Positions 1 to 64,000 of a stretch of DNA of 64,000 bases are shown piece after piece. A program made the translations under genes and the position numbers. Source of the stretch: a virus; IMG/VR virus record IMGVR_UViG_3300004151_000007, positions 1 through 64,000 of that record, one strand, 5' to 3'. Numbering within the stretch: position 1 is the first letter of the stretch; every line of letters begins with the position of its first letter. The notes beneath the pieces are model-generated. The model did no database searches. It saw only the letters and a list, made by a program, of their open reading frames with translations, and was not told where the DNA came from.

Positions 1-1
1 T

Positions 2-115
2 TGGAACGTCGAAACGCTCGACCCGCTCGACGCCGACGACGTCGCCACCCTCTACAAGGTTCATGGGAGGCTCCTCGGCGAGGAGGAGACCTTTCGCCGC
101 GCAGCTAAGCCGTAA
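2..115 (+). CDS. Tail assembly chaperone, C-terminal end (partial)
   Basis: The last 37 codons of a frame entering from the left edge and stopping at TAA 113-115. The visible tail contains DPLDADDVATLYKVHG and ends ETFRRAAKP. It lies directly before an overlapping second frame and the tape-measure gene, where tailed phages keep the short form of the tail assembly chaperone (G of the G/GT pair). The assignment rests on position and on the overlap; the N-terminal body lies outside the window, so the family cannot be confirmed. Confidence 0.55.
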   Translation, partial: WNVETLDPLDADDVATLYKVHGRLLGEEETFRRAAKP

Positions 116-389
116 CGCGCGGGCTTGGGGATTGGAACTAAGTGGAACCGTAGAGTTCCTGTTCCGACGGCGGTACAACCTCTCTCCAAGCGACCCTCGC
201 TTCCTGGACACGGGCACCGATGAAATGCTGGTTGACTGGTGGGCACATCGGTTCTGTGATGATCCAAAGCTAAGAGACGAGGCGATCAATCCAGACTTCG
301 ACGCAGAGTTTGCGGAGATGGATGCTGCGGCAAGCGCGTCCGATGATCCCACCGAATGGCAGGAGGTGGCGGACGAAACTTACGAATGA
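63..389 (+). CDS. Tail assembly chaperone, downstream (T-like) frame
   Basis: The convincing protein sequence begins only near base 120: VEFLFRRRYNLSPSDPRFLD followed by WWAHRF, which resembles the T-like half of phage tail chaperones encoded just before the tape measure. The first ~17 codons from the ATG at 63 only shadow the upstream gene in another frame. That suggests this part is made as a C-terminal extension of the upstream protein by ribosomal frameshifting. Moving from the upstream frame into this one needs a +1 or -2 shift before the TAA at 113-115; CCG followed by TAA at 110-115 is a possible +1 slip point. Independent initiation cannot be excluded. Confidence 0.5.
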   Translation: MGGSSARRRPFAAQLSRNARAWGLELSGTVEFLFRRRYNLSPSDPRFLDTGTDEMLVDWWAHRFCDDPKLRDEAINPDFDAEFAEMDAAASASDDPTEWQEVADETYE

Positions 390-402
390 TCGGCCTGCCC
401 GT

Positions 403-420
403 CGTCGTGACGGCATGCTG
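403..420 (+). promoter_or_regulatory. 18-bp late element, copy A
   Basis: Reads CGTCGTGACGGCATGCTG. A copy of the dispersed 18-bp element (consensus GGTCGTGACGGCACACTG), 33 nt before the tape-measure GTG. A 9-bp perfect hairpin (GGCCCATGC/GCATGGGCC, 420-446) begins at its last base. Proposed phage late promoter; function inferred. Confidence 0.6.
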
Positions 421-452
421 GCCCATGCAGCCTCACCGCATGGGCCAAAGCC

Positions 453-3191
453 GTGTCCGTCCGTATACCGATTTCCGCTGACGCTTCCAGCGTCACCAGC
501 GCCTTCGAGCAAATCCGCACTGCTCTGCGCCGTGCTGGGCAAGAAGGCAAGGCCTTTGCAGACCTCGACCTGTCGCATCCGGAACTAAAGGCGGTTTCGG
601 AGGATCTGAAGCGGTTGCAGACGAATTATGAGAGTTTGCAACGCATGGGCCGTGGCCAGACGGCGGCAGCCGTGCGCGGAATCGGCGCCAATGATTGGCT
701 GGGCTGGTATGACCAGCACGCGCAGGCTTTCCCAGATGAAGGGGACCGCGTTCGGCACTTCCGAACCGCCGGTCGGTACATCCTCCAGGGGTCACGCTAT
801 GCCCCTCCTCCGCCGCCAGCTCCTGGCGGTGGCGCTCCGGGTGGAGGTGGGGGGCCCGGAGGAGGAGAGCCGGGCGGCGGAACGCCCGGTGGAGGCGGTC
901 CTGGGGGGGGAGGAACCCCGGGCGGCGGCTCCAACGGCGGAGGAATGATGTCTGCGGCCATGTCTCTTGGCCGCGGCGCCATGCCTTACATGATGCTGAT
1001 CGGCGGGCTCCAGGCCATCGGCTCCGCGTTCTCGACGGCCATGGAGAACGCGTCGGAGGAGAGCAGGGCGAACGACGGGCTGTATCGCACATTGCGGGAC
1101 GGCTCCACCGACTTCGACAAGCTGTTGTTGTCAGTGCGAAAGACCACGGACGGTCTGGGGCTGACCTATCAAGAGGCGCAGCGCCTCAGCCTCGCCTGGG
1201 CCAACCTGACCAACGAGACGCGTGCCGGCAACATCCAGGATCAGGTGCGGTTCGGCGCCGGTTTTGCCCGTGGCTACGGCCTCGATCCGTCGGCTGTCGT
1301 CCAGGGTATGGGCCGGGCCGCTTTCCTTGGCGAAGACCCCAAGCGGTTCGCCGCGATGATCGCGGATGCGGCGCAGAGCGGCGGGATGACCGGGCAGGTG
1401 CAGGAGACCATGCAGGCGGTGCTGCGCTGGTCTGAGCACATGAGCCGCAGCGCCGTCACCGGCACGGGAGCCGAGAGCTTCGCCGCGATGTACGCCGGTT
1501 TGAACGCCACCGGCCTGCCTGGGCTGAAGGGGGGCGGGGCGGAAGAGCTGATCAACCGCATCAACGCGGCTGTAACGCAGGGCGGCGCTTTCGGCGAAGC
1601 GTCGAAATACGTCACCATGAACGCCTTCGCCCGGCACGGTGTGACCGATCCCTACAAGCTCCAGTACCTTCTGGAAGGCGGCGCCTTCGGTAAGCCGCGC
1701 GACGTCGGCGTGGCGGACGATGCCACGAACTTCGAGATCATGCGGGAACAGGTCAACCGCATGTTCGGCACCGCAGAGGAAAACAAGGACGATCCGTACC
1801 GGCGCTGGAACGCGATGTCGCTCCAGATGGGCATCAACATGCGGCAGGCAGCCGCGCTGGACCAGATGCACTATGGCGAAATCGGGCAGGTGGAGCGTGT
1901 GCTGGGGCGCGCTGGCCTGTCGCTGTCCACCGTCAATGCCGGCGCCATCAACGACATCGCCGCAGTCTCGCATGCGGACGATGCCGGACTGGACGATTGG
2001 CGCCAGAGGATCATGGGCCGCAAGGACGTCGCAGAGACGGATGCGGCCAAACTGATCGGGTTGAGCGGGGATGGGCTGCGCGAGGAGATGGTCCGCCTTC
2101 TGGCGCAATACGGTCTGGAAAAGACAGAGGGGCAGAAGACGATTGATGCCACTGCGGCGCTGACCAATGCGCTGACCAGCGTCGGTGAACAGCTCCTACC
2201 GCTGCGCAACGACATTCGGCAACTGGCCGATGGCATCAGCAGCATGGTGGGAGCCTGGAACACGCGTTTCAGCACGCCCGGCTCGGCCCAACTCGTGCCT
2301 CCGACCGGCCCCGGTTCCGTGCTTCCCTTCACCCCGCCCCCCCCGCCGGCGGCAGTGAATCCCAACGCAATTCCTCCAACGCCTCCGCGAGCACCTGGCG
2401 CGCCCGATCCGACTGTCGGACCGGCGCCCGCACCCGGTTCTCTCTCCTCCGAACAGACGGCCAGCGTCGATTATCTGCTCGCTCTGGAGCGGGTCGAGAG
2501 CGCGAACGGTGCGGCAATGGTCGCGCCGGGCAGCAGCGCCCGCGGGTGGCACCAATTCACGAAAGGAACATGGCTGAACACCGTCCGGAAGCATGCAGGC
2601 GACCGCGTCGCGGGCATGACCGAAGACGAGATTCTGGCCTTGCGCTTCAACAAGGAATTCAGCCGGGACATGGCGTCCCTGCACATCAACAAGGACTTGG
2701 TCCCCAGTTTGAAGGGGGCTGGAGTCGATGTGACGCCGCTGTCGCTCTATGCAGGCTGGCATTTCGGCGCCGGGGGCGGGCCAAAGGTCATGCAAGCCGG
2801 CGACACGGAGTTGATGGAAAACGTTCTATCCGAGGATGCCGTCACAGCAAATCCGTACCTCAAGGGGATGAACGTCGGCCAGTGGAAGCGGCTCTTTGGG
2901 GCGAAGTTCGGATTCCCGTACCAACCGAGCGCTGGCGCGCCCGTAACGGCTCCCATGCTGCTGCCGCAGCAGGACGGCGGACAGACACCGATGATCCCGC
3001 GCATGGAAGGGCCGCCAACGGGAACCCCCGCTCCAGGTGGGGCATCGCCGACCGCCGTTGGGAGCACGAGCCTCTCCTTTCGGATCGACCCGTTGCGCGT
3101 TGTGCGGGAGGGGCAGGACGGCACGGTGGAGAGCGTCGAACACCTGCCGGTTACTCAGGTCGGAGCGCCACGGCCGTGGGGGCTTGCGTGA
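453..3191 (+). CDS. Tail tape measure protein with lytic transglycosylase-like domain
   Basis: 912 residues from a GTG start. The N-terminus (MSVRIPISADASSVTSAFEQ) is tape-measure-like. Residues ~118-164 are an extreme Pro/Gly linker, followed by a hydrophobic stretch (~165-195). Residues ~605-665 form a second Pro-rich linker, and from ~670 there is a transglycosylase-like domain: LALERVESANG supplies the probable catalytic Glu, followed by ARGWHQFTKGTW and YAGWHFGAGGG. The protein should set tail length and cut peptidoglycan locally during DNA entry. It ends in a GTGA overlap with the hub gene. There is no strong Shine-Dalgarno; a hairpin lies in the leader. Confidence 0.85.
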   Translation: MSVRIPISADASSVTSAFEQIRTALRRAGQEGKAFADLDLSHPELKAVSEDLKRLQTNYESLQRMGRGQTAAAVRGIGANDWLGWYDQHAQAFPDEGDRVRHFRTAGRYILQGSRYAPPPPPAPGGGAPGGGGGPGGGEPGGGTPGGGGPGGGGTPGGGSNGGGMMSAAMSLGRGAMPYMMLIGGLQAIGSAFSTAMENASEESRANDGLYRTLRDGSTDFDKLLLSVRKTTDGLGLTYQEAQRLSLAWANLTNETRAGNIQDQVRFGAGFARGYGLDPSAVVQGMGRAAFLGEDPKRFAAMIADAAQSGGMTGQVQETMQAVLRWSEHMSRSAVTGTGAESFAAMYAGLNATGLPGLKGGGAEELINRINAAVTQGGAFGEASKYVTMNAFARHGVTDPYKLQYLLEGGAFGKPRDVGVADDATNFEIMREQVNRMFGTAEENKDDPYRRWNAMSLQMGINMRQAAALDQMHYGEIGQVERVLGRAGLSLSTVNAGAINDIAAVSHADDAGLDDWRQRIMGRKDVAETDAAKLIGLSGDGLREEMVRLLAQYGLEKTEGQKTIDATAALTNALTSVGEQLLPLRNDIRQLADGISSMVGAWNTRFSTPGSAQLVPPTGPGSVLPFTPPPPPAAVNPNAIPPTPPRAPGAPDPTVGPAPAPGSLSSEQTASVDYLLALERVESANGAAMVAPGSSARGWHQFTKGTWLNTVRKHAGDRVAGMTEDEILALRFNKEFSRDMASLHINKDLVPSLKGAGVDVTPLSLYAGWHFGAGGGPKVMQAGDTELMENVLSEDAVTANPYLKGMNVGQWKRLFGAKFGFPYQPSAGAPVTAPMLLPQQDGGQTPMIPRMEGPPTGTPAPGGASPTAVGSTSLSFRIDPLRVVREGQDGTVESVEHLPVTQVGAPRPWGLA

Positions 3192-4603
3192 CGGTTCGGA
3201 CCTATACCCCCCAGTTCCAGATCCGGCTGATCAAGCTGGTTGCCAGACGAGACGGTGTCGCCGAGCGGCACGCTGCGGCCGCGCGCGACATCGACTTGAC
3301 GCCATACCTGGGCGACGGCGGAGCGGTGCGCACCGTCAAGGGCCTCGCGGATCCGGCTGGGGCGTTCAGCATCAGTTTCGCAGACGGGTCGCGCGATGGG
3401 TTCGACACGCTCTACGCGCTGGCGGAGCCGATGGACATGGTCGAAATCCGGGCGGCCCGGGCGCCGACCAACGCGGACAAGCTCCCACTCATCATGCGCG
3501 GGTTCGTCTCGACCGTGCATCGCGCCGAATCCATGGGCGCAAATGGCGAACCTCAACGGACCGTTGTCATCTCGGGTCAAGATTCGGGGAAGCTCCTCCA
3601 GATCAACCAAATCTTCTTCGAAATGGCGTGGCTGACCGACCAGCCGTTCCTGAGCCAGTTCATGCTCCAGACCACGACAGGCATGGCCGTCAAGGTCATG
3701 CGGATCGGGGAGTTCATGGAATCGGTCATCAAGGAGGTGGCAAATCCGAAGGTCCGCGGCCTGTTTGCGGTGTCCGGGAAGGTGGCGAAAGGGTTCAGGG
3801 TGGATGCTTCGGTAACGGACGGCTCTCTCACCCCCGGCATGATCGCGCCTATGAATGGGCCGGTGTGGCGGCTGATGGAGACCTATGCCGACCGCCCCTG
3901 GAACGAGCTGTATGTCGAGGATGAGGAGGACGGGCCGGTCGTGCGCTTCCGTCCTGCCCCGTACAAGGACCTCTACGGCAAGCTCATCATGCCGGGGGCT
4001 AAGGATCCAGGCAGCGTCACCCTCACCGATGACGATGTGGTCACTTGGTCGGCCAGCCGGACGGACGGACGGGTGGCCAACTGGTATTGGGTGCCGCCAG
4101 GGTCATCTTCCCTCGACACCAACGCTTGGCTCAACCGGCAATCCCTTCGGGAGGGGATGCAACTCGATTTGACGCACCCGAACAGCCGCGAGGACCTGTA
4201 CGGGATCAAGAAGATGGAAGTGCCGTCTCGGTTGGTGCCGGACATTCCGATTCCTCTGACCGCGGCGGCGCCTGCCCTGCGGCCCAGCATGGGCGAGAAA
4301 TATGTCCAGTGGCACATCACCCGCGGACAGCAGCTCAAGGCCATGAACCGCGACAACAGCGTCTTGGAAGATGTCATGGCGACGGTGAAGGGAAGCGAGG
4401 ATTTGCGGCCCGGCCGGTATCTGCGGCTGGAGCGCGGCGGGCTGACGGCCGAAGGCTATGTGACGCGCGTGACGCACACCATTGCGGCGCTGCGCACCTG
4501 GACGAGCGACATCACGATCGAGCGCGGCACCGGCTTCCTGGCGCGCGCCAAGCACACCTCCAATCCCTATTGGGACGAAGGACGCAGAGGGCCTTATACA
4601 TGA
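3188..4603 (+). CDS. Baseplate hub protein (gpD/gp27-like)
   Basis: 471 residues starting at GTG 3188, which overlaps the tape-measure stop (GTGA). The N-terminal half (FSISFADGSRDGFDTLYALA, then IRAARAPTNADKLPLIMRGF) has the beta-rich style of phage late-control D/gp27 hub proteins. It sits between tape measure and spike, the usual hub position, and hands over to the spike gene by an ATGA overlap. Family membership is judged from sequence style and order; no catalytic residues are expected. Confidence 0.65.
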   Translation: MTVRTYTPQFQIRLIKLVARRDGVAERHAAAARDIDLTPYLGDGGAVRTVKGLADPAGAFSISFADGSRDGFDTLYALAEPMDMVEIRAARAPTNADKLPLIMRGFVSTVHRAESMGANGEPQRTVVISGQDSGKLLQINQIFFEMAWLTDQPFLSQFMLQTTTGMAVKVMRIGEFMESVIKEVANPKVRGLFAVSGKVAKGFRVDASVTDGSLTPGMIAPMNGPVWRLMETYADRPWNELYVEDEEDGPVVRFRPAPYKDLYGKLIMPGAKDPGSVTLTDDDVVTWSASRTDGRVANWYWVPPGSSSLDTNAWLNRQSLREGMQLDLTHPNSREDLYGIKKMEVPSRLVPDIPIPLTAAAPALRPSMGEKYVQWHITRGQQLKAMNRDNSVLEDVMATVKGSEDLRPGRYLRLERGGLTAEGYVTRVTHTIAALRTWTSDITIERGTGFLARAKHTSNPYWDEGRRGPYT

Positions 4604-5391
4604 GCCTGCGCATCGCACAGGTGGTCGCCGTGCATCCGTCGCGCCGGCGGGTCGACTTGGTGTTCGTTGACGACGGTTGGCGGGCGGTGAATGTCCTGGT
4701 CGCCACCGGCTCTGCCAGCTCGGACGCCGGATCATGGGATGTGCCGGACGTGCCGCGTCCCGCCAACGAGGCGGACGCCGGCGGGTACAGCCGGGGCGGC
4801 CGCACTCTCCTCGCCCTGTGCGGCTTCCTGGAGGGGGTTCCTATCGTCGTCGGCTGGGTGAACCCGCTAACCGGCGAGATGGGGTTCACCGAACAGAATC
4901 GGGAGATGCGTCGGCACCCCTCCGGTACCTACTGGACTGTTGGACCGGACGGCTCGGTGGAAATTTTCCACTCGGGCGGCGCCTATCTGCGCATCGGCAC
5001 CGGCGACCACGAGGACCTTGGCGGGAAGGCCGCCGGCGGCTGGACCCTGCCAGGAAACGCCCCGGCGCAGATCACGGTGGCGACCGCCGGCTTCAAGTTG
5101 ACGGTGACGCCGGGCGGAACCGCCACCATGGTCGCTGACACCTCGGTCACAATCACCACGCCGGCTGTCACCGTCGACGCGCCGCAATCGACCTTCACCG
5201 GGGCGGTGACGGTGAACGGGCTGCTGACCTACCAGGGCGGCATGTCCGGCTCCGGCGGCGAAGGCGTCGCCGCCGCCATCCAGGGCAACGTGACGGTGGC
5301 CAACGGCAACGTCACAGCCGACGGCGTCGGGCTGAAGACGCACACCCACCCTGACGCACAGAGTGGCTCCACCGGGCCGGGCAGCGGCTGA
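4600..5391 (+). CDS. Baseplate spike protein (gpV-like)
   Basis: 263 residues from ATG 4600, overlapping the hub stop (ATGA). The first ~110 residues resemble the OB-fold of P2 gpV-type spikes. A repetitive beta-helix-like stretch follows (ITVATAGFKLTVTPGGTATM and similar). The C-terminus LKTHTHPDAQSGSTGPG has the HxH motif that binds a metal ion at the needle tip in gpV-family spikes. The trimer should pierce the outer membrane on sheath contraction. The next gene is separated by an 18-bp late element. Confidence 0.82.
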   Translation: MSLRIAQVVAVHPSRRRVDLVFVDDGWRAVNVLVATGSASSDAGSWDVPDVPRPANEADAGGYSRGGRTLLALCGFLEGVPIVVGWVNPLTGEMGFTEQNREMRRHPSGTYWTVGPDGSVEIFHSGGAYLRIGTGDHEDLGGKAAGGWTLPGNAPAQITVATAGFKLTVTPGGTATMVADTSVTITTPAVTVDAPQSTFTGAVTVNGLLTYQGGMSGSGGEGVAAAIQGNVTVANGNVTADGVGLKTHTHPDAQSGSTGPGSG

Positions 5392-5392
5392 C

Positions 5393-5410
5393 GGTCGTGA
5401 TGGCAGGATG
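5393..5410 (+). promoter_or_regulatory. 18-bp late element, copy B
   Basis: Reads GGTCGTGATGGCAGGATG. The next gene's ATG (5416) lies 23 nt from its first base, and the element's 3' end merges with a GGAGGT-like ribosome binding site. Confidence 0.6.
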
Positions 5411-5415
5411 GAGGT

Positions 5416-6546
5416 ATGGCGCCTCCATCCCAAAAACACCGCAAGATCGGCTTCTACCTGGAAGGCGGCGGTGGCGGCACGAAGACATGGAACTTCGTGA
5501 TCCGCCCCGAAGAGCTGACCCGGCAGGAACCCTCCAGGTTGGCCGTTCAGCAGACGCTGGGCGGTGCCTGGGTGGATTCTTTTGACCGTGGGGTGCAGTC
5601 CATCACGCTCGCCGGCCATACTGGCTGGCGCGGTGGCGTGGGCGGCGATGGGGCTGCGCAATTCGAAAAACTGCGCGCCACCGTGTTCACGGACTGGCAC
5701 GAACGGCGCGCGGTAGCTGCCGCTCGCGGGCAGGACCCGGACAATGTAAAGCTGTTCTTTGCCGACACGCTCGACAAAATCACCGCGCTGGTGGCTCCGA
5801 AATCGTTCAGCTTGCGGCGGTCGAAATCTTCACCGCTGTTGATGAGGTACCAAATCCAATTGGTGGTTCTGGATGATGCGGCAAAGCCGGGAAGCATCAA
5901 CGATGCGATTACCGGCGCGCTCTTCAATCCGTTGCGCTGGCTTGCGGCCAAGCTTGGTCTCGAAAATCTATTTGATGAAATCGGCGGGATCATCTCCGAC
6001 ATCAAGCAACTGTACTCGGACATTGTCGACATTGTCACGGATGTCTGTGCGTTCGTCCAAGGGTGCGTGCAGCTTGTGCTGGACACGATCGACGCGGGTG
6101 GCGGGCTGGTTGACGAACTGACGGCTCCGATCCTCCAGACGGTCCAGTTGGTGTCGGAAGCGACCCGAAACGGGTTCGCCGCTCTGGCTCGGGCGCAGAC
6201 CTCCTTTTCGATCAAGAGCGTCCTCATGCGGGCCGCCAGCGCCATGAACGACATCTCATGCACGATCAATCACGGATTCGACACTGGCCGCTACTTCCGC
6301 TCGTACGATGATCTGTTCGGCGCCAGCTCCTGCTCATCCACCGGCGGCGGTCGACCCTGGTCGACTTTCGCCGAACAGCAGAAGAACCCGTTCAACAGCA
6401 TGTTCCCTCCAGTGTCCTCGCGGCTGACGGTGTCCGCTGGCGGGCGTGACGCGCTGGACACGCTGCGGCGCGATCCCCTCACCCTGATCCCGGCGGTGGC
6501 CACACAGGCACTGGCGGCCCTGCCGGCAGGAGTTACCGTGTCATGA
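5416..6546 (+). CDS. Baseplate/tail protein (DNA-circulation or gp53-like)
   Basis: 376 residues. The segment GVQSITLAGHTGWRGG near residue 60 resembles the start of the conserved domain of phage proteins encoded just before LysM/gp25 baseplate genes. The middle (~185-260) is amphipathic and hydrophobic (IISDIKQLYSDIVDIVTDVC). It ends with an ATGA overlap onto the LysM-gp25 gene. Placement in the baseplate wedge rests mainly on position. Confidence 0.5.
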   Translation: MAPPSQKHRKIGFYLEGGGGGTKTWNFVIRPEELTRQEPSRLAVQQTLGGAWVDSFDRGVQSITLAGHTGWRGGVGGDGAAQFEKLRATVFTDWHERRAVAAARGQDPDNVKLFFADTLDKITALVAPKSFSLRRSKSSPLLMRYQIQLVVLDDAAKPGSINDAITGALFNPLRWLAAKLGLENLFDEIGGIISDIKQLYSDIVDIVTDVCAFVQGCVQLVLDTIDAGGGLVDELTAPILQTVQLVSEATRNGFAALARAQTSFSIKSVLMRAASAMNDISCTINHGFDTGRYFRSYDDLFGASSCSSTGGGRPWSTFAEQQKNPFNSMFPPVSSRLTVSAGGRDALDTLRRDPLTLIPAVATQALAALPAGVTVS

Positions 6547-7169
6547 GCTGGACGAAGTCTCTGGCCGGCTACCGGCGCGCCGAGACGCGGGTTGGCGACA
6601 GCCTCCAGGCCATCGCCGCGCGCGAGTTGGGCGACGCCAGCCGATGGCCGGACCTCGCGCAGATCAACAAGCTTCTTCCGCCCTACATCACCGACGATCC
6701 CGCGTCCGCCGGTCCCACTGTCTTGCTGTCCGGCGATCCGATCATGCTGCCTGCCAGCGCTCCCACACCGACGGGGGTGGCGGCCGCCGACAGTGTGTTC
6801 GGTCGCGATATCGCTCTGGCGCGGGGTCAAATTGAGGCGACCGCTAGCGGCGACATGGCGCTCGTGGCCGGCACGGACAACCTGCTCCAGGCGCTGCGCC
6901 ACGCGCTGGCGACGGAACCGGGGGAGCTGCTTTTCCATGCACGGTATGGCTGCTCGGTACGTGCGCTGATCGGTCGCGGAGCGGACGAGGTGAACAACCA
7001 GCTCGCGGCGGCATTCGTCGCGAGCACCCTGGGCACGGACCGGCGCGTCGCGCGCGTCGAAAACACCTCGGCCACGATCACCGGGGACGCCGTCGCCGTG
7101 TCCGCCACCGCAATCACCGTGGACGGTCAGCACCTGCCGGTAGGGATGAGCAATGCCCTTTCAAATTAA
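6543..7169 (+). CDS. LysM-like plus gp25-like baseplate wedge protein
   Basis: 208 residues. Residues ~10-70 look like a LysM-like module (YRRAETRVGDSLQAIAAREL, then WPDLAQINKL). Residues ~100-200 resemble the gp25/GPW wedge family (ALATEPGELLFHARYGCSVR). The combination in one chain joins two functions often encoded separately. It overlaps the preceding gene by 4 nt and the J-like gene by 17 nt, consistent with translational coupling of baseplate wedge components. Confidence 0.7.
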   Translation: MSWTKSLAGYRRAETRVGDSLQAIAARELGDASRWPDLAQINKLLPPYITDDPASAGPTVLLSGDPIMLPASAPTPTGVAAADSVFGRDIALARGQIEATASGDMALVAGTDNLLQALRHALATEPGELLFHARYGCSVRALIGRGADEVNNQLAAAFVASTLGTDRRVARVENTSATITGDAVAVSATAITVDGQHLPVGMSNALSN

Positions 7170-8250
7170 GGATTTCCTGTCGATCGTGGCCGGCATGGTC
7201 AATCATATGCGGGCGACCTCCCCAAGAATCACCGATTTCAACGTCGGCTCGGTCGCACGCACCATGATCGAGGCGCCGGCCGTCGAGATCGACGAACTCT
7301 ATCAGCAGTATCTGGCCGGCTTGGTCGAAGGCATTCCGACGGCGATCTATCGGTCGTTCGACTTCCCCTTGCTGCCAGCCGTTCCGGCGGCTGGCCTGGC
7401 GCGCTTCACCGGAGCCAACGGCCATAATGGGATCGAAATCCCGCTCGGAACGCGCGTCGCCAGCGATTCCAACATTGAATACCAGACGGTGGAGGCCGCG
7501 AGCATCGCAGTCGGGCAAAACGCTGTCGATGTCCTGATTACCGCCATCACTGTCGGCCCCGCCAGCAACGCCCTGCCGGGCGCTGTGTCGCACCTGGTCT
7601 CCACGGTGGAAGGGGTGCTCAGTGTCACAAACCCGGCGGCGCTGGCCAACGGTCGAGGCGAAGAGACTGAAGCGGAGCGTAAGCTGCGTTTCGCTGAGTT
7701 CATACGTTCATTGGCGCGCGGAACGATCGGCTCGCTGGCCTACGCGGCTCGGCTGGCGAGTGTAACAGACGTTGCGGGCACGACAACGCTGGAGCGCGTG
7801 GCGCGCGTGGCGGTCCAGGAGGGGGTCGGGCATGTTGCGGTCTACATCCATAACGGCGTCGGCAACACCTCGGCCCAACTCGCTCAGGCAGCCAGGAACA
7901 TCATTGAGGGGTACGAGGACGCAAAGGGCAAGTTGGTTCCCGGCTACCGGCCGGCGGGAATGCGCGTCGATGTGGTCGCAATGGCTGAACTGCGGGTTAA
8001 TGTGACGGTCGAGGCGCAGGTTACAGCATTGTACCAGACCGACGAGACCAGAGCGCAGATTGCGGCGGCGCTGGCGAGCGTCATCCGCTCAACCCGCAGC
8101 GGCGGCGACCTGCGACCCGTTGACTTGGTCAACGCGGTGCTGCCACTCCAGACCGTCCAAGGAGCCAACATCGCCACCCCGACGCTGGTTGTGCATTGCC
8201 CCTCCAGTGCGGTTCTGATGCCCGGAACCTTGCTGGTGGAGTGGGCATGA
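7153..8250 (+). CDS. Baseplate J-like protein
   Basis: 365 residues. The J-family pattern is recognisable: N-terminal ITDFNVGSVARTMIEAPA, central NPAALANGRGEETEAERKLR, and the C-terminal region with TRSGGDLRPVDLVNAVL. It forms part of the baseplate wedge that links the hub to the fibres. The 17-nt overlap with the gp25-like gene and ATGA overlap with the next gene place it in the standard gp25-J-I order of myoviruses. Confidence 0.88.
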   Translation: MPFQIKDFLSIVAGMVNHMRATSPRITDFNVGSVARTMIEAPAVEIDELYQQYLAGLVEGIPTAIYRSFDFPLLPAVPAAGLARFTGANGHNGIEIPLGTRVASDSNIEYQTVEAASIAVGQNAVDVLITAITVGPASNALPGAVSHLVSTVEGVLSVTNPAALANGRGEETEAERKLRFAEFIRSLARGTIGSLAYAARLASVTDVAGTTTLERVARVAVQEGVGHVAVYIHNGVGNTSAQLAQAARNIIEGYEDAKGKLVPGYRPAGMRVDVVAMAELRVNVTVEAQVTALYQTDETRAQIAAALASVIRSTRSGGDLRPVDLVNAVLPLQTVQGANIATPTLVVHCPSSAVLMPGTLLVEWA

Positions 8251-9779
8251 GCGCGCTGATGCAAATCCGCCTGCTGTCGCGACTTCATCGGGTCTTTAAT
8301 CGGAATCCGGGATCGGTGCTGGCATTGCGCCTGAGGTCCGCGGGCGGCCTGCGTTGGACAGTTGCCGGCGACACACTGACGGTCAGTCGACCGGCGCAAC
8401 CGGACTTGGTGTTGCCTCTGGCCGACAGCAGCATCGGACAGGTGCGGGTGGAGCTGGCGGCGGCTGGCGTGGAGATCGCCTACACGGATCCCGAATTGGA
8501 CCGCATCGGCGCACAGGCCCTGCTGCCGGGCTCCGGGGACCAGGATTCCAGCAACGGGGACCATCTCCACGCCTACACCTCCATTCTATGGGGGTGGACA
8601 GATGCTGTCGGCCGGGTTCTGGACACGGCCAAAGCGGACATCACCGAAGCGCTGAAGCAACTCTCGGTGCCAACAGCGGAAGGCGATTGGCTGGAGCTGT
8701 GGGCCAGCTACTTCGGCCTGCGCCGTCGCTCCAGCGAGATCGACCCCGATTTGGCCGCGCGCGTTGTGTGGGAGCCTCGGCGTCCGCGGTCGAACCCCGT
8801 GGCGATGCGCTCCAACATCAAGCAGATGTTGGGCGTCAGCGTGCAGACACGGGAGCCCTGGCGCGAAATGATGGTGCTGGGCCGCTCCCGCCTGGGCGGC
8901 CCTGATCGCCTGCCAGACGGTCGGGAGTTCTGCTATCACACCCTCCAGCTCGTCTCTCCGGAGTTTCTGGATTGGGACTCCATCATGCGGGAGGCGGAGC
9001 TTGACCGGCCAGCCGGAACTCTGCTGATCCCGCCTGTGACGCTGCCGTCGCCCTACCCTGTAGCCATCAACGCCGGTACCGGCGTTTCCTTCGGCGGCGA
9101 GGACGTCTACTCCTGGAGAATCAAGGACTACGACGGTCACATTCTCGGCTACAACTTCTACCCGTCAGGCACGTTCCGGCGAAAAAATCCGCAGTTCGCA
9201 ATCTTTGACGCCTGGGCAGGGTCGAACGACGCGCTGCCGAACCCTTCGACCATCAGCACCCGAAGGACGTTCTGCCGTGGCGAGATCGTCCTCAGCGAAC
9301 AAGCCCCGCTAGGCACGGCGCAGGCGCGCCTACCTGGGCGGATGCGGCGTGAGCGCGGCGCTCCTATGCGCTTGTCCCACTCGGGCCGCCTGTCGGATTA
9401 CGAATGGGGTCTGGACTGGCGCCCGATCCTGGAGTGGGTGACGGAGCGCGTGCCGTTCTCGCTAAGCATTGATGCTCTCGACTACCCCCTACAAATCGAC
9501 GTGTCTCCGGAACAGTGGATTTTCGGTGAGGTCGATCCGCTGGCTAACGCTGCCAGCGCATGGGTGGAGGTCATCGTTTACGTAGAAACGCCGCATGTCT
9601 ACGGGAGCGGTTGGACGGGCGGTTGGGATTCGCGGCGATGGGGGCACGTTACCTATCCCAATCCGATCGTGAGCGCGAGAATCATCACACTTATTACGAC
9701 CCCTCTCACCGACAACAATGCCGAGCAATTGATGGATGGTGACGGTAATGCCCTGTTCATAGAGGTTGAAGCGCCATGA
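8247..9779 (+). CDS. Baseplate I-like tail protein
   Basis: 510 residues from ATG 8247 (ATGA overlap). It follows J directly, as P2 gpI-type wedge proteins do. The block around residues 105-180 (SILWGWTDAVGRVLDTAKAD, then WLELWASYFGLRRR) resembles the gpI/tail_P2_I core. It is longer than classic gpI because of a large C-terminal half rich in aromatics that could contact fibres. It ends in an ATGA overlap with a small gene. Confidence 0.65.
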   Translation: MSALMQIRLLSRLHRVFNRNPGSVLALRLRSAGGLRWTVAGDTLTVSRPAQPDLVLPLADSSIGQVRVELAAAGVEIAYTDPELDRIGAQALLPGSGDQDSSNGDHLHAYTSILWGWTDAVGRVLDTAKADITEALKQLSVPTAEGDWLELWASYFGLRRRSSEIDPDLAARVVWEPRRPRSNPVAMRSNIKQMLGVSVQTREPWREMMVLGRSRLGGPDRLPDGREFCYHTLQLVSPEFLDWDSIMREAELDRPAGTLLIPPVTLPSPYPVAINAGTGVSFGGEDVYSWRIKDYDGHILGYNFYPSGTFRRKNPQFAIFDAWAGSNDALPNPSTISTRRTFCRGEIVLSEQAPLGTAQARLPGRMRRERGAPMRLSHSGRLSDYEWGLDWRPILEWVTERVPFSLSIDALDYPLQIDVSPEQWIFGEVDPLANAASAWVEVIVYVETPHVYGSGWTGGWDSRRWGHVTYPNPIVSARIITLITTPLTDNNAEQLMDGDGNALFIEVEAP

Positions 9780-10165
9780 AGATTAATGATCTGAATCGTA
9801 TCAGTAATGGGTTGATGGGTGATGAGTGGGTTCTGATGGTGCAAGCCGGGCTTGCTGTCCTGGTCCCATCGTCTGAGGTTGCCTTGGCGCCGTTCTCGTT
9901 GACCATTGATGCCGCTGCGTCACCCCTGGACCAGGCCAAGATTCTGAAGCGCAAAGCCGTGACGGCCCAAGCAACCATGTCGATTAGCAGAATCAACAAA
10001 TTTCACGTCAGCATCTTTGCTGGGATGCCGGGCGCTCTTCTGGATCCCCTCATTGGGGTGAAGTTCAATGAGGACGTGACGGGGGTGAGAACGAAGCTCA
10101 ATACGCTCATTGGGGCCATTGACGCAGCAGCAACCATTGAGGAAGTCGACGCCATCGTGTGGTGA
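9776..10165 (+). CDS. Small tail-region protein, unknown
   Basis: 129 residues from ATG 9776, overlapping the previous stop. Not recognised. The N-terminus MKINDLNRISNGLMGDEWVL is followed by alanine-rich helical sequence ending in TIEEVDAIVW. No signal peptide or membrane segment is visible. Its place between the I-like protein and the DUF4815 group, in the same transcription unit as the baseplate genes, suggests a minor baseplate or fibre-attachment part. Confidence 0.5.
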   Translation: MKINDLNRISNGLMGDEWVLMVQAGLAVLVPSSEVALAPFSLTIDAAASPLDQAKILKRKAVTAQATMSISRINKFHVSIFAGMPGALLDPLIGVKFNEDVTGVRTKLNTLIGAIDAAATIEEVDAIVW

Positions 10166-10184
10166 TGATCGGTCTAATTCTGAA

Positions 10185-10202
10185 TGTCGTGACGCCATGA
10201 TC
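10185..10202 (+). promoter_or_regulatory. 18-bp late element, copy C
   Basis: Reads TGTCGTGACGCCATGATC. It is followed by a stem-loop whose arms are TGATCGGCTC (10198-10207) and GGAGTCGATCA (10224-10234), with one mismatch. The next ATG is at 10237. Confidence 0.5.
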
Positions 10203-10236
10203 GGCTCAAAGGTGCTTGCCCTTGGAGTCGATCATA

Positions 10237-10719
10237 ATGGCTATCCTGACGACGAGCGGCCGCACAGCGATTGCCATTGCTGTTGCGGCCCAGCCCATCC
10301 ACCTCGCGTGGGGCGCGGGCAATGCGGTGTGGGACACCACGCCGGAGTCTGAACCCACCTCTGCTGCCGCGCTCGTGCAAGAGCTGGGAAGGCGCGCGGT
10401 CTCGGTGCTGAAATACTGCATCCCGAACCCCACCGGCGAAATCATCGTGCCGACCGGCCGCTATGCCGAGAGCGTGACGCCGACAAATCACCTCTACGTC
10501 CGATTCAACTTCGACTACGCCGATGCTGCCGCCGCGAACATCCGCGAGGTCGGCGTCTTCATCGGCACCGTCGTCAAGGGCAGCTTGCCGCCCGGTCAAA
10601 CATATTTCGCGTCGGCTGACCTGAACAGTCCAGGCACGCTTCTGGCTCTGCAACGCATCCCGAAAATCGTGCGCAGCGGCGCCACCCGGCAAAGCTTCGA
10701 GTTCGTGCTGACCCTGTGA
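10237..10719 (+). CDS. Tail/baseplate accessory protein
   Basis: 160 residues starting at ATG 10237, just after the copy C hairpin. MAILTTSGRTAIAIAVAAQP and IHLAWGAGNAVWDT, then NIREVGVFIGTVV, look like a small beta-rich phage structural protein. I cannot name the family. It is separated by 10 nt from the DUF4815 gene and probably translated with it. A role in the baseplate-fibre junction is inferred from position. Confidence 0.5.
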   Translation: MAILTTSGRTAIAIAVAAQPIHLAWGAGNAVWDTTPESEPTSAAALVQELGRRAVSVLKYCIPNPTGEIIVPTGRYAESVTPTNHLYVRFNFDYADAAAANIREVGVFIGTVVKGSLPPGQTYFASADLNSPGTLLALQRIPKIVRSGATRQSFEFVLTL

Positions 10720-10729
10720 GGACCTTATA

Positions 10730-12709
10730 ATGGCCAACGAGCTACAGGATTATTTCAGCCGCTGGGGGACTGGCGATCACCGCCTGTACGAACGACTGCT
10801 TTACCGCACCGGCCACGTCGTCCAGTCGGCGGAGCTGAACGAGACCCAGGAAGCGGCGATCAACCGCTTGCGCCAGATCGGCGACGTGCTGTTCAAGGAT
10901 GGCGCATTGATTCGGGATGCGCAGTTGATCGTCAACCCCGACACCGGGGCGGCCATCGCCGAGAGTGGCGCGCTTTATCTGCGGGGCGCCGTGCGTGGCG
11001 TCCCTCCGAGCAGCTTCACCATCCCGGTCAACGGCACGGTGTATGTTGGCGTCTACCTCACTGACGTGGTGGTGACGGAACTGGAGGACCCGAGCCTCAA
11101 GGATCCTGCACAAGACGTTCTGAACTATTCCGAGCCCGGCGCCGCCCGCCTGCGCGTCGACACGGCCTGGGGCTACCAAGGCGACGGGAAAACCGGCGAG
11201 TTTTATCCGGTCTACACCGTGGTCAACGGCGTCATCCAGACCAAGGAGCCGCCTCCACAGATCGACGGCGTGTCGGTTGCGATCGAACGCTACGACCGGC
11301 AGTCAGCCGGCGGCTACTACGTCTCCTCCGGCCTGAAACTCACCCAACTCGCCGACCTGGGAACTGGTGAACAAGTCTATTCTCTCCAGGAAGGCGAGGC
11401 GCGCATCAACGGTCGCGAGGTGCGGCTGACACACGCGCAGCGCTTGGTTTATGCGGCTGCGCCGGACCTGAAGACCGTCATCAGCGAGCCGCACACCGCG
11501 GTCGGTGGCGCTGAGCGCGTGAACCTGAACCATGGGCCGGTCGTATCCATCGACCAAGTCGCCATCACCGCAGAGAAAGTGGTCGACGTCACGCACGGCG
11601 GATTTGCTGGCGCCCTCGACGCGCTGCCGGATACGCCCGTCGTCTCCATCGTCGCCGTGAACCAGGCCGGCACCTGGAACGGGGCGGCCTTCACCGGCGG
11701 CACCACCTATGTTCAGGGCACCGACTATAAACTGACATCCGACAAACTGGATTGGTCCTTGCCGGGCGCCGAAATTGCCCCGGGCAGCGCCTACAAGGTG
11801 GTGTACCGCTATATCAAGACGGTTACGCCGTCATCGCCGGACACCACCGGCTTCACCGTCACCAGCGCGGTGCCCGGGACGCTGATCAACACGACGTACC
11901 AATGGGCGTTGCCGCGCCTCGACCGCCTGTGCCTCAATGGCGAGGGTGAGGCTGTGTGGCTGACGGGCGTGGCCAGCGACAGCAACCTTCAATCGCCGAC
12001 CGTTCCTTCCGGCCTGCTGCCGGTCGCCACCGTCAAGCAGACCTGGGGCGCTGACCGGCTGCTGGTCAGCAACGCCATCCGCGCGATTCCGATGAATGAA
12101 CTGGAGATGATGCGGACGCAGATCGACAATCTTTATCAACTCGTCAGCCTACAAGCGCTCCAGATCAACGTGTCGCTCTCGGACCCGTCCTCGAAAAAAG
12201 GCGTCTTTGCCGACCCATTCCTGGACGACGATTTGCGCGATCAGGGTATTGCTCAGACGGCGGCCATCTTCAACGGCCAACTCATGCTCGCGATCGATGC
12301 GGACATCTCCGATCCTCGCGGGTCCTCACGCGTTGTCCTCGATTTCGTGCTGGAACCAGTGCTGGAACAGCCTAAGCGCTCCGGCAGCATGAAAATTAAC
12401 CCGTATCAGGCGTTCTCGCCAGTGCCTGCGCGGATCACGCTGATGCCCGAAGTGGACTACTGGACGCAGACGGTCACTACTTTCACGTCCGACAGCACGC
12501 AGCGCTTCCTCGAAACCGGCCATTTCGTGCCGGGAAACAGCACGCTCATCGGATCACGCGTGGTCGAGGATACGGACGTCGTGGTGTCCAGCCAGACCCA
12601 AGACACGTTCCTGCGCCAAATCACCGTTACTTTCAGCGCTGACGGCTTCGGGCCAAACGAAGTTCTGACCAAGCTGCTGTTCGACGGCATTGATGTCACG
12701 CCGGTTTGA
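10730..12709 (+). CDS. DUF4815-like phage tail protein
   Basis: 659 residues. The start YFSRWGTGDHRLYERLLYR and HVVQSAELNETQEAAINRL matches the recognisable N-terminus of DUF4815 proteins, which are large virion proteins of myoviruses. The rest is beta-rich with a short helical piece near residue 465 (MNELEMMRTQIDNLYQL). It stops 11 nt before a gene whose protein looks like the continuation of larger DUF4815 proteins. Probable role: peripheral baseplate or fibre carrier. Confidence 0.72.
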   Translation: MANELQDYFSRWGTGDHRLYERLLYRTGHVVQSAELNETQEAAINRLRQIGDVLFKDGALIRDAQLIVNPDTGAAIAESGALYLRGAVRGVPPSSFTIPVNGTVYVGVYLTDVVVTELEDPSLKDPAQDVLNYSEPGAARLRVDTAWGYQGDGKTGEFYPVYTVVNGVIQTKEPPPQIDGVSVAIERYDRQSAGGYYVSSGLKLTQLADLGTGEQVYSLQEGEARINGREVRLTHAQRLVYAAAPDLKTVISEPHTAVGGAERVNLNHGPVVSIDQVAITAEKVVDVTHGGFAGALDALPDTPVVSIVAVNQAGTWNGAAFTGGTTYVQGTDYKLTSDKLDWSLPGAEIAPGSAYKVVYRYIKTVTPSSPDTTGFTVTSAVPGTLINTTYQWALPRLDRLCLNGEGEAVWLTGVASDSNLQSPTVPSGLLPVATVKQTWGADRLLVSNAIRAIPMNELEMMRTQIDNLYQLVSLQALQINVSLSDPSSKKGVFADPFLDDDLRDQGIAQTAAIFNGQLMLAIDADISDPRGSSRVVLDFVLEPVLEQPKRSGSMKINPYQAFSPVPARITLMPEVDYWTQTVTTFTSDSTQRFLETGHFVPGNSTLIGSRVVEDTDVVVSSQTQDTFLRQITVTFSADGFGPNEVLTKLLFDGIDVTPV

Positions 12710-12720
12710 GGGAGGTTTAC

Positions 12721-13923
12721 ATGGCAAAGCGGCAAGCAAACTCGGCGGGCGTCGTCACCGGCTCGTTCCAGATTCCACCCAATGTCCCCGGCGGCAGCAA
12801 GAAGGTCGAGTTCTTCGGCGCTGGCGGGTCCTATGGGACAGCGACCTTCGTGGGCAGCAACAAGATCACCAACGAAACGCGCCGTCGCGTGCTGACGATC
12901 GAACGCAACTGGCACGACCCACTGGCGCAGACCTTCGCCCTGAGCACAGGCCGACACATCGGCGGTGTCGACCTGTGGTTCACTGTCAAGGGTGGCGACG
13001 CGCCGGTCCTGGTTCAGATCCGCAACGTCGTCAACGGCGTGCCGAATGGCGACATCTTGGCGCAGGGCATCATCAAGGCCAGCGATATCCTGTTAGGCGG
13101 CGTGCCGACAAGGGTCACATTCCCGCTGCTGTGGGTGGACGCGAACGCCGAGTATGCGATCGTCGTGCTGACCGACGACGCGGACCACGCGCTGGCGGTG
13201 GCGGAGCTTGGCAAGTATGATCCGGCGAGCGGTTGGATCACTGAACAGCCCTACCAGATCGGCGTCTTGCTCTCCAGTTCCAACGCTTCAACCTGGACGC
13301 CCCACAACGACCGCGACTTGGCGTTCCGGCTTCTGGGCGCCCGGTTCAACAGCCTGACCGCAACGGTGCCTCTGGGCTCCATCTCGGCGACCGATGCCTC
13401 CGACCTTATCGCGGTCGCCAGCGTCGAGCGGCCTGCCGCAGACTGCAACGTAGACTTCTTGTTCACCCTGCCTGACAACAGCCAAGTTCGTGTGGCCAGC
13501 GGACAGGTCGCCAGCCTGCCGACCACGGTGACTGGCGCCGTCTCGGTGTCAGCAGTGCTGAAAGGATCGGCGCTGCGGTCGCCTGTGCTGTTCCCGGGCG
13601 TCCAGCCGATCCTGGGCAAGATCAAGGACACCGGCACCTACGTCAGCCGCGCCATTCCGGCCGGAAGCGGCGTCAAGGTCACTGTGTCTCTGGAGACCTT
13701 CACCCCCGGGACATCCACGGTCCAGGTGCAAGCGCTGGCCGCCGACGGCGCCACTTGGACACCCCTCACCCTGTCGCTGGCCGCACCGGTAGACAATGGC
13801 TGGGAAGAGCGCACCTACACGCTGACAGCGTTCACCGCCGTCAACACGCGGATCAAGCTGACTCTGAGCGGGTCTGCGATCCATCGGCCTCGGGCGCGCA
13901 AGCTCCGCGCCTACGTCACGTAA
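12721..13923 (+). CDS. Tail protein, partner of DUF4815 protein
   Basis: 400 residues from ATG 12721 with GAGG upstream; an in-frame earlier start at 12706 lacks a better site. WHDPLAQTFALSTGRHIGGV with DLWFTVKGGDAPVLVQIRNV is a segment I associate with the later half of long DUF4815-type virion proteins. Here it is a separate gene, which suggests either a split of an ancestral chain or natural subunits. Residues ~220 onward are beta-sandwich-like, possibly carbohydrate-binding. Confidence 0.6.
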   Translation: MAKRQANSAGVVTGSFQIPPNVPGGSKKVEFFGAGGSYGTATFVGSNKITNETRRRVLTIERNWHDPLAQTFALSTGRHIGGVDLWFTVKGGDAPVLVQIRNVVNGVPNGDILAQGIIKASDILLGGVPTRVTFPLLWVDANAEYAIVVLTDDADHALAVAELGKYDPASGWITEQPYQIGVLLSSSNASTWTPHNDRDLAFRLLGARFNSLTATVPLGSISATDASDLIAVASVERPAADCNVDFLFTLPDNSQVRVASGQVASLPTTVTGAVSVSAVLKGSALRSPVLFPGVQPILGKIKDTGTYVSRAIPAGSGVKVTVSLETFTPGTSTVQVQALAADGATWTPLTLSLAAPVDNGWEERTYTLTAFTAVNTRIKLTLSGSAIHRPRARKLRAYVT

Positions 13924-13936
13924 GGGATGGTGAGAT

Positions 13937-14725
13937 ATGACCATCATTGATGATCGGACGCCCCACAACAACTGGCCGCTACCGAACAGCGCGAACCAGC
14001 TCGCGGACGACGCTGATCGGCTACGATTGGCGCTGACCGCCATCGACGCTGCGCTGGAGACCAAGGCGTCGCTGATGAGCGTCGAGGCGGCCATAGCAGC
14101 GCTTGTGGCCAGTGCCCCAGCGGCGCTCGACACGCTCAACGAACTGGCTGCGGCGCTGGGCAATGATGTCAATTTCTCGACGGCCATCACCAACGCGCTT
14201 GCGACTAAGGCGACCAGGGACTTAACGAATGTCACGCGCGCAGTGATCGCCAACAAGCTCTACGTTACCGCCTCGGCCAACCCGACGACCAGCGACGATG
14301 GCTATCCGATCGGAACGCGCTGGATCAACACGACGACCAATGAAGAGTTCACCCTCGTCGATGCGACGACAGCGGCGGCGAAATGGCGGTCGTTGTCGGC
14401 GTTGACTCCAGGAACGTCAACGTTCTCCAACGGAACCCTCACGCTGGATTGGGCGACCGGAACTGTGTTTAGCCACACGGCGACCGCCGCCATCACCTCC
14501 ATGGTGCTTTCCAACGCCCCGACCGCCGGTGAAAGCTACTTTCTTCTGCGCCTGACCAACGGCGGGGCCTATGCCGTCGCGTTTCCGACCAACTACGCGG
14601 CTTCCGGTGGCTTAACGGTCGGGATCGGGACGCTGACAGCGTCCGGTGTTGATGAAATCCTATTCCGTCGCAAAGGTGACGGAAGCGTTGTCAAGCTGTC
14701 GATCGCCAAGGACGTGAAGCCATGA
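13937..14725 (+). CDS. Tail fibre protein
   Basis: 262 residues. Residues ~45-85 carry the phage tail-fibre repeat (SAPAALDTLNELAAALGNDV followed by NFSTAITNALATKA) found in shafts of many fibres. A short head domain follows (IGTRWINTTTNEEFTLVDAT), then a beta-rich end. It overlaps the next fibre gene by ATGA, so both are probably made in fixed ratio. Likely the proximal fibre or an adaptor for the large receptor-binding protein. Confidence 0.78.
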   Translation: MTIIDDRTPHNNWPLPNSANQLADDADRLRLALTAIDAALETKASLMSVEAAIAALVASAPAALDTLNELAAALGNDVNFSTAITNALATKATRDLTNVTRAVIANKLYVTASANPTTSDDGYPIGTRWINTTTNEEFTLVDATTAAAKWRSLSALTPGTSTFSNGTLTLDWATGTVFSHTATAAITSMVLSNAPTAGESYFLLRLTNGGAYAVAFPTNYAASGGLTVGIGTLTASGVDEILFRRKGDGSVVKLSIAKDVKP

Positions 14726-16623
14726 TCCCCGCTCTCATCGAACAGGAGTTCGCGACGAAAGCCAAAGACACCGTCTACGTCAATGATGTGTTCTCATCTT
14801 ACACGTACACGGGGAATGGCGTGACACAAGTACTGACGGACGGAATTGACCGAACAAAAGGCTTTATGACTCTGATTAAGAGCCGTAATTCTAATGCCTC
14901 TATGGAAAGTTTTGACAGCTTGCGTGGTGTAAGCATGAGGCTGTCAACCCCCGATGCGCAAGCTCAGATAAATGATGCTCCTTACGGAGTGTCTGCTTAC
15001 GACAACACTGGAATGACGGTTTCAGATGTTACAAACGGTGGTTATGGAGTGAATGGGAACACAGGGACGCTATATGGAGGTGATTATGTTGCCTTGACCT
15101 TCCGCAATGCCCCTAAGTTTTTCTCTCAGCGCCTTGTGACCCATACCAATGGAAGCAATACTGTCATTAATTTTTCTGAACTTGGAACTATCGGAATGTT
15201 CGTGTCCAAGCCCACGAACATTCCTGGTGACTGGCGTGTTGCTCATCGGGTTCTCACTGGAGCAGGCGGAACGTCCGGCCAATCACTTTTTCTGAATACT
15301 ATGTCGGCGGCAGTAGGCGCATCCGTCTATATTGACGGAGCGAACGCGGTTATTCATTCTTCAGTGTCGTCTGGCGTGTATGTCGTCTACGCATGGGCGC
15401 ACAGCACAAGTTCAGACTGGCTTGTGCAGTGTGGCTCCTTCACTCAAACCAGCTCCGACCAAGAAATTGACCTTGGTGGTGAAATCCAGTTCCTATTGAC
15501 AAGGCCAATTTCCATTAGTTCTAACTGGATTTTGCATGACGTTAGTCGCGGATGCTATATGACGGCAGAGCGCATCTTTTTTGTTAATAGCAGTGCCTCG
15601 GAGTATGGTGTAAGTCCTTCCTGGCAGTGTCCCTCGGCAAAAGGATTTATCGCGAAGGCGGGGGGATACGATCCGGGAGTTGTGGTTGCCTACATGGCAA
15701 TTCGCCGCCCAAACAAGCCCGCCAGCCTTATTGGCGCAAGCAGGGTATTTTGCCCGGTTGCTCGTACTGGCACTGGCGCGGCGGGGACAGTGACCGCTCC
15801 GGGGTTTCCGGCAGATTTCTTGTTGACGTTTTACCGCGCTGGAGGCGCATCGCCGGCAATTGTCTCGCGACTTTACGGAAACAACAAGCTAGTCGAAACT
15901 GGCAATGCAAACTCCGAACAAACTGGAAGCGCATCAGTATTGTTCGATGTGATTGGCGGTTATGGGTTCTCCGGCTCGTTCATGAATACAAACGGGTCTG
16001 CCCAGATAACCTATGCGTTGAAGCGTGCGCCTGGATTCTTCGATGAGGTTTGTTTCGTCGGCAGCGGCACAGCAAGAACACTTGCTCACTCCCTGATGTC
16101 TGTGCCTGGAATGTTTATCGTGAAACCCAGAGGCTCGGGAAACTGGTACGTCTACCACAAGGCGCAAGGGGCTGGGTATTACGGGATCCTCAACAGCAGC
16201 GACATTTTTACCGCAAGCAGCACCGCCTGGAACAACACTGTGCCAACTGATGCGGTGTTCAGCGTTGGCGTCAGCGCAACCAATTCCAGCGGGGTCGTCT
16301 ACTCCGCTTATCTGTTCGGCGATACGCCAGGGTTGTGCAAGGCTTTCGCGTATATCGGCTCAATATCGGACGTCTACGTTTCGCTGGGATTCACACCTCG
16401 GCTCGTGATGATCAAGCGCACCGACGTCGCAGGAGATTGGGTCGTCTTCGACACGGCTCGCGGCATTGTCCCGACTGGCGATCCAGTGTTTTCGCTCAAC
16501 ACGATTACGGCTGAAAGCAACGCCGACAGCATCGACCCGATTACCGGCGGCTTCAACGCCGTGGCGGGCGGAATAATCAACGCATCCGGCTCGGCGACAT
16601 ATGTCGGCTGGGCCTCGGCATAA
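14722..16623 (+). CDS. Receptor-binding tail fibre (DUF7483-like repeats)
   Basis: 633 residues. Units such as FMTLIKSRNSN, MFVSKPTNIPGDWRVAHRVL, MFIVKPRGSGNWYVYHKAQG and VMIKRTDVAGDWVVFDTARG recur along the chain, each pairing a hydrophobic-K(P/R) strand with W-x-V-(Y/F/A). This is the style of DUF7483-type fibre modules. Base composition over ~14.8-16.1 kb is visibly more AT-rich than its neighbours, with codons such as TTT, AAT and AGT, suggesting recent exchange. The last module (after ~16.4 kb) returns to GC-rich codons. Likely determines host range. Confidence 0.7.
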   Translation: MIPALIEQEFATKAKDTVYVNDVFSSYTYTGNGVTQVLTDGIDRTKGFMTLIKSRNSNASMESFDSLRGVSMRLSTPDAQAQINDAPYGVSAYDNTGMTVSDVTNGGYGVNGNTGTLYGGDYVALTFRNAPKFFSQRLVTHTNGSNTVINFSELGTIGMFVSKPTNIPGDWRVAHRVLTGAGGTSGQSLFLNTMSAAVGASVYIDGANAVIHSSVSSGVYVVYAWAHSTSSDWLVQCGSFTQTSSDQEIDLGGEIQFLLTRPISISSNWILHDVSRGCYMTAERIFFVNSSASEYGVSPSWQCPSAKGFIAKAGGYDPGVVVAYMAIRRPNKPASLIGASRVFCPVARTGTGAAGTVTAPGFPADFLLTFYRAGGASPAIVSRLYGNNKLVETGNANSEQTGSASVLFDVIGGYGFSGSFMNTNGSAQITYALKRAPGFFDEVCFVGSGTARTLAHSLMSVPGMFIVKPRGSGNWYVYHKAQGAGYYGILNSSDIFTASSTAWNNTVPTDAVFSVGVSATNSSGVVYSAYLFGDTPGLCKAFAYIGSISDVYVSLGFTPRLVMIKRTDVAGDWVVFDTARGIVPTGDPVFSLNTITAESNADSIDPITGGFNAVAGGIINASGSATYVGWASA

Positions 16624-16634
16624 GGAACCAGGAT

Positions 16635-17285
16635 ATGAGCGTGTATCGAGACCGCGCCACCGGCGAGTATCCGATCACCAGAGAACAGGCCGCAAGCAGA
16701 TTCCCAGGGGCGCTGCCTCATGAGTGGGACCAAAGTGTCCTCGACCTGTTGGGAATCGACGAGGTGTTCACCGTTCCAGCGCCCATCGTCGGGCCAACAC
16801 AAACGGCGCGCGAGGTCGCCCCTAAAATCGACTCCAATGGCCGATGGCATCAAGCCTATGAGATCGTCGAGCTTTACGAGAACGCCACTGAGCGCGCTGG
16901 CGCGGAACTGGCGCTGTTGCAGGCCCGCGCCCTGGAGATCATCGACACTGCCAACCGCGAGGCCGGCGAGCAGCGGAGCCTGTATATCACGGTCGTGGTT
17001 GGCCAAACTTCGACTTATCAGGCCAAGGCTGACGAAGCCAAGCGCTACCTGTCCGATCCGAACCCCGATCCAGCGAGCTACCCCTACATCGTCGCCGAGG
17101 CCGAGGAAACCAACGACACGCCCGCTGCTGTCGCAGCGAGCGTCGCCGCCACCGAGGCGCAGTGGACTCTGATCAACGCCCGCATCGAGGCCAAGCGACG
17201 TGGCATCTCGGTCAAAGCGACCAAAGCTGTCGACGACAACGACCTCGCGGCGCTGAACGCCCTGCTTCCGATCAACTGGTCGTGA
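16635..17285 (+). CDS. Tail fibre accessory/assembly protein
   Basis: 216 residues, directly downstream of the receptor-binding gene. The N-terminal ~60 residues look like a small fibre-contact domain (YRDRATGEYPITREQAASRF). Residues ~75-190 are alpha-helical and alanine-rich (GAELALLQARALEIIDTANR; QTSTYQAKADEAKRYLSDPN), like fibre-assembly proteins that follow fibre genes in alphaproteobacterial phages. Its last codons form the left arm of a 16-bp hairpin. Confidence 0.55.
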   Translation: MSVYRDRATGEYPITREQAASRFPGALPHEWDQSVLDLLGIDEVFTVPAPIVGPTQTAREVAPKIDSNGRWHQAYEIVELYENATERAGAELALLQARALEIIDTANREAGEQRSLYITVVVGQTSTYQAKADEAKRYLSDPNPDPASYPYIVAEAEETNDTPAAVAASVAATEAQWTLINARIEAKRRGISVKATKAVDDNDLAALNALLPINWS

Positions 17286-17303
17286 GGCCAGTTGATCGGA
17301 AGC
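17264..17303 (+). terminator. Hairpin at end of tail operon
   Basis: Arms GCTTCCGATCAACTGG (17264-17279) and CCAGTTGATCGGAAGC (17288-17303) are perfectly complementary with an 8-nt loop, overlapping the stop codon of the fibre accessory gene. There is no U-run, so termination is uncertain; mRNA 3'-end protection is another option. The next late element begins 86 nt later. Confidence 0.5.
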
Positions 17304-17388
17304 TGACCCCGCTCGACGCGGCGCCGTCTGAGGCGGCGATTTGTGAAATCGACATTGCGGCGAGCTGGCCAGGACGGCTGTGTCAAGC

Positions 17389-17406
17389 GGTCGTGACGGC
17401 ACTCTG
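17389..17406 (+). promoter_or_regulatory. 18-bp late element, copy D
   Basis: Reads GGTCGTGACGGCACTCTG, one of the closest copies to the consensus, between the tail-operon hairpin and the small membrane-protein gene at 17449. Confidence 0.65.
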
Positions 17407-17448
17407 ACCTCACGCCAGAAGGGCGCAGATCAAGCTGGGATCGGTGCT

Positions 17449-17826
17449 GTGGATTTTTCGAAGCTCTTGGATGGCACCGCAGTCTGGGCCTTTGTCAGCG
17501 TGGTCGTGACACAGGCGCTAAATTCCCTCTACCAGCGCCAGAAGGTAAAGACCGACGGCCTGGTCGCGGCGCGCCAGGCCGACACGGAAGCCAAGCGCCA
17601 GGACAGCGTTGATCGCGAAGCTGCGTTCAAACAGCTCATGGAGGTCGTCAATACCTTGCGGGACGACACCGCCAAACTGCGTGAGGAGTTGGACGAGGAA
17701 CGCGCCGCCCGCAAGACAGCAGAGGAGAAAGTGACCAAGCTGGGATTCGAACTGCTCGAACTCCGCTCTGAAATGCAGCGTCAGGGCATGAAGGTGCCGT
17801 CTGTCCCTATCGGTAGTCCACCGTAA
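17449..17826 (+). CDS. Small membrane protein with coiled coil (spanin-like?)
   Basis: 125 residues from GTG 17449. Residues ~9-24 form one membrane segment (TAVWAFVSVVVTQAL). From ~30 to ~110 the chain is a charged coiled coil (KLREELDEERAARKTAEEKV), ending in a Pro-rich tail. One N-terminal membrane helix plus a coiled coil is the architecture of an i-spanin such as lambda Rz, but I see no overlapping lipoprotein gene, so this is only a suggestion. It has its own late element and is the last plus-strand gene of the tail block. Confidence 0.5.
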   Translation: MDFSKLLDGTAVWAFVSVVVTQALNSLYQRQKVKTDGLVAARQADTEAKRQDSVDREAAFKQLMEVVNTLRDDTAKLREELDEERAARKTAEEKVTKLGFELLELRSEMQRQGMKVPSVPIGSPP

Positions 17827-17851
17827 CGGCTCCAGGCTACTCGTCGGACCC

Positions 17852-18217
17852 TTACCCTTCCTTGCCCCCACGCTGGCGGCCCAGCACCACGACCAGGCCG
17901 CGGAAACTGTGCGTGTCGTGGCACAGCACCACCCCTTCCGCGCGGTGAGAGTTGGCGAGAGCCGTCCGAGCGTAATAGGCCGCATTTTTTGCCGCTCGAT
18001 CGAACCTTCCGGCCGGCTTCGGCCAAACGCGCCGCTCCACGCGGCCATCGTCATACAACAACTCGACGTAGTAAACAGCATTTCCTTTATCATCTTTTCC
18101 CGCAATAACCGGCCCTATTCCGGCGAGCGTTGAATTTGGGTTCTCTTGTGATGGTGCTCCGAACGCTAGAAATGCGGATTCATTTATTTGTTCATCTGAT
18201 AACATTAATTGCTCCAC
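17852..18217 (-). CDS. Hypothetical protein
   Basis: 121 residues on the minus strand, convergent with the membrane coiled-coil gene (25-bp gap). Not recognised. It contains AVYYVELLYDDGRVERRVWP and RGLVVVLGRQRGGKEG, suggesting a small alpha-beta protein. It reads in the same direction as the par operon but is separated from it by ~145 bp containing a strong hairpin, so it may be an independent cargo gene. Confidence 0.5.
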   Translation of the reverse strand: MEQLMLSDEQINESAFLAFGAPSQENPNSTLAGIGPVIAGKDDKGNAVYYVELLYDDGRVERRVWPKPAGRFDRAAKNAAYYARTALANSHRAEGVVLCHDTHSFRGLVVVLGRQRGGKEG

Positions 18218-18258
18218 GGCAATCTTCCTTTATGGCGTTGTGTCAGCATCTCCGATCA

Positions 18259-18284
18259 GCGCCGCTCCAAGCCGGAGGCGGCGC
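18259..18284 (-). terminator. GC-rich hairpin after the par operon
   Basis: Arms GCGCCGCTCC (18259-18268) and GGAGGCGGCGC (18274-18284, one bulge) with a 5-nt loop lie ~80 bp beyond the end of the minus-strand partition partner gene. There is no U-tract, so the terminator role is tentative. Confidence 0.35.
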
Positions 18285-18362
18285 GACCGATTTCGAGGGT
18301 GAGATAGTCGCGGGAAGTCGCTGAAAGTAAATAGGCATTCCCCTATGCTAACAACGCAGTTC

Positions 18363-18659
18363 CTACGGCTCGATCCCCAAGCGGCATAGTTCGCGTTCCA
18401 CATACTCGCGAAGCGCGCGCTCGATAACCGCCTTCTTCGTAGATTTACTGCTATTGGAAAGCCATTCAATCTGCATCATGAGCCGTTCTGGCATGGTGAC
18501 GTTGGTTTGTTTTCCTAAGTCGTTGCGAACTCCCGGGCGCTGCCACGGGTAGACTTCTTTGCCGGAAGCGCCGGCAATGAACGCCGTTGCCGCAGTGTCG
18601 TCGTTTCTGTTGTCTACCGCAGGTTCGCGGCGCGGCACGCCGCCTTTAGGAACGGCCAT
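18363..18659 (-). CDS. Partition partner, ribbon-helix-helix protein (ParG/omega-like)
   Basis: 98 residues starting at ATG 18659, overlapping the end of parA by 14 bp. The C-terminal part (QTNVTMPERLMMQIEWLSNS, then KKAVIERALREYVERELCRL) has the strand-helix-helix layout of ribbon-helix-helix DNA-binding proteins; the N-terminal ~50 residues look disordered and polar, as in ParG. With an adjacent Walker-type ParA this makes a type Ib-like partition pair. Such proteins bind short tandem repeats; the TAGG arrays here are candidates. Confidence 0.7.
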   Translation of the reverse strand: MAVPKGGVPRREPAVDNRNDDTAATAFIAGASGKEVYPWQRPGVRNDLGKQTNVTMPERLMMQIEWLSNSSKSTKKAVIERALREYVERELCRLGIEP

Positions 18660-19350
18660 GGACCACATCCTCCTCTTGCTGGGCGAGCGATTGGAAAACC
18701 GCACGATAAAGACGCCGCATCTCGGTGACAGCCTTGGTGTCTCTCTTTTGGACCTCGTGCACAGCGAGGCCTTCGGCCGCGGCGCGGCCATAGGCGGCCC
18801 GACCGACCGTCGACACGACATGGTCGAGAGGTAGCCCGGGCACATGCTCACGCATCCAGTCCATGACCTCCCCGGGCGCGGACGCGATGTTCTGGAACGG
18901 GATCCGGTTGATGACGATGACGGGCCGGAGCTTGGGATTGAGCATCCGGGCCGCCTCATACAGCGCTTCCAACTTCGGAAGTTCCCACAGCTCCAGCGGA
19001 TCAGCCGGCGTGGGAATCAGCAGCGTGTCAGCCAGGGTCACGGCGGCTCGAAGCTCCGGCGAATCCTGAGCGCCGGTGTCGATGATCAGGAGTTCATAGC
19101 GCTTGGCTTGGTCACGCAACTCCGGTCGGATGTCCTTCCCCGTCAGCGCGACGCAAGGGATGGTCGGTGCTTCAGGGTGAAAGTCTTTCCGGGCGCCCAC
19201 AAGCTTCGACACGCTTTCTTGGCGAGGATCAGCGTCCAGAAGCAGAACATCGCGCCCGGCTGTCACCGCTTGTGCGGCCAAATTGAAGGCGTTTGTGGTT
19301 TTACCCGCACCACCTTTCTCGTTCCCAACGACTACAATTTCTGCGGCCAC
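18646..19350 (-). CDS. parA: ParA partition ATPase
   Basis: 234 residues from GTG 19350 with GGAGGAGGT upstream; an upstream ATG adds an unlikely leader. The start VAAEIVVVGNEKGGAGKTTN carries the deviant Walker A motif, LLLDADPRQE the A' motif, and YELLIIDTGAQDSPELRAAV the Walker B region. The chain is short, without the HTH-bearing N-terminal extension of P1-type ParA, as in type Ib systems. It drives segregation of the plasmid form. A TAGG-repeat array lies in the divergent promoter region before repA and may be its operator and centromere. Confidence 0.9.
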   Translation of the reverse strand: MAAEIVVVGNEKGGAGKTTNAFNLAAQAVTAGRDVLLLDADPRQESVSKLVGARKDFHPEAPTIPCVALTGKDIRPELRDQAKRYELLIIDTGAQDSPELRAAVTLADTLLIPTPADPLELWELPKLEALYEAARMLNPKLRPVIVINRIPFQNIASAPGEVMDWMREHVPGLPLDHVVSTVGRAAYGRAAAEGLAVHEVQKRDTKAVTEMRRLYRAVFQSLAQQEEDVVHGRS

Positions 19351-19398
19351 TATCAGACCTCCTCCAGTTGAACCCACACGATACCTCATTATGACCAT

Positions 19399-19428
19399 AG
19401 AGGTAAATAGCTAGGTAGGTAGGTGTCG
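19399..19428. promoter_or_regulatory. TAGG-repeat array S1 (candidate centromere/operator)
   Basis: Contains AGCTAGGTAGGTAGGT between the divergent parA and repA genes. The same tetranucleotide array recurs at ~21.4, 37.1, 45.0 and 51.4 kb. The position fits autoregulation by the RHH partner. Confidence 0.5.
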
Positions 19429-19450
19429 CATCGCATGAGGAGCTTGCGAC

Positions 19451-19545
19451 CGGAAGGACAGAGTCGGTATAACGCGAACCTGAGGTCGGAACATCACGAA
19501 CCTATTCCCGCCCCGCGCTGCGGAGTCGGTACATCGCGAACTTCA
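19451..19545 (+). repeat. Upstream iterons of repA (three degenerate copies)
   Basis: Three imperfect copies of the origin repeat: TCGGTATAACGCGAACCT, TCGGAACATCACGAACCT and TCGGTACATCGCGAACTT. They precede the repA start at 19558 and resemble the four exact downstream iterons, so they probably serve repA autoregulation or copy control. Confidence 0.75.
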
Positions 19546-19557
19546 GCGGAGTGGAGC

Positions 19558-20418
19558 ATGACTACGGAACAGCAGGTGGACCTCTTTCTGGACAGCGTGG
19601 TCAACACGCCGTTGCGACAGGATCGCGCTCTGTTGGAGTTCCCGTTCTTCAGCTTGGAGAAGCGACCGCGAATGACGCCGATGGAGTTCTGTGACGGCAA
19701 GGTCTCTATCCGCATCGAGCCTGGAGCCAAGGGCGTCGCGACGATATGGGACAAGGACGTGATGATCTACGTCGTCAGCCTCCTCAATGACCGCCTGGAG
19801 CGTGGTGCGCCAGTCGACAGGAAAGTCCAATTCGCGGCGCATGATCTGCTGAAAGTCACGGGCCGTGGCACCGGCAAGCGGGCCTATGAACTGCTGTTGG
19901 ACGCGCTGGACAGGCTGCGAAGCACGCATATCAAGACGACGATCGAAGCCGCAGATCAGCGCGAGCGCCGAGGCTTCGGTTGGATCGAAACCTACCGGGT
20001 GGTGGAGCGGGACACTCGGGTCGGCAAGCGGGTCATGACTGCTATTGAAGTTACCCTCAACGAGTGGATGTTCAGGGCTCTGGTGGAAGAGCGTCGCATC
20101 CTGGCTATCAGCCGCGATTATTTCGGCCTCACTGGCGGCCTGGAACGGCGGCTGTACGAGCTGGCGCGTAAACACCTCGGCAACCAGCAAGAATGGACCA
20201 TTGGGCTCGGCAAACTGGCCGACAAGGTCGGCACCGCGCGACCGTTGAAGCTCTTCGCGAGCGACCTGCGCCGGATCATCGAAGCCGACAACCTGCCGAC
20301 ATACCGAATCAGCCTTATCACTCCGATCGGCCGACGCAACATCCTAGACCGCGCGACAGTCCTGTTCGAGCCGCGCGTCGCTAGAGAACCGCATACGCAC
20401 GTACGTCAAGTGAAGTAG
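19558..20418 (+). CDS. repA: Plasmid replication initiator RepA (RPA family, PF10134)
   Basis: 286 residues from ATG 19558; the longer frame upstream runs through iterons. The RPA-family pattern is clear: LEFPFFSLEKRP, IEPGAKGVATIWDKDVMIYV, FAAHDLLKVTGRGTGKRAYE, RLRSTHIKTTIEAADQRERR, then EVTLNEWMFRALVEERRILA and LERRLYELARKHLG. It is a winged-helix initiator that binds the iterons and opens the origin. Iterons stand on both sides, and the AT-rich origin follows. It marks the element as plasmid-competent rather than a simple integrated prophage. Confidence 0.9.
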   Translation: MTTEQQVDLFLDSVVNTPLRQDRALLEFPFFSLEKRPRMTPMEFCDGKVSIRIEPGAKGVATIWDKDVMIYVVSLLNDRLERGAPVDRKVQFAAHDLLKVTGRGTGKRAYELLLDALDRLRSTHIKTTIEAADQRERRGFGWIETYRVVERDTRVGKRVMTAIEVTLNEWMFRALVEERRILAISRDYFGLTGGLERRLYELARKHLGNQQEWTIGLGKLADKVGTARPLKLFASDLRRIIEADNLPTYRISLITPIGRRNILDRATVLFEPRVAREPHTHVRQVK

Positions 20419-20460
20419 TTCACACATCAGATTTCTAAACAGCGACAAGCCGTCCTGCTC

Positions 20461-20477
20461 TGTGGATATGTGGATTA
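20461..20477. promoter_or_regulatory. Two DnaA-box-like sequences
   Basis: TGTGGATAT (20461-20469) and TGTGGATTA (20469-20477) are each one or two bases from the DnaA box TGTGGATAA and share one base. They sit 3 bp before the first exact iteron. Confidence 0.6.
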
Positions 20478-20479
20478 GA

Positions 20480-20565
20480 TCGGTATTTCGCGAACCTACC
20501 GTCGGTATTTCGCGAACCTCAAGGATCGGTATTTCGCGAACCTACCGTCGGTATTTCGCGAACCT
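20480..20565 (+). repeat. Four exact iterons (oriV)
   Basis: TCGGTATTTCGCGAACCT occurs four times at 20480-20497, 20502-20519, 20526-20543 and 20548-20565. Start-to-start spacing is 22, 24 and 22 bp, about two helical turns, so all sites face the same side of the DNA. Confidence 0.92.
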
Positions 20566-20866
20566 CAAACCATCATAACATGCTGGAAATATGGATGTTT
20601 TCAGCCCTGTAACTTTCTAACAAGAGAATCTAACTTTCTAACGCCTGCCGCTCCATTGTTGCGTGGATTACATTCCTGTAATAACTTAGGCACCTAAGGA
20701 TGTGCTGCTGTGTCGCAGGGCATTGCGATACGCGGGTGGGGTGAACCCGATGCACGCGTCGGATTTCGCAACACATTTTAACTATGACGAAACAACCTGC
20801 CGCCTATAGGATAATCCCACGCATCCCAATGGGTCAGATTGGACATCAAGGCGGTGGGGGTATCGG

Positions 20867-21196
20867 GTGGTGGTCGAGCGGCTGTGGGACAAGTGGAAGA
20901 TATTGCAGGCGCGCACCGATGCGCTGGCCAGCGTGGTTCAGGTGCCAGCAGAAGACTCTGCACACCACGACAAAGTGTTCATGGAACTCGTAGAGATTGA
21001 AGAGGAACTCGAATCCCACCTTCAGTCATGCCCGGATGGACGACTGACCGCTTGCATACGCATATCAATCGCCCTGCGCCACGCTCGCGTAGCAGGCGAG
21101 GAAAGCGAGCGACATTGGCTGCTCGTGGCTGATGCTCTCGTCGATCTGTCACGGCCTGAAATTGATCCCGGCAAGGCGCAGGCCGGTTCAATCTAA
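20867..21196 (+). CDS. Hypothetical protein
   Basis: 109 residues, probably from GTG 20867. Not recognised. It is helical and acidic in the middle (KVFMELVEIEEELESHLQSC) with RLTACIRISIALRHARVAGE after it. It lies just beyond the origin and converges with the AlpA-like gene, overlapping it by 4 bp. A copy-control or segregation role is possible from location alone. Confidence 0.45.
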   Translation: MVVERLWDKWKILQARTDALASVVQVPAEDSAHHDKVFMELVEIEEELESHLQSCPDGRLTACIRISIALRHARVAGEESERHWLLVADALVDLSRPEIDPGKAQAGSI

Positions 21197-21387
21197 TCGC
21201 CCGTGTGCGGCGCCTTCCTCTCTTCCATCCACGCATCCAGGTCCGCAACATCATACCGCTTGCTGCGTCCAATCTTGGCGCTGAGAGGCCCCTCACCACG
21301 GGTCTCCAGGTGGCGCAGATGCCGCTCCGATAGGCCGATGTACCTCGCGGCCTCGCGCTGATTGAGATACCTGGGCTTGGCCATCAT
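21193..21387 (-). CDS. AlpA/excisionase-like helix-turn-helix protein
   Basis: 64 residues on the minus strand; two adjacent ATGs follow an AAGGATC ribosome site. YLNQREAARYIGLSERHLRH then GPLSAKIGRSKRYDVADLDA is the winged HTH_17 pattern of AlpA/excisionase proteins, ending WMEERK. These bind DNA as architectural or regulatory factors. A TAGG array (S2) lies just upstream. A second protein of this type is encoded at 34800. Confidence 0.72.
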   Translation of the reverse strand: MMAKPRYLNQREAARYIGLSERHLRHLETRGEGPLSAKIGRSKRYDVADLDAWMEERKAPHTGD

Positions 21388-21412
21388 AGATCCTTCGAAC
21401 TGATAGGATTGC

Positions 21413-21448
21413 AGGTAACTAGCTAGGTCGCTACCAACCTACCTAGCG
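21413..21448. promoter_or_regulatory. TAGG-repeat array S2
   Basis: Inverted repeat GCTAGGT (21422-21428)/ACCTAGC (21441-21447) with an extra ACCTACC inside. It lies in the gap between the two minus-strand genes at 21193 and 21485, in the promoter region of the AlpA-like gene. Confidence 0.45.
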
Positions 21449-21484
21449 GACTGGACGGCATCAGCCCTGTTGGTAAACGTGGCG

Positions 21485-22153
21485 TCAGCTTTCGTGCTGA
21501 ATTTCTTCAGACAATTCTATTGAGGCCGATCCATAAGGACAAAGATCAAAGTATATCTCTGCTATTGATTTGTCATTTGGAAAGCTCCAGCGCAAGTTAG
21601 GGTCTTCCGCAACAACTTTTTCACGCGGAACCTTCTTCGCTTCGACAATTTTCCCATGCAGATATTCTCTATCCTGCCGTCTCAGGTAGTAATTAGCGAT
21701 AATCACATGGCGACCCACCGGACAGGCTTTGCCGCTGAAACGCGCGGCATATGCATATCGGAGCACGCGTCGCGTGCCGTCGCGGATTGCGGCCAGCTCG
21801 CCGGGTGTAGCATTCAGCGTCAACGCCCCCCAATCTGCGTCTGGATAGTGGCGACGTAAAATGTCGACCACCTTCAGGACCACCTGCTTTTGGACCTCGG
21901 CGAAGGAGCCATTCTCGATCAACCCGCCACGGTGCCCTTCCACGTCAGTCAACGTGGCGACCCACACCCCACGAGCCCCCTGGACCTCCCTGACAATCCG
22001 GCCACAGGGGCGGCCGTCGAGCGTAATGTCGGGAGAGGCAACCGAAATACCGAGGCGAGCCGACACCGTGCGGGTGTTGATCGGGCCAATCGGCAGGGTG
22101 CCAGTCTTGACCGCAGCACCTGATTCCGTGGGAGTCGGTACGGTTGCCAGCAT
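21485..22153 (-). CDS. Hypothetical protein under probable repressor control
   Basis: 222 residues, minus strand. Not recognised. It has a Thr/Pro-rich N-terminus, a beta-rich segment (GRIVREVQGARGVWVATLTD), helices (AEVQKQVVLKVVDILRRHYP) and a C-terminal basic part (LRRQDREYLHGKIVEAKKVP). About 55 bp upstream lies a dyad of two TAGGAT half-sites, so it is probably expressed from a regulated promoter. It lies between the AlpA-like gene and the CI-like repressor; a lysogeny function is possible. Confidence 0.45.
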   Translation of the reverse strand: MLATVPTPTESGAAVKTGTLPIGPINTRTVSARLGISVASPDITLDGRPCGRIVREVQGARGVWVATLTDVEGHRGGLIENGSFAEVQKQVVLKVVDILRRHYPDADWGALTLNATPGELAAIRDGTRRVLRYAYAARFSGKACPVGRHVIIANYYLRRQDREYLHGKIVEAKKVPREKVVAEDPNLRWSFPNDKSIAEIYFDLCPYGSASIELSEEIQHES

Positions 22154-22208
22154 TGTCTTTCCTTTGTCTGGCGTGGGCGATTTCTAGCCCGACAGACTAC
22201 GAGGAAGG

Positions 22209-22245
22209 CGTAGGATCAACAATAGTGATATTGTAAAATCCTACG
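22209..22245. promoter_or_regulatory. Candidate repressor operator (nested dyad)
   Basis: Outer arms CGTAGGAT (22209-22216) and ATCCTACG (22238-22245) enclose an inner dyad ACAAT/ATTGT. The element is near-perfectly symmetric over 37 bp and lies in the promoter region of the minus-strand 222-residue gene. Related half-sites occur around the repressor gene and at ~35.4-35.6 and 47.3 kb. Confidence 0.6.
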
Positions 22246-22347
22246 ATGATGGCCGAAAGAAAACGCCTGGGGGGTCAGCCTGGGGTTAACAACATTGTGA
22301 AAATGTCGCGGCAGATGGTGGAACAGAAACAGAACGACAGAAAATTT

Positions 22348-23016
22348 CTACGCAAGAGTGACAGCCAGTACCTTGCAGATCTCCACCGAATCGCGTGAGA
22401 AGTCCTCCGGATCGCGCCCGCTCTCAGCGAGCACAGAGGCGGTTCCGTTAGTCAACCCGACCAGATCGCCAATGGCCGCAATCCGCTTGTCCTTCAGCAC
22501 AACAACGATGTCGCCAGGTCGCGGCGGCTGAGACAAGCTGATGTACGCAAGGTCGCCAGGGCGTAGGCGGCCCGAGTGGCGGGTGATCCACACCGCGACC
22601 AGAGGTCCAGCGGCTGGCAGATGGGTCGGCCGTAGAGCGGCCTCCCTCGCCATGGCAGGCTCAATCTGGTCGGTTTCACGAAACAGGGGAACATCGCGCG
22701 GGGCTTCCTCCAGGTGGGTCGGCCGGTTCGCAATCCCAAAGGTTCGTGTCCGCGCCAGTGAGGTCCGCGCGCTCATCAACGCCGGGGGAGGGGCTGGCTC
22801 GTCCGGAAACCGCAGAACCTCCTCCCGTACACCAAGCACAACGGCCAGCGCCTCGCGGGTATCTCTTGGCAGGTAACGCGGTGTCTTTCGGTGAACGAAC
22901 TGGTGCAGATAGGCGGCGTTGCGACCGATCGCTCGGCTAACCCCATTGAGAGTAAGGCCCAGCTCCTGCACGCGGTCGAGCACGAGCTGACGCTGGGGCT
23001 CCAGCGGCTGCGACAT
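22348..23016 (-). CDS. CI/LexA-like phage repressor
   Basis: 222 residues from ATG 23016. Residues ~10-60 form an HTH region (RVQELGLTLNGVSRAIGRNA; LHQFVHRKTPRYLPRDTREA). A Pro-rich linker leads to a C-terminal S24-like fold (RLRPGDLAYISLSQPPRPGD; IVVVLKDKRIAAIGDLVGL). The usual catalytic Ser-Met before the GD turn is not evident, so self-cleavage is doubtful. It is divergent from a small regulator gene with TCCTACG boxes between them, the classic layout of an immunity region. Confidence 0.75.
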   Translation of the reverse strand: MSQPLEPQRQLVLDRVQELGLTLNGVSRAIGRNAAYLHQFVHRKTPRYLPRDTREALAVVLGVREEVLRFPDEPAPPPALMSARTSLARTRTFGIANRPTHLEEAPRDVPLFRETDQIEPAMAREAALRPTHLPAAGPLVAVWITRHSGRLRPGDLAYISLSQPPRPGDIVVVLKDKRIAAIGDLVGLTNGTASVLAESGRDPEDFSRDSVEICKVLAVTLA

Positions 23017-23100
23017 TCGTTCATCCTGTCTGTTTGGCCCCTGTAGGAGCGTCTCAATACATGGTTCCGAAGGTATTTCCAATCGAGGGTCGCCGCAACC

Positions 23101-23188
23101 CATAGGAACGGGCTTGTCGGCACGCCTAGCGTGGGGTAATCCTACGATCCATGACGAACCTATGCAAAAGAGTTGAGGTGTTCCTACG
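23101..23188. promoter_or_regulatory. Repressor/regulator intergenic operators
   Basis: CATAGGAA (23101-23108), ATCCTACG (23139-23146) and TTCCTACG (23181-23188) lie between and at the start of the divergent repressor and regulator genes. They match the half-site of the 22209-22245 dyad and suggest control of the main early promoter. Confidence 0.5.
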
Positions 23189-23552
23189 GGAGTACCCTAT
23201 GTCCCCGACGAAATTCGGAAGGTTGGCCCTCAAGGATCCGGCCTTCGTCTTCCAACTCCGCACCGGTCGGAAGCTGCGCGCGGCGACCGAAGCGGCGGTG
23301 CTGGCATGGATGGACAAATACGAGCGGCAGGCACGCGAGACGCCGGCGCGAGCCGTCGTTGATGACGCCACCCGCATTCTGGTGGTGCAGCCGAACGGCA
23401 CCACCCCACCTTCATTGTGCGTCTATGGCGATCGCGAGCCGCAGGTTGTCCTGCTGACGCCTTACCGCGCGCTGGAACTGGCTGGAGACCTGATGCAGGC
23501 CGCGGTGTCGGTGCTGACGCTAAGGACGGTTGGAACGGAGGCGGTGGGATGA
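23151..23552 (+). CDS. Small HTH-type regulator (first early gene)
   Basis: 133 residues from ATG 23151. RVEVFLREYPMSPTKFGRLA and LKDPAFVFQLRTGRKLRAAT, then EAAVLAWMDKYER, match a family of small alphaproteobacterial HTH-like proteins that begin the same way, which supports this start over the internal ATG at 23199. The C-terminal half is not recognised. It sits opposite the repressor as a Cro-like gene would and couples to the RusA-like gene by ATGA overlap. Confidence 0.6.
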   Translation: MTNLCKRVEVFLREYPMSPTKFGRLALKDPAFVFQLRTGRKLRAATEAAVLAWMDKYERQARETPARAVVDDATRILVVQPNGTTPPSLCVYGDREPQVVLLTPYRALELAGDLMQAAVSVLTLRTVGTEAVG

Positions 23553-23929
23553 TCCGCTTCGAGCTGGACGAGCCTACACCACTTCTGAATGTCGTGCTCC
23601 GCATGCACTGGTCGAAGCGCCGGAAACTTGCCGCGCGCTTTGCGTGGTTGATCCGGGCCGCGACCTCCGGACAGCGGCCGGAGAAACCGTACGGTCGCGC
23701 GAAGGTGCGGATCGAGCGGCATTCGACCCGCACGCCTGACTATGACGGCATGGTTGGCGGCGCTAAGCAAGTCATCGACTGCCTACTTCCGCTCTCCGTT
23801 CGGCACCCGCACGGTCTCGGCCTCGTTGCCGACGACAGCCCCTCCTGCCTGGAGCTGGAGGTGGTGGCGGTGAAGGCCGCGGACCGGCGCGCGCAGAAGA
23901 CCGTGATCGTCATCGAGGAGGTGGCCTGA
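23549..23929 (+). CDS. RusA-like Holliday junction resolvase
   Basis: 126 residues from ATG 23549. The C-terminal block PDYDGMVGGAKQVIDCLLPL and GLGLVADDSPSCLELEVVAV matches the RusA-family pattern in which Asp residues (D-x-D, then DD) bind the catalytic metal. It would resolve branched DNA during phage replication and recombination. The N-terminal strand segment (HWSKRRKLAARFAWLIRAAT) is also usual. It is second in the early operon. Confidence 0.72.
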   Translation: MIRFELDEPTPLLNVVLRMHWSKRRKLAARFAWLIRAATSGQRPEKPYGRAKVRIERHSTRTPDYDGMVGGAKQVIDCLLPLSVRHPHGLGLVADDSPSCLELEVVAVKAADRRAQKTVIVIEEVA

Positions 23930-23991
23930 AGCGGTCTCTCCAGCGCTGGCAATCCCAGTGCTCATATCAACTTTGATGCCAGGAAAACGTT

Positions 23992-25095
23992 ATGAGCCGC
24001 GCTCAACCCATTGCTGTTGTCTCGGTTTCGGGCGGAAAAGACAGCACCGCGACGGCCCTCCGCGCCATTGAAGAATATGGTCAAGAACGCTGCCGCTTCG
24101 TTTTTGCGGATACTGGACATGAACATGAAATAACGCTTGATTACCTGTTAAATTACCTGCCGCTCTGGTTGAACGCTCGGATCGACGTGGTGAAGGCCGA
24201 CTTCGCCAACGACATCGCCCGCAAGCGCGTCTATGTCGCCGAGAAATGGCCCGGCAAGCTGGTCAACGGCAAGTCGGGCAAGTGGGTGCGTCTGGGGGCG
24301 GTCGAGGAAGACGATCTGGAGCCGCCGCCCCCGGTCAACCCCTATCTTGGCTCCGTGATAGGGGGGTGGGTCTGGTCGGCGGCCCTCCGGCCGATGTCGG
24401 CCGACGAAGCTGCGGAGGTCGTGGCTCGCGCCCTGGAGGTTCTGCACCCGACGGGCGTCCCCTTCCTCGATCTTTGCCTTTGGAAGGGCCGCTTCCCGTC
24501 GCGGAAGGCTCAATTCTGCACGCAGCACCTCAAGCGCTACCCGCTTGACGACTACATGGTCGACCTGATCCGGCAGGGTCATCGACTGGAGAGCTGGCAG
24601 GGTGTTCGCCGAGACGAAAGCGAGGCGAGGCGCAACGCCGCCGCGCGCGAATGGACACCCGAGGGATGGGAGATCGTCCGGCCGATCGTCGACTGGACCG
24701 CTCAACAGACGGTCGATTTCATCCGGGCGCGCGGGGTCAAGCTGAACCGCCTGTATTCGCTGGGGTGTTCCAGGGTCGGCTGTATGCTCTGCATCAATTC
24801 AGGCAAGGGCGAAATCGCCAACGCGGCCGCTCGCTGGCCTGAACACATCGACCGCATCCGCAAAATGGAGCGGCTGGTCGGGCAGGCCAGCAAGCGGGGC
24901 TTCTCGACCCTGCTCCACCACGCTGATGGCGAAGGCGGCGACGCTGCCCACGCGTACCGCTATTGCAACATCGACGCGATGGTCGATTGGGCGCTGACCA
25001 GCCGGGGGGGGGCGCCAGTACGACCTGCTGAAGGCAGCTCCACCTCCGACATGCTCAAGCGTCTATGGGCTCTGCGAGTGAGGGACCAGGCATGA
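23992..25095 (+). CDS. PAPS reductase-family PP-loop protein
   Basis: 367 residues. SVSGGKDSTATALRAIEEYG near residue 12 is the PP-loop that binds adenylate; FVFADTGHEHEITLDYLLNY follows. AQFCTQHLKRYPLDDYM and GCSRVGCMLCINSGKGEIAN carry Cys residues that could hold an iron-sulfur cluster, as in PAPS reductases and DndC. In phages such genes are more likely linked to nucleic-acid sulfur or base modification than to sulfate assimilation. It overlaps the downstream DNA methyltransferase (ATGA), which supports a DNA-modification role. The substrate is unknown. Confidence 0.8.
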   Translation: MSRAQPIAVVSVSGGKDSTATALRAIEEYGQERCRFVFADTGHEHEITLDYLLNYLPLWLNARIDVVKADFANDIARKRVYVAEKWPGKLVNGKSGKWVRLGAVEEDDLEPPPPVNPYLGSVIGGWVWSAALRPMSADEAAEVVARALEVLHPTGVPFLDLCLWKGRFPSRKAQFCTQHLKRYPLDDYMVDLIRQGHRLESWQGVRRDESEARRNAAAREWTPEGWEIVRPIVDWTAQQTVDFIRARGVKLNRLYSLGCSRVGCMLCINSGKGEIANAAARWPEHIDRIRKMERLVGQASKRGFSTLLHHADGEGGDAAHAYRYCNIDAMVDWALTSRGGAPVRPAEGSSTSDMLKRLWALRVRDQA

Positions 25096-26414
25096 CCGAT
25101 TCCGTTCCAAGCCAAGCCGCCATGAGGGCCCGTGCCCGCCGGGTCCGTCGCGGTGAAACCGTCGAAGCCGAAGCCCGAAAGCGCACGAGCAAGGCGTCGC
25201 TTCAGGGCATGTTGCAACTCCCACTCCTGGAAACGCTGGAGGACGCCGGCGACAAAGCCCGGCCCCGCGACCTCTACCACCAACTCGCCGAGCGCTTGGG
25301 CGTGCCGGTTGATCTCCGCCAGGAGCGCCGGACCTGCGGCGATGGCCAGAGCTATGTCGTGTTCGAGCAGCAGGTTCGTTGGGCGCGTCAGACTGCCGTG
25401 ATGGAAGGGCTGATCGCCGACGGCACGCGCGGGATCTGGGAACTGGCCGATCCCGGTCACGCGAAGCTGCTGCGCGCCCGGCGCGGCGTCACGCTGCTGA
25501 TCTACTCGACCGACCTCGGGGTGGCTCTATGGGCGCATGCCGAGGACGCCGCGTCGGTGATAGAGCGGGAGTCGGTCAACCTCATCCTGACCAGCCCGCC
25601 TTATCCTGTGGTCTCGCGCGATTACGGTCGCGTGGATGTTCCGGCATGGCTGGACTGGATGAAACGCCTGACACTGCTGTGGCGCGACCTGCTGACCGAC
25701 ACCGGCACGCTGGCCCTGAACTTGGGCGATGTCCATGTGCCGGGCAGTCCGGCGCTCAGCCCCTATGTCGAGCGCTACGTGCTGAACGCGATCGACGACT
25801 GCGGCTTCCACCTCGCCGGCAGGATGCCGTGGTTCTCCCCAACCAAGGTCGGCAACATCCAGTGGACCGCCGCGAAGAAGGTTCGGCCGAAGAACCAGGT
25901 CGAGCATGTCGTCCTGCTCTCGAAGACGGCGAATCCATCCTGGGACATCACGCGGTTGCCGCCGGTCCCGTTCAGTCCCAGCACGCAGCGTTGGTGGGCA
26001 AAGGCCAAGCGGGAAAAGGGAATGCGCCCCTCCGGTTACGACATTCGCGAGGCAGCGTTCGAACCGAAGGGCGATGGCGCCCTCCCCGGCAACCTGATCG
26101 TCGCCGCCGGCGCCCCTGGCTCGGACACTTACAGCCGCCGGTGCCGTGCCGCGGGCCTGCCGGTGCACAGCGCTCGGTTCCCGGCAGAGGTGCCGCGGTC
26201 GATCATCTTGACCTGCACGGCGCCTGGGGAGCTGGTCTACGATCCGATGGCCGGGAGCAACGTGACTGGTATGGTCGCGGAAGAACTCGGGCGTCGTCAT
26301 CTCTCGTCTGAGGTGATGCTGAGATCCGTGCAGGGTGCCGCTCTTCGCTTCGAGGGGCGACCGCAGTTCGCCATGCACGTTAACGGCGCTCGCTTCGATG
26401 GTGCCGGACCATGA
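25092..26414 (+). CDS. DNA methyltransferase with N-terminal Mrr_N domain
   Basis: 440 residues from ATG 25092. Residues ~35-120 form a winged helix like the Mrr N-terminal domain (KARPRDLYHQLAERLGVPVD; DGTRGIWELADPGHAKLL), here probably for target recognition. The methyltransferase has ILTSPPYPV (motif IV, N4-cytosine/N6-adenine type) near residue 170 and the AdoMet-binding YDPMAGSNVTGMVAEELGRR near the end, so motif order is permuted (beta class). No restriction partner with a clear nuclease motif is fused. It overlaps both neighbours by 4 bp. Confidence 0.88.
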   Translation: MTDSVPSQAAMRARARRVRRGETVEAEARKRTSKASLQGMLQLPLLETLEDAGDKARPRDLYHQLAERLGVPVDLRQERRTCGDGQSYVVFEQQVRWARQTAVMEGLIADGTRGIWELADPGHAKLLRARRGVTLLIYSTDLGVALWAHAEDAASVIERESVNLILTSPPYPVVSRDYGRVDVPAWLDWMKRLTLLWRDLLTDTGTLALNLGDVHVPGSPALSPYVERYVLNAIDDCGFHLAGRMPWFSPTKVGNIQWTAAKKVRPKNQVEHVVLLSKTANPSWDITRLPPVPFSPSTQRWWAKAKREKGMRPSGYDIREAAFEPKGDGALPGNLIVAAGAPGSDTYSRRCRAAGLPVHSARFPAEVPRSIILTCTAPGELVYDPMAGSNVTGMVAEELGRRHLSSEVMLRSVQGAALRFEGRPQFAMHVNGARFDGAGP

Positions 26415-27394
26415 CCGACCCGCTGGCGTCCATCAAATGGAAGCACGATGACCTCGCGGCCGATCTGGCGGCGCATCTGGACGGGCCCGAGCGGCTGGTG
26501 TGGACCAACATGCAACTCGGCCCCAGCGGGTCGCCGCGGCCTGACGTCTACACGATTCCCAGGACCTACAGCCTGTTCGCGCCACTCGCCTATGAGGTGA
26601 AGGTCAGCGTCCCGGATTTTCGTTCGGACGTCACGTCTGGAAAATGGCAGAGCTACCTGTCCTACGCATGTGCCGTCGTTTTCGCCGTGCCGGCTGGGCT
26701 GGTTGGAAAGGGCGACATCCCTCATGGCTGTGGGCTGATGGCGCGGGGCCCTGCCGGCTGGCGGATGGTGAAGGCCCCAACGCTAAAGGTGATGGAGAAT
26801 CTGCCGCTGCCCGCGTGGCAGAAGCTGATGTGGGACGGTCTGGAGCGGCAGGAGAAGCGGCGGGCGATTGAGCCGCGCAACATCAACCGCTGGCGTTCCG
26901 CAGATACAGTATCCAGGCAGATCGGCGGCGACATCGCTGATCTGTTCCAAAACGCGGACACTGTGCGTAAGGCCGCTGCGGAGCTGCTGGGGCTCATCGG
27001 TCGGCCGGACAAGGAGGATGGCAGCTACGCGCTCACACGGGCTATCCAAAACCTGTCCTACAACGGACGGCGGGTGCAGAAGACATGGGCGGCGCTTGCC
27101 GCTGTGCTGGGCATGGAAGCGGACAAATGGCCCGACTGGCAGGCCATGGAGGAGGCGCATCGGCGCATCGGCCGATTGAAGCCCGGCGCCGATGCGGAAG
27201 AGGTGCGGGACCGGATCAATCTCCTCCGGCACCAACTCGACCGCATGGAGCATGATTTGATCGGCGCTCCACCTGCCACCACGCGTGAGCCGCGCGTGAA
27301 TGACGCGTCGCCCACGAGTGGCGATGGCGTGCCGGACGGTTCCGACACGCCTCTGTTCGCCACGCTCGACGCGCCGGAAGGGGGCTGCTGCTGA
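26411..27394 (+). CDS. MmcB-like PD-(D/E)XK nuclease
   Basis: 327 residues. GSPRPDVYTIPRTYSLFAPL then AYEVKVSVPDFRSDVTSGKW supplies the D...ExK signature of PD-(D/E)XK nucleases. The continuation SYACAVVFAVPAGLV with GLMARGPAGWRMVKAP resembles the MmcB repair-nuclease family common in alphaproteobacteria. Residues ~190-290 are an added helical part. Directly coupled to the methyltransferase, it could be a repair enzyme or the cutting partner of a modification system. Confidence 0.65.
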   Translation: MTDPLASIKWKHDDLAADLAAHLDGPERLVWTNMQLGPSGSPRPDVYTIPRTYSLFAPLAYEVKVSVPDFRSDVTSGKWQSYLSYACAVVFAVPAGLVGKGDIPHGCGLMARGPAGWRMVKAPTLKVMENLPLPAWQKLMWDGLERQEKRRAIEPRNINRWRSADTVSRQIGGDIADLFQNADTVRKAAAELLGLIGRPDKEDGSYALTRAIQNLSYNGRRVQKTWAALAAVLGMEADKWPDWQAMEEAHRRIGRLKPGADAEEVRDRINLLRHQLDRMEHDLIGAPPATTREPRVNDASPTSGDGVPDGSDTPLFATLDAPEGGCC

Positions 27395-28269
27395 TGGCCC
27401 GTATCCGCTCGATCAAGCCCGACTTCTTCACCAGCGAGGACGTCGTTTCGCTCCACCCACTCGCCCGGATTCTGTTCATCGCCACCTGGTGCGAGGCCGA
27501 CCGCGAAGGCCGGATGCGGTGGCGCCCCATGACCCTGAAGATGCGGTACCTCCCCGCTGACAACTGCGACATCGAAGAGCTGTGCGGACAGTTGATCCGG
27601 CAAAAGCTCATTGTTCTCTATGAGGTTAGAGACATTACCTACGCCTATATCCCGACCTTTACGACGCACCAGGTCATCAACAACCGCGAAGCGGCGTCGA
27701 AATTGCCGTCTCCGCCCGTCGCCGTCCAGTCGCCGTCCGATGACGACGCGTGCGGCACGCGTGATCCACGCGTCGGGCACGCGCCGGACACCCCCCTTCC
27801 GGGAAGGGAAGGGAAGGGAAGGGAAGGGAAGGAACGTGGTGGTGAAGCGCGCGCGCCCGAACCAACGCCCCTGACCCCTCCAGGATTGCATTCGGCTTCT
27901 CCGCCTGCCGGTGACGCCTTCCGTGTGGGGAAGGAGGTCGCGACAATCTTGGGCGTGGCCGATAACCCGAACTGGTTCGGTGACTACACTCGCATCACGA
28001 CCTGGCTCAACCAAGGCGCGGACGAGGAACTGATCCTCCGCGTGGTCCGCCGGGTGATGCGGGACCGCGCCGATCCAGCCCCTCCCGACAGCCTGAAGTA
28101 TTTCGACAAGCCGATCCTGCGAGCGATTGCGGAACGCAACGCCCCCATGCCCGAGGTGAAGACCGATGCCCGACCTGACGCCCGCCGTTTCACGTCCGAC
28201 GACGCCCTCCTTGCCGGCTTCGGTGCAGCCGCTGATGACCGGACGCCCGGGTCGCAGCCGGTTCAGTGA
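27394..28269 (+). CDS. Phage replisome organiser-like protein
   Basis: 291 residues; the ATG shares its A with the previous TGA. The N-terminal ~95 residues (RIRSIKPDFFTSEDVVSLHP; YAYIPTFTTHQVINNREA) are a winged helix like those of phage replication initiators in early operons. A disordered linker (~100-175) includes GREGKGREGKER, encoded by six tandem GGGAA units. The C-terminal ~90 residues form a helical domain. The layout resembles lambda O, whose origin iterons also lie within the coding sequence of its linker. Confidence 0.68.
   Translation: MARIRSIKPDFFTSEDVVSLHPLARILFIATWCEADREGRMRWRPMTLKMRYLPADNCDIEELCGQLIRQKLIVLYEVRDITYAYIPTFTTHQVINNREAASKLPSPPVAVQSPSDDDACGTRDPRVGHAPDTPLPGREGKGREGKERGGEARAPEPTPLTPPGLHSASPPAGDAFRVGKEVATILGVADNPNWFGDYTRITTWLNQGADEELILRVVRRVMRDRADPAPPDSLKYFDKPILRAIAERNAPMPEVKTDARPDARRFTSDDALLAGFGAAADDRTPGSQPVQ
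27801..27830 (+). repeat. Six tandem GGGAA pentanucleotides inside the replication gene
   Basis: Six exact copies of GGGAA run through the linker-coding part of the replisome organiser gene. The unit is not a multiple of three, so gain or loss of one copy would change the frame. It could be a slippage site or binding iterons of the lytic origin. Confidence 0.85.
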
Positions 28270-28753
28270 CGATGGGGAATACTTGGGGACCGTCGAAGAC
28301 TGGCGACCGCCGCCGACGCTGCCTGTGGCGGTGCTGGAGGACTGCCGGTCGGCTTTGGCGGTCTACGAACGGGCGCTCGTCCCCATGGAGCCGCATGCGC
28401 TGTCCGGACGCGTCGCCAGCATGCTCAAGCACTATTACCAACCGACCGTGGCCAGCCGGGCGGAACAGGCGGTCCAGCTCCAGCGCGTGGTTGCACACGA
28501 CTGGCACGAAGCGCTGGGCGAGTTTCCCGATTGGGTGGTCACGGACGCCTGTCGGCGCTGGATCAACCGCGAGGAAAAGCGACCGACCCCGGCGGGCATC
28601 CGGGCGGAATGCCAGCGGCTGTGCGCCGAACAGTTCAAAACCCGCGACCGGCTCCGCGTGATCGTGGAGGCCAGCGCCCCCTCGCACGAGCGGTCGGCGA
28701 ACGTCGTCCAGCTTCCAAATCTGCGGCGCGTCCAAGACGCCGGCCGAGAATGA
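28166..28753 (+). CDS. Replication-region protein, unknown
   Basis: 195 residues from ATG 28166, overlapping the replication gene by 104 bp; an internal ATG at 28235 would reduce the overlap to 35 bp and is equally plausible. The block HYYQPTVASRAEQAVQLQRV and FPDWVVTDACRRWINREEKR then PTPAGIRAECQRL is a pattern seen in proteins beside phage primosome genes. A helicase-loader or primosome accessory role is inferred from this position only. Confidence 0.6.
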   Translation: MPDLTPAVSRPTTPSLPASVQPLMTGRPGRSRFSDDGEYLGTVEDWRPPPTLPVAVLEDCRSALAVYERALVPMEPHALSGRVASMLKHYYQPTVASRAEQAVQLQRVVAHDWHEALGEFPDWVVTDACRRWINREEKRPTPAGIRAECQRLCAEQFKTRDRLRVIVEASAPSHERSANVVQLPNLRRVQDAGRE

Positions 28754-29055
28754 GAAAGGAAATGGGAAAAATGGGAAGTGTTCGGGAAAATGGGAGAGAA
28801 ACGGGAAATTTCTCGGAAAAACAATGCATAAGCGGCCATTTTGGGGGCGACTGGCCCCGTCTTGCCGCTGATCTGGCGTCGGCGCTGGATGATACCTGGA
28901 TCTTCCTGTTCATCGCGGCATCGACGGCCGCCAACCAGTGCCGCGCGCCGCTCCACCGGACCCACGCCGAGATGCTGGCGCGGGTGCATCGCGTTATGAC
29001 GGAGCGCACGCCGCCGGTTTGCTGTCAGCGGTACCCACCTCCCGGTTGCCGATGA
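28750..29055 (+). CDS. Small hypothetical protein with repetitive start
   Basis: 101 residues from ATG 28750 (ATGA overlap). The first ~25 codons come from purine-rich DNA with several ATGGGAA units. The rest (WPRLAADLASALDDTWIFLF, IAASTAANQCR) could be a short helical domain. It is not recognised. The purine-rich start may matter as DNA, given the GGGAA array ~950 bp upstream. Confidence 0.4.
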   Translation: MRKEMGKMGSVRENGRETGNFSEKQCISGHFGGDWPRLAADLASALDDTWIFLFIAASTAANQCRAPLHRTHAEMLARVHRVMTERTPPVCCQRYPPPGCR

Positions 29056-29132
29056 TCTTGGCCGAGCACGGCTATGACCTGGACGGCCTCCTCGCCCTCA
29101 CACCGAACCAGAAGGGACAACCCCATGGGTGA
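29052..29132 (+). CDS. Possible 26-residue coupling ORF
   Basis: ATG 29052 overlaps the previous stop (ATGA) and its own stop overlaps the next start. It encodes MILAEHGYDLDGLL then ALTPNQKGQPHG. It is either a tiny protein or a translational bridge to the DUF5131 gene; the GAAGGGA of the next ribosome site lies within it. Confidence 0.3.
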   Translation: MILAEHGYDLDGLLALTPNQKGQPHG

Positions 29133-30336
29133 CAAAACCGGAATCGAGTGGACCGATGCGACCTGGAATCCGCTGGCTGGCTGTTCCTTGGTCTCGCCCG
29201 GTTGCACCAACTGCTACGCCATGAAGGAGGCCGCCCGGCTGGAGCGGATGGGCGGAAAGGGCGGGGCGAAATATGCCGGGCTGACCAAGGCGAGCAAGGC
29301 GGGCCCGGTCTGGACAGGAGAGGTTCGGCTGCATTCGCCGTCGCTGTCCCAGCCGCTGCGTTGGGGCCGGGCTCGGCGCATCTTCGTGAACTCCATGTCC
29401 GACCTGTTCCACGAGTCCGTGCCCGATGAGGCGATTGACCGCGTGTTCGTCGTGATGGCGCTCGCGGCTCGGCACACATTCCAGGTTTTGACCAAGCGAT
29501 CGGCTCGCATGCGGGCCTACATCGCCGGGTTCTCGTGGGAGCGTGCGATTGCGAGTTGCACCGGTCCTGACGGCGTCTCGGTGATCCCGCGCCACTCGGT
29601 TGACGATCTGCGGGGCGCCTTCGGGTTACGGCCGCGGCGCCCGAGCGAAGCCGACCGCTCGGCATGGCCGGTTCCGAACGTCTGGTTGGGCGTGTCGGTG
29701 GAGGACCAGCCGCGCGCCGATGAGCGTATCCCGGACCTGTTGCGCACGCTGGCGGCTGTGCGATTTGTCAGCATGGAGCCTTTGTTGAGACTGGTTGACC
29801 TTACCAGGGTCGTGTTGAAGCCGTCGGATGCGCCGGAGCGTGGGAAGCCGCCGGTGACGATGAATGCCTTGCGAGGGTGGCACGGCGGCGCCGACGGCCT
29901 GACTCGACTGGATTGGGTGATCGTCGGCGGAGAGAACGGGCCGCGCCCGATGCATCCCGATTGGGTGCGGGCGGTTCGTGATGCCTGCGCGCGTGCCGGC
30001 GTCGCCTTCCTGTTCAAGCAGTGGGGGAGCTGGGGCTTGTACGGGCCGCGCGACAAAGATGGCGCACTGAAGCCGATCGAGGCCTTCGCGCTGGCCAACG
30101 ACGGCGCGCTCTACCGCTTGACGGACCTTGCCTACCCCGACGGCCCGCGCCGCAGTGAGGCCATCCGCTCCAACCACGACAGTGCAGCGTTGCACACGGT
30201 CTATCGAGTGGGGAAGAGGCTCGCCGGCCAGGAATTGGATGGTCGCACCCACGACGAAATGCCTCCGGTTTACTTCGTCGCGGAAGTTGCACGCATAGGG
30301 ACGCAGTCCTCTGTGCCGACGCTGGCCAGCGGGTGA
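29125..30336 (+). CDS. Phage Gp37/Gp68-family (DUF5131) protein
   Basis: 403 residues from ATG 29125. KTGIEWTDATWNPLAGCSLV and PGCTNCYAMKEAARLERMGG, then IFVNSMSDLFHESVPDEAID and FQVLTKRS, form the well-known pattern of the phage Gp37/Gp68 family (DUF5131). The Cys residues (C-x5-C-x2-C) suggest a bound metal or cluster. The C-terminal half (WVIVGGENGPRPMHPDWVRA, then FLFKQWGSWG) is also typical. Enzymatic function is unknown. A degenerate second copy of the first third lies at 32690. Confidence 0.85.
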   Translation: MGDKTGIEWTDATWNPLAGCSLVSPGCTNCYAMKEAARLERMGGKGGAKYAGLTKASKAGPVWTGEVRLHSPSLSQPLRWGRARRIFVNSMSDLFHESVPDEAIDRVFVVMALAARHTFQVLTKRSARMRAYIAGFSWERAIASCTGPDGVSVIPRHSVDDLRGAFGLRPRRPSEADRSAWPVPNVWLGVSVEDQPRADERIPDLLRTLAAVRFVSMEPLLRLVDLTRVVLKPSDAPERGKPPVTMNALRGWHGGADGLTRLDWVIVGGENGPRPMHPDWVRAVRDACARAGVAFLFKQWGSWGLYGPRDKDGALKPIEAFALANDGALYRLTDLAYPDGPRRSEAIRSNHDSAALHTVYRVGKRLAGQELDGRTHDEMPPVYFVAEVARIGTQSSVPTLASG

Positions 30337-30538
30337 CGGAGGGGCGGCGAGACACCCCACCCCCAAGATATGGTGGCTGATTATAGTCCTATCTTCAACC
30401 GACCTTCATAATCTCTGGACCCCTTGTAAACCCTGGTTTTCTGCCGCCGAGCAAAAACGTCTAATATGATATATGGAAAATCGGCACTTTTCCAAGGCGG
30501 ACAACTGTCCTTTACCCATTCCTAACGGGAATTGACCC

Positions 30539-31255
30539 ATGAAGCATATCAACCTCGCCCCCACCGGCACCATAAGCGTGCCCGACGTCGGCGATCCGCA
30601 AGCGCTCCAGCGCTTCAGTGACCTCGCCTGCGGCATGGTTGAGCGCTCCTTCTTAGCCCGGGGTGCTGCCGATCTGGCCGTGGCCGAGCATCTGACCGCT
30701 GGGCCGTCTGGGCCGCCTGCCGCCGTGCAAGTTCTGGAGGGCATGACCATGATGGCCATTTCGGCTGATTTGGTCGCGCGGATCGAGAAGGCGCTGCCGG
30801 CCCGGCTGGCGTGGGAGCTGGCCAAGGCTATTGCCACGGATCCCGTCACCGACCGCGAGTTCATCGAGGAGGTGCTGGCCAACCTCGAAGGCGCATGGTC
30901 CGCGCCCTTCATGGGGCTGCCGGAGGAGGCATGGCGGCCTGAACTGGACCGGGCGCAGAACATCGTTTTGGGTGGCTTTGTCGGCCGGACGATCGTTACC
31001 CCGCTCCACTTGGTGGCCTTGCTTAACCAGGACCTCCTCGACAGCCGGGTTTGGACCTATCCGGATAACGGTGGGTACGACCTTGGCTACAACACGCTTG
31101 TGCGCCGCCTCCTCGATGACGGCGAAGCCCATGGCGACCACAACAACACCCTCATCGACCGCTGCGGGGCCACAGCACGCAAGCACGCCCGCCGGGCGCG
31201 CCAACGGCTGGCGGCCGCCGGGTTCTATCTCACCCCCCTTTGGAGTGCCGCTTGA
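30539..31255 (+). CDS. Hypothetical protein
   Basis: 238 residues from ATG 30539, after a ~200-bp gap with AT-rich patches (around 30.36-30.48 kb) that may hold a promoter. Not recognised. Mostly helical (AWELAKAIATDPVTDREFIE; TPLHLVALLNQDLLDSRVWT), with a basic C-terminus (KHARRARQRLAAAGFYLTPL) that could touch nucleic acid. It couples to the next gene through TGATG. Confidence 0.5.
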   Translation: MKHINLAPTGTISVPDVGDPQALQRFSDLACGMVERSFLARGAADLAVAEHLTAGPSGPPAAVQVLEGMTMMAISADLVARIEKALPARLAWELAKAIATDPVTDREFIEEVLANLEGAWSAPFMGLPEEAWRPELDRAQNIVLGGFVGRTIVTPLHLVALLNQDLLDSRVWTYPDNGGYDLGYNTLVRRLLDDGEAHGDHNNTLIDRCGATARKHARRARQRLAAAGFYLTPLWSAA

Positions 31256-32697
31256 TGACCGCCGTCCCCTCTGCCGCCCCTTCCGTGGCGCCCGTCGCGG
31301 ACGCCCCCGCGCGGAAGACTTTCGACGCTTTCCAGCGCTGGTACATCAACCCGGCGAAGCGCCGGCGAAACGAGTGGCCGGAGGATCTGACGGAATCCGA
31401 CCTGGAGGAGATAGCGGCGCTCGTCCCCCGCTTCCTCCACCCCGACGTGAGCGGGCTCGTGCTGGCGAATGCGTTGGGGGTGCTGCTGGCGCATCTGGCG
31501 AAGGAGCGGAGGGCCCATGCCGGTTGTGTCGACGCGATGCGTGAGGCGAGCAATCGGCAGGTCCAGCGTCGGCAGGTCCTGGAGCGGACCATCACCGACC
31601 TCCGGATCGACCTGGGGGCCGCAGAGGCTGCATTGGGCCGCCGCACCATGGAATTGGAGGATGCGCGGTTGTGCGAGATGTACCGTCGGCGCCGGGCGGA
31701 GGCGCGGGCCGACGACCTGACGGCGTCCTTCGATCTGCGCCAACGGGCGGACGTGCGGGCCATTGAGCGTTGGCAGGCTGCCACGGGCCGGGCCATGGAA
31801 TGGCCCGACCATGCCGACCTGGTGGTCTGGTTGCTGGAGCGCCTGGAGGCGGCCGAAGGGCGGGCGACCGAGCTGGAGCGGCAGGCCGGCGACCGGGTGA
31901 CGGTCATGCATGCCGCTGCTGACGAGCTGGAGCGCCTGTGGGTCGAGCACGGCGACGGGGATGCGTCTCCGAAGCTGGTGATGCGTCTGCGCGAGGAGCT
32001 GGGCGGGTGCTATCCCGGCCGCTGTCGAGCCTTCAAAGTGGTGGCGGAGGCGAAGCACAAGGAGCGTCTGGAACTGCTGGAGCGATGGGTGGTGCTGCGC
32101 TGCGTGGACGCGGAGGCAGAGCGCGACCTGTTGCTCGTGCGTGTCGCGGGGATGGAGCGCGCGGTGGAAGCGCTGAAAGCACCTACCGCAGCCTTTATCA
32201 AGGGTCCGGTGAAGCCCAACGACATCGAGATGCTAACCATTGAGGAGGACGCGGGGCAGTTCCAGGTGCCGATGGTGTGGAGTGCACCTGCCGTCGACGT
32301 GGTCCAGGCCATGGAGGCAATTGATCCTTTCGTGCGGCACGCGCGACGCCTCCTGGTGGGCTGGGCGAAGGAGCCGGAAGGGTTTGCGTCGGGTGCGATG
32401 AAAGTCACCTTCTCCGACCTTCGGCGGATCATCGCACTGTGGGACTCGCTGAAGGCTTCGCCTGCGGCGGCCGGCGGACAGCATCTGACGCTGGAAGACC
32501 TGTCCGAGCTGGCCAACGCGCCGGACTTGCCGCTGGACGAGGCCCTGGCCCGCATTGTCTTTGCAGCACTCGATTCCCCGGAGCGCGCGGTGCGCCAAGC
32601 GGCGGCCGTGGTGCCGATGACTCTGGATCAAGAAAAGAACCGTTGGGTGGTGGCCCTGCCGACGGACGCCGAGCCGAAGGAGAAGACCCATGGGTGA
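31255..32697 (+). CDS. Coiled-coil hypothetical protein
   Basis: 480 residues from ATG 31255, sharing the A of the previous TGA. The centre (~75-290) is rich in heptad-like Arg/Glu/Leu helices (VLERTITDLRIDLGAAEAAL; LLERLEAAEGRATELERQAG). The N-terminal ~60 and C-terminal ~130 residues look globular. No catalytic motif is visible. Its end overlaps the start of the degenerate DUF5131 copy by 8 bp. Confidence 0.5.
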   Translation: MTAVPSAAPSVAPVADAPARKTFDAFQRWYINPAKRRRNEWPEDLTESDLEEIAALVPRFLHPDVSGLVLANALGVLLAHLAKERRAHAGCVDAMREASNRQVQRRQVLERTITDLRIDLGAAEAALGRRTMELEDARLCEMYRRRRAEARADDLTASFDLRQRADVRAIERWQAATGRAMEWPDHADLVVWLLERLEAAEGRATELERQAGDRVTVMHAAADELERLWVEHGDGDASPKLVMRLREELGGCYPGRCRAFKVVAEAKHKERLELLERWVVLRCVDAEAERDLLLVRVAGMERAVEALKAPTAAFIKGPVKPNDIEMLTIEEDAGQFQVPMVWSAPAVDVVQAMEAIDPFVRHARRLLVGWAKEPEGFASGAMKVTFSDLRRIIALWDSLKASPAAAGGQHLTLEDLSELANAPDLPLDEALARIVFAALDSPERAVRQAAAVVPMTLDQEKNRWVVALPTDAEPKEKTHG

Positions 32698-32944
32698 CAA
32701 GACCGGGATCGAGTGGGCCGATGCGACCTGGAACCCGCTGGCCGGCTGTTCTGTGGTCTCGTTCGGCTGCACCAACTGCTATGCCATGGGCGAGGCCGCG
32801 CGCCTTGAGCGTATGGGCGGAAAGGGCGGCGCCGAAGTATGTCGGGCTGACCAAGGCGGGCCAGGCCGTCCGCTTGTGGACGAGAAAGATCGGCTGTCGG
32901 AGAAACTGTGGTGGGCGTATGGGAGGGAGCGGGGTAATGGCTAA
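32690..32944 (+). pseudogene. Degenerate partial duplicate of the DUF5131 gene
   Basis: The first ~45 codons (KTGIEWADATWNPLAGCSVV; FGCTNCYAMGEAARLERMGG) duplicate the N-terminus of the 29125 gene at recognisable DNA identity. One extra base after GGKGGA shifts the frame; a second change seems to restore it (EKDRLSEKLWWAYGRE), then the sequence stops. The remaining two thirds of the family are absent. A remnant or a truncated 84-residue product. Confidence 0.65.
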
Positions 32945-33548
32945 CCCAAACATTCCCGGCCTTCTGCCGGACGTTCATGATCCGGGTGGGCGCTCGTTCC
33001 CGCTGGCGCCCGATGTCGAGGGAACGGCCGTCTTCGGTGGGGAGCGGGACTGCTACCGCTATCTCCTCACCCGTGAATGGTCGCTCGGCGGCCTGACCGC
33101 CATGTTCGTGATGATGAACCCGAGCTGTGCTGACCCGCTGCGCGACGATATGACGATCAAGGGCATCACGAGGAAGGTGCGGAGCTGGCCCTGGAAGGGC
33201 CTCCCGCGGGCCTTTGGTCGGCTGGTGGTCGCCAATACCTTCGCCTACCGCGCCAAGGATCAGGCGCGCTTGGCGGAGGTGGAGGACCCGATCGGGCCGG
33301 ACAACGATACCCACATTTTGACGGCTGCGGCGCGAGCCGACCTAGTGGTGATGGCCTACGGGAAGCCAAAGGTCGCCGCCCTCCGCCAGCGCGGATGGGC
33401 GGTCGCCGGCATGCTCCAGGCAGCCGGCCATGACCTGTACACCATCGCGGAATCGCACGATGGAGTGCCGAGGCACCCGCTCTATGTCGCGGACAGCATC
33501 GTACCGCGGCTGTGGCGGTCCTGGTCGGAGGAGCGAACTCATGCATGA
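32937..33548 (+). CDS. DUF1643-like phage protein
   Basis: 203 residues from ATG 32937. CYRYLLTREWSLGGLTAMFV with MMNPSCADPLRDDMTIKGIT, then LVVANTFAYRAKDQARLAEV and PIGPDNDTHI, is the DUF1643 pattern. The family is common in phages and mobile elements and of unknown function; its conserved Asn/Asp residues hint at an enzyme. The upstream in-frame extension is only remnant DUF5131 sequence. Confidence 0.8.
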   Translation: MANPNIPGLLPDVHDPGGRSFPLAPDVEGTAVFGGERDCYRYLLTREWSLGGLTAMFVMMNPSCADPLRDDMTIKGITRKVRSWPWKGLPRAFGRLVVANTFAYRAKDQARLAEVEDPIGPDNDTHILTAAARADLVVMAYGKPKVAALRQRGWAVAGMLQAAGHDLYTIAESHDGVPRHPLYVADSIVPRLWRSWSEERTHA

Positions 33549-34128
33549 CCACCCCACGGTGCCAACGCGGATCGTCCATATGGCCGCCGCTGTCAACGGT
33601 GCTGGAGGCGTTTCAGCGGCGTGCTTCGTCAAACCGCGCGCCGTTGATCTGGTCCGTGCGACATGGACACTCAGGCCCGACGCTGTGACCTGTCCGAGAT
33701 GCCGCCGCACCCTTGTCATGGGGGGGCTGGAGACCGGCCAGCCCCAACGCCTCCAACTTTCCCGTCGGCGCGGTGCCCGGCTGCCGCCCGGAACCGTCAA
33801 GGTCGACCGCACGAACAAGCTATTGGGGAATCCGTTCCGGCCGATCGACCCCAAGAACCCGGAGCACGTCGCGGCCGCAGTCGCCTACTATGACCGATAC
33901 CTGAGCAACCCGGGCGGCGAGACCTTCGCGTGCGGCCCGGAGACGGGGGTGGTGCTGGCCTTCGTGCCGGCTCCCGATCATGCCCGACGTGTCCTCGACG
34001 CCCTGCCCCAGCTCCGCGGGCGCAATTTGGGCTGCTGGTGTCGCTTGGGCTCCCCCTGCCACGGGGACATCCTTCTGCGCCGGGCCAACGCTGATGATGG
34101 CGCTGGGCCGGTCGTGACGACCTTCTGA
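33541..34128 (+). CDS. DUF4326-like protein with zinc-binding N-terminus
   Basis: 195 residues from ATG 33541, overlapping the DUF1643 stop. The N-terminal half has one CPRC pair. The C-terminal ~110 residues match DUF4326: VKVDRTNKLLGNPFRPIDPK, then PQLRGRNLGCWCRLGSPCHG and DILLRRAN. The CWC...PCHGD motif suggests metal or nucleotide binding; the activity is unknown. The last codons contain a copy of the 18-bp late element. Confidence 0.75.
   Translation: MHDHPTVPTRIVHMAAAVNGAGGVSAACFVKPRAVDLVRATWTLRPDAVTCPRCRRTLVMGGLETGQPQRLQLSRRRGARLPPGTVKVDRTNKLLGNPFRPIDPKNPEHVAAAVAYYDRYLSNPGGETFACGPETGVVLAFVPAPDHARRVLDALPQLRGRNLGCWCRLGSPCHGDILLRRANADDGAGPVVTTF
34110..34127 (+). promoter_or_regulatory. 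18-bp late element, copy inside gene end
   Basis: GGTCGTGACGACCTTCTG at the very end of the DUF4326 gene. No protein gene follows before a terminator, only a structured non-coding stretch. It may drive a small RNA or be chance, since it also encodes PVVTTF. Confidence 0.35.
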
Positions 34129-34298
34129 TCTGGCTCCCATGGGAGCGGTCAGGGCCTGAGAGGAGATCCTGGGTGGCGTGCCGGCGCCGCGGCGAACAAA
34201 GAGACCATCGAGCCCTCTCAGGGGTAGATGCGCGCTTGCGGGAAATGGTCTCGACCGTGCCATAGGGCCGCCCCAACCGGGCGGCCCTATGCTTTTCT
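34129..34298 (+). ncRNA. Candidate structured small RNA
   Basis: This ~170-nt non-coding stretch follows a late-element copy and ends in a strong terminator. Complementary segments CCTGAGAGG (34155-34163)/CCTCTCAGG (34214-34222) and GAGACCAT (34201-34208)/ATGGTCTC (34245-34252) interlace, allowing a pseudoknot. A short palindrome GCTCCCATGGGAGC lies near its start. No known RNA family is recognised. Confidence 0.35.
34259..34298 (+). terminator. Rho-independent terminator
   Basis: Arms GCCATAGGGCCGCC and GGGCGGCCCTATGC (34259-34292) are followed directly by TTTTCT. It is the clearest intrinsic terminator in the window; a late element starts 8 bp after it. Confidence 0.8.
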
Positions 34299-34305
34299 GG
34301 CCAGC

Positions 34306-34323
34306 GGTCGTGACGCGAAGCTG
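34306..34323 (+). promoter_or_regulatory. 18-bp late element, copy E
   Basis: GGTCGTGACGCGAAGCTG, placed between a terminator and the gene at 34388. A stem GATGGT (34323-34328)/ACCATC (34357-34362) begins at its last base. Confidence 0.65.
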
Positions 34324-34387
34324 ATGGTCCTCAAGATCGAGGCATTGCACCCACGCACCATCGCAGCCCCAAGGAGGGGCCATCATC

Positions 34388-34618
34388 ATGACCGTTCGGG
34401 CCAAATTCCGCTGCTTCTATGTCTATCGGTCCCAGGACGGGAAGACCGAAACCGCCCAGCTCCACGCGGTCTACTCCAGCGACCCGGCCGACCCGAATTA
34501 CACCTGGTCGACCGCGACGCCCGGCGGCAACCTGACCATGACGATCAGCAACCCCGCCGCCTTCGGCCTGTTCGAGCAGGGCAAGGAGTACTTCCTGGAT
34601 TTCACCCCCGCCACCTGA
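34388..34618 (+). CDS. Small phage protein (possible virion component)
   Basis: 76 residues with AAGGAGGGG upstream. VRAKFRCFYVYRSQDGKTET, then LTMTISNPAAFGLFEQGKEY and FLDFTPAT, resembles a widespread family of ~75-residue phage proteins of unknown role ending in a YxxDFTPA motif. It is flanked by a terminator and its own late element on one side and a second terminator on the other, so it is a single-gene late unit, which suggests high expression, for example a decoration protein. Confidence 0.65.
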   Translation: MTVRAKFRCFYVYRSQDGKTETAQLHAVYSSDPADPNYTWSTATPGGNLTMTISNPAAFGLFEQGKEYFLDFTPAT

Positions 34619-34634
34619 CTGGCGGCGCGGTGTT

Positions 34635-34670
34635 GGAAAGGGGGTGTACGGCTGGTACACCCCCTTTTCC
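34635..34670 (+). terminator. Terminator after the 76-residue protein gene
   Basis: Arms GGAAAGGGGGTGTAC (34635-34649) and GTACACCCCCTTTTCC (34655-34670) with a 5-nt loop; an A-rich 5' side and T-rich 3' side of the stem give a bidirectional character. Confidence 0.75.
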
Positions 34671-34678
34671 ATGTCCAC

Positions 34679-34712
34679 AACTCGGTACAAAAGATACATT
34701 TCGTACTGAGTT
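34679..34712 (+). promoter_or_regulatory. 34-bp loxP-like dyad, site 1
   Basis: Left arm AACTCGGTACAAA, spacer AGATACAT, right arm TTCGTACTGAGTT; the arms match as inverted repeats at 11 of 13 positions. The 13-8-13 layout is that of a Cre-type site. It is partnered by site 2 at 43924. An operator function is the alternative. Confidence 0.55.
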
Positions 34713-34750
34713 CGGTAGCAAGTGGGCCGCGACGGCGCTATTCCGCGATG

Positions 34751-34768
34751 GGTCGTGACGGAAGCCTG
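34751..34768 (+). promoter_or_regulatory. 18-bp late element, copy F
   Basis: GGTCGTGACGGAAGCCTG, 32 bp before the ATG of the excisionase-like gene. A short stem GTCAT/ATGAC lies in the leader. Confidence 0.55.
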
Positions 34769-34799
34769 TGGGTCATAATCGGCCACGACATGACACGCC

Positions 34800-35009
34800 A
34801 TGACCACCGAGACAATCGCGTCCCCTTTGAAACTGCTGTCGCAGGACGAGGCCGCCGCATCGCTCCGCATCAGCCGTCGGACCCTCCAGCGCCTTCGCGC
34901 ATCCGAAGCTGGTGGCCCGCCCTTCGTCCGCATCGGCGAGCGCCGCATCTGCTATCGCGCGTCCGACCTGGATACATGGCTGGCCGCGCAGCAGGAGGCC
35001 CGCTCGTGA
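34800..35009 (+). CDS. Excisionase-like helix-turn-helix protein
   Basis: 69 residues. LLSQDEAAASLRISRRTLQR then PFVRIGERRICYRASDLDTW form the winged HTH_17 fold of excisionase/AlpA proteins, ending LAAQQEARS. It lies ~90 bp from a loxP-like dyad, so it could direct recombination at it, or it could be a transcription factor. It is driven by late element copy F and overlaps the next gene by GTGA. Confidence 0.72.
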   Translation: MTTETIASPLKLLSQDEAAASLRISRRTLQRLRASEAGGPPFVRIGERRICYRASDLDTWLAAQQEARS

Positions 35010-35191
35010 CGTGGCAGCCCAACAAGCATGCCGGGTTGGCGGCGGAGCTGGAGCGGAAGCGCATCGAACGCATGCAGAAGCTGCGAGACCTGAACGCGCG
35101 CCATTACCGCTTCCCGGCGGCGGAGAAGCCGGTTGCGGATGAGCCGGAGAAGGCTCGCCGTCGCTGTGCCGTCCGGGCGCCTGAAGAGTGA
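35006..35191 (+). CDS. Small basic protein
   Basis: 61 residues from GTG 35006 (GTGA overlap). Strongly charged and helical (LAAELERKRIERMQKLRDLN; ARHYRFPAAEKP). Not recognised. The overlap with both neighbours argues that it is translated. The basic residues could bind nucleic acid. Confidence 0.5.
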   Translation: MTWQPNKHAGLAAELERKRIERMQKLRDLNARHYRFPAAEKPVADEPEKARRRCAVRAPEE

Positions 35192-35373
35192 ACGAGGCCG
35201 CCGTCGCCGTCGCGGCCCGACAGGCTGGGCTCCTACGGGCGGCGAACCCCTATCTGGATGGCACGGCCGAACATGACCGCTGGGACTTGGCGTGGCTGTT
35301 TGCCGATACGGCGTCGGCTGGCGATTCTCCTGACGGCGACCACGGAATGATTGTGCGTAGGAAAGTTCCGTAA
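35188..35373 (+). CDS. Small hypothetical protein
   Basis: 61 residues from GTG 35188, overlapping the previous stop (GTGA). LLRAANPYLDGTAEHDRWDL then AWLFADTASAG looks like a short folded segment with conserved-looking aromatics, but no family comes to mind. Its last codons run into a TAGGAA/TCCTA operator-like dyad. Confidence 0.45.
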   Translation: MNEAAVAVAARQAGLLRAANPYLDGTAEHDRWDLAWLFADTASAGDSPDGDHGMIVRRKVP

Positions 35374-35382
35374 TATCCTATG
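35356..35382. promoter_or_regulatory. Candidate repressor operator
   Basis: CGTAGGAA (35356-35363) and ATCCTATG (35375-35382) are inverted half-sites like those of the repressor region, overlapping the end of the preceding gene. Confidence 0.45.
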
Positions 35383-35506
35383 TATCGCGGTCGCATCCTC
35401 GATCGTTCTCCCACACCTCCAGGCCGGGGCGGCGCATGCCACCCGGTCATTTTTTTGTCTATATACGCACCTCTAAGCGGAATCTTCCACGATTGTGCAA
35501 CCGCCC

Positions 35507-35570
35507 TTGACGTAGGAAATGAGCATAGGCATTGTGGGCAAACACAATGGCGAGCGCCATTATTCCTATG
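35507..35570 (+). promoter_or_regulatory. Promoter region with nested operator dyad
   Basis: TTGACG (35507-35512) resembles a -35 box; it overlaps CGTAGGAA (35511-35518), which pairs with TTCCTATG (35563-35570). Between them lies an inner dyad ATTGTG/CACAAT, the same nested design as at 22209-22245. It probably controls the operon starting at 35658. The rest of the 35374-35657 gap shows no gene. Confidence 0.5.
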
Positions 35571-35657
35571 GAGTAGGTGCTCGCGCAAGCCGGAGGAGAC
35601 CCGCCGTGGTCTTCGCCTATCGCCACGGGCCTTGGCCCCCACCGGAGCGCGTTCTCC

Positions 35658-36023
35658 ATGTCCTTAACCCCCGCTGACGAGGCCAGCCGGTCCTTTGCCT
35701 CGTTGATCGCCACCCTTGAGGATGGCGATCTGTCCAATGATCTGTCCGACCAGGTGCGCGAAATTGTCGCCGCCCTGAATGACGCCGTCGCCAATCAGGG
35801 CGGAAAGCCGAAGGGAACGCTGGTCCTGAAGCTTGATTTCGTCCTGGACAGCGGCGTCATCGAAACGAAGGCCGACGTCAAGGTGACAAAGCCCAAGCAG
35901 TACCGTCGCAAGACGGTCATGTACGCCACCCCGGGCAACCACCTGTCCCGGAAGAACCCCAAGCAGCAGGAACTGCCCTTCCGCGACGTGAACGCCCGCG
36001 AAACCGACGTGCGCGCCGTCTAA
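35658..36023 (+). CDS. Hypothetical early protein upstream of DUF2303 gene
   Basis: 121 residues from ATG 35658; an earlier in-frame start at 35577 adds unlikely sequence. The acidic helical N-terminus (LIATLEDGDLSNDLSDQVRE) is followed by GTLVLKLDFVLDSGVIETKA and a polar tail. Proteins of this shape often precede DUF2303 genes in alphaproteobacterial phages. Function unknown. Confidence 0.6.
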   Translation: MSLTPADEASRSFASLIATLEDGDLSNDLSDQVREIVAALNDAVANQGGKPKGTLVLKLDFVLDSGVIETKADVKVTKPKQYRRKTVMYATPGNHLSRKNPKQQELPFRDVNARETDVRAV

Positions 36024-36079
36024 TCGCCGGCGCCGTCCGGCGCTGGTCTGCCCTGTCACCTTCATCAGCGAGACAAATT

Positions 36080-37081
36080 ATGGTTCCCACCGAAAGCAAC
36101 CTCGCCGGTCTCGGCCAATTTCTTCTTCAGCATATGTCCGAAGGCGCGGCTCTCCAGCGCGTCGGCTTTGTCGCCGGGCACGAGGAGCAGGTCGAGATCA
36201 TGCTCGTGCCCAAGGGGCTTGAGGCCAAGTCGGTCCGGCCCTTCCTGGAGGAATACCGTCAGCGCCCGGATCGCCGCGAAGGCACGGCTGTGATGCAGGA
36301 CCTGGACTCCTTCATCGCTCTGACGAACCGCTTCAAGGACGACAACACGGCCCTGTTCGCCGATGCGAACGCCCCCAGCCCGTCGCTGTTGGCCGTGCTC
36401 GACTATCACGAGCGTGTCAACGTCCCGCCTGCCCCCGACGACACCGAAGGCCTGACAGATTTCCGCCCCGATGCCCTGCCCCGGTTCGGCCGGCACCGCG
36501 TCCTGTACGAGTTCCCGCTGGCGGACGAGTGGAAGGCCTGGACGACGAACAACGGTCGGAAGATGACGCAGACCGAGTTCGCGAGCTTTCTGGAGGATCG
36601 TGGCATCGACATTTTGCCGCCCCCGACCTTCGAGGGGCAGATTTCGGAGGCCGATGCTCATCTCCAGCGCCTCGCCACGCTGATCAACGGCCGGTTTGCG
36701 GGCCCCGAGCGCCTGATGGACCTGTCCCGCAGTCTGGCGGTCCACGAGAACGCCAAGGTGGTCGCGGCGACGAACCTCTCCAGCGGTGAAGGCAACATCA
36801 CCTTCGAGACGGAGCACACCGACTCCGCCGGTCAGAAGCTGGATGTGCCGAACCTCTTCTGCATCGCCATCCCGGTCTTCGAGCATGGCGCCCGGTACCG
36901 CGTCGTGGTCCGGCTGCGCTACCGGAAAGTCGGCCCGACCCTGAACTGGTTCTATGAACTCTACCGTGCCGACATGGTGTCCAATGACGCGCTGCGGCAG
37001 GCCTGCGCGAAGGCCCGCGAGGAGACCGGCCTGCCGCTGTTCCTCGGCAGGCCGGAGACCCCGCGTTCCGGCCGCGACTAA
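36080..37081 (+). CDS. DUF2303 (YfdQ-like) protein
   Basis: 333 residues. The DUF2303 pattern is clear: YRQRPDRREGTAVMQDLDSF, TEFASFLEDRGIDILPP, then NISSGEG-like sequence (NLSSGEGNITFETEHTDSAG) and FCIAIPVFEHGARYRVVVRL. It occurs in many prophages in recombination or early operons. Its role is unknown; ssDNA-related functions have been suggested by context only. Confidence 0.85.
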   Translation: MVPTESNLAGLGQFLLQHMSEGAALQRVGFVAGHEEQVEIMLVPKGLEAKSVRPFLEEYRQRPDRREGTAVMQDLDSFIALTNRFKDDNTALFADANAPSPSLLAVLDYHERVNVPPAPDDTEGLTDFRPDALPRFGRHRVLYEFPLADEWKAWTTNNGRKMTQTEFASFLEDRGIDILPPPTFEGQISEADAHLQRLATLINGRFAGPERLMDLSRSLAVHENAKVVAATNLSSGEGNITFETEHTDSAGQKLDVPNLFCIAIPVFEHGARYRVVVRLRYRKVGPTLNWFYELYRADMVSNDALRQACAKAREETGLPLFLGRPETPRSGRD

Positions 37082-37130
37082 AGTCCAAACGGCGACCGGC
37101 TCGCACCCTCCCTGTGGGCCGGTTAAACCA

Positions 37131-37156
37131 TATATACCTAGCTACCTACCTACTAA
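37131..37156. promoter_or_regulatory. TAGG-repeat array S3
   Basis: Contains ACCTAGCTACCTACCTACTA, the complement of the TAGG array, 11 bp before the XRE regulator start. It overlaps that gene's likely promoter. Confidence 0.5.
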
Positions 37157-37166
37157 GGATTGCGCC

Positions 37167-37571
37167 ATGTCCCGTGCCCTGAAATGCCCAGCCGCTGCGG
37201 TCGCCAACCAGCACATTGCGAACCGGTTGCGCGAGCTGCGCGAGCTGCGCGGTGTCAGCCAACAGAAGCTTGGCGCCGAAGTTGGTGTTTCGTTCCAGCA
37301 GATGCAGAAGTACGAGCGTGGCGGCAACCGCATCAGTGCTGGCGCGCTGGTCCAGCTCGCCCGCGCCCTCGATGTTCCAATCTCCTACTTCTACGACGGG
37401 TTGGATGGCGTGCACCAGGGCGACGACACCCTGGCCACGACCGACCGGGCGGCTCGGAAGCTCGCGCATCAGTGGTCGTTGATCCAGGACGACGGCGCCC
37501 GCACCGCGATCTTCAACCTCTGCCGCGCCATGGCCCCCAGCGCCGTCGCGGGCGAACCGCAGAAGGCGTGA
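37167..37571 (+). CDS. XRE-family transcriptional regulator
   Basis: 134 residues from ATG 37167. LRELRELRGVSQQKLGAEVG and VSFQQMQKYERGGNRISAGA, then LVQLARALDVPISYFYDGL, is the HTH_3 domain in the form common in alphaproteobacteria. The C-terminal ~50 residues are helical. It sits directly after TAGG array S3, so it may be controlled by, or cooperate with, the partition/operator network. Probable regulator of the small-gene operon that follows. Confidence 0.85.
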   Translation: MSRALKCPAAAVANQHIANRLRELRELRGVSQQKLGAEVGVSFQQMQKYERGGNRISAGALVQLARALDVPISYFYDGLDGVHQGDDTLATTDRAARKLAHQWSLIQDDGARTAIFNLCRAMAPSAVAGEPQKA

Positions 37572-37573
37572 CC

Positions 37574-38059
37574 ATGCCGAGGCTGCGCAAGGCCTATGCG
37601 GTGATCGTGCGTGGGTACGATGGTTGCGAAACAGTCTTCGCGCCCACGTCCGCCCAGGCAAAGGCCGCCACGCTACGGGTCATGCATGACGTGGGCGCGC
37701 ATGACGCAAGGAAGTCCCATATGCGCGCCTGCCGCGCCCCCGACAGCGACGTTCTCCTGCCCGACGAACACCGCCTCGTTGCCGATCTGACCCCGAAAGA
37801 ACGCCACATCATCGCGCATGCCTATGGCTCCGATGTCCCTATGGGGAAAGAGGGCTATCGGAACCACTTTTGCACCGATCCGTCGTCCTCCGACGGTCGC
37901 CGGTTGCTCCGCTTGTCGTGGGAGTTCGGGCTGTTCAGCGGGCCGCATGGCGAGAAGGCCTATGGCAACACCGGCATGTGGTGCGGCGCCTTCTTCTTCC
38001 TGACCGAGCTTGGCCGCGAAGTCGCCCGCTCGCTGCTGTCCACATACGGGAGACATTGA
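37574..38059 (+). CDS. Hypothetical protein
   Basis: 161 residues, 2 bp after the regulator gene. The N-terminal half (AYAVIVRGYDGCETVFAPTS then AQAKAATLRVMHDVGAHD) resembles small phage domains that precede winged-helix parts. The C-terminal half (GSDVPMGKEGYRNHFCTDPS, then GMWCGAFFFLTELGREVARS) looks like a winged helix. Not assigned to a family. Confidence 0.5.
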   Translation: MPRLRKAYAVIVRGYDGCETVFAPTSAQAKAATLRVMHDVGAHDARKSHMRACRAPDSDVLLPDEHRLVADLTPKERHIIAHAYGSDVPMGKEGYRNHFCTDPSSSDGRRLLRLSWEFGLFSGPHGEKAYGNTGMWCGAFFFLTELGREVARSLLSTYGRH

Positions 38060-38061
38060 CC

Positions 38062-38517
38062 ATGAACGTGCTCGACACCTCCAAGCCCGTGCGGACCCGT
38101 TGCGGTTATCCCGCCCGGATCATTTGCGCCGATCGCCTGGGCCTGTACCCGATCATCGCCCTGTACCTTCACGACACGGGCCGCGAGCGGACGGTCCACA
38201 CCATGGCCGATGGCAATGCGGGCACCGATGAACACCCGCTCGACTTGGTCAACGTCCCGGAGAGCGAGGCCATCTATCCCGTGAACCCGCTCCTCCAGCT
38301 CCTGGCCGATCCGAGCCCGGAGGAGTTCCGTCGCGTGGCGTCCCGCGTCGAGGAGGCCATCGCCAACTCCACCACGCCGGTGGACGACGCCGGCGTGGCC
38401 CTCGCGATCATGATGGGGATGATGCAGGAGGTCCGCTCCAGGGTCTCCCTGCCGCTGGTATTCGAAGGCGCCGTGACCGAACTGGCGCGGCTGCGCGCTG
38501 GAGCGAGCTCTCAGTGA
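38062..38517 (+). CDS. Hypothetical protein
   Basis: 151 residues from ATG 38062. A short beta-rich start (TRCGYPARIICADRLGLYPI, IALYLHD) resembles a small KTSC/SH3-like phage domain. A helical part follows (VEEAIANSTTPVDDAGVALA). It overlaps the methyltransferase gene by 4 bp. Function unknown. Confidence 0.5.
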   Translation: MNVLDTSKPVRTRCGYPARIICADRLGLYPIIALYLHDTGRERTVHTMADGNAGTDEHPLDLVNVPESEAIYPVNPLLQLLADPSPEEFRRVASRVEEAIANSTTPVDDAGVALAIMMGMMQEVRSRVSLPLVFEGAVTELARLRAGASSQ

Positions 38518-40241
38518 CCAGTCGCGCCTACTACAACGAATACGATCCTTTCGCAGCACGTTGGCTTCGGAATCTGATCGCGGCAAACCTAATCGCACCC
38601 GGTGACGTGGATGAGCGCTCAATTGTCGATGTTCGGGCCGACGACCTCGTCGGATACACCCAGCACCACTTCTTCGCCGGGGTTGGGGGGTGGTCGCTCG
38701 CCCTCCGTTCCGCCGGGTGGCCCGACGACAGGCCAATCTGGACCGGCTCCTGCCCGTGTCAGCCGCTTTCGGGCGCGGGACAACGAAAAGGCCATGAAGA
38801 CGAGCGACACCTCTGGCCCGCTTTTTTCGACCTTATCGCCGAGCGCGGTCCTTCAACGATCGCTGGAGAGCAGGTTGCGAGCGCGGATGGGCGCGAGTGG
38901 TACTCTGCTGTACAAGCTGACCTGGAAACAATGGGATATGCCTGCGGGGCCGCCGATCTGTGCTCTCCGGGCGTCGGCCTGGAGTGGCAAGCCACAGCGG
39001 CAGCACAATGGCTGGACTGGGCCATTCTGCATTGTCCAGATCCCAACCTCGCCTCCGAAATGCGTCATTTTGCCGATTGGGCTGGCCGAGAAATTGTCGC
39101 AGGCGCTCCAAACATTCGCCAGCGCCTGTACTGGGTGGCCAACCGCGCGGGCGACCGATGGGGAGAAGAATACCAGGACCCTGGAAGGCGCCTTAACCGA
39201 AATCAGCAGAAAGGGGAGCCCTCAGGATCTCTGCCAGGCGGCCCTGATTTCGTCCTGGCCAACGCCACAAGCTCGGGATCATTACCCGGCACACTCCGCA
39301 GAGTATGTGGCGCTCAAGAAGGGGCAGGGGCATGGCATGGCCAATCTCAACGACGTCACGATGTTGGCGGCGTGGCCCACCCCCCAAGCGCAAGACGGAT
39401 CGGGCGGGGGGCAAGCCAAGCGAGCGGCGGGATCGGAGCGACACGGTGCGAATCTGAACGACTTCGCCATGCTGACGGGTTGGCCAACTCCGACGGTCGG
39501 GAATGCCACAGGCAACCAGGCGGCCAAGCATGCCAGTTCAACGGGGAGGCGGCCGGACGGAAGCAAAGCGACGGTCAGCCTGAATGCGGTTGCCCAGATT
39601 GCCGGTTGGCCAACGCCCATGGCGGGGACGCCTGCACAGAAGGGGTACAACGCGGCGGGGAACACGGACAGCAGCCGGAAGACGGTGGAATTGGCAGGGT
39701 GGAGCACGCCGACTGCGAGGGACGGGACGCGGGGCAGCCTGCCGCCGAGGCCGACGGACACCGGGGTGCCTCTGGATCAGATGGCGGCGTTGAGCGGGTG
39801 GGCAACGCCCAGCGCGACGGACGGGGAGCGCGGCGGGACGATCACCGAGAACATGACGGGATCGTCCACGGCGCAGCAAGCTCGCTTGGTGGGCTGGGCG
39901 ACACCGGCAGCAAGAGACTTCCGCCACGCGAACGCGACGCCGTTTGCAGATCGTGGGGGAGGGACGAAGGGGGAACAACTGAACAATCAAGCGGTCCATC
40001 TTCTAACGTTGCGGCGCACGAAGATGGACGGCCCGGCACGCGTCACGGTGGATGGGGAACTGTTGACTGGCTCTTCTGCACAGATGAGTGCTGGCGGCCA
40101 GTTGCACCCAGCACATTCCCTTTGGCTTCAGGGATACCCCATCGTGTGGGCCTCCTACGCGGCGCCGGAAACGCGATCAACCCGGAACTTGCAGCCGAGT
40201 TCATGAGGGCTGTGATGGATGTCGTGGATCATGACGTCTGA
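38514..40241 (+). CDS. C5-cytosine DNA methyltransferase
   Basis: 575 residues. HHFFAGVGGWSLALRSAGWP is motif I, WTGSCPCQPLSGAGQ motif IV with the catalytic Cys, GEQVAS motif VI-like (usually ENV), and APNIRQRLYWVA motif VIII. GNAINPELAAEFMRAVMDV at the end is motif X. Between ~250 and ~510 lies a long low-complexity variable region dominated by Gly/Arg/Ala (HADGLANSDGRECHRQPGGQ). Nearly the whole gene is also open in the +1 frame, where a second recognisable phage protein is encoded. Confidence 0.85.
   Translation: MTSRAYYNEYDPFAARWLRNLIAANLIAPGDVDERSIVDVRADDLVGYTQHHFFAGVGGWSLALRSAGWPDDRPIWTGSCPCQPLSGAGQRKGHEDERHLWPAFFDLIAERGPSTIAGEQVASADGREWYSAVQADLETMGYACGAADLCSPGVGLEWQATAAAQWLDWAILHCPDPNLASEMRHFADWAGREIVAGAPNIRQRLYWVANRAGDRWGEEYQDPGRRLNRNQQKGEPSGSLPGGPDFVLANATSSGSLPGTLRRVCGAQEGAGAWHGQSQRRHDVGGVAHPPSARRIGRGASQASGGIGATRCESERLRHADGLANSDGRECHRQPGGQACQFNGEAAGRKQSDGQPECGCPDCRLANAHGGDACTEGVQRGGEHGQQPEDGGIGRVEHADCEGRDAGQPAAEADGHRGASGSDGGVERVGNAQRDGRGARRDDHREHDGIVHGAASSLGGLGDTGSKRLPPRERDAVCRSWGRDEGGTTEQSSGPSSNVAAHEDGRPGTRHGGWGTVDWLFCTDECWRPVAPSTFPLASGIPHRVGLLRGAGNAINPELAAEFMRAVMDVVDHDV
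38611..40206 (+). CDS. Overprinted WPTP-repeat protein (second frame of the methyltransferase gene)
   Basis: 531 residues from ATG 38611 (a GTG at 38602 is in frame), entirely inside the C5-methyltransferase gene. It has its own family pattern: AQLSMFGPTTSSDTPSTTSS, then LLYKLTWKQWDMPAGPPICA, then about seven repeats of GWPTPxARD type (GWPTPTVGNATGNQ; AWPTPQAQDGSGG), and HSLWLQGYPIVWASYAAPET near the end. This matches proteins I know from other phages, again paired with a cytosine methyltransferase. Function unknown; the repeats could be a target-recognition or anti-defence module. Confidence 0.6.
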   Translation: MSAQLSMFGPTTSSDTPSTTSSPGLGGGRSPSVPPGGPTTGQSGPAPARVSRFRARDNEKAMKTSDTSGPLFSTLSPSAVLQRSLESRLRARMGASGTLLYKLTWKQWDMPAGPPICALRASAWSGKPQRQHNGWTGPFCIVQIPTSPPKCVILPIGLAEKLSQALQTFASACTGWPTARATDGEKNTRTLEGALTEISRKGSPQDLCQAALISSWPTPQARDHYPAHSAEYVALKKGQGHGMANLNDVTMLAAWPTPQAQDGSGGGQAKRAAGSERHGANLNDFAMLTGWPTPTVGNATGNQAAKHASSTGRRPDGSKATVSLNAVAQIAGWPTPMAGTPAQKGYNAAGNTDSSRKTVELAGWSTPTARDGTRGSLPPRPTDTGVPLDQMAALSGWATPSATDGERGGTITENMTGSSTAQQARLVGWATPAARDFRHANATPFADRGGGTKGEQLNNQAVHLLTLRRTKMDGPARVTVDGELLTGSSAQMSAGGQLHPAHSLWLQGYPIVWASYAAPETRSTRNLQPSS

Positions 40242-40827
40242 CGTTTCAATGCAACCTCACCCTCCTCCATTCGCCGACCTACCTGCTGGCAAGCGTTACC
40301 CCGTGATTTATGCCGATCCGGCATGGTGGTGGAAGTCGTACAGCGTGAAGGGTGCGGGCCGGAGTCCGGATCGGCATTACCGATGCATGTCGCTGGAGCA
40401 GATCAAAGCCCTGCCGGTCGCCAGCTTGGCGGCCGATGACTGCGTGCTGCTGATGTGGGCGACTGACCCGCTGCTGGACAAGGCGTTCGAGGTCATACGG
40501 TCCTGGGGCTTTACGTACAAAACTGTCGGCTTCTACTGGACCAAGGAGAATGCCGACGGCTCGGATTTCATGGGGGCAGGGTACTGGACGCGGGCGAATC
40601 CGGAACAATGCCTGTTGGCCACACGCGGCAGGCCCAAGCGTCTGAACGCGGATGTTCGCAGATGGGTCAGCTCTCGGCGGCGGGGGCACAGCCGCAAGCC
40701 TGATGAGATCTATGGCCGGATCGAGCGGCTGGTTGGTGGGCCGTACCTGGAACTGTTCTGCCGCTCCGGCGCGCCCGGATGGGATACATGGGGCGATGAG
40801 GTTGGGAAATACAAGGTCGGAACCTAG
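40219..40827 (+). CDS. MT-A70-family adenine methyltransferase
   Basis: Up to 202 residues; the start is uncertain (ATG 40219, 40231 or 40252). YPVIYADPAWWWKSYSVKGA has DPAW in place of the DPPW catalytic motif of MT-A70 enzymes. The fold continues with HYRCMSLEQIKALPVASLAA, LLMWATDPLLDKAFEVIRSW and GYWTRANPEQCLLATRGRPK, then RRGHSRKPDEIYGRIERLV and LELFCRSG. It should methylate adenine N6 in DNA. It overlaps the C5-methyltransferase end by 23 bp. Confidence 0.88.
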   Translation: MSWIMTSDVSMQPHPPPFADLPAGKRYPVIYADPAWWWKSYSVKGAGRSPDRHYRCMSLEQIKALPVASLAADDCVLLMWATDPLLDKAFEVIRSWGFTYKTVGFYWTKENADGSDFMGAGYWTRANPEQCLLATRGRPKRLNADVRRWVSSRRRGHSRKPDEIYGRIERLVGGPYLELFCRSGAPGWDTWGDEVGKYKVGT

Positions 40828-40892
40828 CCGACTAAGACGCGAGTCCAGGGCGTTTTGCGACGTGGCGCAATCACCTCTTGAGAGAAAATGCA

Positions 40893-41354
40893 ATGAAATC
40901 AGATTTCACCGGGTCCGATTACGGCCATGCCATTCCGGCTATGGAGCATGTGCTTATCGAGGTCGCCATCAACCAAGACGCGCCAGTTCGTTGCGCGGAA
41001 TGCGGATGGTGCGGTCACGGGGGCGATCTCGGTCCCAAAGGTGAATGCGGTAGCGGCGAAGAATGCCAGGGCCGACCAGCGGAAATCATCGACCAGCTCG
41101 ACATGATCCAGGCTTGGGCGGACACCGACGGCGTGGTCTGTGGCCCGCAGCTTGTCGCCTTGGGGCTTCTTGAGCCAATCCCAGGGACTGAAAAGGAGGC
41201 CCGTGAAGAGTGGGGAGCCGAAACGCTTTGGGACTTGACCGTCGAGGGTGAGGCTATCCTCCGCGACGCCCGCGAACAGGCCAAGCTGCGGGATGAGTTC
41301 GACGCGCTGAAAGAAGGCACGCTGCCCCGCCAGACCGATGGGGATCGGTCATGA
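40893..41354 (+). CDS. Hypothetical protein with Cys-rich zinc-like motif
   Basis: 153 residues from ATG 40893. Residues ~34-58 (RCAECGWCGHGGDLGPKGEC, then GSGEEC) could hold a zinc ion. The C-terminal part is helical and acidic (GEAILRDAREQAKLRDEFDA). It is not recognised. ATGA overlap with the next gene. Confidence 0.5.
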   Translation: MKSDFTGSDYGHAIPAMEHVLIEVAINQDAPVRCAECGWCGHGGDLGPKGECGSGEECQGRPAEIIDQLDMIQAWADTDGVVCGPQLVALGLLEPIPGTEKEAREEWGAETLWDLTVEGEAILRDAREQAKLRDEFDALKEGTLPRQTDGDRS

Positions 41355-41716
41355 CCCGAAATGACGCGCGCGCACTCTGGACATCCAGCGGACTGACCTA
41401 CGAAGTCCTGACCCCGGCGACCGCGCGCCGCCTCATCAGCCTGATCGACGCCGAAATGCGGGCATCCGGATTGATGGACCGGACTTATCGGATGCGCCGC
41501 AAATGGGCTGATCGTGGATGCGTGGCCCTCCGATGCAAAGCTTTCTATTTCGACGACCGGGAGGCCGTGACCTTCAATCCGGATGGGTTCGTCGGCTTCG
41601 CCGGTTGGGCAGACGATGAAAATGTCGCTCCGGTGCTGACCGGCTTTCAACGCTGGATTCTCGAACTCACCGCCATGCAATCCAAAGGAGCGCCGAGATG
41701 GACGACAACACGATGA
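41351..41716 (+). CDS. Hypothetical protein
   Basis: 121 residues (ATGA overlap). LTPATARRLISLIDAEMRAS followed by YRMRRKWADRGCVALRCKAF and YFDDREAVTFNPDGFVGFAG suggests a compact alpha-beta domain. Not recognised. It overlaps the next gene by 19 bp. Confidence 0.5.
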   Translation: MTRNDARALWTSSGLTYEVLTPATARRLISLIDAEMRASGLMDRTYRMRRKWADRGCVALRCKAFYFDDREAVTFNPDGFVGFAGWADDENVAPVLTGFQRWILELTAMQSKGAPRWTTTR

Positions 41717-42297
41717 CGCTGTACGCGGCAACCAAGCATTTGGATGAACAGCTTTGCCGCTGCATGTTTGATCCGAAAGATGAATCCGCTATCCGTTCGG
41801 TTCTGGATGCGCTCAATCACCCCCAAGGCGTGACGGCCCCCCACGACGCCCTGGAGCACGACCGCGAGGTGGTGCAGGAAGGTTGGGCGCTGGTGCCGGT
41901 CGAGCCAAATCCCGAAATGTGGACGGCAGGGGCTGTGGAACTCGAAAGGTGGCGCAGCGAGACGGGTTACGCCAGCAAGGGCGATGCCGCCGTTCTCTGC
42001 CACCGCGCCATGCTTGCCGCCGCCCCGCCCGCGCCGTCGCCGTGGCGTCCGATCGGTGAAGCCCGCAAAGACGGATCGACTATCTGGGCTATGATGCGGC
42101 GCGACATGCCCGGCAATTTTGCGGGAATTCAGTTGCCTTTGCGTCACCCCGGATTGGCTGACGACGGGTTCGATGTTGGATGGAACATCGCGGCCCCAGT
42201 CGGTCATGGGGGATTCTCTGACGAATGGATTGCCGGGTGGATTTCCCTCCCCACCCCTCCCGTCGCGGAGAAGGCCGGTGAAGGCGCGGAGGGGTGA
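41698..42297 (+). CDS. DUF551-like protein
   Basis: 199 residues. The N-terminal half is helical with HPQGVTAPHDALEHDREVVQ. The C-terminal half (SPWRPIGEARKDGSTIWAMM, then GGFSDEWIAGWISLPTPP) resembles the DUF551 type found in phage small-gene clusters (WxPI...G at the start, W-W..LP at the end). Function unknown. Confidence 0.55.
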   Translation: MDDNTMTLYAATKHLDEQLCRCMFDPKDESAIRSVLDALNHPQGVTAPHDALEHDREVVQEGWALVPVEPNPEMWTAGAVELERWRSETGYASKGDAAVLCHRAMLAAAPPAPSPWRPIGEARKDGSTIWAMMRRDMPGNFAGIQLPLRHPGLADDGFDVGWNIAAPVGHGGFSDEWIAGWISLPTPPVAEKAGEGAEG

Positions 42298-42301
42298 CGC
42301 C

Positions 42302-42406
42302 ATGGAAGCCGCGCTTGCCTACCTAGGAATTTTCATATTGGCCGGTCTTTTTGCTGCGTTCATCGCCGCAGGGCCAACCAATCGTGACGAAAAGGACCAG
42401 CCATGA
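42302..42406 (+). CDS. 34-residue membrane peptide
   Basis: ATG 42302 encodes MEAALAYLGIFILAGLFAAF then IAAGPTNRDEKDQP: one membrane helix (~5-23) with a short polar C-terminus. It overlaps the next gene by ATGA, supporting translation. Possible small membrane toxin, regulator or superinfection factor; no homolog recognised. Confidence 0.5.
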   Translation: MEAALAYLGIFILAGLFAAFIAAGPTNRDEKDQP

Positions 42407-42876
42407 CCAACCCCACCCCCGAAACGCCCGCTGCGACCCAGGGCGACGACACCCCGGAGAGCGTGATGGCTAGGCTGCCTATGCACCCCAGCCAAAGGAG
42501 GGAATCCGTGGATGACCACCTGACTGCCGGTCACGTCGTGGACATGTGTCGCGTGATCGTCCGTGGCCCGGTTGACCGTGAAGTGCTTCTCGCCGTATGC
42601 GCCAAGGAGCCGGACCCGGAAGCCGTATTGGCCGCGTGTGTGAACGACATGAAGGCTCGCGGACTGCGGTTCAATGGCGAGACCTCCCGAGAGGCGGAAG
42701 TCATGCGCGACCTGCTTGACGCCCTGAATGAGATCAACCGGGTGACAATGGGAAGTCGCGGCCCACAGTCTTCCCGCGATTCTCTTCATGCCGCGCGCCG
42801 ACGTCTGAGCGCGGCAGACCCTATTATGCGTGAGGCCGCGCGGATGCTTAATAAGGCGAGGCGAGGTGATGCATGA
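42403..42876 (+). CDS. Hypothetical protein
   Basis: 157 residues (ATGA overlaps at both ends). A Pro/Thr-rich start, then helical sequence (EAVLAACVNDMKARGLRFNG; AEVMRDLLDALNEINRVTMG) and a basic end (ARRRLSAADPIMREAARMLN). Not recognised. Confidence 0.45.
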   Translation: MTNPTPETPAATQGDDTPESVMARLPMHPSQRRESVDDHLTAGHVVDMCRVIVRGPVDREVLLAVCAKEPDPEAVLAACVNDMKARGLRFNGETSREAEVMRDLLDALNEINRVTMGSRGPQSSRDSLHAARRRLSAADPIMREAARMLNKARRGDA

Positions 42877-43298
42877 ATGATGCTTTCCGCAACTATGTGT
42901 TCGGGCGCTCTTTCAGAATTGATCTATCTGAGCGTCATGTTGAAACGTTAGCGAGTCTGTGTAAAGGCGATGCAATCGCATCCTACGGCTTCGGTGGAAC
43001 CCAAATGCATGGGCTTCTCAGGCGTGGTCTCGTTGAACATTACGCAGACGACGTAAATCACACGCGATATCGTCCTACCAAAGCTGGCATTCTGGTCTAT
43101 CAGCTTCTGGTCGAGGCTGGAGAGTATAGCGCGCTGGAGGCCAAGCGACAGGAGGTGCTGGAGAGGGAGAGCGAGCTGCACCGTCGGGAATGGGAGGAGC
43201 GTCATGCCAACGTTTCGGTCCGCCTCAAGGACCGGTATCGCAAGGATGGTGCCGAACCGTTGCTGACGGCTCCCGGTGGTGTCGAAGGATCGGTCTGA
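42873..43298 (+). CDS. Winged-helix-like hypothetical protein
   Basis: 141 residues. The first ~85 residues (FGGTQMHGLLRRGLVEHYAD; TRYRPTKAGILVYQLLVEAG) read like a winged helix in which a recognition helix is followed by a beta-wing. A charged helix (VLERESELHRREWEERHANV) comes after. It may bind DNA, but there is no direct evidence. The 43298 stop shares its A with the next ATG. Confidence 0.5.
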   Translation: MNDAFRNYVFGRSFRIDLSERHVETLASLCKGDAIASYGFGGTQMHGLLRRGLVEHYADDVNHTRYRPTKAGILVYQLLVEAGEYSALEAKRQEVLERESELHRREWEERHANVSVRLKDRYRKDGAEPLLTAPGGVEGSV

Positions 43299-43636
43299 TG
43301 CCGGTTGATGATGACCAACTCCCTGGCAATGTCCTCGTTCTGCCGGTCAAGCGGAAGGAGCCACCCGGTGCCGACGCGCCGTTCCTGGTGGTCGAGAGCC
43401 TGGGCGAGTGCTCGCACTTCGGGCCCTTCGTCGTCAATGAGAAGGAGGACACCGTCACCTGCAAGCAATGCGGGACGCGGCTGAATCCGATGTACGTCCT
43501 GAAGCGTCTGGCGCTGGAGGAAACGCGCTGGCACCAGACGCGGGCGAAGTATCAGGACGAGATGCGGCGGTTGATGGAGCGCAGCCGGACCAAGTGCCAC
43601 CACTGCGGCAAAATGACTCCGATCAGCCGGGGTTGA
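43298..43636 (+). CDS. Small zinc-ribbon protein
   Basis: 112 residues from ATG 43298 (TGATG). Two zinc-type pairs are visible: ECSHFG...TCKQCGTRLNP and KCHHCGKMTPI, the second at the C-terminus. Such proteins bind nucleic acid or protein partners in phage early regions. Not assigned to a family. Confidence 0.5.
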   Translation: MPVDDDQLPGNVLVLPVKRKEPPGADAPFLVVESLGECSHFGPFVVNEKEDTVTCKQCGTRLNPMYVLKRLALEETRWHQTRAKYQDEMRRLMERSRTKCHHCGKMTPISRG

Positions 43637-43646
43637 GGAGGAGCGC

Positions 43647-43892
43647 ATGCTGCCGAAAAGAGGGTGGAGGTGGATCAAGATAAAGGGTGGGGTCGGTGTG
43701 TGGCTCGCTCGATCAAGCGACGGCCTTTGGAGCTGCGGCGGGGAACCTCTTCCGCGCCTCGTCATGGGGCATGAGCGGCTGGCCAGCGGTCGCCACGTTT
43801 TTCGGATCGTGTGCGGCGAGTTCGCTGGCGCCGTGATCTTCGACCACGGGCGATTCAAGTCAGGAGGGGAGCGCGATCAGCCTGCAACGTGA
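43647..43892 (+). CDS. Small hypothetical protein
   Basis: 81 residues with GAGGAG before ATG 43647. WRWIKIKGGVGVWLARSSDG and RHVFRIVCGEFAGAVIFDHG suggest a small beta-barrel. Not recognised. It is the last gene of this cluster before the loxP-like site 2. Confidence 0.45.
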   Translation: MLPKRGWRWIKIKGGVGVWLARSSDGLWSCGGEPLPRLVMGHERLASGRHVFRIVCGEFAGAVIFDHGRFKSGGERDQPAT

Positions 43893-43923
43893 CAGGAGAT
43901 GACAAGGAGCGACGTCTGGCGTA

Positions 43924-43957
43924 AACTCAGGACATAATCTGTATTTTGTACTGAGTT
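43924..43957 (+). promoter_or_regulatory. 34-bp loxP-like dyad, site 2
   Basis: Left arm AACTCAGGACATA, spacer ATCTGTAT, right arm TTTGTACTGAGTT; the arms match at 11 of 13 positions as inverted repeats. The right arm differs from that of site 1 by one base. It lies ~440 bp before the tyrosine recombinase gene. Confidence 0.55.
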
Positions 43958-44073
43958 GAGCCGGGCGTGATCCTGGTCAAAAGTCCAGGGTTTCCAAGGC
44001 TTTCATCTTCTAAGGGCTATTCAACGTCCCGGCGGGAAACGAGCCGACAGGACTACAGTCACAGGATGAACGC

Positions 44074-44403
44074 ATGGTGAGCTTTTTGAAGACAGTTAAA
44101 AGGCATGGCTCCACGCGGTCGCGTGTAGAGGATGTCGAGCGAGACAAAGCGCATGGGGAAGCATCGGACCTTTGCGCCAAACTGCGCGAGCGGGGCGATC
44201 CTGTCAGTTTGGACGCTGCGGCGATGATTGAAGGCACGCTCGACGCGTTCACGGGCTTGGTGTCGGCTATGCAGGATCTGCGGAAGCTGGCTGAGAATCT
44301 GGAACGCAATCTCCACGACACTCAGGCACTATTCGCGCGCGTGCCGGCGGAACACCGGCTGCGCGCAGCGGGCCTGACGGAGGACATGCGTCATGGCTGG
44401 TAA
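44074..44403 (+). CDS. Hypothetical protein coupled to recombinase
   Basis: 109 residues from ATG 44074, overlapping the recombinase gene by 11 bp. A basic start (SFLKTVKRHGSTRSRVEDVE) leads to helices (AAMIEGTLDAFTGLVSAMQD; LRKLAENLERNLHDTQALFA). It may supply the DNA-binding or directionality function missing from the short recombinase; that is inference from the coupling. Confidence 0.5.
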   Translation: MVSFLKTVKRHGSTRSRVEDVERDKAHGEASDLCAKLRERGDPVSLDAAAMIEGTLDAFTGLVSAMQDLRKLAENLERNLHDTQALFARVPAEHRLRAAGLTEDMRHGW

Positions 44404-45013
44404 GCAAGCGAAAATCCTCTCTGATGCACAGGTCGAGCGGATGCTGGCCTGGTGCGAGACCGCGCGCTACCCGCTGCGCAACAAGGTGGTGGTGCTGCTG
44501 TCGGTGAAGGCCGGGCTCCGCGCGATGGAGATTGCCGGCCTCTGCCGCTATCACGTCACCGACGCGCTGGGCGCCGTCGATGATGTGATCCACCTGGAGA
44601 ACCGGATCTGTAAAAAGGGCTCCGGCCGTTTGGTGCCGATGCACCCGCTCCTCCGGGATGCGATTGCGGAGCTGCTGGGTGAGGACGATGCGTCGCCGGC
44701 ATGGCCGCTCGTGCGGTCGGAGCGGGCGGTGCGGGAGGACCCGCACGAGCCCGGCACGGCATGCGTTCAATCCATGACGCCCCGTTCAATCGTCCAGCTT
44801 TTCCAGGCGATGTACCGGGCCTTGGGCTTCCATGGGTGTTCCAGTCACTCCGGTCGGCGGACCTTCATCACCCGGGCCGCACGGCAGATCAGCAAGGCGG
44901 GCGGCTCGCTGCGCGACGTGCAGCAACTGGCCGGGCACTCCAACCTCACCACCACACAGCGGTACATCGAGGGCGATTCCGATGCCAAGCGGCGAGTCGT
45001 GGCGCTGATTTAA
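44393..45013 (+). CDS. Tyrosine recombinase, catalytic domain only
   Basis: 206 residues. The catalytic set is present: Arg in KAGLRAMEIAGLCRYH, HxxR in CSSHSGRRTFITRAARQ, and His plus Tyr in VQQLAGHSNLTTTQRYIEGD. The N-terminal core-binding (SAM-like) domain of typical integrases (~100 residues) is absent, so the protein resembles small plasmid resolvases. A 34-bp dyad lies upstream and a TAGG array immediately downstream. Likely jobs are plasmid dimer resolution, as Cre does for P1, or cassette rearrangement. Confidence 0.85.
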   Translation: MAGKQAKILSDAQVERMLAWCETARYPLRNKVVVLLSVKAGLRAMEIAGLCRYHVTDALGAVDDVIHLENRICKKGSGRLVPMHPLLRDAIAELLGEDDASPAWPLVRSERAVREDPHEPGTACVQSMTPRSIVQLFQAMYRALGFHGCSSHSGRRTFITRAARQISKAGGSLRDVQQLAGHSNLTTTQRYIEGDSDAKRRVVALI

Positions 45014-45060
45014 GATAGCTAGGTAAGTAGCTATCTAGGTATATAGGTATATAGGTTGCT
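45013..45060. promoter_or_regulatory. TAGG-repeat array S4
   Basis: Begins with inverted repeat GATAGCT/AGCTATC (45014-45035) and continues with direct repeats of TATAGGT. It follows the recombinase stop codon directly. Related to arrays S1-S3 and S5; could also act as a recombination site. Confidence 0.5.
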
Positions 45061-45130
45061 ATTCTCCCACTGGCGGAGCTGGATCGCGTGGTCGCCGCGA
45101 AGGACCTGTGCAAGATGGCGTTCTCGTTCG

Positions 45131-45148
45131 GGTCGTGACGGCCTCATG
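45131..45148 (+). promoter_or_regulatory. 18-bp late element, copy G
   Basis: GGTCGTGACGGCCTCATG, 29 bp before the membrane-protein ATG. A stem GGCCTC (45140-45145)/GAGGCC (45168-45173) overlaps its 3' part and the ribosome site. Confidence 0.55.
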
Positions 45149-45176
45149 GAGGGGTAACTCTTCCTTGGAGGCCACC

Positions 45177-45764
45177 ATGTTCCCCAAAATCCTCGCGTTC
45201 CTCTTCAGCGTCGATTGGCTGCTGCTGGCCCGTGACCTGCTCGGCGCCTTCGTCGTCGGCGCCATCCTCTATCGCATCCGCGGCGGCTGGTTGGGCCGCT
45301 ACATCCCCGGCGGCACCCTGCCAGCCCGACTGATTTGGGCCATACCGACGGGCGTTTTGGTCGGCTTCCAGCTCGACCATGTCGCTGTTGGCGTCCTGAC
45401 GGCTGCGCTTGCCTTTCTGATGCTCCTGAACACCCATGGCCGCTGGATGGACATCGCCCATATCGACGGTCGGCTTTCGGACGATCTGCACGCCATGTCC
45501 GCCGTCGGTGTCGAGCGGCTGTATGGGATGCTCCTCCCCATCGGCTTCGTGATCCACCCGGCGGCGCTGCTGCTGGTGCTGGCCGGGTTCCTTCAGGGAC
45601 CGCTCTACTGGTTGGCGTGGAAACTGCCCGTCCTGGATTCCTGGCGTGCGGCCGGCGACAAGGCGCCCGTCGACGCGGAAACAGCCTGGGGCGAACTGCT
45701 GTGGGGCGGGGTGCAGTGGTGCGCGCTGCTGCTGGCCTGCCGAGCAGCCTCCAGCGCCCTATAG
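45177..45764 (+). CDS. Multi-pass membrane protein in lysis region
   Basis: 195 residues with GGAGG before ATG 45177. About four or five hydrophobic stretches are visible (LLLARDLLGAFVVGAILYRI; LIWAIPTGVLVGFQL; VGVLTAALAFLMLL; LYGMLLPIGFVIHPAALLLV; then LLWGGVQWCALLLACRAASS). It lies just upstream of the endolysin with its own late element. The family is unknown; lysis control or a virion/membrane role are options. Confidence 0.6.
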   Translation: MFPKILAFLFSVDWLLLARDLLGAFVVGAILYRIRGGWLGRYIPGGTLPARLIWAIPTGVLVGFQLDHVAVGVLTAALAFLMLLNTHGRWMDIAHIDGRLSDDLHAMSAVGVERLYGMLLPIGFVIHPAALLLVLAGFLQGPLYWLAWKLPVLDSWRAAGDKAPVDAETAWGELLWGGVQWCALLLACRAASSAL

Positions 45765-45766
45765 GC

Positions 45767-45784
45767 GGTCGTGACGCGACACTC
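45767..45784 (+). promoter_or_regulatory. 18-bp late element, copy H
   Basis: GGTCGTGACGCGACACTC starts 2 bp after the previous stop codon. A stem CTCGTG (45782-45787)/CACGAG (45804-45809) begins within its end; the endolysin ATG is at 45816. Confidence 0.65.
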
Positions 45785-45815
45785 GTGGGGTACCCATCTC
45801 CCTCACGAGGCTGCT

Positions 45816-46679
45816 ATGCCCCTCCCCTTCTCCGGCGCCGCCCGCCCGCTTGGCGCTGCCGACATGCAGTATGTTGCGACGCTGTTGGGCTGCGATCTTC
45901 CCGCCGTGCAAGCCGTCCTGACCGTCGAGACCGGCGGCTGTGGCGGCTTCCTTTCCGACGGCTCCGGCCGCCCGCGCATCCTGTTTGAGGCGCACAAGTT
46001 CTCGGCCGCGACCGAAGGTCGGCATGACGAGACCCACCCGGGCATCTCCTCGCCGTCCTGGAACCGCAAGCTCTACAAGGGCGGGGCCGGGGAATACCTC
46101 CGGCTGGAGGAGGCTGTCGGCCTCGATCGCGCCGCGGCGCTGAAATCCGCGTCCTGGGGCATGTTCCAGGTTTTGGGGGCGAACTGTCGCGCCTGCGGAT
46201 TCGCCGATGTCGAGGAATTCGTCGCGGCCATGGCAGAATCTGAGTTCGCCCAACTCCAGGCATTCGGCGTGTTTGTGCTGCACGCTGGGCTTGCGCCAGT
46301 GCTTCGCGTTCATGATTGGGCAGCCTTCGCCGAGGGCTACAACGGTGCTCGGTACCGTGAGAACCAGTACGACAGCAAGTTGGCCGTCGCTTACGCTGAA
46401 GCCGTCGAGCGGGCGGGTGCGACGGCCGCTCGACAGGTTCAGGCCATCCCGACGTCGTCGGTGTCCGCCGTTGCGATGCTGCGCATCGGCGCGCGTGGCC
46501 CGGCGGTCAAACGACTGCAATCCGCGCTCAATCGGCACGGTGCGGACTTGGCCCTTGATGGAGCATTTGGTCGCGCCACCGAAATCGCAGTCGAAAAATT
46601 CCAGATCGACCATCGTCTTGTTGCGGACGGTGTCGTCGGGCCGAAGACGGTCGCCGCGTTTGATGGCGACCTGGACTGA
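45816..46679 (+). CDS. Endolysin: N-acetylmuramidase plus peptidoglycan-binding domain
   Basis: 287 residues from ATG 45816. VQAVLTVETGGCGGFLSDGS (with the likely catalytic Glu), RPRILFEAHKF and SASWGMFQVLGANCRACGFA, then FAEGYNGARYRENQYDSKLA, are the DUF3380 muramidase pattern. Residues ~225-283 form a PG_binding_1 module (RIGARGPAVKRLQSALNRHG; LDGAFGRATEIAVEKFQIDH). No signal peptide, so release needs the holin encoded next. It has its own late element. Confidence 0.9.
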   Translation: MPLPFSGAARPLGAADMQYVATLLGCDLPAVQAVLTVETGGCGGFLSDGSGRPRILFEAHKFSAATEGRHDETHPGISSPSWNRKLYKGGAGEYLRLEEAVGLDRAAALKSASWGMFQVLGANCRACGFADVEEFVAAMAESEFAQLQAFGVFVLHAGLAPVLRVHDWAAFAEGYNGARYRENQYDSKLAVAYAEAVERAGATAARQVQAIPTSSVSAVAMLRIGARGPAVKRLQSALNRHGADLALDGAFGRATEIAVEKFQIDHRLVADGVVGPKTVAAFDGDLD

Positions 46680-46737
46680 AATCCGAAGGCCTCTGCGGAG
46701 GTCGGTCACAACATGCACCTGACAATGTGAGGTCATC

Positions 46738-47316
46738 ATGCTCGGTTTTCTCATGGCGTTGCTGCCGCTAATCCCAAATCTGATCGGCTTGGCCGATGAA
46801 AAAGCCGGTAAAGTCGCGGGGGCCTTGGTGCCGGCCGTGCAAGCGCTCACCGGCCAAACGGAACCGGAGGCGGCTGTCGCCGCGCTCAAAGCCGATCCCA
46901 CCCTCCTACTTCAGGCGCAGAAGATTGCGAGCGACGCGCTACTGGCTGTCGAGCGTGAGGACACCGAGCGCTTACGGATCGTCAATGAGACCATCCGCGC
47001 GGAGGCCAACAGCGCTGACGAATACGTGCGGCGCTGGCGACCGTATTGGGGCTACTGGTCGGCCCGAGCATGGGTGGCGCAGACGTTTGCTGTCTGTATC
47101 TCTGTCGTCGGCGCCACCATCGCCGGTATGATGGGGCATGCGACGGAGGCGCGAGAAATTCTGGCCGGGATCGCCTCTCTGGTCGACGCCATGACCATCC
47201 CGTGGGTGACGTCGCTCGCGGTGCTGGGCGTGTCGGTGGTGCAGCGAAGCAAGGACAAGAACGGCGGCAGTCCTCTCGACTTGCTGGGCATGCTTGGGCG
47301 AAAAGGCAAGCCATAG
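46738..47316 (+). CDS. Holin of the 3TM type
   Basis: 192 residues. An N-terminal hydrophobic helix (LGFLMALLPLIPNLIGLA), an acidic helical middle, then the conserved RRWRPYWGYWSARAWVAQTF and two further membrane helices (VCISVVGATIAGMM; TIPWVTSLAVLGVSVVQRSK) match the 3TM holin family. It would form the pore releasing the muramidase. It ends 4 bp before the CATAGGA/TCCTATG palindrome. Confidence 0.85.
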   Translation: MLGFLMALLPLIPNLIGLADEKAGKVAGALVPAVQALTGQTEPEAAVAALKADPTLLLQAQKIASDALLAVEREDTERLRIVNETIRAEANSADEYVRRWRPYWGYWSARAWVAQTFAVCISVVGATIAGMMGHATEAREILAGIASLVDAMTIPWVTSLAVLGVSVVQRSKDKNGGSPLDLLGMLGRKGKP

Positions 47317-47401
47317 GATTTTCCTATGCAATCATTCATAACAGCTTGACAAAAATAGAGTGGCGCATTGCGTCACCCTATGTCCGAGTGATATTCCTAT
47401 G
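47312..47401 (+). promoter_or_regulatory. Promoter with TAGGA/TCCTA operator
   Basis: The perfect palindrome CATAGGA-TTT-TCCTATG (47312-47328), a TTGACA box (47346-47351) and another TTCCTATG (47394-47401) lie in the AT-rich gap before the zinc-protein gene. It looks like a repressor-controlled promoter for the packaging operon; the -10 box is unclear. Confidence 0.5.
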
Positions 47402-47419
47402 CCCTACGGAGTTACACCG

Positions 47420-47974
47420 ATGGGGCAAACCATGGAACTGGAGCTGTTCCGCTGCGACCGGCGCGCACTGAGCCTCACCAAGGTGAGCTGCGCTGCGTCT
47501 TGGCAAGCGGCGGAGCGCAAGCGTCCGGAGCCGTGGGAAGGTCGTTGGCACTGTCGGACCTGCCCCATCGGGGCAGCCCATGCTGGCAAGCCGCTACCGG
47601 CGACTGCGGCCACCGTAGAATCACTCCAGTGTCTGTGCCCTCGCTGCCAGAGGCAGGCCTCGCGTCTCATCAACGGGCGCCTGTGCGTCTCCTGCTACAA
47701 CCGTGAGCGCGAGGCACTGCGGGGGCGGAACGCAAAAGGCGGCGTGCCGCGGCTCACCGCCATTCTGCATGACGACAAGGTCCTGATCGTCCGTGACGGC
47801 ATACTGCGCCTCCATGTCGTGCGCCGCGTCACCAATGCGGCGGAGAGCATGCTGGTGCTGGGCAGGGCGGCGACCGGATCGGGATCTCTGGCGTTCAGTC
47901 GGCCAGCGGCGCCGCTGGTCCGCCACCCACGGGTGGCGGCTGCCGCTGCGGTCCAGTTGGAGTTGGGCCTGTGA
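47420..47974 (+). CDS. Zinc-binding phage regulator-like protein
   Basis: 184 residues from ATG 47420 with GGAG at good spacing (ATG 47399 is also in frame). Two Cys groups are visible: RWHCRTCPIGAAHAG and CLCPRCQRQASRLINGRLCV with SCYNREREALRGRNAKGGVP. The family is common upstream of packaging genes in proteobacterial phages and may be regulatory. The C-terminal ~75 residues are beta-rich and unassigned. GTGA overlap with the next gene. Confidence 0.6.
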   Translation: MGQTMELELFRCDRRALSLTKVSCAASWQAAERKRPEPWEGRWHCRTCPIGAAHAGKPLPATAATVESLQCLCPRCQRQASRLINGRLCVSCYNREREALRGRNAKGGVPRLTAILHDDKVLIVRDGILRLHVVRRVTNAAESMLVLGRAATGSGSLAFSRPAAPLVRHPRVAAAAAVQLELGL

Positions 47975-48267
47975 GGGACAGCGGCTGGACACTCACCCCG
48001 CACTGTTGTCGGCACTGCGGGATCGGGCGTGTGCTGGAGCGGGATGGCACCTTCCGATGCTCGCTCTGCGGCGTCGAGGCCAAAGGGCGCGTCGCCGCGC
48101 TGTGCGCCTGTGGCGTGCCCGGATACCGCTGTGCGCCGAATCCCATGCGCACGGCGGCCAATCCCTACGAAATCCTTGCCCAAATGGTCGAGGAGACGGC
48201 GGCGGACAAGTTGACGCGCAAGGCAAGGGGGCCTGTTGCCGTGGATGGAGGTCTGTTCGGTGGATGA
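47971..48267 (+). CDS. Small zinc-ribbon protein
   Basis: 98 residues from GTG 47971. PHCCRHCGIGRVLERDGTFR and CSLCGVEAKGR form one zinc ribbon; CACGVPGYRCAPNPM may form a second. The C-terminus is helical. Probable nucleic-acid-binding partner of the preceding zinc protein, overlapping it by 4 bp. Confidence 0.55.
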   Translation: MRDSGWTLTPHCCRHCGIGRVLERDGTFRCSLCGVEAKGRVAALCACGVPGYRCAPNPMRTAANPYEILAQMVEETAADKLTRKARGPVAVDGGLFGG

Positions 48268-48793
48268 GGAGCTGCCGCCCGAGGAGTTGTTCGAACTGCC
48301 GACTGACGGTCAGGACGAGCCGCGCGAGATTGCCGCGCGCTTGGTCGCCGATCTGCCGGAGTTCGTGTTTCTGCGCGAAGGAGAGGCGCGGTTGCTGTTC
48401 CTCATCCGGTGCGAGCCGAAGGTGCGCCAAGGACGCATGATCCTGGGCGAATGCTGGCGGCCCGTCTTCCAAGGATCGACCAAGCCGTTCTGCACCTGGA
48501 TGCTGGCGTGCATGTTCCAGGGAGTGCCGGACTATATCATCACCCTTGATAAGGGGTGGTGGAGCGTCGCCACGCCGCGCCAGCGCGAAATCCTGGTCTA
48601 TCACGAGCTGTCGCATTGCACCGTGGCCCTCGATAAAGAAGGCGAACCCAAATTTCGGGATGACGGTCGGCCCGTGTGGGCCATCGCCGGACACGACATG
48701 GAGGAGTTCAATGCGGTCGTGAAGCGCTATGGCGCGTGGGCTCCCGACATTCGCAGCTTCATCGACGCTCTTCGGCAAGGTGGGGCAATCTGA
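48260..48793 (+). CDS. Phage metallopeptidase
   Basis: 177 residues from GTG 48260, preceded by GGAGG at good spacing (ATG 48245 and TTG 48236 are in frame but weaker). REILVYHELSHCTVALDKEG contains the HExxH zinc-protease motif (HELSH). VFLREGEARLLFLIRCEPKV and KGWWSVATPRQREILV match the putative phage metallopeptidase family encoded near terminases. It may cleave head proteins or host factors. It overlaps the small terminase by one base. Confidence 0.75.
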   Translation: MDEELPPEELFELPTDGQDEPREIAARLVADLPEFVFLREGEARLLFLIRCEPKVRQGRMILGECWRPVFQGSTKPFCTWMLACMFQGVPDYIITLDKGWWSVATPRQREILVYHELSHCTVALDKEGEPKFRDDGRPVWAIAGHDMEEFNAVVKRYGAWAPDIRSFIDALRQGGAI

Positions 48794-49401
48794 TGGCGCG
48801 GAAGGAAGATCGGGCAGAGTTCGAAGCGCGAGCGCTGAAGCTGATCGAGCAATACGGCGATCAATTCGACCGGGCTGGCTTGGTCGGCGAGTTCAAATCC
48901 CGAGGGATCGGGCAGAGCACCCTCTATCGCTGGCTGGACGCTCTGGAGAAGAGCGGCCGCGCTGGCGCCCACCTCGGCAAGGTGGTGCAGCGGGAGGCCG
49001 AGGCGCGGGCGCAGCGGACGGCGGACCCCGCCGCCGATGCGGCGCGGGAGGCGGTCGAGGTCCTGCCGCCGATGCCGGATGTCTCCACACTGGTCGAGAC
49101 CGGCGGGGTGGTGTCGGTGGTCGACAAGCTGCGGCAGTGCATCGCTATCGCCGAGGAGCTCATGGCTCACTCGCGGACTGAAGAAGGGAAGCTGCGGAAC
49201 GTGAAGCTGCTGCTGGCGGCGTCGGAACACCTGCGGCGCTCGGCACAGACCGTGGTCCAGCTCCAAGAGGCCATGCTGGCGGTGGTGCATGTGGAGCGAT
49301 TCCATGAAGCGATTTTCCAGGTGCTGCGTGAGGAGGACCCGGCCCTGGTCGAGCGCATTTTGATGAAGTTCCGGCAGGTCAACGCGCAATTCGGAATGTA
49401 A
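48793..49401 (+). CDS. terS: Small terminase subunit-like protein
   Basis: 202 residues. An N-terminal HTH (LIEQYGDQFDRAGLVGEFKS; GIGQSTLYRWLDALEKSG), a Pro/Ala linker, and a C-terminal coiled region (VVQLQEAMLAVVHVERFHEA; IFQVLREEDPALVERILMKF) match the architecture of small terminases that recognise the packaging site. It lies 4 bp before the large subunit gene. Confidence 0.7.
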   Translation: MARKEDRAEFEARALKLIEQYGDQFDRAGLVGEFKSRGIGQSTLYRWLDALEKSGRAGAHLGKVVQREAEARAQRTADPAADAAREAVEVLPPMPDVSTLVETGGVVSVVDKLRQCIAIAEELMAHSRTEEGKLRNVKLLLAASEHLRRSAQTVVQLQEAMLAVVHVERFHEAIFQVLREEDPALVERILMKFRQVNAQFGM

Positions 49402-49405
49402 CGAC

Positions 49406-51451
49406 ATGGCGGTCGGGCGGCAGAACCCTCTGGAGACATCACGGGCGGCGCAAAACCGCATGATCGCGGCTCTGGAGCGCGAACTGAACCTGACCACCGG
49501 TGCCCTCAAGAGCCCGATCCCGCCCGGCATGACGTTCCGGCAGTGGGTCGAGAAGCTGGGGGACGAGGGGATGAAGGTCGACGGGAAGGCCTTCAAGCTG
49601 GATGACCGCCCGGCCATGGCCTGGATTTATGACCAGGTCCCCAGCACGGAGGACGAGGCCTATCGTTTCGTGCTGGTCCTCCAGAAGTGCGCGCAGGTCG
49701 GATTTACCGTCATGGAGATGTTGGCCACCATCTACCTGGGCCTCCGGTTCGGCCCGGCCACCGTGGGCATGTTCTTGCCCGACATGAACCTCGCCGGGGT
49801 GAAGTCGACCGAGCGCTTCATGCCGATCGTCCGGTCGGTCCCCTCCGTCCATGCCTTGATGACGCATGAGGCGCAGGATGGCAGCGGCCGCAAGGCGGGC
49901 GAAGGCAACGTGACCCGTCGGCGCGTTGGTGAGGCGTTGTTCATCTTCTCGTGGACCTCCGGCCGGGCGACCACGGAGTCGATCCCGATGGATGTCCTCT
50001 CCTTCGATGAAGTCCAGGAAATGAGCCTGGAACAGATGGAGAAGACGCTGGAACGTCTGTCGGCTTCCCCGATCCGCTTCGTGCTGATGGGCTCGACGGC
50101 CAACTGGCCAGATTCCGATATTAACCACTGGTACAAGCGAGGGTCGCAATACCGGTTCCACACCGAATGCCCGGAGTGCGGCCGGCGCAAACCTCTGGAC
50201 GATTATTTCCCAGCCTGCATCAAATGGGACCCGATCCGACACGCTGATCGGTATGTGTGCGAGGCTGGTCACTGGATCGATGATCCGCAGCGGGGGGCCT
50301 GGATCGCGGACAATCCAGACGCAGACCAGCCGATCGACTACGCGATTCCGAAGAAGGATCGGCCGCTCCGCATCCGCAGCATCCATTTCCCGCAGTTCCT
50401 CTCCCCGACAATTTCCGCCGGCGAAATCCTGTATGCCTACAACTCTGCCACGGACCTGAAGAATTTTTACAATCGAAAGCTGGGCAAGCCATACCTCGAT
50501 CCCAGCCAAGTCCCGGTGACGCTGGAGCATTTGGCCGCGTGCGAGAAGACCGGCATTGCCGCCGGGCTTGTCTGGAAGACGCGGGCGCAAGGCACGTTCA
50601 TGGGCATCGACCAGATGGGCAATTTCAACTGCGTGATCATCAAAGAGCGCCTGCCCGACGGTCGGCAGGCGGTGATCCATGTTGAGGAGGTCTACAGTGA
50701 AAATCCCTTCGCCCGCTGCTCGGAGCTGATGGAGACCTATGGCGTCGCGGCGTGCGTGGTCGAAATCAACCCGAACTACAACGACGCCAAGCGCTTCGCC
50801 AACCGCCACAAGGGCAAGGTCTTCATCTGCGATTCTTACGGGTCGCTGAAGGAGGGCATGATCCAGTGGGGGGATGCACCACGGCTCGATGTGTCCGAGC
50901 GCCGCACCGCCGAGGCCGAGCGCGACCGCTATACCGTCCGGCTCGACCAGTACAAGTGCATGCAGGTCGCCATGGCCCGCCTCACGCAGACCATCTGCCT
51001 CTTCCCCGACCGTCAGGGGCTTGTGCAGGAGGTGCGGGAGAAGGGGGTGCGGCAGACGGTGCCGGTCCTGCCGCGCGCATTCCTCCACTTCACCAAGACG
51101 GCGCTGGTGGCGGAGAAGGATGACGAGACCAACGCCTTCCGCCGGTCGGTCAAGAAGGTGGGGATCGACCCGCACTTTTCATACGCGAATATGCTGTGCG
51201 ATGTCGCCTGGGCGCGCGCACACGGCACGAACACCTTCATCATGCCCGACGTGAGGCCACAGGCGGCCGTGGCTCAGAAACTGGTGGAGGCCATGCCGGG
51301 CCTGCCGGCCAACGTCGTCAAGCTGATTGACGATCTGCCGGCCGGGGTGTGCGGGCGATGCACCGCCTTCGTTGATGGGCAGTGCACCGAGCGTCATTTC
51401 TCGGTGGCGCCGAAGGACCCGGCGTGCGTCGTGTTCATTCCACGCGAGTAG
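49406..51451 (+). CDS. terL: Large terminase subunit (GpA-like)
   Basis: 681 residues. The ATPase region has LQKCAQVGFTVMEMLATIYL in the Walker A position (adapted, as in lambda gpA relatives) and MDVLSFDEVQEMSLEQMEKT as Walker B. A zinc-like CPECGRRKP follows at ~255. The nuclease half includes FMGIDQMGNFNCVIIKERLP with its catalytic Asp and ends with cysteines (CGRCTAFVDGQCTERHF). It packages DNA into proheads. A TAGG array and late element separate it from the portal. Confidence 0.88.
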   Translation: MAVGRQNPLETSRAAQNRMIAALERELNLTTGALKSPIPPGMTFRQWVEKLGDEGMKVDGKAFKLDDRPAMAWIYDQVPSTEDEAYRFVLVLQKCAQVGFTVMEMLATIYLGLRFGPATVGMFLPDMNLAGVKSTERFMPIVRSVPSVHALMTHEAQDGSGRKAGEGNVTRRRVGEALFIFSWTSGRATTESIPMDVLSFDEVQEMSLEQMEKTLERLSASPIRFVLMGSTANWPDSDINHWYKRGSQYRFHTECPECGRRKPLDDYFPACIKWDPIRHADRYVCEAGHWIDDPQRGAWIADNPDADQPIDYAIPKKDRPLRIRSIHFPQFLSPTISAGEILYAYNSATDLKNFYNRKLGKPYLDPSQVPVTLEHLAACEKTGIAAGLVWKTRAQGTFMGIDQMGNFNCVIIKERLPDGRQAVIHVEEVYSENPFARCSELMETYGVAACVVEINPNYNDAKRFANRHKGKVFICDSYGSLKEGMIQWGDAPRLDVSERRTAEAERDRYTVRLDQYKCMQVAMARLTQTICLFPDRQGLVQEVREKGVRQTVPVLPRAFLHFTKTALVAEKDDETNAFRRSVKKVGIDPHFSYANMLCDVAWARAHGTNTFIMPDVRPQAAVAQKLVEAMPGLPANVVKLIDDLPAGVCGRCTAFVDGQCTERHFSVAPKDPACVVFIPRE

Positions 51452-51478
51452 CTAAGTAGGTAGGTAGCAACCTACCAG
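51446..51478. promoter_or_regulatory. TAGG-repeat array S5
   Basis: GTAGCTAAGTAGGTAGGTAG plus CAACCTACC; GGTAGGT/ACCTACC (51459-51476) form an inverted repeat. It overlaps the end of the terminase gene and lies ~20 bp before a late element. Confidence 0.5.
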
Positions 51479-51498
51479 CGCAGGTGCGCGCCCGGTCC

Positions 51499-51516
51499 GG
51501 TCGTGACGCTACCCTG
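51499..51516 (+). promoter_or_regulatory. 18-bp late element, copy I
   Basis: GGTCGTGACGCTACCCTG. The portal ATG (51522) is 23 nt from its first base and no Shine-Dalgarno lies between, suggesting a leaderless message. Confidence 0.65.
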
Positions 51517-51521
51517 TCATC

Positions 51522-53288
51522 ATGACCGATGATGCCCGCCAGATTGCGTTCGATTCCGCCGCTCCGGCTGCCGAGCGCTATGACGCCAATGCCGAGCTGC
51601 AACAGGCGCATCGGCCAACCGCGTCCGACCTGATCCCCGCTGACCATATGCGGCCGGTGATCGACTTCATCGCCGCCTCTTTCGAGGAACAGGGCCTGCT
51701 GGCGAAAGCGCGCGGGCAAGCCGTCGAGTTTCCCGGTCGGACGCGACCGCCTCCGGCGCGCGGCATGCAGTCGGTACAACTCGACAACCTGCAAATCCAG
51801 GCCTACGGCGACTATTGGGAGAAGCCGTCGCCGCTCGGCTTCGACGGTTTGCGGGCCATGGTCGACCAGACCCCGGTGCTGAACGCCGTCGTGTTGACCC
51901 GCATCCGACAGGTGAGCCGCTTCACCCAAATCAGCGAGGACGGCGGCCCTGGTTTCGAGATCCGGCACGTCGACAAGACGCACAAGCTGACGCCGGATGA
52001 GAAGGAGAGCACGCAACTCTTGGCGAAGTTCTTCGCCAACTGCGGATGGGAGTTCAACCCGCGCAAGCGCAAGCTGCTGCGGCGCGACAATTTCAGCCAG
52101 TTCATGGCGAAGATGGTCCGCGACAGCCTGACCATGGACAGCGCGCCGATCGAGACGGAGTTCAAGCGCGACCGCACGCTGGGCATGGACGGCTTCTATG
52201 CGGTCGACGGCGCGACCATCCGCCTGTGCGCGGAGGACGACTACCAGGGCGACGACGAAATCTACGCCCTCCAGGTGGTGCAAGGTCGCATCGCCACCGC
52301 CTACACCCGCGACCAGCTCATCTACGAGCCCCGGAATCCGCGGTCCGATGTGCGACTGGCCGGCTACGGCCTGGGCGAGACGGAGCTGCTGATCCGCACC
52401 GTCACCGGGTTCCTGAACGCCATGAACTACAACATCGCCGGGTTCGACCAAAACGCGATTCCGAAGGGCCTCCTCCATCTGACCGGCGACTATGGGCAGG
52501 AGGACCTGAACGCCTTCAAGCGTTACTGGAACGCCATGGTGAAGGGCGTCAACAACGCGTGGGCCTTGCCTGTCATGGTGTCGAAGGATCAAGAGAGTAA
52601 GGCGTCTTTTGAGCGTTTCGGCATCGAGTACAATGAAATGTACTTCGCGAAATGGATGACGTTCCTGACGTCGATCATCTGCGCGATCTACGGCATGTCG
52701 CCGGATGAAATCAATTTCGAATCATTCAGCGCGCAAAAATCAAGTCTTTCAGGGTCCGATACGGCTGAAAAACTGGCCGATAGCAAGGACAAAGGGCTGA
52801 GGCCTCTGCTGTCCTATTTCGAGTCAGTGTTCTCGGACTTCATCGTTTCGGAGTTCAGCGACAAGTATTGCTTCCGCTGGTTGGGCCTCGACGTGAAGGA
52901 CGAAGCGCGGGATTGGGAGAACAAAAAGCTGGTGCTGACCGTGGACGAGCTGCGGGCGGAGATGGGCTATGAGGCGCATCCGGACGATAAGCTCGGAGCG
53001 GCCCCGCTGAACCCCTCGCTGATCGGGCCATGGATGCAGATGCAGCAGCCGGCGCAGCAGGGCCGAGACTTTGGCGGCGGCGCTGGCGTGGATTTTGGCG
53101 CGGCGCCCGACGATGCTGGAGGCGATGGCCAGGATGAGCCCGACCAGGGCGATGTCGATGGGCAGGACGAGCCGGATAGGAACGTCGGTGCCGATCCGGC
53201 TGGTGGCGAGTTCGGGGGCGGGAACGGCGGCGGCGATTTCGGCAAGGCGTTGGCGGCGTCGACCGTGATCTACACGGTGGGCGAATGA
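51522..53288 (+). CDS. Portal protein
   Basis: 588 residues. LRAMVDQTPVLNAVVLTRIR and the central NYNIAGFDQNAIPKGLLHLT, then FERFGIEYNEMYFAKWMTFL and ICAIYGMSPDEINFESFSAQ, are portal signatures (PBSX-type). The C-terminal ~90 residues are Gly/Asp-rich and disordered. The dodecameric ring is the DNA gate of the head. It is the first gene after element I and overlaps the zeta-like gene by 4 bp. Confidence 0.9.
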   Translation: MTDDARQIAFDSAAPAAERYDANAELQQAHRPTASDLIPADHMRPVIDFIAASFEEQGLLAKARGQAVEFPGRTRPPPARGMQSVQLDNLQIQAYGDYWEKPSPLGFDGLRAMVDQTPVLNAVVLTRIRQVSRFTQISEDGGPGFEIRHVDKTHKLTPDEKESTQLLAKFFANCGWEFNPRKRKLLRRDNFSQFMAKMVRDSLTMDSAPIETEFKRDRTLGMDGFYAVDGATIRLCAEDDYQGDDEIYALQVVQGRIATAYTRDQLIYEPRNPRSDVRLAGYGLGETELLIRTVTGFLNAMNYNIAGFDQNAIPKGLLHLTGDYGQEDLNAFKRYWNAMVKGVNNAWALPVMVSKDQESKASFERFGIEYNEMYFAKWMTFLTSIICAIYGMSPDEINFESFSAQKSSLSGSDTAEKLADSKDKGLRPLLSYFESVFSDFIVSEFSDKYCFRWLGLDVKDEARDWENKKLVLTVDELRAEMGYEAHPDDKLGAAPLNPSLIGPWMQMQQPAQQGRDFGGGAGVDFGAAPDDAGGDGQDEPDQGDVDGQDEPDRNVGADPAGGEFGGGNGGGDFGKALAASTVIYTVGE

Positions 53289-55045
53289 GCAAGCGGCCGC
53301 AGCGGCCGGACGTCGAGCCCGGCGATGAGGTCTATGTGCGGCATCCACAGCATGGGCCGATGGCCGTGAAGGTGGTTGCGCATGGCAAGGACGGCATGAC
53401 GGCCCGTTGCGACCGAGGAAAATCCCATCAGTTGCACTGGGACGCATACCTCGGTCATAAGACGCGCATGACTCAACGGATGCGGATTATCGACCAGGGG
53501 GCTGACGGCGCCCTGCTGGAGGATGACAAGGGGTGCCGCCGCTTCGTCACTGGCGCGCTGCCGGACACTACCGACGCCCCGGTGCCGACGGTACCGGGGC
53601 GGGACGATCCGTTGTTGGGCGGGCTCGACCGCCTCCAAAAGAGCATGACTAATGAGGCGACCATGATTCCTGATACCCGCATCCTGTTCCTGAAGGCGGC
53701 TCCGATCGCCCAGCGCGCAGGCTTGGCGCTGAAGGACGTCACCGACAAGGCGGGGCATCAGACGAAGCGCTGGACCCGCACGGTTCAAGAGGAGCCGGCC
53801 AACGACAAGGGTCCGACGCCAATGAAGCATGGCGACGTCGTCCCGTTCCGGCACGGTGATGTCCAGGGTGAAGGGAAGATCGTTGCCAGCGGTACGGACG
53901 GAGTCACCTTGCAGGATCATACCGGGCGGGAACACCAAGTCCGCCACGAGCACCTCCTTAGCCCCTCCGCCGGCGATGCCGGCGATGCCACGCCCGACAA
54001 GCAGGACAAGGCGGCAGATAACAATGTAGAGGCCAAGCCGTCCGCCGGCGGCGGCGGTGATGGCGGTGGTGATGGCACAATTCCGCCGGACAAGTTCACC
54101 GCGGCGGACTACTTCACGAAGACCAACGACCCGAACGCGACCGTCGATGACATTCTAAAGGGTTTCCCAGCGGACACTGCGGAGAAGATTGCCGATGTGC
54201 AAAAGCGCATTGCCGCCCTGCCGGAGACCATCAAGCAACACAAGGTCAACGGCCGGTGGACCGAGGAGCGGCGGGCGTTGCATGGCAAAATCTTTGAGCA
54301 CTTCCTGAACCAGGCAGCCGTGGAGGCGGCCACGCCAGGGGACGGACAGTCACCGACATTCACGGTGCTCGGCGGCCGTGGCGGTTCTGGCAAGAGCTGG
54401 TTTAAAGGGAAGGTCTACGATCCGAAGAAGGTCATCGTTCTGGATGCCGATGAAATCAAAGGCATGCTGCCGGAGTATCAGGGCTGGAACGCTTTTCAGG
54501 TTCACGAAGAGTCTGGTGAACTGTTCGATGAAATCACGCTGGCAGCAATGGATCTTGGCTTGAACATCGTCCACGACGCCACCATGAAAACAAAGGAGAA
54601 GGCGGTCAAGAACGTGAAGGGCTTCCAGGCCGCCGGCTATCGGGTGGAGGCACATTATATGCATCTGCCGCGCCAGGAAGCCGCCAAGCGTGCAATCGAG
54701 CGCTTCCTTGGGCCTACCGGCCGGTTCGTACCGCCTGAGGTGGTATTGGGCAACACCGGGAACGAAGCGTCTTTCGACGCTGTTAAATCTCTGGTGGACG
54801 TTTGGAGCTTTAGGGACAATAATGTTGACAAGGGCCAACCGCCCAAGCTGATTTCGGAGATGGGCAATGACCAAGCTGACGCCGGAGCAGATGGAGAAGA
54901 TGGACTCGATGGACAGCCGCCCGCTGGCCAACCGGACGTCGATCGAGCGCCCGGACTGGCTGAAAAAGATGGTCGCGGCGAAGGCCTCCAGAAAGCCCTA
55001 CCCGCAGGCGGCCGAATAATCTTCTTCCTGCGTAAGGGGCGGTGA
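53285..55045 (+). CDS. Zeta toxin-like kinase with N-terminal head-associated domain
   Basis: 586 residues. The first ~250 hold two beta-barrel-like repeats (EPGDEVYVRHPQHGPMAVKV; HGDVVPFRHGDVQGEGKIVA). From ~355 there is a zeta/PezT-type kinase: VLGGRGGSGKSWFKGKV is the P-loop, VIVLDADEIKGMLPEYQGWN follows, then NIVHDATMKTKEKAV and YRVEAHYMHLPRQEAAKRAI. Such kinases phosphorylate UDP-amino sugars. No antitoxin gene is evident. Between portal and head morphogenesis genes it is probably packaged or expressed late. The last ~60 codons overlap a second small ORF. Confidence 0.75.
   Translation: MSKRPQRPDVEPGDEVYVRHPQHGPMAVKVVAHGKDGMTARCDRGKSHQLHWDAYLGHKTRMTQRMRIIDQGADGALLEDDKGCRRFVTGALPDTTDAPVPTVPGRDDPLLGGLDRLQKSMTNEATMIPDTRILFLKAAPIAQRAGLALKDVTDKAGHQTKRWTRTVQEEPANDKGPTPMKHGDVVPFRHGDVQGEGKIVASGTDGVTLQDHTGREHQVRHEHLLSPSAGDAGDATPDKQDKAADNNVEAKPSAGGGGDGGGDGTIPPDKFTAADYFTKTNDPNATVDDILKGFPADTAEKIADVQKRIAALPETIKQHKVNGRWTEERRALHGKIFEHFLNQAAVEAATPGDGQSPTFTVLGGRGGSGKSWFKGKVYDPKKVIVLDADEIKGMLPEYQGWNAFQVHEESGELFDEITLAAMDLGLNIVHDATMKTKEKAVKNVKGFQAAGYRVEAHYMHLPRQEAAKRAIERFLGPTGRFVPPEVVLGNTGNEASFDAVKSLVDVWSFRDNNVDKGQPPKLISEMGNDQADAGADGEDGLDGQPPAGQPDVDRAPGLAEKDGRGEGLQKALPAGGRIIFFLRKGR
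54867..55019 (+). CDS. Overlapping small ORF at the end of the kinase gene
   Basis: 50 residues in another frame from ATG 54867 with CGGAG upstream: KLTPEQMEKMDSMDSRPLAN then RTSIERPDWLKKMVAAKASR. It has a more protein-like composition than the Gly/Asp-rich kinase tail it overlaps. Possibly a small head protein or a kinase partner; low certainty. Confidence 0.35.
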   Translation: MTKLTPEQMEKMDSMDSRPLANRTSIERPDWLKKMVAAKASRKPYPQAAE

Positions 55046-55046
55046 C

Positions 55047-56237
55047 ATGCCGCCCCTCTTGATTGATATAGGGGCCGTTCCGGCCTGCCATTGCGACCAT
55101 CATCTTGACCAGCTCTATAAAGCGTTGTCGGAGAATCCCTCCGGCGACGCTGATGGTGTTTGGGCCAGACACGACAACCCATACATCACGGAGCACGTCG
55201 AGGATGTGACGCGCCGGCTCCAACGCCTCCTCCAGGCGCTCCAGGACGCGCTGGCGAAAGCGCTGACCGGGGAGCCGATCGGCGAGTTGGCCAAGTCCCT
55301 GCCGCCCTGGCTGCGCTGGGACGAGACGCGATTCCAGGAAGTCCGGATGCGGCTGGAGGCCAAGCCTCCATCCAGCTACACGCTGGAGGACTGGATGCTG
55401 CTGGTCGATTACCTGGTGCAGCGCTACCTGCCCGATGAGGTGATCCAGACGGAGGCCGAATACCTGACGGTGCGGGCGGCCATGGCCGGCAAGGTCCAGG
55501 CCGTCATGGAGGCCCATCAGCCGGACCACGCGACCATCCACGCGCTGGCGGAGATGCTGCCCACGCGGTTCGCCCATGTTCCGCCGCGCGTGCTGACCCC
55601 GACGGAGCACGCCATCCTGATCTTCGCGAAGGAACGCGCGGCGCAGCATATTTCCGACGTCACAGAGGGCGCGCGGTCGCGCATGAAGCGGATCGTGCGG
55701 GAAAACCTCCAGGCGATGGTGCTGGGCCAGAAGGAGGGCACCACCGGCGCGCTGCGGCAGGAACTGTTCGACACGTTCGGGATCCTGAACCGGGACTTCC
55801 GCCGGATCGCGGTGACGGAGGCGGGGGAATGCACCTGCCAGGGCTTCATCGCCGCGCAGACGCCGGGCCAGCGCGTCAAGCGGATGGAGGCCTATCGCGG
55901 CGCGTGCGACTTTTGCAAGTCGATCAACGGTCTGGTGCTGACCGTCGTGTCGGCGGACAAGCCGGACAAGGACGGCTGGAAAGAGGTGTGGGTCGGCAAG
56001 ACGAACGTCGGCCGGTCGGCGGCACCGCGCAAGCGTGAGGGCGGGGAGTTGGTGGAGCGGGAGCCGGAGGAGATGTGGTGGCCGGCCGCCGGCGTCCAGC
56101 ATCCGCATTGTCGCGGGACCTGGACGCCGGTCAGCGAGCGGCCGCCCGAGGTGTCGCCGGAGTTCGAGTCCTGGCTGAAGGGCAAGATCGCGGAATCCAA
56201 GCGCCAGCAATTCGAGGCGGCCGCAGCCAAGAGGTGA
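55047..56237 (+). CDS. Phage head morphogenesis protein (SPP1 gp7/Mu F-like)
   Basis: 396 residues, 1 bp after the kinase stop. The C-terminal half has FGILNRDFRRIAVTEAGECT, GACDFCKSINGLVLTVV and MWWPAAGVQHPHCRGTWTPV, the Cys/His pattern (C-x2-C ... HPxC) of the minor head protein family. The N-terminal half is helical (VTRRLQRLLQALQDALAKAL). It is thought to work at the portal vertex during prohead assembly and DNA ejection. Confidence 0.8.
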   Translation: MPPLLIDIGAVPACHCDHHLDQLYKALSENPSGDADGVWARHDNPYITEHVEDVTRRLQRLLQALQDALAKALTGEPIGELAKSLPPWLRWDETRFQEVRMRLEAKPPSSYTLEDWMLLVDYLVQRYLPDEVIQTEAEYLTVRAAMAGKVQAVMEAHQPDHATIHALAEMLPTRFAHVPPRVLTPTEHAILIFAKERAAQHISDVTEGARSRMKRIVRENLQAMVLGQKEGTTGALRQELFDTFGILNRDFRRIAVTEAGECTCQGFIAAQTPGQRVKRMEAYRGACDFCKSINGLVLTVVSADKPDKDGWKEVWVGKTNVGRSAAPRKREGGELVEREPEEMWWPAAGVQHPHCRGTWTPVSERPPEVSPEFESWLKGKIAESKRQQFEAAAAKR

Positions 56238-56242
56238 TCCGC

Positions 56243-56260
56243 CGTCGTGACGGCACACTG
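56243..56260 (+). promoter_or_regulatory. 18-bp late element, copy J
   Basis: CGTCGTGACGGCACACTG, almost the consensus itself. The next ATG (56266) is 23 nt from its first base, with no Shine-Dalgarno between. Confidence 0.7.
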
Positions 56261-56265
56261 CCGGC

Positions 56266-56946
56266 ATGACGATCCTCCTCCTCTGCAAATCCGACATCGA
56301 GGCCCGCTATCAGCGGCTCCTCGCACGCCGCACCGGCGGCGATCCTGTCGCGATGGCGGCGGAGGATCGCGCCATCTCCCTCCGCGTTCACGCGGCATCG
56401 CGCGACGTCGACCACGCTCCGACGTCAGCGCAGCTCGACGCTGGGAACTACCGCAAGCACCGTCTCCAGTTCCAGGGCCTCGACATCACGATCGAGAACC
56501 CACGGGGCTCCATCCGACGGGGTGTGGACTGCGGTGGCCACGAGTGGGCCATCTCCATGCAGCACCATTACGGCTATATCCGGGGCACGCTCGGCATCGA
56601 CGGCGACCATTTCGACTGTCTGGTGGGGCCGAACCCGGACGCGCCGACTGTCTACGTCGTGACCACGATGGCGCCGCCCGCCTTCATCGTGAAGGACGAG
56701 CAGAAGGCCCTGCTGGGCTTCAACACCGAGGAGGAGGCCAGGGCGGCGTTCGCCGGTATGTACGACGACCCACGGTTTTTCGGCAGTGTCGCCGAAATGC
56801 CAGTTGTGGAGTTCAAGCGGCAGGTCCTGACCACTCGGGATGCGCCGCGCCTTCTCAAGGCCGGCTCGATTCTGTTCCTGCGGGCCATGGTGCAAGCGCA
56901 TGACGGAGCACGCCACCGCGCGCAGCCTCGCTATCGCGACCGATGA
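56266..56946 (+). CDS. Polyvalent-protein InPase-domain protein
   Basis: 226 residues. Residues ~50-180 (TSAQLDAGNYRKHRLQFQGL; DITIENPRGSIRRGVDCGGH; HHYGYIRGTLGIDGDHFDCL) match the inorganic-pyrophosphatase-like domain of phage polyvalent proteins, usually fused to antirestriction modules and delivered with the DNA. Here it is a separate gene just before the DarB-like giant protein. The C-terminal ~35 residues may be out-of-frame noise. Likely role: antirestriction or protection on entry. Confidence 0.72.
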   Translation: MTILLLCKSDIEARYQRLLARRTGGDPVAMAAEDRAISLRVHAASRDVDHAPTSAQLDAGNYRKHRLQFQGLDITIENPRGSIRRGVDCGGHEWAISMQHHYGYIRGTLGIDGDHFDCLVGPNPDAPTVYVVTTMAPPAFIVKDEQKALLGFNTEEEARAAFAGMYDDPRFFGSVAEMPVVEFKRQVLTTRDAPRLLKAGSILFLRAMVQAHDGARHRAQPRYRDR

Positions 56947-57004
56947 GCGCCGGGAGACGGCGCAGCAGGACCTGTTCGCCTGGGGCGCCTCGAATCCGTC
57001 GTGA
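56900..57004 (+). CDS. Possible 34-residue ORF
   Basis: ATG 56900 encodes TEHATARSLAIATDERRETA then QQDLFAWGASNPS, overlapping the InPase gene end in another frame; its stop lies inside late element K. Its composition is protein-like. It could be a small gene or the true C-terminus after a frameshift. Confidence 0.3.
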   Translation: MTEHATARSLAIATDERRETAQQDLFAWGASNPS

Positions 57005-57014
57005 CAGCACACTC
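56997..57014 (+). promoter_or_regulatory. 18-bp late element, copy K
   Basis: CGTCGTGACAGCACACTC. An ATG (57020) stands exactly 23 nt from its first base and opens a nine-codon leader ORF that ends on the GTG of the DarB-like gene. Confidence 0.65.
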
Positions 57015-57019
57015 CGCGC

Positions 57020-57049
57020 ATGGCCATCACGCGCGGGACTGTCCAGTGA
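57020..57049 (+). CDS. Nine-codon leader peptide MAITRGTVQ
   Basis: ATG 57020 sits at the fixed 23-nt position after element K. Its TGA (57047-57049) overlaps the GTG at 57046, giving a GTGA junction. It probably serves to load ribosomes for the long downstream gene, which lacks a Shine-Dalgarno site. Confidence 0.4.
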   Translation: MAITRGTVQ

Positions 57050-60000
57050 TTATCCTTCTCAAGGCTGCCATCCCCGGAGGCGCCTCCTCCGACCTGTTCG
57101 CCACACCTGTCGACGTCACCGGCTATACGACCAAGCGGGGGACCTATGTGGCGCCCCACCGCGGCGTCCGGCACAAACGGCAGGCGTCGGCGGTTGGTCC
57201 GGCACAGGCCTCTCTCTTCGACTCTCCCAAGCCGACCGCAGTGCAGCCGACCCTGTTCGGTGACGCTGCCCCTGCCCCCGCCAGGAAACCGTCCGACGCT
57301 GTCGCTCCGGTCGGCGACGGCTTGCGGAAGCTGGCCGAGTTCATCACCGCGCACGCCGGGAAGGATGCGCTGACGGCGAAGCTGAAGGCCGCCAAGCCGA
57401 TGGAGCGCGCGCGGGCGGTGCAGCTCATGGCGCAGATCGGGGGACTCCACATCCACCAAGTGGAGGCGCTGCTGGGCCTCCGTGCGCCGGCTGATGGCGG
57501 AAGTGATCCCATGCCCGCGCCCGAACCCGCTCCAGACGTTCCGCATGAGGGGGAGGAACTGGAGAACGTAGACGGTCTCCCGGTGGGCGCGCGTCTGTAC
57601 CAGGACGGGCGCGGCCTCGCCGCTGGGAAATGGCGTGTGAAGGACGCCGCTGGCGAGCCGCTGGGCAACTTCCAAGCCACGCGGGAGGCGGCGGTCGCTG
57701 AAGCGCGACAGTGGCACAGCAACCGCCTGCATTCGGCGAAACAGGCGGAGACGTCGGCCCGCCACAAAGCGGACATTCGCGAACGTCTTCTGGCAGGTCA
57801 GGAGTTGAGCGACGCGGACCTCAAACTGCTCAACCTGAATCCGCGAAGCGCCCGCTTCGAATGGTTGTCTCCAGCGGTTCAGGATGTGCTTGGCATTCCG
57901 AAGCACAAGGTCCGGGAGGCCATGGGCAATGCCTTGCATCAAGGCACCACTGACATGGGCCGGAAGGTCTGGTTCGCCAATGCACGCAAGGCCCTGGCCA
58001 ACGCTGCGGCATGGTCGAAGGAGAATGCGGCGCCATCTGCATCCCCCACAAACGAGGGTGCCAGCGCAGAAGCAAAGCCGCTCCAGTGGGGTGTCCCCAC
58101 CGGCACGACCAAGAAGGCACGGAAGGCGGCGAACGCACGGGCGCTGGCGATTCTGAAGGACAAAACCGATGACCAGATGACGGCAGAGGACCGCGCCGTC
58201 CTGGCGCAGTATACCGGCCGCGGTGGCGTCGGCGATTCCTTGAACGAGTTCTACACCGATCCGGCCGTCGCCGGGGCCATGTGGTCGATGCTGACCAACC
58301 TGGGCTTCACCGGCGGGGAGGTCCTGGAGCCGTCCAGCGCCACCGGTGCTTTCCTCCACACCGCCCCGGCCGGGGCGCGCGTGACGGCGGTGGAGATGGA
58401 CCCCATCTCCAGCCGCATCGCCCGCATCCTCCACACCCAGGCCGGTCACGAGGTCCACACCGCGTCCCTGGAGCGGTTTGCAACACAGGATGGCCGGCAA
58501 TACGACGCCGTGATCGGCAACGTGCCGTTTGGCCTGCGCGGATCGGTGGTGAAAGACGACAAGCCGGACTTGGCCACGGCAGAGGCGTATTTCGTGGACA
58601 CCGCTCTCGACAAATGCCGCGATGGCGGGCTGGTCGCGCTGATTGTGCCCACCGGCCTGATGGACTCGCAGAATGGCCGCGCTGTGCGCGAGCGCCTGAT
58701 GCGTAAAGGAGAGTTCCTGGGCGCTCATCGACTCCCGAACACCGCCTTCTCCGCCGCACACACGGCAGTCACCAGCGACATCGTGATCTTCCGGAAGCGT
58801 CCACAGGATGTGGCCGGCGCGCTTTCCACCCTGACGCAGGACCAACTTCAAGCGCTGGGCGTGTGGGACGCTGACATGCTGGGCGGCACGTACTTCAGCG
58901 ATGGCCGCGGCGCTGGCCACGTCATGGGCCGCCTGGAGGAAGGGTGGCGGGCCAAGGCCGGCATCGGTCAGGACATCACCGTCAGCGGCTCAATGGAGGG
59001 GGTGCCGGAGGCGCTGGCCGCGTGGCGGCCGGAGGACATGGGCGGCACGTCGCCAACTGTAACGCAGATTTTGAAACACCTGGGCGATGACACCGCAGCC
59101 AAGCGGCGCGCGGTCAACGCGGCGCTGAAGAACCCCTACCAGGTCGCCAAGCCGGGTGACGTCAAGGTGGTGAACGGGGAGCGTTACATCCTCCAGGGCG
59201 ACCCGCCGCGCTGGCATCGGACGGAGGAGGAAACTCCCGCAGCGGTCGAAGATGCGCACCGCATCGCGGAACTGCTGGAGGACTTGGCGGACGGCCGGGC
59301 CAAGGACCCGCGGTTCGCCCGCGCCCAACTCGCCGAACTGCTGGACGACTATGTGGCGACGCACGGCGCGCCGCACCGAAACAAGGACCTCCGGCAGTGG
59401 CTTCAGGCACCTATCCTCCTGCGGGAAAAGGGGCGGAGCGACGAAGACCATGCCTATGACGTTGATCGGGCCCGTCGGCGCGTCGCGCGCCTGCTGGGCG
59501 CCGTGCATGACGACGGCACCTATTCCGACCTCGTCACCGGCCGAACCCGCGAGGCTGGCGGAGCCGACCTCGACACCATCGCGACGAAGATCGCGCTGGA
59601 GTCCGGCGGCTTCACGGTAGACCAGCTCGCCGCGGCCTGGGGGCATGGCGACCGGGAGGCTGTGCTCGACCACCTGTTCGCGTCACCAGCCTTTGCTGTG
59701 GATCCGGACGGGCAGACCTGGACGACGATGGATGCTTACCTCTCGGGGGACCTGTGGCAGCGGTACGACGCGGCTAAGGCTGCCCTGGCGCATGAGGGCC
59801 TGTCCGATGCCTACCGTGGGAAGTACCAGCGACAGGTGGCGGCGCTGGAGGAGGCGATTGCGCCGCAGTCGTTGGAGGACGTGGAAATCTCCCTCAACAG
59901 CGGCTTCATCAAGCCGACGGTGTTGACGGCGTGGTTCGCTGCGCGCCGGGCGACTTTCATGGAGAAGCATCCGGGCGCGTCCTGGGCGCCGGGCGCGGTC

Positions 60001-63000
60001 GACGTCAGCTATGATGATGGCCTCTATAGGCTTCGCCCCGATGGTTTCAACCACGACGCGGAGCTGGTGGAGAAGTTCCTGAACCGCGCTGGCGTGCGGA
60101 AGGATGATCGGGATAAGGTCGCGCGGCTGCAAAAGGAGTTCCGCGACTGGCTGCTGGGCTCAGAATGGCGCGACCAAGTCGAGGAGGCGTATAATCGCAC
60201 CTATCGCGGCTTCGTGCCGAAGGCCTACAGCGACGCGCCGATAGCGATTCCCGGCCTGAACCCCGCCCTTGACGTCAACGGCTACCACTTTGCTGGTCTG
60301 CGCTGGGCGCTGGAGGCCGGCAAGGGGATCATCGCCGCCGATGTTGGTCTGGGAAAGACCGGTCGAGGGCTGATGCTGGCGAAGCTGGCGAAGGTCACTG
60401 GGCAGGCGAAGCGCCCGACCTTCGTGGTGCCGAAGTCGGTGCTGGCGAATTGGGTGAAGGAGGCGGAGTTCTGGTTTCCCGGCTCCAAGGTCCTGGTGAT
60501 CGGCGAAACCTACTCGCGCGACAAAGTCGGCAACCTCGTCTCGAAATCAGACAATGAAGAGACACGCCGACGCAAGTATCACGAGTTGCAGCAGAACGAA
60601 TATGATTTCGTGTTCATCTCGCAACCGGCCTGGAATGATCTGGATGTCGACCCGATCACCAAGGGGCAGTATGCGAACGACGATTTCTGGACCAAGCGTG
60701 GCGACAAGCTGGGCAATGCCGGTGACAAGCGGCTGAACCAGATCAGGACAGCGCACGAACAGGCGCTGGCGAAGCGCGAGTTCGGCAAGCGGGAGGGGAC
60801 GGTCTATTTCAACGACCTCGGCATCGACATGCTGCTGATGGACGAGGGGCAGGCATACAAGAACCTCTATGCGGCGCGGAATCGCTTCGGCGAGTCGCCG
60901 AAGTTCCTGGGCGGTTCCGGGTTATCGAACCGGGCGCAGGACACTTATTTCAAGTCGCGCTCGTTGCGGGACGCCAACGGCGGCAAGGGCATCTACATGC
61001 TGACCGCCACCCCGACCAAGAACAGCCCGCTCGAAATCTATTCGATGCTGTCGCACATCGCGCCGGAAGCTTTCGAGCGCATGGGCATCAAAAACAGCGA
61101 GGATTTCCTGGACCGCTTCTGCGAGTTCAAGGAGGACACGATTCTGACCGTCGACGGCCAAGTCGAGGAAGCGTTGGTGACGGCTGGCTTCAAGAACCTC
61201 GGCGAGCTACGGGAGGTGATGCGCCGCTTCATCGACCGGAAGACGGCGGCCGACGTCGGCCTCCAGCTTCCCGCGCGCCAGGACCACCAGCACCTGATCG
61301 ACATGACCTCGGAACAGGAGGCGGTCTATCAGGAACTGCGCCAAGCGGCTGCGGATAAGGCCAGCGGTGACGATACCGGCGATGCCCATATTTTCTCCAT
61401 CATGGACAAGATGGGGAAGGCGTCGCTCGACCTGGAGCTGTTGGGCCCGCAGCACAAGGGCGCGCGCTCGCCGAAGATCGAGGCTGTGGCGGCGAACGTC
61501 GCCAAGCTCTCGACCGATGGCGGGCAGGTGGTGTTCTGCGAAGCTGTCGCCGCGCACGAGAAGATCGCCACGGCCCTGGTGGCGGCGGGCATCCCGCGCG
61601 ACCAGATCGGCATCATCAACGCCAAGGCCGCTTCCACCTCTGCCGCGCGGCAGAGGATTTCCGACGACTTCAACAGTGGCAAACTGAAGGTGGTGATTGG
61701 CAACAAGACGATGGAGGAGGGCGTCAACCTCCAGAAGATGACGACGGACCTTCATCACTGCGATCTGCCCTGGGAGCCTTCGACCCTGCAACAACGCAAC
61801 GGTCGAGGGCTTCGGCAAGGGAACACCCGCGAGGCGGTCCGCATCCACACGTATATGGCCAAAGGGTCGTTCGATGGCTACCGGTACCAGACGATCCTGT
61901 CCAAGAAGGACTGGCAGGACCTGCTGTGGAACGGCGGCGATCGGGTGGAGAACCTGGCGCGCGAGGGGGCGTTTTCCCGCCAGGACATGCTCATCATGCT
62001 TGCGGCGCACCCGGAGGAGGCGCGGGCAAAATACGAGGCGGACAAGGCCGCCGCGGCGGAGCGGAAGACGGCGGAGGAGAGGGGCCGCGCGGTTGACATG
62101 TTCGGTCGCTTCCAAGAGATGACGGCCAGTCTCAAAAAACTGAATGCTTCTGGCGCAAAGGGGAGGGCAGCCGATCGTCTCGCCGTCAAAATGGCCTTGC
62201 TGCGCGAGGCTCTGCGCGATAGCCGCTACTTCAACCACAAGGACCTTCTGGATGGTGGCGAGCCAGCCCTGATCGAGCCGGTGACGAACCACGCCTGGGC
62301 GAAGAACAGAGCTTTCGAGATGGTCGGAGGCTCGGAAGCGCCGGTGAATTGGAGCAGCACCCCGTCGAAGTGGGTGGTCACGAGCGTCGACCTGGAGGAT
62401 GGCAAGCTGCACTGCCGTCAATGGGGGCGGGCGGACGGCCACACCTTGGATATTCCGATCGGGAAAATGAAGTCGGGAGTGACGCCGTTCGGCTATGACG
62501 AGGACGCGGAGGCTGCGGAGATTCAGGTGGCGGCTGAAGCTAAGGCGGTATCCGGCGTCGGCACCGCCACGACACCGGCGGCCCTGAAGCATCTGCCGAA
62601 AGACATGCTGGAGCGAATGGCTCCCACGCTCCAGTTCCAACTCAAGGATGCGATCCGAAATTATCGCGATCATGGGCACAGCGGTCCGTATGGCATGATC
62701 GATGCGGCAGGAAACCCTGTGGCGTACGCCAGTTTCGACGGTCGCAGGATGATTGGGACACACGACCTGATCGTGCCGACGGATGAAGGGCGGAGGCTGG
62801 CGATTGAGGGCTATGTGCGGGCTGCGCTCAAGCGGAAGATTAAAACGCGGTATGCGGAAGGTCGGCGCACCACGTATGGAGGCGCGAAGGCGGTTGGGAT
62901 CGAGCCGGCATATCCAGGCTTCGAATATGGAGCCGATCGAGGGAATCCGTGGGCGTCGATCATGCACAACCTGTTCGACCCGTCGGCGCGAGCCGAAGCG

Positions 63001-63381
63001 GACCAGGAAGTGCATCGCCGGGCGCTGGCCAACATCGAGGACTCGCCGACCTTCCACGACGCCGTACGGTCAGCGCTGCCAACCCTTGACCTGTCGCGCC
63101 CCGCCAATGGCGCTCTGGAGGACAAGGCGTGGCCGGAGGAAACAGCGCGGGCCCTTGCGCGCAAGGCCAAGGCGCTAGGCGTTCTGGATCATCCCATTAA
63201 GGAGGTGGTGCCGCTGTCCAGCTTCAACGACGATAAGGTGCATCCGGAGGTGTTCCGGGTGGCCAAGCGCGGGAACGCCTACCGCACCACGGATAGCGGG
63301 GTTTCTGTGCGCGACTTCCTGTTGAACGCGATGCGCACCGATGAGGCGGCTGCCGCTCTGCATGAGGAGCTGTCGAAATGA
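57046..63381 (+). CDS. DarB-like polyvalent protein: DNA methyltransferase plus SNF2 helicase
   Basis: 2111 residues from GTG 57046 (an in-frame GTG at 57001 lies inside the late element). Near the start VTGYTTKRGTYVAPHRGVRH is a module typical of phage-delivered proteins. An AdoMet methyltransferase at ~380-570 has VLEPSSATGAFLHTAPAGAR and VIGNVPFGLRG (NPPF-like). A SNF2-type helicase at ~1080-1640 has GIIAADVGLGKTGRGLMLAK (Walker A), DMLLMDEGQAYKN (DEAH-like), MLTATPTKNSPLE and LQQRNGRGLRQGN (motif VI). This order is that of P1 DarB-like antirestriction proteins packaged in the head. Confidence 0.88.
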   Translation: MIILLKAAIPGGASSDLFATPVDVTGYTTKRGTYVAPHRGVRHKRQASAVGPAQASLFDSPKPTAVQPTLFGDAAPAPARKPSDAVAPVGDGLRKLAEFITAHAGKDALTAKLKAAKPMERARAVQLMAQIGGLHIHQVEALLGLRAPADGGSDPMPAPEPAPDVPHEGEELENVDGLPVGARLYQDGRGLAAGKWRVKDAAGEPLGNFQATREAAVAEARQWHSNRLHSAKQAETSARHKADIRERLLAGQELSDADLKLLNLNPRSARFEWLSPAVQDVLGIPKHKVREAMGNALHQGTTDMGRKVWFANARKALANAAAWSKENAAPSASPTNEGASAEAKPLQWGVPTGTTKKARKAANARALAILKDKTDDQMTAEDRAVLAQYTGRGGVGDSLNEFYTDPAVAGAMWSMLTNLGFTGGEVLEPSSATGAFLHTAPAGARVTAVEMDPISSRIARILHTQAGHEVHTASLERFATQDGRQYDAVIGNVPFGLRGSVVKDDKPDLATAEAYFVDTALDKCRDGGLVALIVPTGLMDSQNGRAVRERLMRKGEFLGAHRLPNTAFSAAHTAVTSDIVIFRKRPQDVAGALSTLTQDQLQALGVWDADMLGGTYFSDGRGAGHVMGRLEEGWRAKAGIGQDITVSGSMEGVPEALAAWRPEDMGGTSPTVTQILKHLGDDTAAKRRAVNAALKNPYQVAKPGDVKVVNGERYILQGDPPRWHRTEEETPAAVEDAHRIAELLEDLADGRAKDPRFARAQLAELLDDYVATHGAPHRNKDLRQWLQAPILLREKGRSDEDHAYDVDRARRRVARLLGAVHDDGTYSDLVTGRTREAGGADLDTIATKIALESGGFTVDQLAAAWGHGDREAVLDHLFASPAFAVDPDGQTWTTMDAYLSGDLWQRYDAAKAALAHEGLSDAYRGKYQRQVAALEEAIAPQSLEDVEISLNSGFIKPTVLTAWFAARRATFMEKHPGASWAPGAVDVSYDDGLYRLRPDGFNHDAELVEKFLNRAGVRKDDRDKVARLQKEFRDWLLGSEWRDQVEEAYNRTYRGFVPKAYSDAPIAIPGLNPALDVNGYHFAGLRWALEAGKGIIAADVGLGKTGRGLMLAKLAKVTGQAKRPTFVVPKSVLANWVKEAEFWFPGSKVLVIGETYSRDKVGNLVSKSDNEETRRRKYHELQQNEYDFVFISQPAWNDLDVDPITKGQYANDDFWTKRGDKLGNAGDKRLNQIRTAHEQALAKREFGKREGTVYFNDLGIDMLLMDEGQAYKNLYAARNRFGESPKFLGGSGLSNRAQDTYFKSRSLRDANGGKGIYMLTATPTKNSPLEIYSMLSHIAPEAFERMGIKNSEDFLDRFCEFKEDTILTVDGQVEEALVTAGFKNLGELREVMRRFIDRKTAADVGLQLPARQDHQHLIDMTSEQEAVYQELRQAAADKASGDDTGDAHIFSIMDKMGKASLDLELLGPQHKGARSPKIEAVAANVAKLSTDGGQVVFCEAVAAHEKIATALVAAGIPRDQIGIINAKAASTSAARQRISDDFNSGKLKVVIGNKTMEEGVNLQKMTTDLHHCDLPWEPSTLQQRNGRGLRQGNTREAVRIHTYMAKGSFDGYRYQTILSKKDWQDLLWNGGDRVENLAREGAFSRQDMLIMLAAHPEEARAKYEADKAAAAERKTAEERGRAVDMFGRFQEMTASLKKLNASGAKGRAADRLAVKMALLREALRDSRYFNHKDLLDGGEPALIEPVTNHAWAKNRAFEMVGGSEAPVNWSSTPSKWVVTSVDLEDGKLHCRQWGRADGHTLDIPIGKMKSGVTPFGYDEDAEAAEIQVAAEAKAVSGVGTATTPAALKHLPKDMLERMAPTLQFQLKDAIRNYRDHGHSGPYGMIDAAGNPVAYASFDGRRMIGTHDLIVPTDEGRRLAIEGYVRAALKRKIKTRYAEGRRTTYGGAKAVGIEPAYPGFEYGADRGNPWASIMHNLFDPSARAEADQEVHRRALANIEDSPTFHDAVRSALPTLDLSRPANGALEDKAWPEETARALARKAKALGVLDHPIKEVVPLSSFNDDKVHPEVFRVAKRGNAYRTTDSGVSVRDFLLNAMRTDEAAAALHEELSK

Positions 63382-63716
63382 GCCAGACACTGATGATGGA
63401 TGTCCACGCAGCGCTGCGGAACGTGCTCTCCCAACTCCAGATCGAGCCGCAACGGTACAAGCTGTTCGGGGTCTACTGGTGGCCGGTCAAGGCGCTCCTA
63501 AAGCGTGCCGGGTATGGCCCGGACCAGCTTGGCATGCTGGGCAACTATCAGGATCCGGAAACGGCGGCCATGGTGCCGCCGGCGGGGTTGGAGGAGACCT
63601 TGCGTGCGGCGTTTCTGGAATATCAGGCGAACGCGCGTTTTCCCCACCCGGACAGGCGGGTGGAGAATCCCGACGGGGAATTGGTGTCGATCATCGACCC
63701 TGACGCGGGGGCCTAA
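63378..63716 (+). CDS. Hypothetical protein after the DarB-like gene
   Basis: 112 residues (ATGA overlap). MDVHAALRNVLSQLQIEPQR then YKLFGVYWWPVKALLKRAGY is a helical start; an acidic C-terminus (RRVENPDGELVSIIDPDAGA) follows. Not recognised. Coupling to the antirestriction gene suggests a partner or chaperone for it. Confidence 0.55.
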   Translation: MSQTLMMDVHAALRNVLSQLQIEPQRYKLFGVYWWPVKALLKRAGYGPDQLGMLGNYQDPETAAMVPPAGLEETLRAAFLEYQANARFPHPDRRVENPDGELVSIIDPDAGA

Positions 63717-64000
63717 CGTCGAGGAAGGGCGCGCCACCCGCACCAGCCGTGCGCCCATGACAGGGCCTGATCAGGCGTGACGTCCCGACGGGTCCACAGG
63801 TCCTCGATCATCTGCCGCTCGATCGCGATGGCGGTTTTGTTGTCCGCCGGCGGCCGGTCCAGCTCGGCCAAGCGCGATTCCTTCGTGAATCCTCGATCCC
63901 GCTCAACTGCATACCCATAGGCGGACTGAGCGTAATAGGAGCATGGCATCGGCGGGTAGAGCGTCTGCGCCGCAGCAGTTCCGGCCATGAACATGGCGAC
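63713..64000 (-). CDS. Exported small protein (partial at window edge)
   Basis: At least 93 residues on the minus strand; the frame stays open to the window edge, so the start probably lies outside. VAMFMAGTAAAQTLYPP looks like the end of a signal peptide cleaved near AAAQ. The mature part has DRGFTKESRLAELDRPPADN and IAIERQMIEDLWTRRD. It is convergent with the preceding gene (4-bp overlap). Its strand and secretion signal suggest a cargo gene expressed in the lysogen. Confidence 0.5.
   Translation of the reverse strand, partial: VAMFMAGTAAAQTLYPPMPCSYYAQSAYGYAVERDRGFTKESRLAELDRPPADNKTAIAIERQMIEDLWTRRDVTPDQALSWAHGWCGWRALPRR

Follow-up and report, generated by a model that had tools for sequence, protein, structure and literature searches.

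We found that the 18 bp element repeated along the plus strand of the window (the whole stretch of DNA analysed, 64,000 nucleotides) is real, and there is strong support, as far as sequence alone can tell, for reading it as a phage-specific late promoter, because it combines a fixed spacing to a -10 element, an ATG at the predicted +1, a strand bias, family-wide conservation and a chance-level frequency in the hosts.

RESULTS

The eleven copies of the preliminary description, as well as a weaker one at 34110, were all found on the plus strand at the positions given there (12 sites checked; Table 1), and four further copies were located past the window, in the 82,098 b record (64036, 70452, 72629 and 78567). 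A search allowing up to three mismatches to the full 18-mer gave eight matches in the window versus 0.07 expected from shuffles; the match at 47789 in this search was inside gene A and was rejected as a promoter copy. The pattern GTCGTGA[CT]NNNANNNT occurred 15 times in the record, when 0.31 were expected under a third-order Markov model (maximum of 2 in 200 runs), and GTCGTGAC was counted 17 times on the plus strand and once on the minus strand. To call the copies near-identical was an overstatement, although GTCGTGA and the T at index 16 were constant in 12/12; the A at index 12 was present in 10/12, being missing from the 34110 and 45131 copies. Their localisation in gene junctions was correct in general, but the weak 34110 copy lies within the last codons of a gene. 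Terminators had been described ahead of the 34306 and 34751 copies, and only the former was recovered. That all copies precede late genes is not secure for these same two, which have small genes downstream, one of them coding for an Xis/MerR-like HTH protein.

Table 1. Positions of the promoter copies and associated features in the window
Feature	Position	Strand	Remarks
Late promoter copy 1	403..426	+	Box -23 to -14, -10 element, predicted +1 near 425-426
Tail transglycosylase gene	ORF 453-3191		Downstream of copy 403
Late promoter copy 2	5393..5416	+	Predicted +1 is the ATG of virion structural gene 5416-6546
Late promoter copy 3	10185..10208	+	SD-bearing leader, then virion gene 10237-10719
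Late promoter copy 4	17389..17412	+	Small gene downstream, GTG start at 17449
Weak copy, doubtful	34110..34133	+	Without A at -11; in the end of gene 33541-34128
Intrinsic terminator stem-loop	34261..34291	+	Immediately 5' of copy 34306
Late-type promoter copy	34306..34329	+	Small gene 34388-34618 downstream, SD present
Late-type promoter copy	34751..34774	+	Xis/MerR-like HTH gene 34800-35009 downstream
Copy without A at -11	45131..45154	+	Gene 45177-45764 downstream (SD present), itself 5' of the endolysin gene
Late promoter copy	45767..45790	+	Endolysin gene 45816-46679 downstream, SD present
Gene A, candidate activator subunit	47399..47974	+	191 aa, 8 invariant Cys, invariant basic stretch
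Gene B, candidate activator partner	47971..48267	+	98 aa, zinc-ribbon-like, overlaps the end of gene A
Late promoter copy	51499..51522	+	Predicted +1 is the A of the portal gene ATG (51522-53288), without SD
Late promoter copy	56243..56266	+	Predicted +1 is the A of the ATG of gene 56266-56946, without SD
Late promoter copy	56997..57020	+	Predicted +1 is the A of the ATG of a 9-codon ORF
9-codon predicted leaderless ORF (MAITRGTVQ)	57020..57049	+	TGA overlaps the GTG start (57046) of a 2111-aa DarB-like gene; translational coupling possible

The element consists of two parts at an invariant spacing, GGTCGTGACG at -23 to -14 and a sigma70-type -10 (nAnnnT) spanning -12 to -7, with A at -11 and T at -7. 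In 297 sites from 24 genomes, the box GTCGTGAC was accompanied by C/A at -8 and by a preference for A at +1 and T at +2, and there was no information upstream of -22 and no TTGACA-like -35 at 16-18 bp. When the -10 was not preselected, 328 GTCGTGA[CT] sites were found on the late strand, with A at index 12 in 83%, T at index 16 in 84% and both letters in 257, versus both letters in 6/43 sites on the opposite strand (A in 21%, T in 33%). The element had been considered unlike a sigma-70 promoter, which is right as regards the absent -35 but not for its 3' half, a sigma70-type -10; it had also been considered unlike a sigma-54 promoter, and no conserved GC was indeed found in the 297 sites at the spacing that the required GG(-24)/GC(-12) would need.

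In 7 of the 16 copies of the record, the predicted +1 coincided exactly with the A of an ATG. Among 258 distinct sites of the relatives, the ATG was at motif offset 23 in 101 (about 4 expected by chance), at offset 24 in 39 and at offset 22 in 7, so that 147 had it at offsets 22-24, and any other offset had only about 4; none of the 153 core sites without both -10 letters had an ATG at offset 23. In the 5' region of the portal gene the motif was kept and the flanks had diverged, with either the ATG at +1 or an intervening SD leader. Since the ATG is exactly at the predicted +1 in many copies, many of the late mRNAs are probably leaderless, both the start sites and the leaderless translation being inferred without RNA data.

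Nearly every related 70-110-kb myophage, from alpha-, beta- and gammaproteobacteria, had 8-17 copies on one strand; in most of 20 related contigs that had this number, the opposite strand had 0-1, and the reversed control gave 0. The RHOApe orthologue of the small gene starting at 17449 is likewise preceded by a promoter copy. Full motifs were almost absent from Mecenats66 and contig G019, in which gene A is present, and the promoters of these two look degenerate in sequence (GTGAT or CGTGAC plus a -10). Over-represented k-mers were not enough by themselves to pick out the motif in every relative. An equal frequency in host DNA, which would have refuted the phage-specific promoter, was not found; host chromosomes were at chance level outside prophages. 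In four host genomes with related prophages, the matches to motif plus ATG were only on prophage contigs, with one exception, and 289 alphaproteobacterial genomes contained three scattered matches and five within one prophage (controls, 2).

The sole non-virion genes found family-wide were the adjacent zinc-protein genes A and B, each present in 22 of 24 genomes (profile search for A); the other two carry gene A outside the stretches first examined. Among 399 proteobacterial genomes, gene A was detected in one, the prophage-bearing one. The late motif was missing 5' of gene A in 21/22 genomes, and the pair is early-looking. The 8 invariant Cys of A are, from the sequence, probable ligands of two zinc sites. 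The Pfam scan gave neither A nor B a family above the cut-off or an Ogr_Delta match, no PDB fold match and no DNA-binding fold were detected for them, and the structure model of A was only moderate (pTM 0.56).

Small enterobacterial satellite-like plasmids, which were identified through gene A only and not by the motif, contained relatives of gene A together with 2-4 full motif copies each (0.02-0.1 expected). The 11-kb pLAO97 is one plasmid of this kind. This co-occurrence is an independent link between A and the motif, and the plasmids look like parasites of these phages.

Two other candidates for the regulator were rejected. TraR-like zinc proteins beside the integrase were confined to some gamma/beta relatives. 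Gene 81 (77683-78558 of the record) was present in 24/24 genomes, usually on the opposite strand, and was taken as a virion/late gene because it is located in the virion block and has its own variant GGCGTGAC late promoter upstream.

DISCUSSION

The element is best read as a P1 Lpa-like late promoter, a box plus a -10, with a different box, a different spacing and probably a different activator. P1-type late promoters depend on the phage activator Lpa (gp10) and on host SspA. In both systems a short, partly palindromic box is placed directly 5' of a sigma70 -10 without a -35, the promoters are dispersed ahead of virion, lysis and packaging operons, and the activator gene is under a different promoter (L010/L011 annotation). 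In contrast, the P1 box is AAGTGACTT, separated from the -10 by 4 bp (10/11 P1 late promoters), leaving 6 bp from GTGAC to the -10, whereas here the box GTCGTGAC is followed by 2 bp and the -10, and GTGAC is 2 bp from it. Genes A and B are absent from P1, and Lpa was rejected as the recogniser, no homologue having been found with phmmer --max in the six-frame ORFs of 24 genomes.

We favour, as fairly probable when taken as a whole, a family late promoter at which the host RNA polymerase would contact the -10 (A at -11, T at -7) through its housekeeping sigma factor, without a -35. The box (-22 to -15), in the place of the -35, would be bound by a phage-encoded early protein, which would recruit or license the polymerase in the way that Lpa acts in P1. 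We infer a transcription start about 23 bases downstream of where the motif begins. In roughly half of the copies the start codon has its A at this position, and the corresponding late mRNAs would thus be leaderless. The need for an activator is, like the start sites, inferred in the absence of transcript data. The best candidates for the early protein are A and B, to which we give about an even chance of being the activator, an inference made without activity data; their universality could merely reflect an old lineage, as for virion genes.

A phage activator, an alternative sigma factor and an unusual polymerase had been proposed as recognisers; the first, acting with the host RNA polymerase, fits best and the other two are disfavoured. 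That a sigma factor encoded by the phage, or a divergent RNA polymerase of its own, reads the whole 18 bp element would agree with the length and phage specificity of the element, but it is very improbable: Sigma70_r2 was found in just 1 of 20 genomes and in none of the other 19, and A(-11)/T(-7) is the signature of bacterial sigma region 2. A phage RNA polymerase is unlikely, none being among the PHROG matches of the window genes; the single-subunit RNAP profile search was silent, and its control equally so. The dispersed, asymmetric and phage-specific sites in gene junctions could also be operators of a phage repressor acting over ordinary promoters and keeping the late genes silent in the lysogen, and a repressor-like protein is encoded in the window (22348-23016). 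We consider this quite improbable, since the sites show no conserved -35, which ordinary promoters require, the distances to the -10 and to +1 do not vary, and the repressor-like protein was matched in RHOApe only and not in other motif-keeping phages.

The box might instead be read by a transcription factor or sigma factor of the host, given that the motif is almost identical across phages of alpha-, beta- and gammaproteobacteria and that no known DNA-binding family is universal among them. This seems unlikely, because the chance-level frequency of motif plus ATG outside prophages in the 289 alphaproteobacterial genomes leaves no host regulon of such form visible. It is possible, though doubtful, that the activator is some other, fast-diverging phage protein, such as the Xis/MerR-like HTH protein (34800-35009) or the AraC-like proteins of gamma/beta phages. 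HTH_17 proteins were found in 15/20 genomes and AraC-like regulators in just about 8/24, and both were rejected as the activator; the former were missing from several motif-rich phages, and G014, G016, G017 and G018, with 12-17 good motif copies, lack both and have gene A.

P2 Ogr and P4 Delta, both small zinc-finger proteins, turn on late genes and are common to a helper phage and its satellite. A and B would, by analogy, resemble them in these respects, but Ogr and Delta bind near -55 and not at -22 to -15, and A and B have no Ogr_Delta Pfam match. L5 stoperators and P1 C1 operators are also dispersed asymmetric sites in gene junctions; to our knowledge their position is not tied to a start site, whereas here the distances to the -10 and +1 are constant. 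AR9 late promoters (consensus AACA-6N-TA/G, leaders of 26-491 nt; PMC5312081) share a genome-wide late consensus placed at a constant distance from the start site (PMC5312081), but they are read by a phage multisubunit RNAP, and a phage RNAP was not found here.

These results provide a late regulon for large phages and phage-plasmids of a widespread and barely studied family, which includes Bordetella PHB04, Pseudomonas Dolphis/Touem01, Aeromonas ST4, Yersinia fHe-Yen8-01, Rhodovastum RHOApe and dozens of IMG/VR contigs. They name two testable candidate activator genes without known relatives, and give a motif that can be used as a marker to find the regulon and satellites in other genomes. 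Leaderless late mRNAs are predicted in gammaproteobacteria, whose genes are, as far as we know, not commonly leaderless. The small Enterobacterales plasmids are probably dependent on, or interfering with, phages of this family. Tentatively, and with somewhat more doubt than confidence, we suggest a new class of late switch, in which a zinc pair unrelated to known proteins would license the host polymerase at -35-less GTCGTGAC/-10 promoters giving leaderless mRNAs in phages of three proteobacterial classes (alpha-, beta- and gamma-), and satellites that share these promoters and have their own copy of the activator domain may tune in to the switch or interfere with it.

Distribution of the late motif in the genome

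The gene content marks the virus as a myovirus phage-plasmid: among the predicted products are portal, terminase, sheath, major head, baseplate and endolysin proteins, as well as ParA, Rep, methylases and a P1-like DarB/Ulx pair. All twelve positions assigned to the 18-bp late motif in the preliminary description were correct when re-located in the window, which makes up the first 64,000 bases of the 82,098-base virus record; four more copies were found in the remaining 18 kb, which was examined alongside it (see the table). The pattern GTCGTGA[CT]NNNANNNT occurred 15 times in the 82 kb, against 0.31 expected.

Some other features were also recorded. The order of the DarB-like and Ulx-like genes was the same as in P1: the dar anti-restriction module of P1 in a phage whose virion genes had no P1 match except a tail-fibre repeat. 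Short direct and inverted repeats of the GTAGGTAGC type preceded three genes, with no function assigned, and the 8-mer TGGCCAAC was found 16 times on the plus strand of the whole record, in many places, against 2.3 expected, without explanation.

Features located in the virus record and its relatives
Feature	Position	Remark
Motif copies beyond the window	64036, 70452, 72629, 78567	record
ATG at motif index 23	5416, 51522, 56266, 57020, 64059, 70475, 78590	51522, portal gene
Gene starts after ordinary leader with SD	10237, 34388, 45177, 45816	downstream of other copies
Nine-codon ORF	57020-57049	stop overlaps DarB-like GTG
DarB-like gene	57046-63381	2111 aa
Ulx-like gene	63378-63716	
P1 S tail-fibre-like region	14126-14227	~70% identity to P1 repeat region; DNA also similar to tail-fibre genes on enterobacterial plasmids
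GTAGGTAGC-type repeats	~51450-51485 (window)	before portal gene
GTAGGTAGC-type repeats	~72590 (record)	before head protease gene
GTAGGTAGC-type repeats	~77660 (record)	before gene 81
Hairpin CATAGGAAAATCCTATG	47312-47328	upstream of gene A
Divergent late promoters, genes 81/82	G012 ~41350-41380; G003 ~44170; G023 ~C228:207480; PHB04 ~14000-14040	GGCGTGAC box on gene-81 copy

Promoter anatomy and predicted start site

In the aligned copies GTCGTGA was constant at motif index 1-7 (counted from the first motif base), followed by an A at index 12 and a T at index 16. The best conserved bases of the sigma70 -10 element are A(-11) and T(-7), four bases apart; the A and T of the motif have this same spacing, which places the +1 at index 23. 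The logo of 297 sites was blank upstream of -22, so a -35 element is lacking. When late-strand cores were taken without selecting for the -10 letters, the A was present in 83% and the T in 84%, and both together in 257 of 328 cores, versus 6 of 43 cores on the other strand.

Independently of the -10 reasoning, the A of an ATG fell on index 23 in seven of the 16 copies of this genome, and only one of these (5416) had an SD-like sequence. Among 258 distinct sites in relatives the ATG offset was 23 in 101, 24 in 39 and 22 in 7, with about four for each other offset, and no ATG was found at offset 23 among 153 core sites lacking both -10 letters. The nine-codon ORF begins exactly at the predicted +1 and ends in the overlap with the DarB-like GTG, suggesting that this leaderless mini-ORF loads ribosomes onto the non-AUG DarB-like gene.

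Conservation in related phages and near-absence from host DNA

About 100 related loci were gathered by sheath and portal searches, together with Bordetella phage PHB04, Pseudomonas phages Dolphis and Touem01, Aeromonas phage ST4, Yersinia fHe-Yen8-01, Morganella Mecenats66 and the Rhodovastum plasmid RHOApe. Before the portal gene, the motif was retained while the flanking DNA had diverged, with either an ATG at +1 or an intervening SD leader. In most of twenty large contigs one strand bore 8-17 copies and the other 0-1 (G007 had four; G019 had one on each strand), and in PHB04 and ST4, with virion genes on the minus strand, the motif was likewise on the minus strand. Gene 81, a divergent gene in the virion block, had a promoter of a variant type, GGCGTGAC, arranged back to back with that of its neighbour, gene 82. 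In Mecenats66 and G019 the motif was found only in degenerate form; Mecenats66 retained A/B (described below) while its late promoters had drifted to GTGAT plus a -10, and it contained the 8-mer GACTACCG 14 times, against 1.3 expected.

The preliminary description held that equal frequency in host DNA would refute a phage-specific promoter. In Nitrosomonas, Geminicoccus and Steroidobacter genomes with related prophages, motif-plus-ATG matches lay on prophage contigs, with one exception, and 289 alphaproteobacterial genomes had three scattered single matches and five in one known prophage, versus two matches for the reversed motif. These counts therefore favour the phage-specific promoter.

Candidate activator genes A and B

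A sigma70 region 2 was present in only one of 20 genomes, and no RNA polymerase was among the PHROG matches; a profile search for single-subunit RNA polymerases gave no match, but its control was silent too. Besides virion genes, profile searches found only the adjacent genes A (47399-47974 in the window) and B (47971-48267), which encode probable zinc proteins, in essentially all of 24 genomes (in G023 and G024 only A was looked for beyond the stretches first searched, and it lay just outside them). Invariant features of A were eight cysteines and an N-R-x-R-E...G-x-N-A-x-G stretch, and those of B an H and seven Cys; neither protein had a Pfam family above cut-off or a convincing PDB match by sequence or fold. 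By inspection, A/B were the first genes beside a divergent control region in several relatives. Of 22 genomes, 21 lacked the late motif upstream of A, which is what an early gene would show. The short hairpin or inverted repeat upstream of A may be an operator of this gene; a further TTCCTAT stands immediately before the ATG.

Elsewhere in bacteria A was very rare, occurring in 1 of 399 genomes. A plasmid search with protein A retrieved RHOApe and 42 small enterobacterial plasmids, five of which were examined (NZ_CP018944, NZ_CP100496, NZ_OP242302, NZ_OW849494 and NZ_CP033380). All five are small plasmids of Enterobacterales that are non-mobilizable and encode a gene-A-like domain. Each had 2-4 full motif copies, where 0.02-0.1 would be expected, and almost every copy lay a short distance before a gene; P1 had none. 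This co-occurrence is a separate line of evidence tying A to the motif. Two (19 and 27 kb) encoded homologues of the tail proteins and primase of ST4, with a TerS-related gene annotated in one, while the other three (10-14 kb) had no virion gene in common with the phages and, being interrelated, count as about one independent case. From these features we infer that the five plasmids look like plasmid satellites of the motif-bearing phage family. One of the five, pEC224_4, encodes CTX-M-14.

Comparison with P1

A search of the open-access literature found no paper on the motif, on the predicted leaderless late genes or on A/B. The closest model is the P1 late promoters, which have a AAGTGACTT box, 4 bp, a -10, no -35 and the activator Lpa (PMC8198154). 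Here, in contrast, the box is GTCGTGAC and lies 2 bp from the -10; Lpa was missing from the 24 genomes searched of the motif-bearing family, and A/B were missing from P1. We consider it very probable that the motif is a late promoter read by the host sigma70 polymerase and, with somewhat less assurance, probable that it needs a phage activator; that A/B are this activator has about an even chance. By analogy, the motif system would work like the P1 late system, yet without being a member of it.
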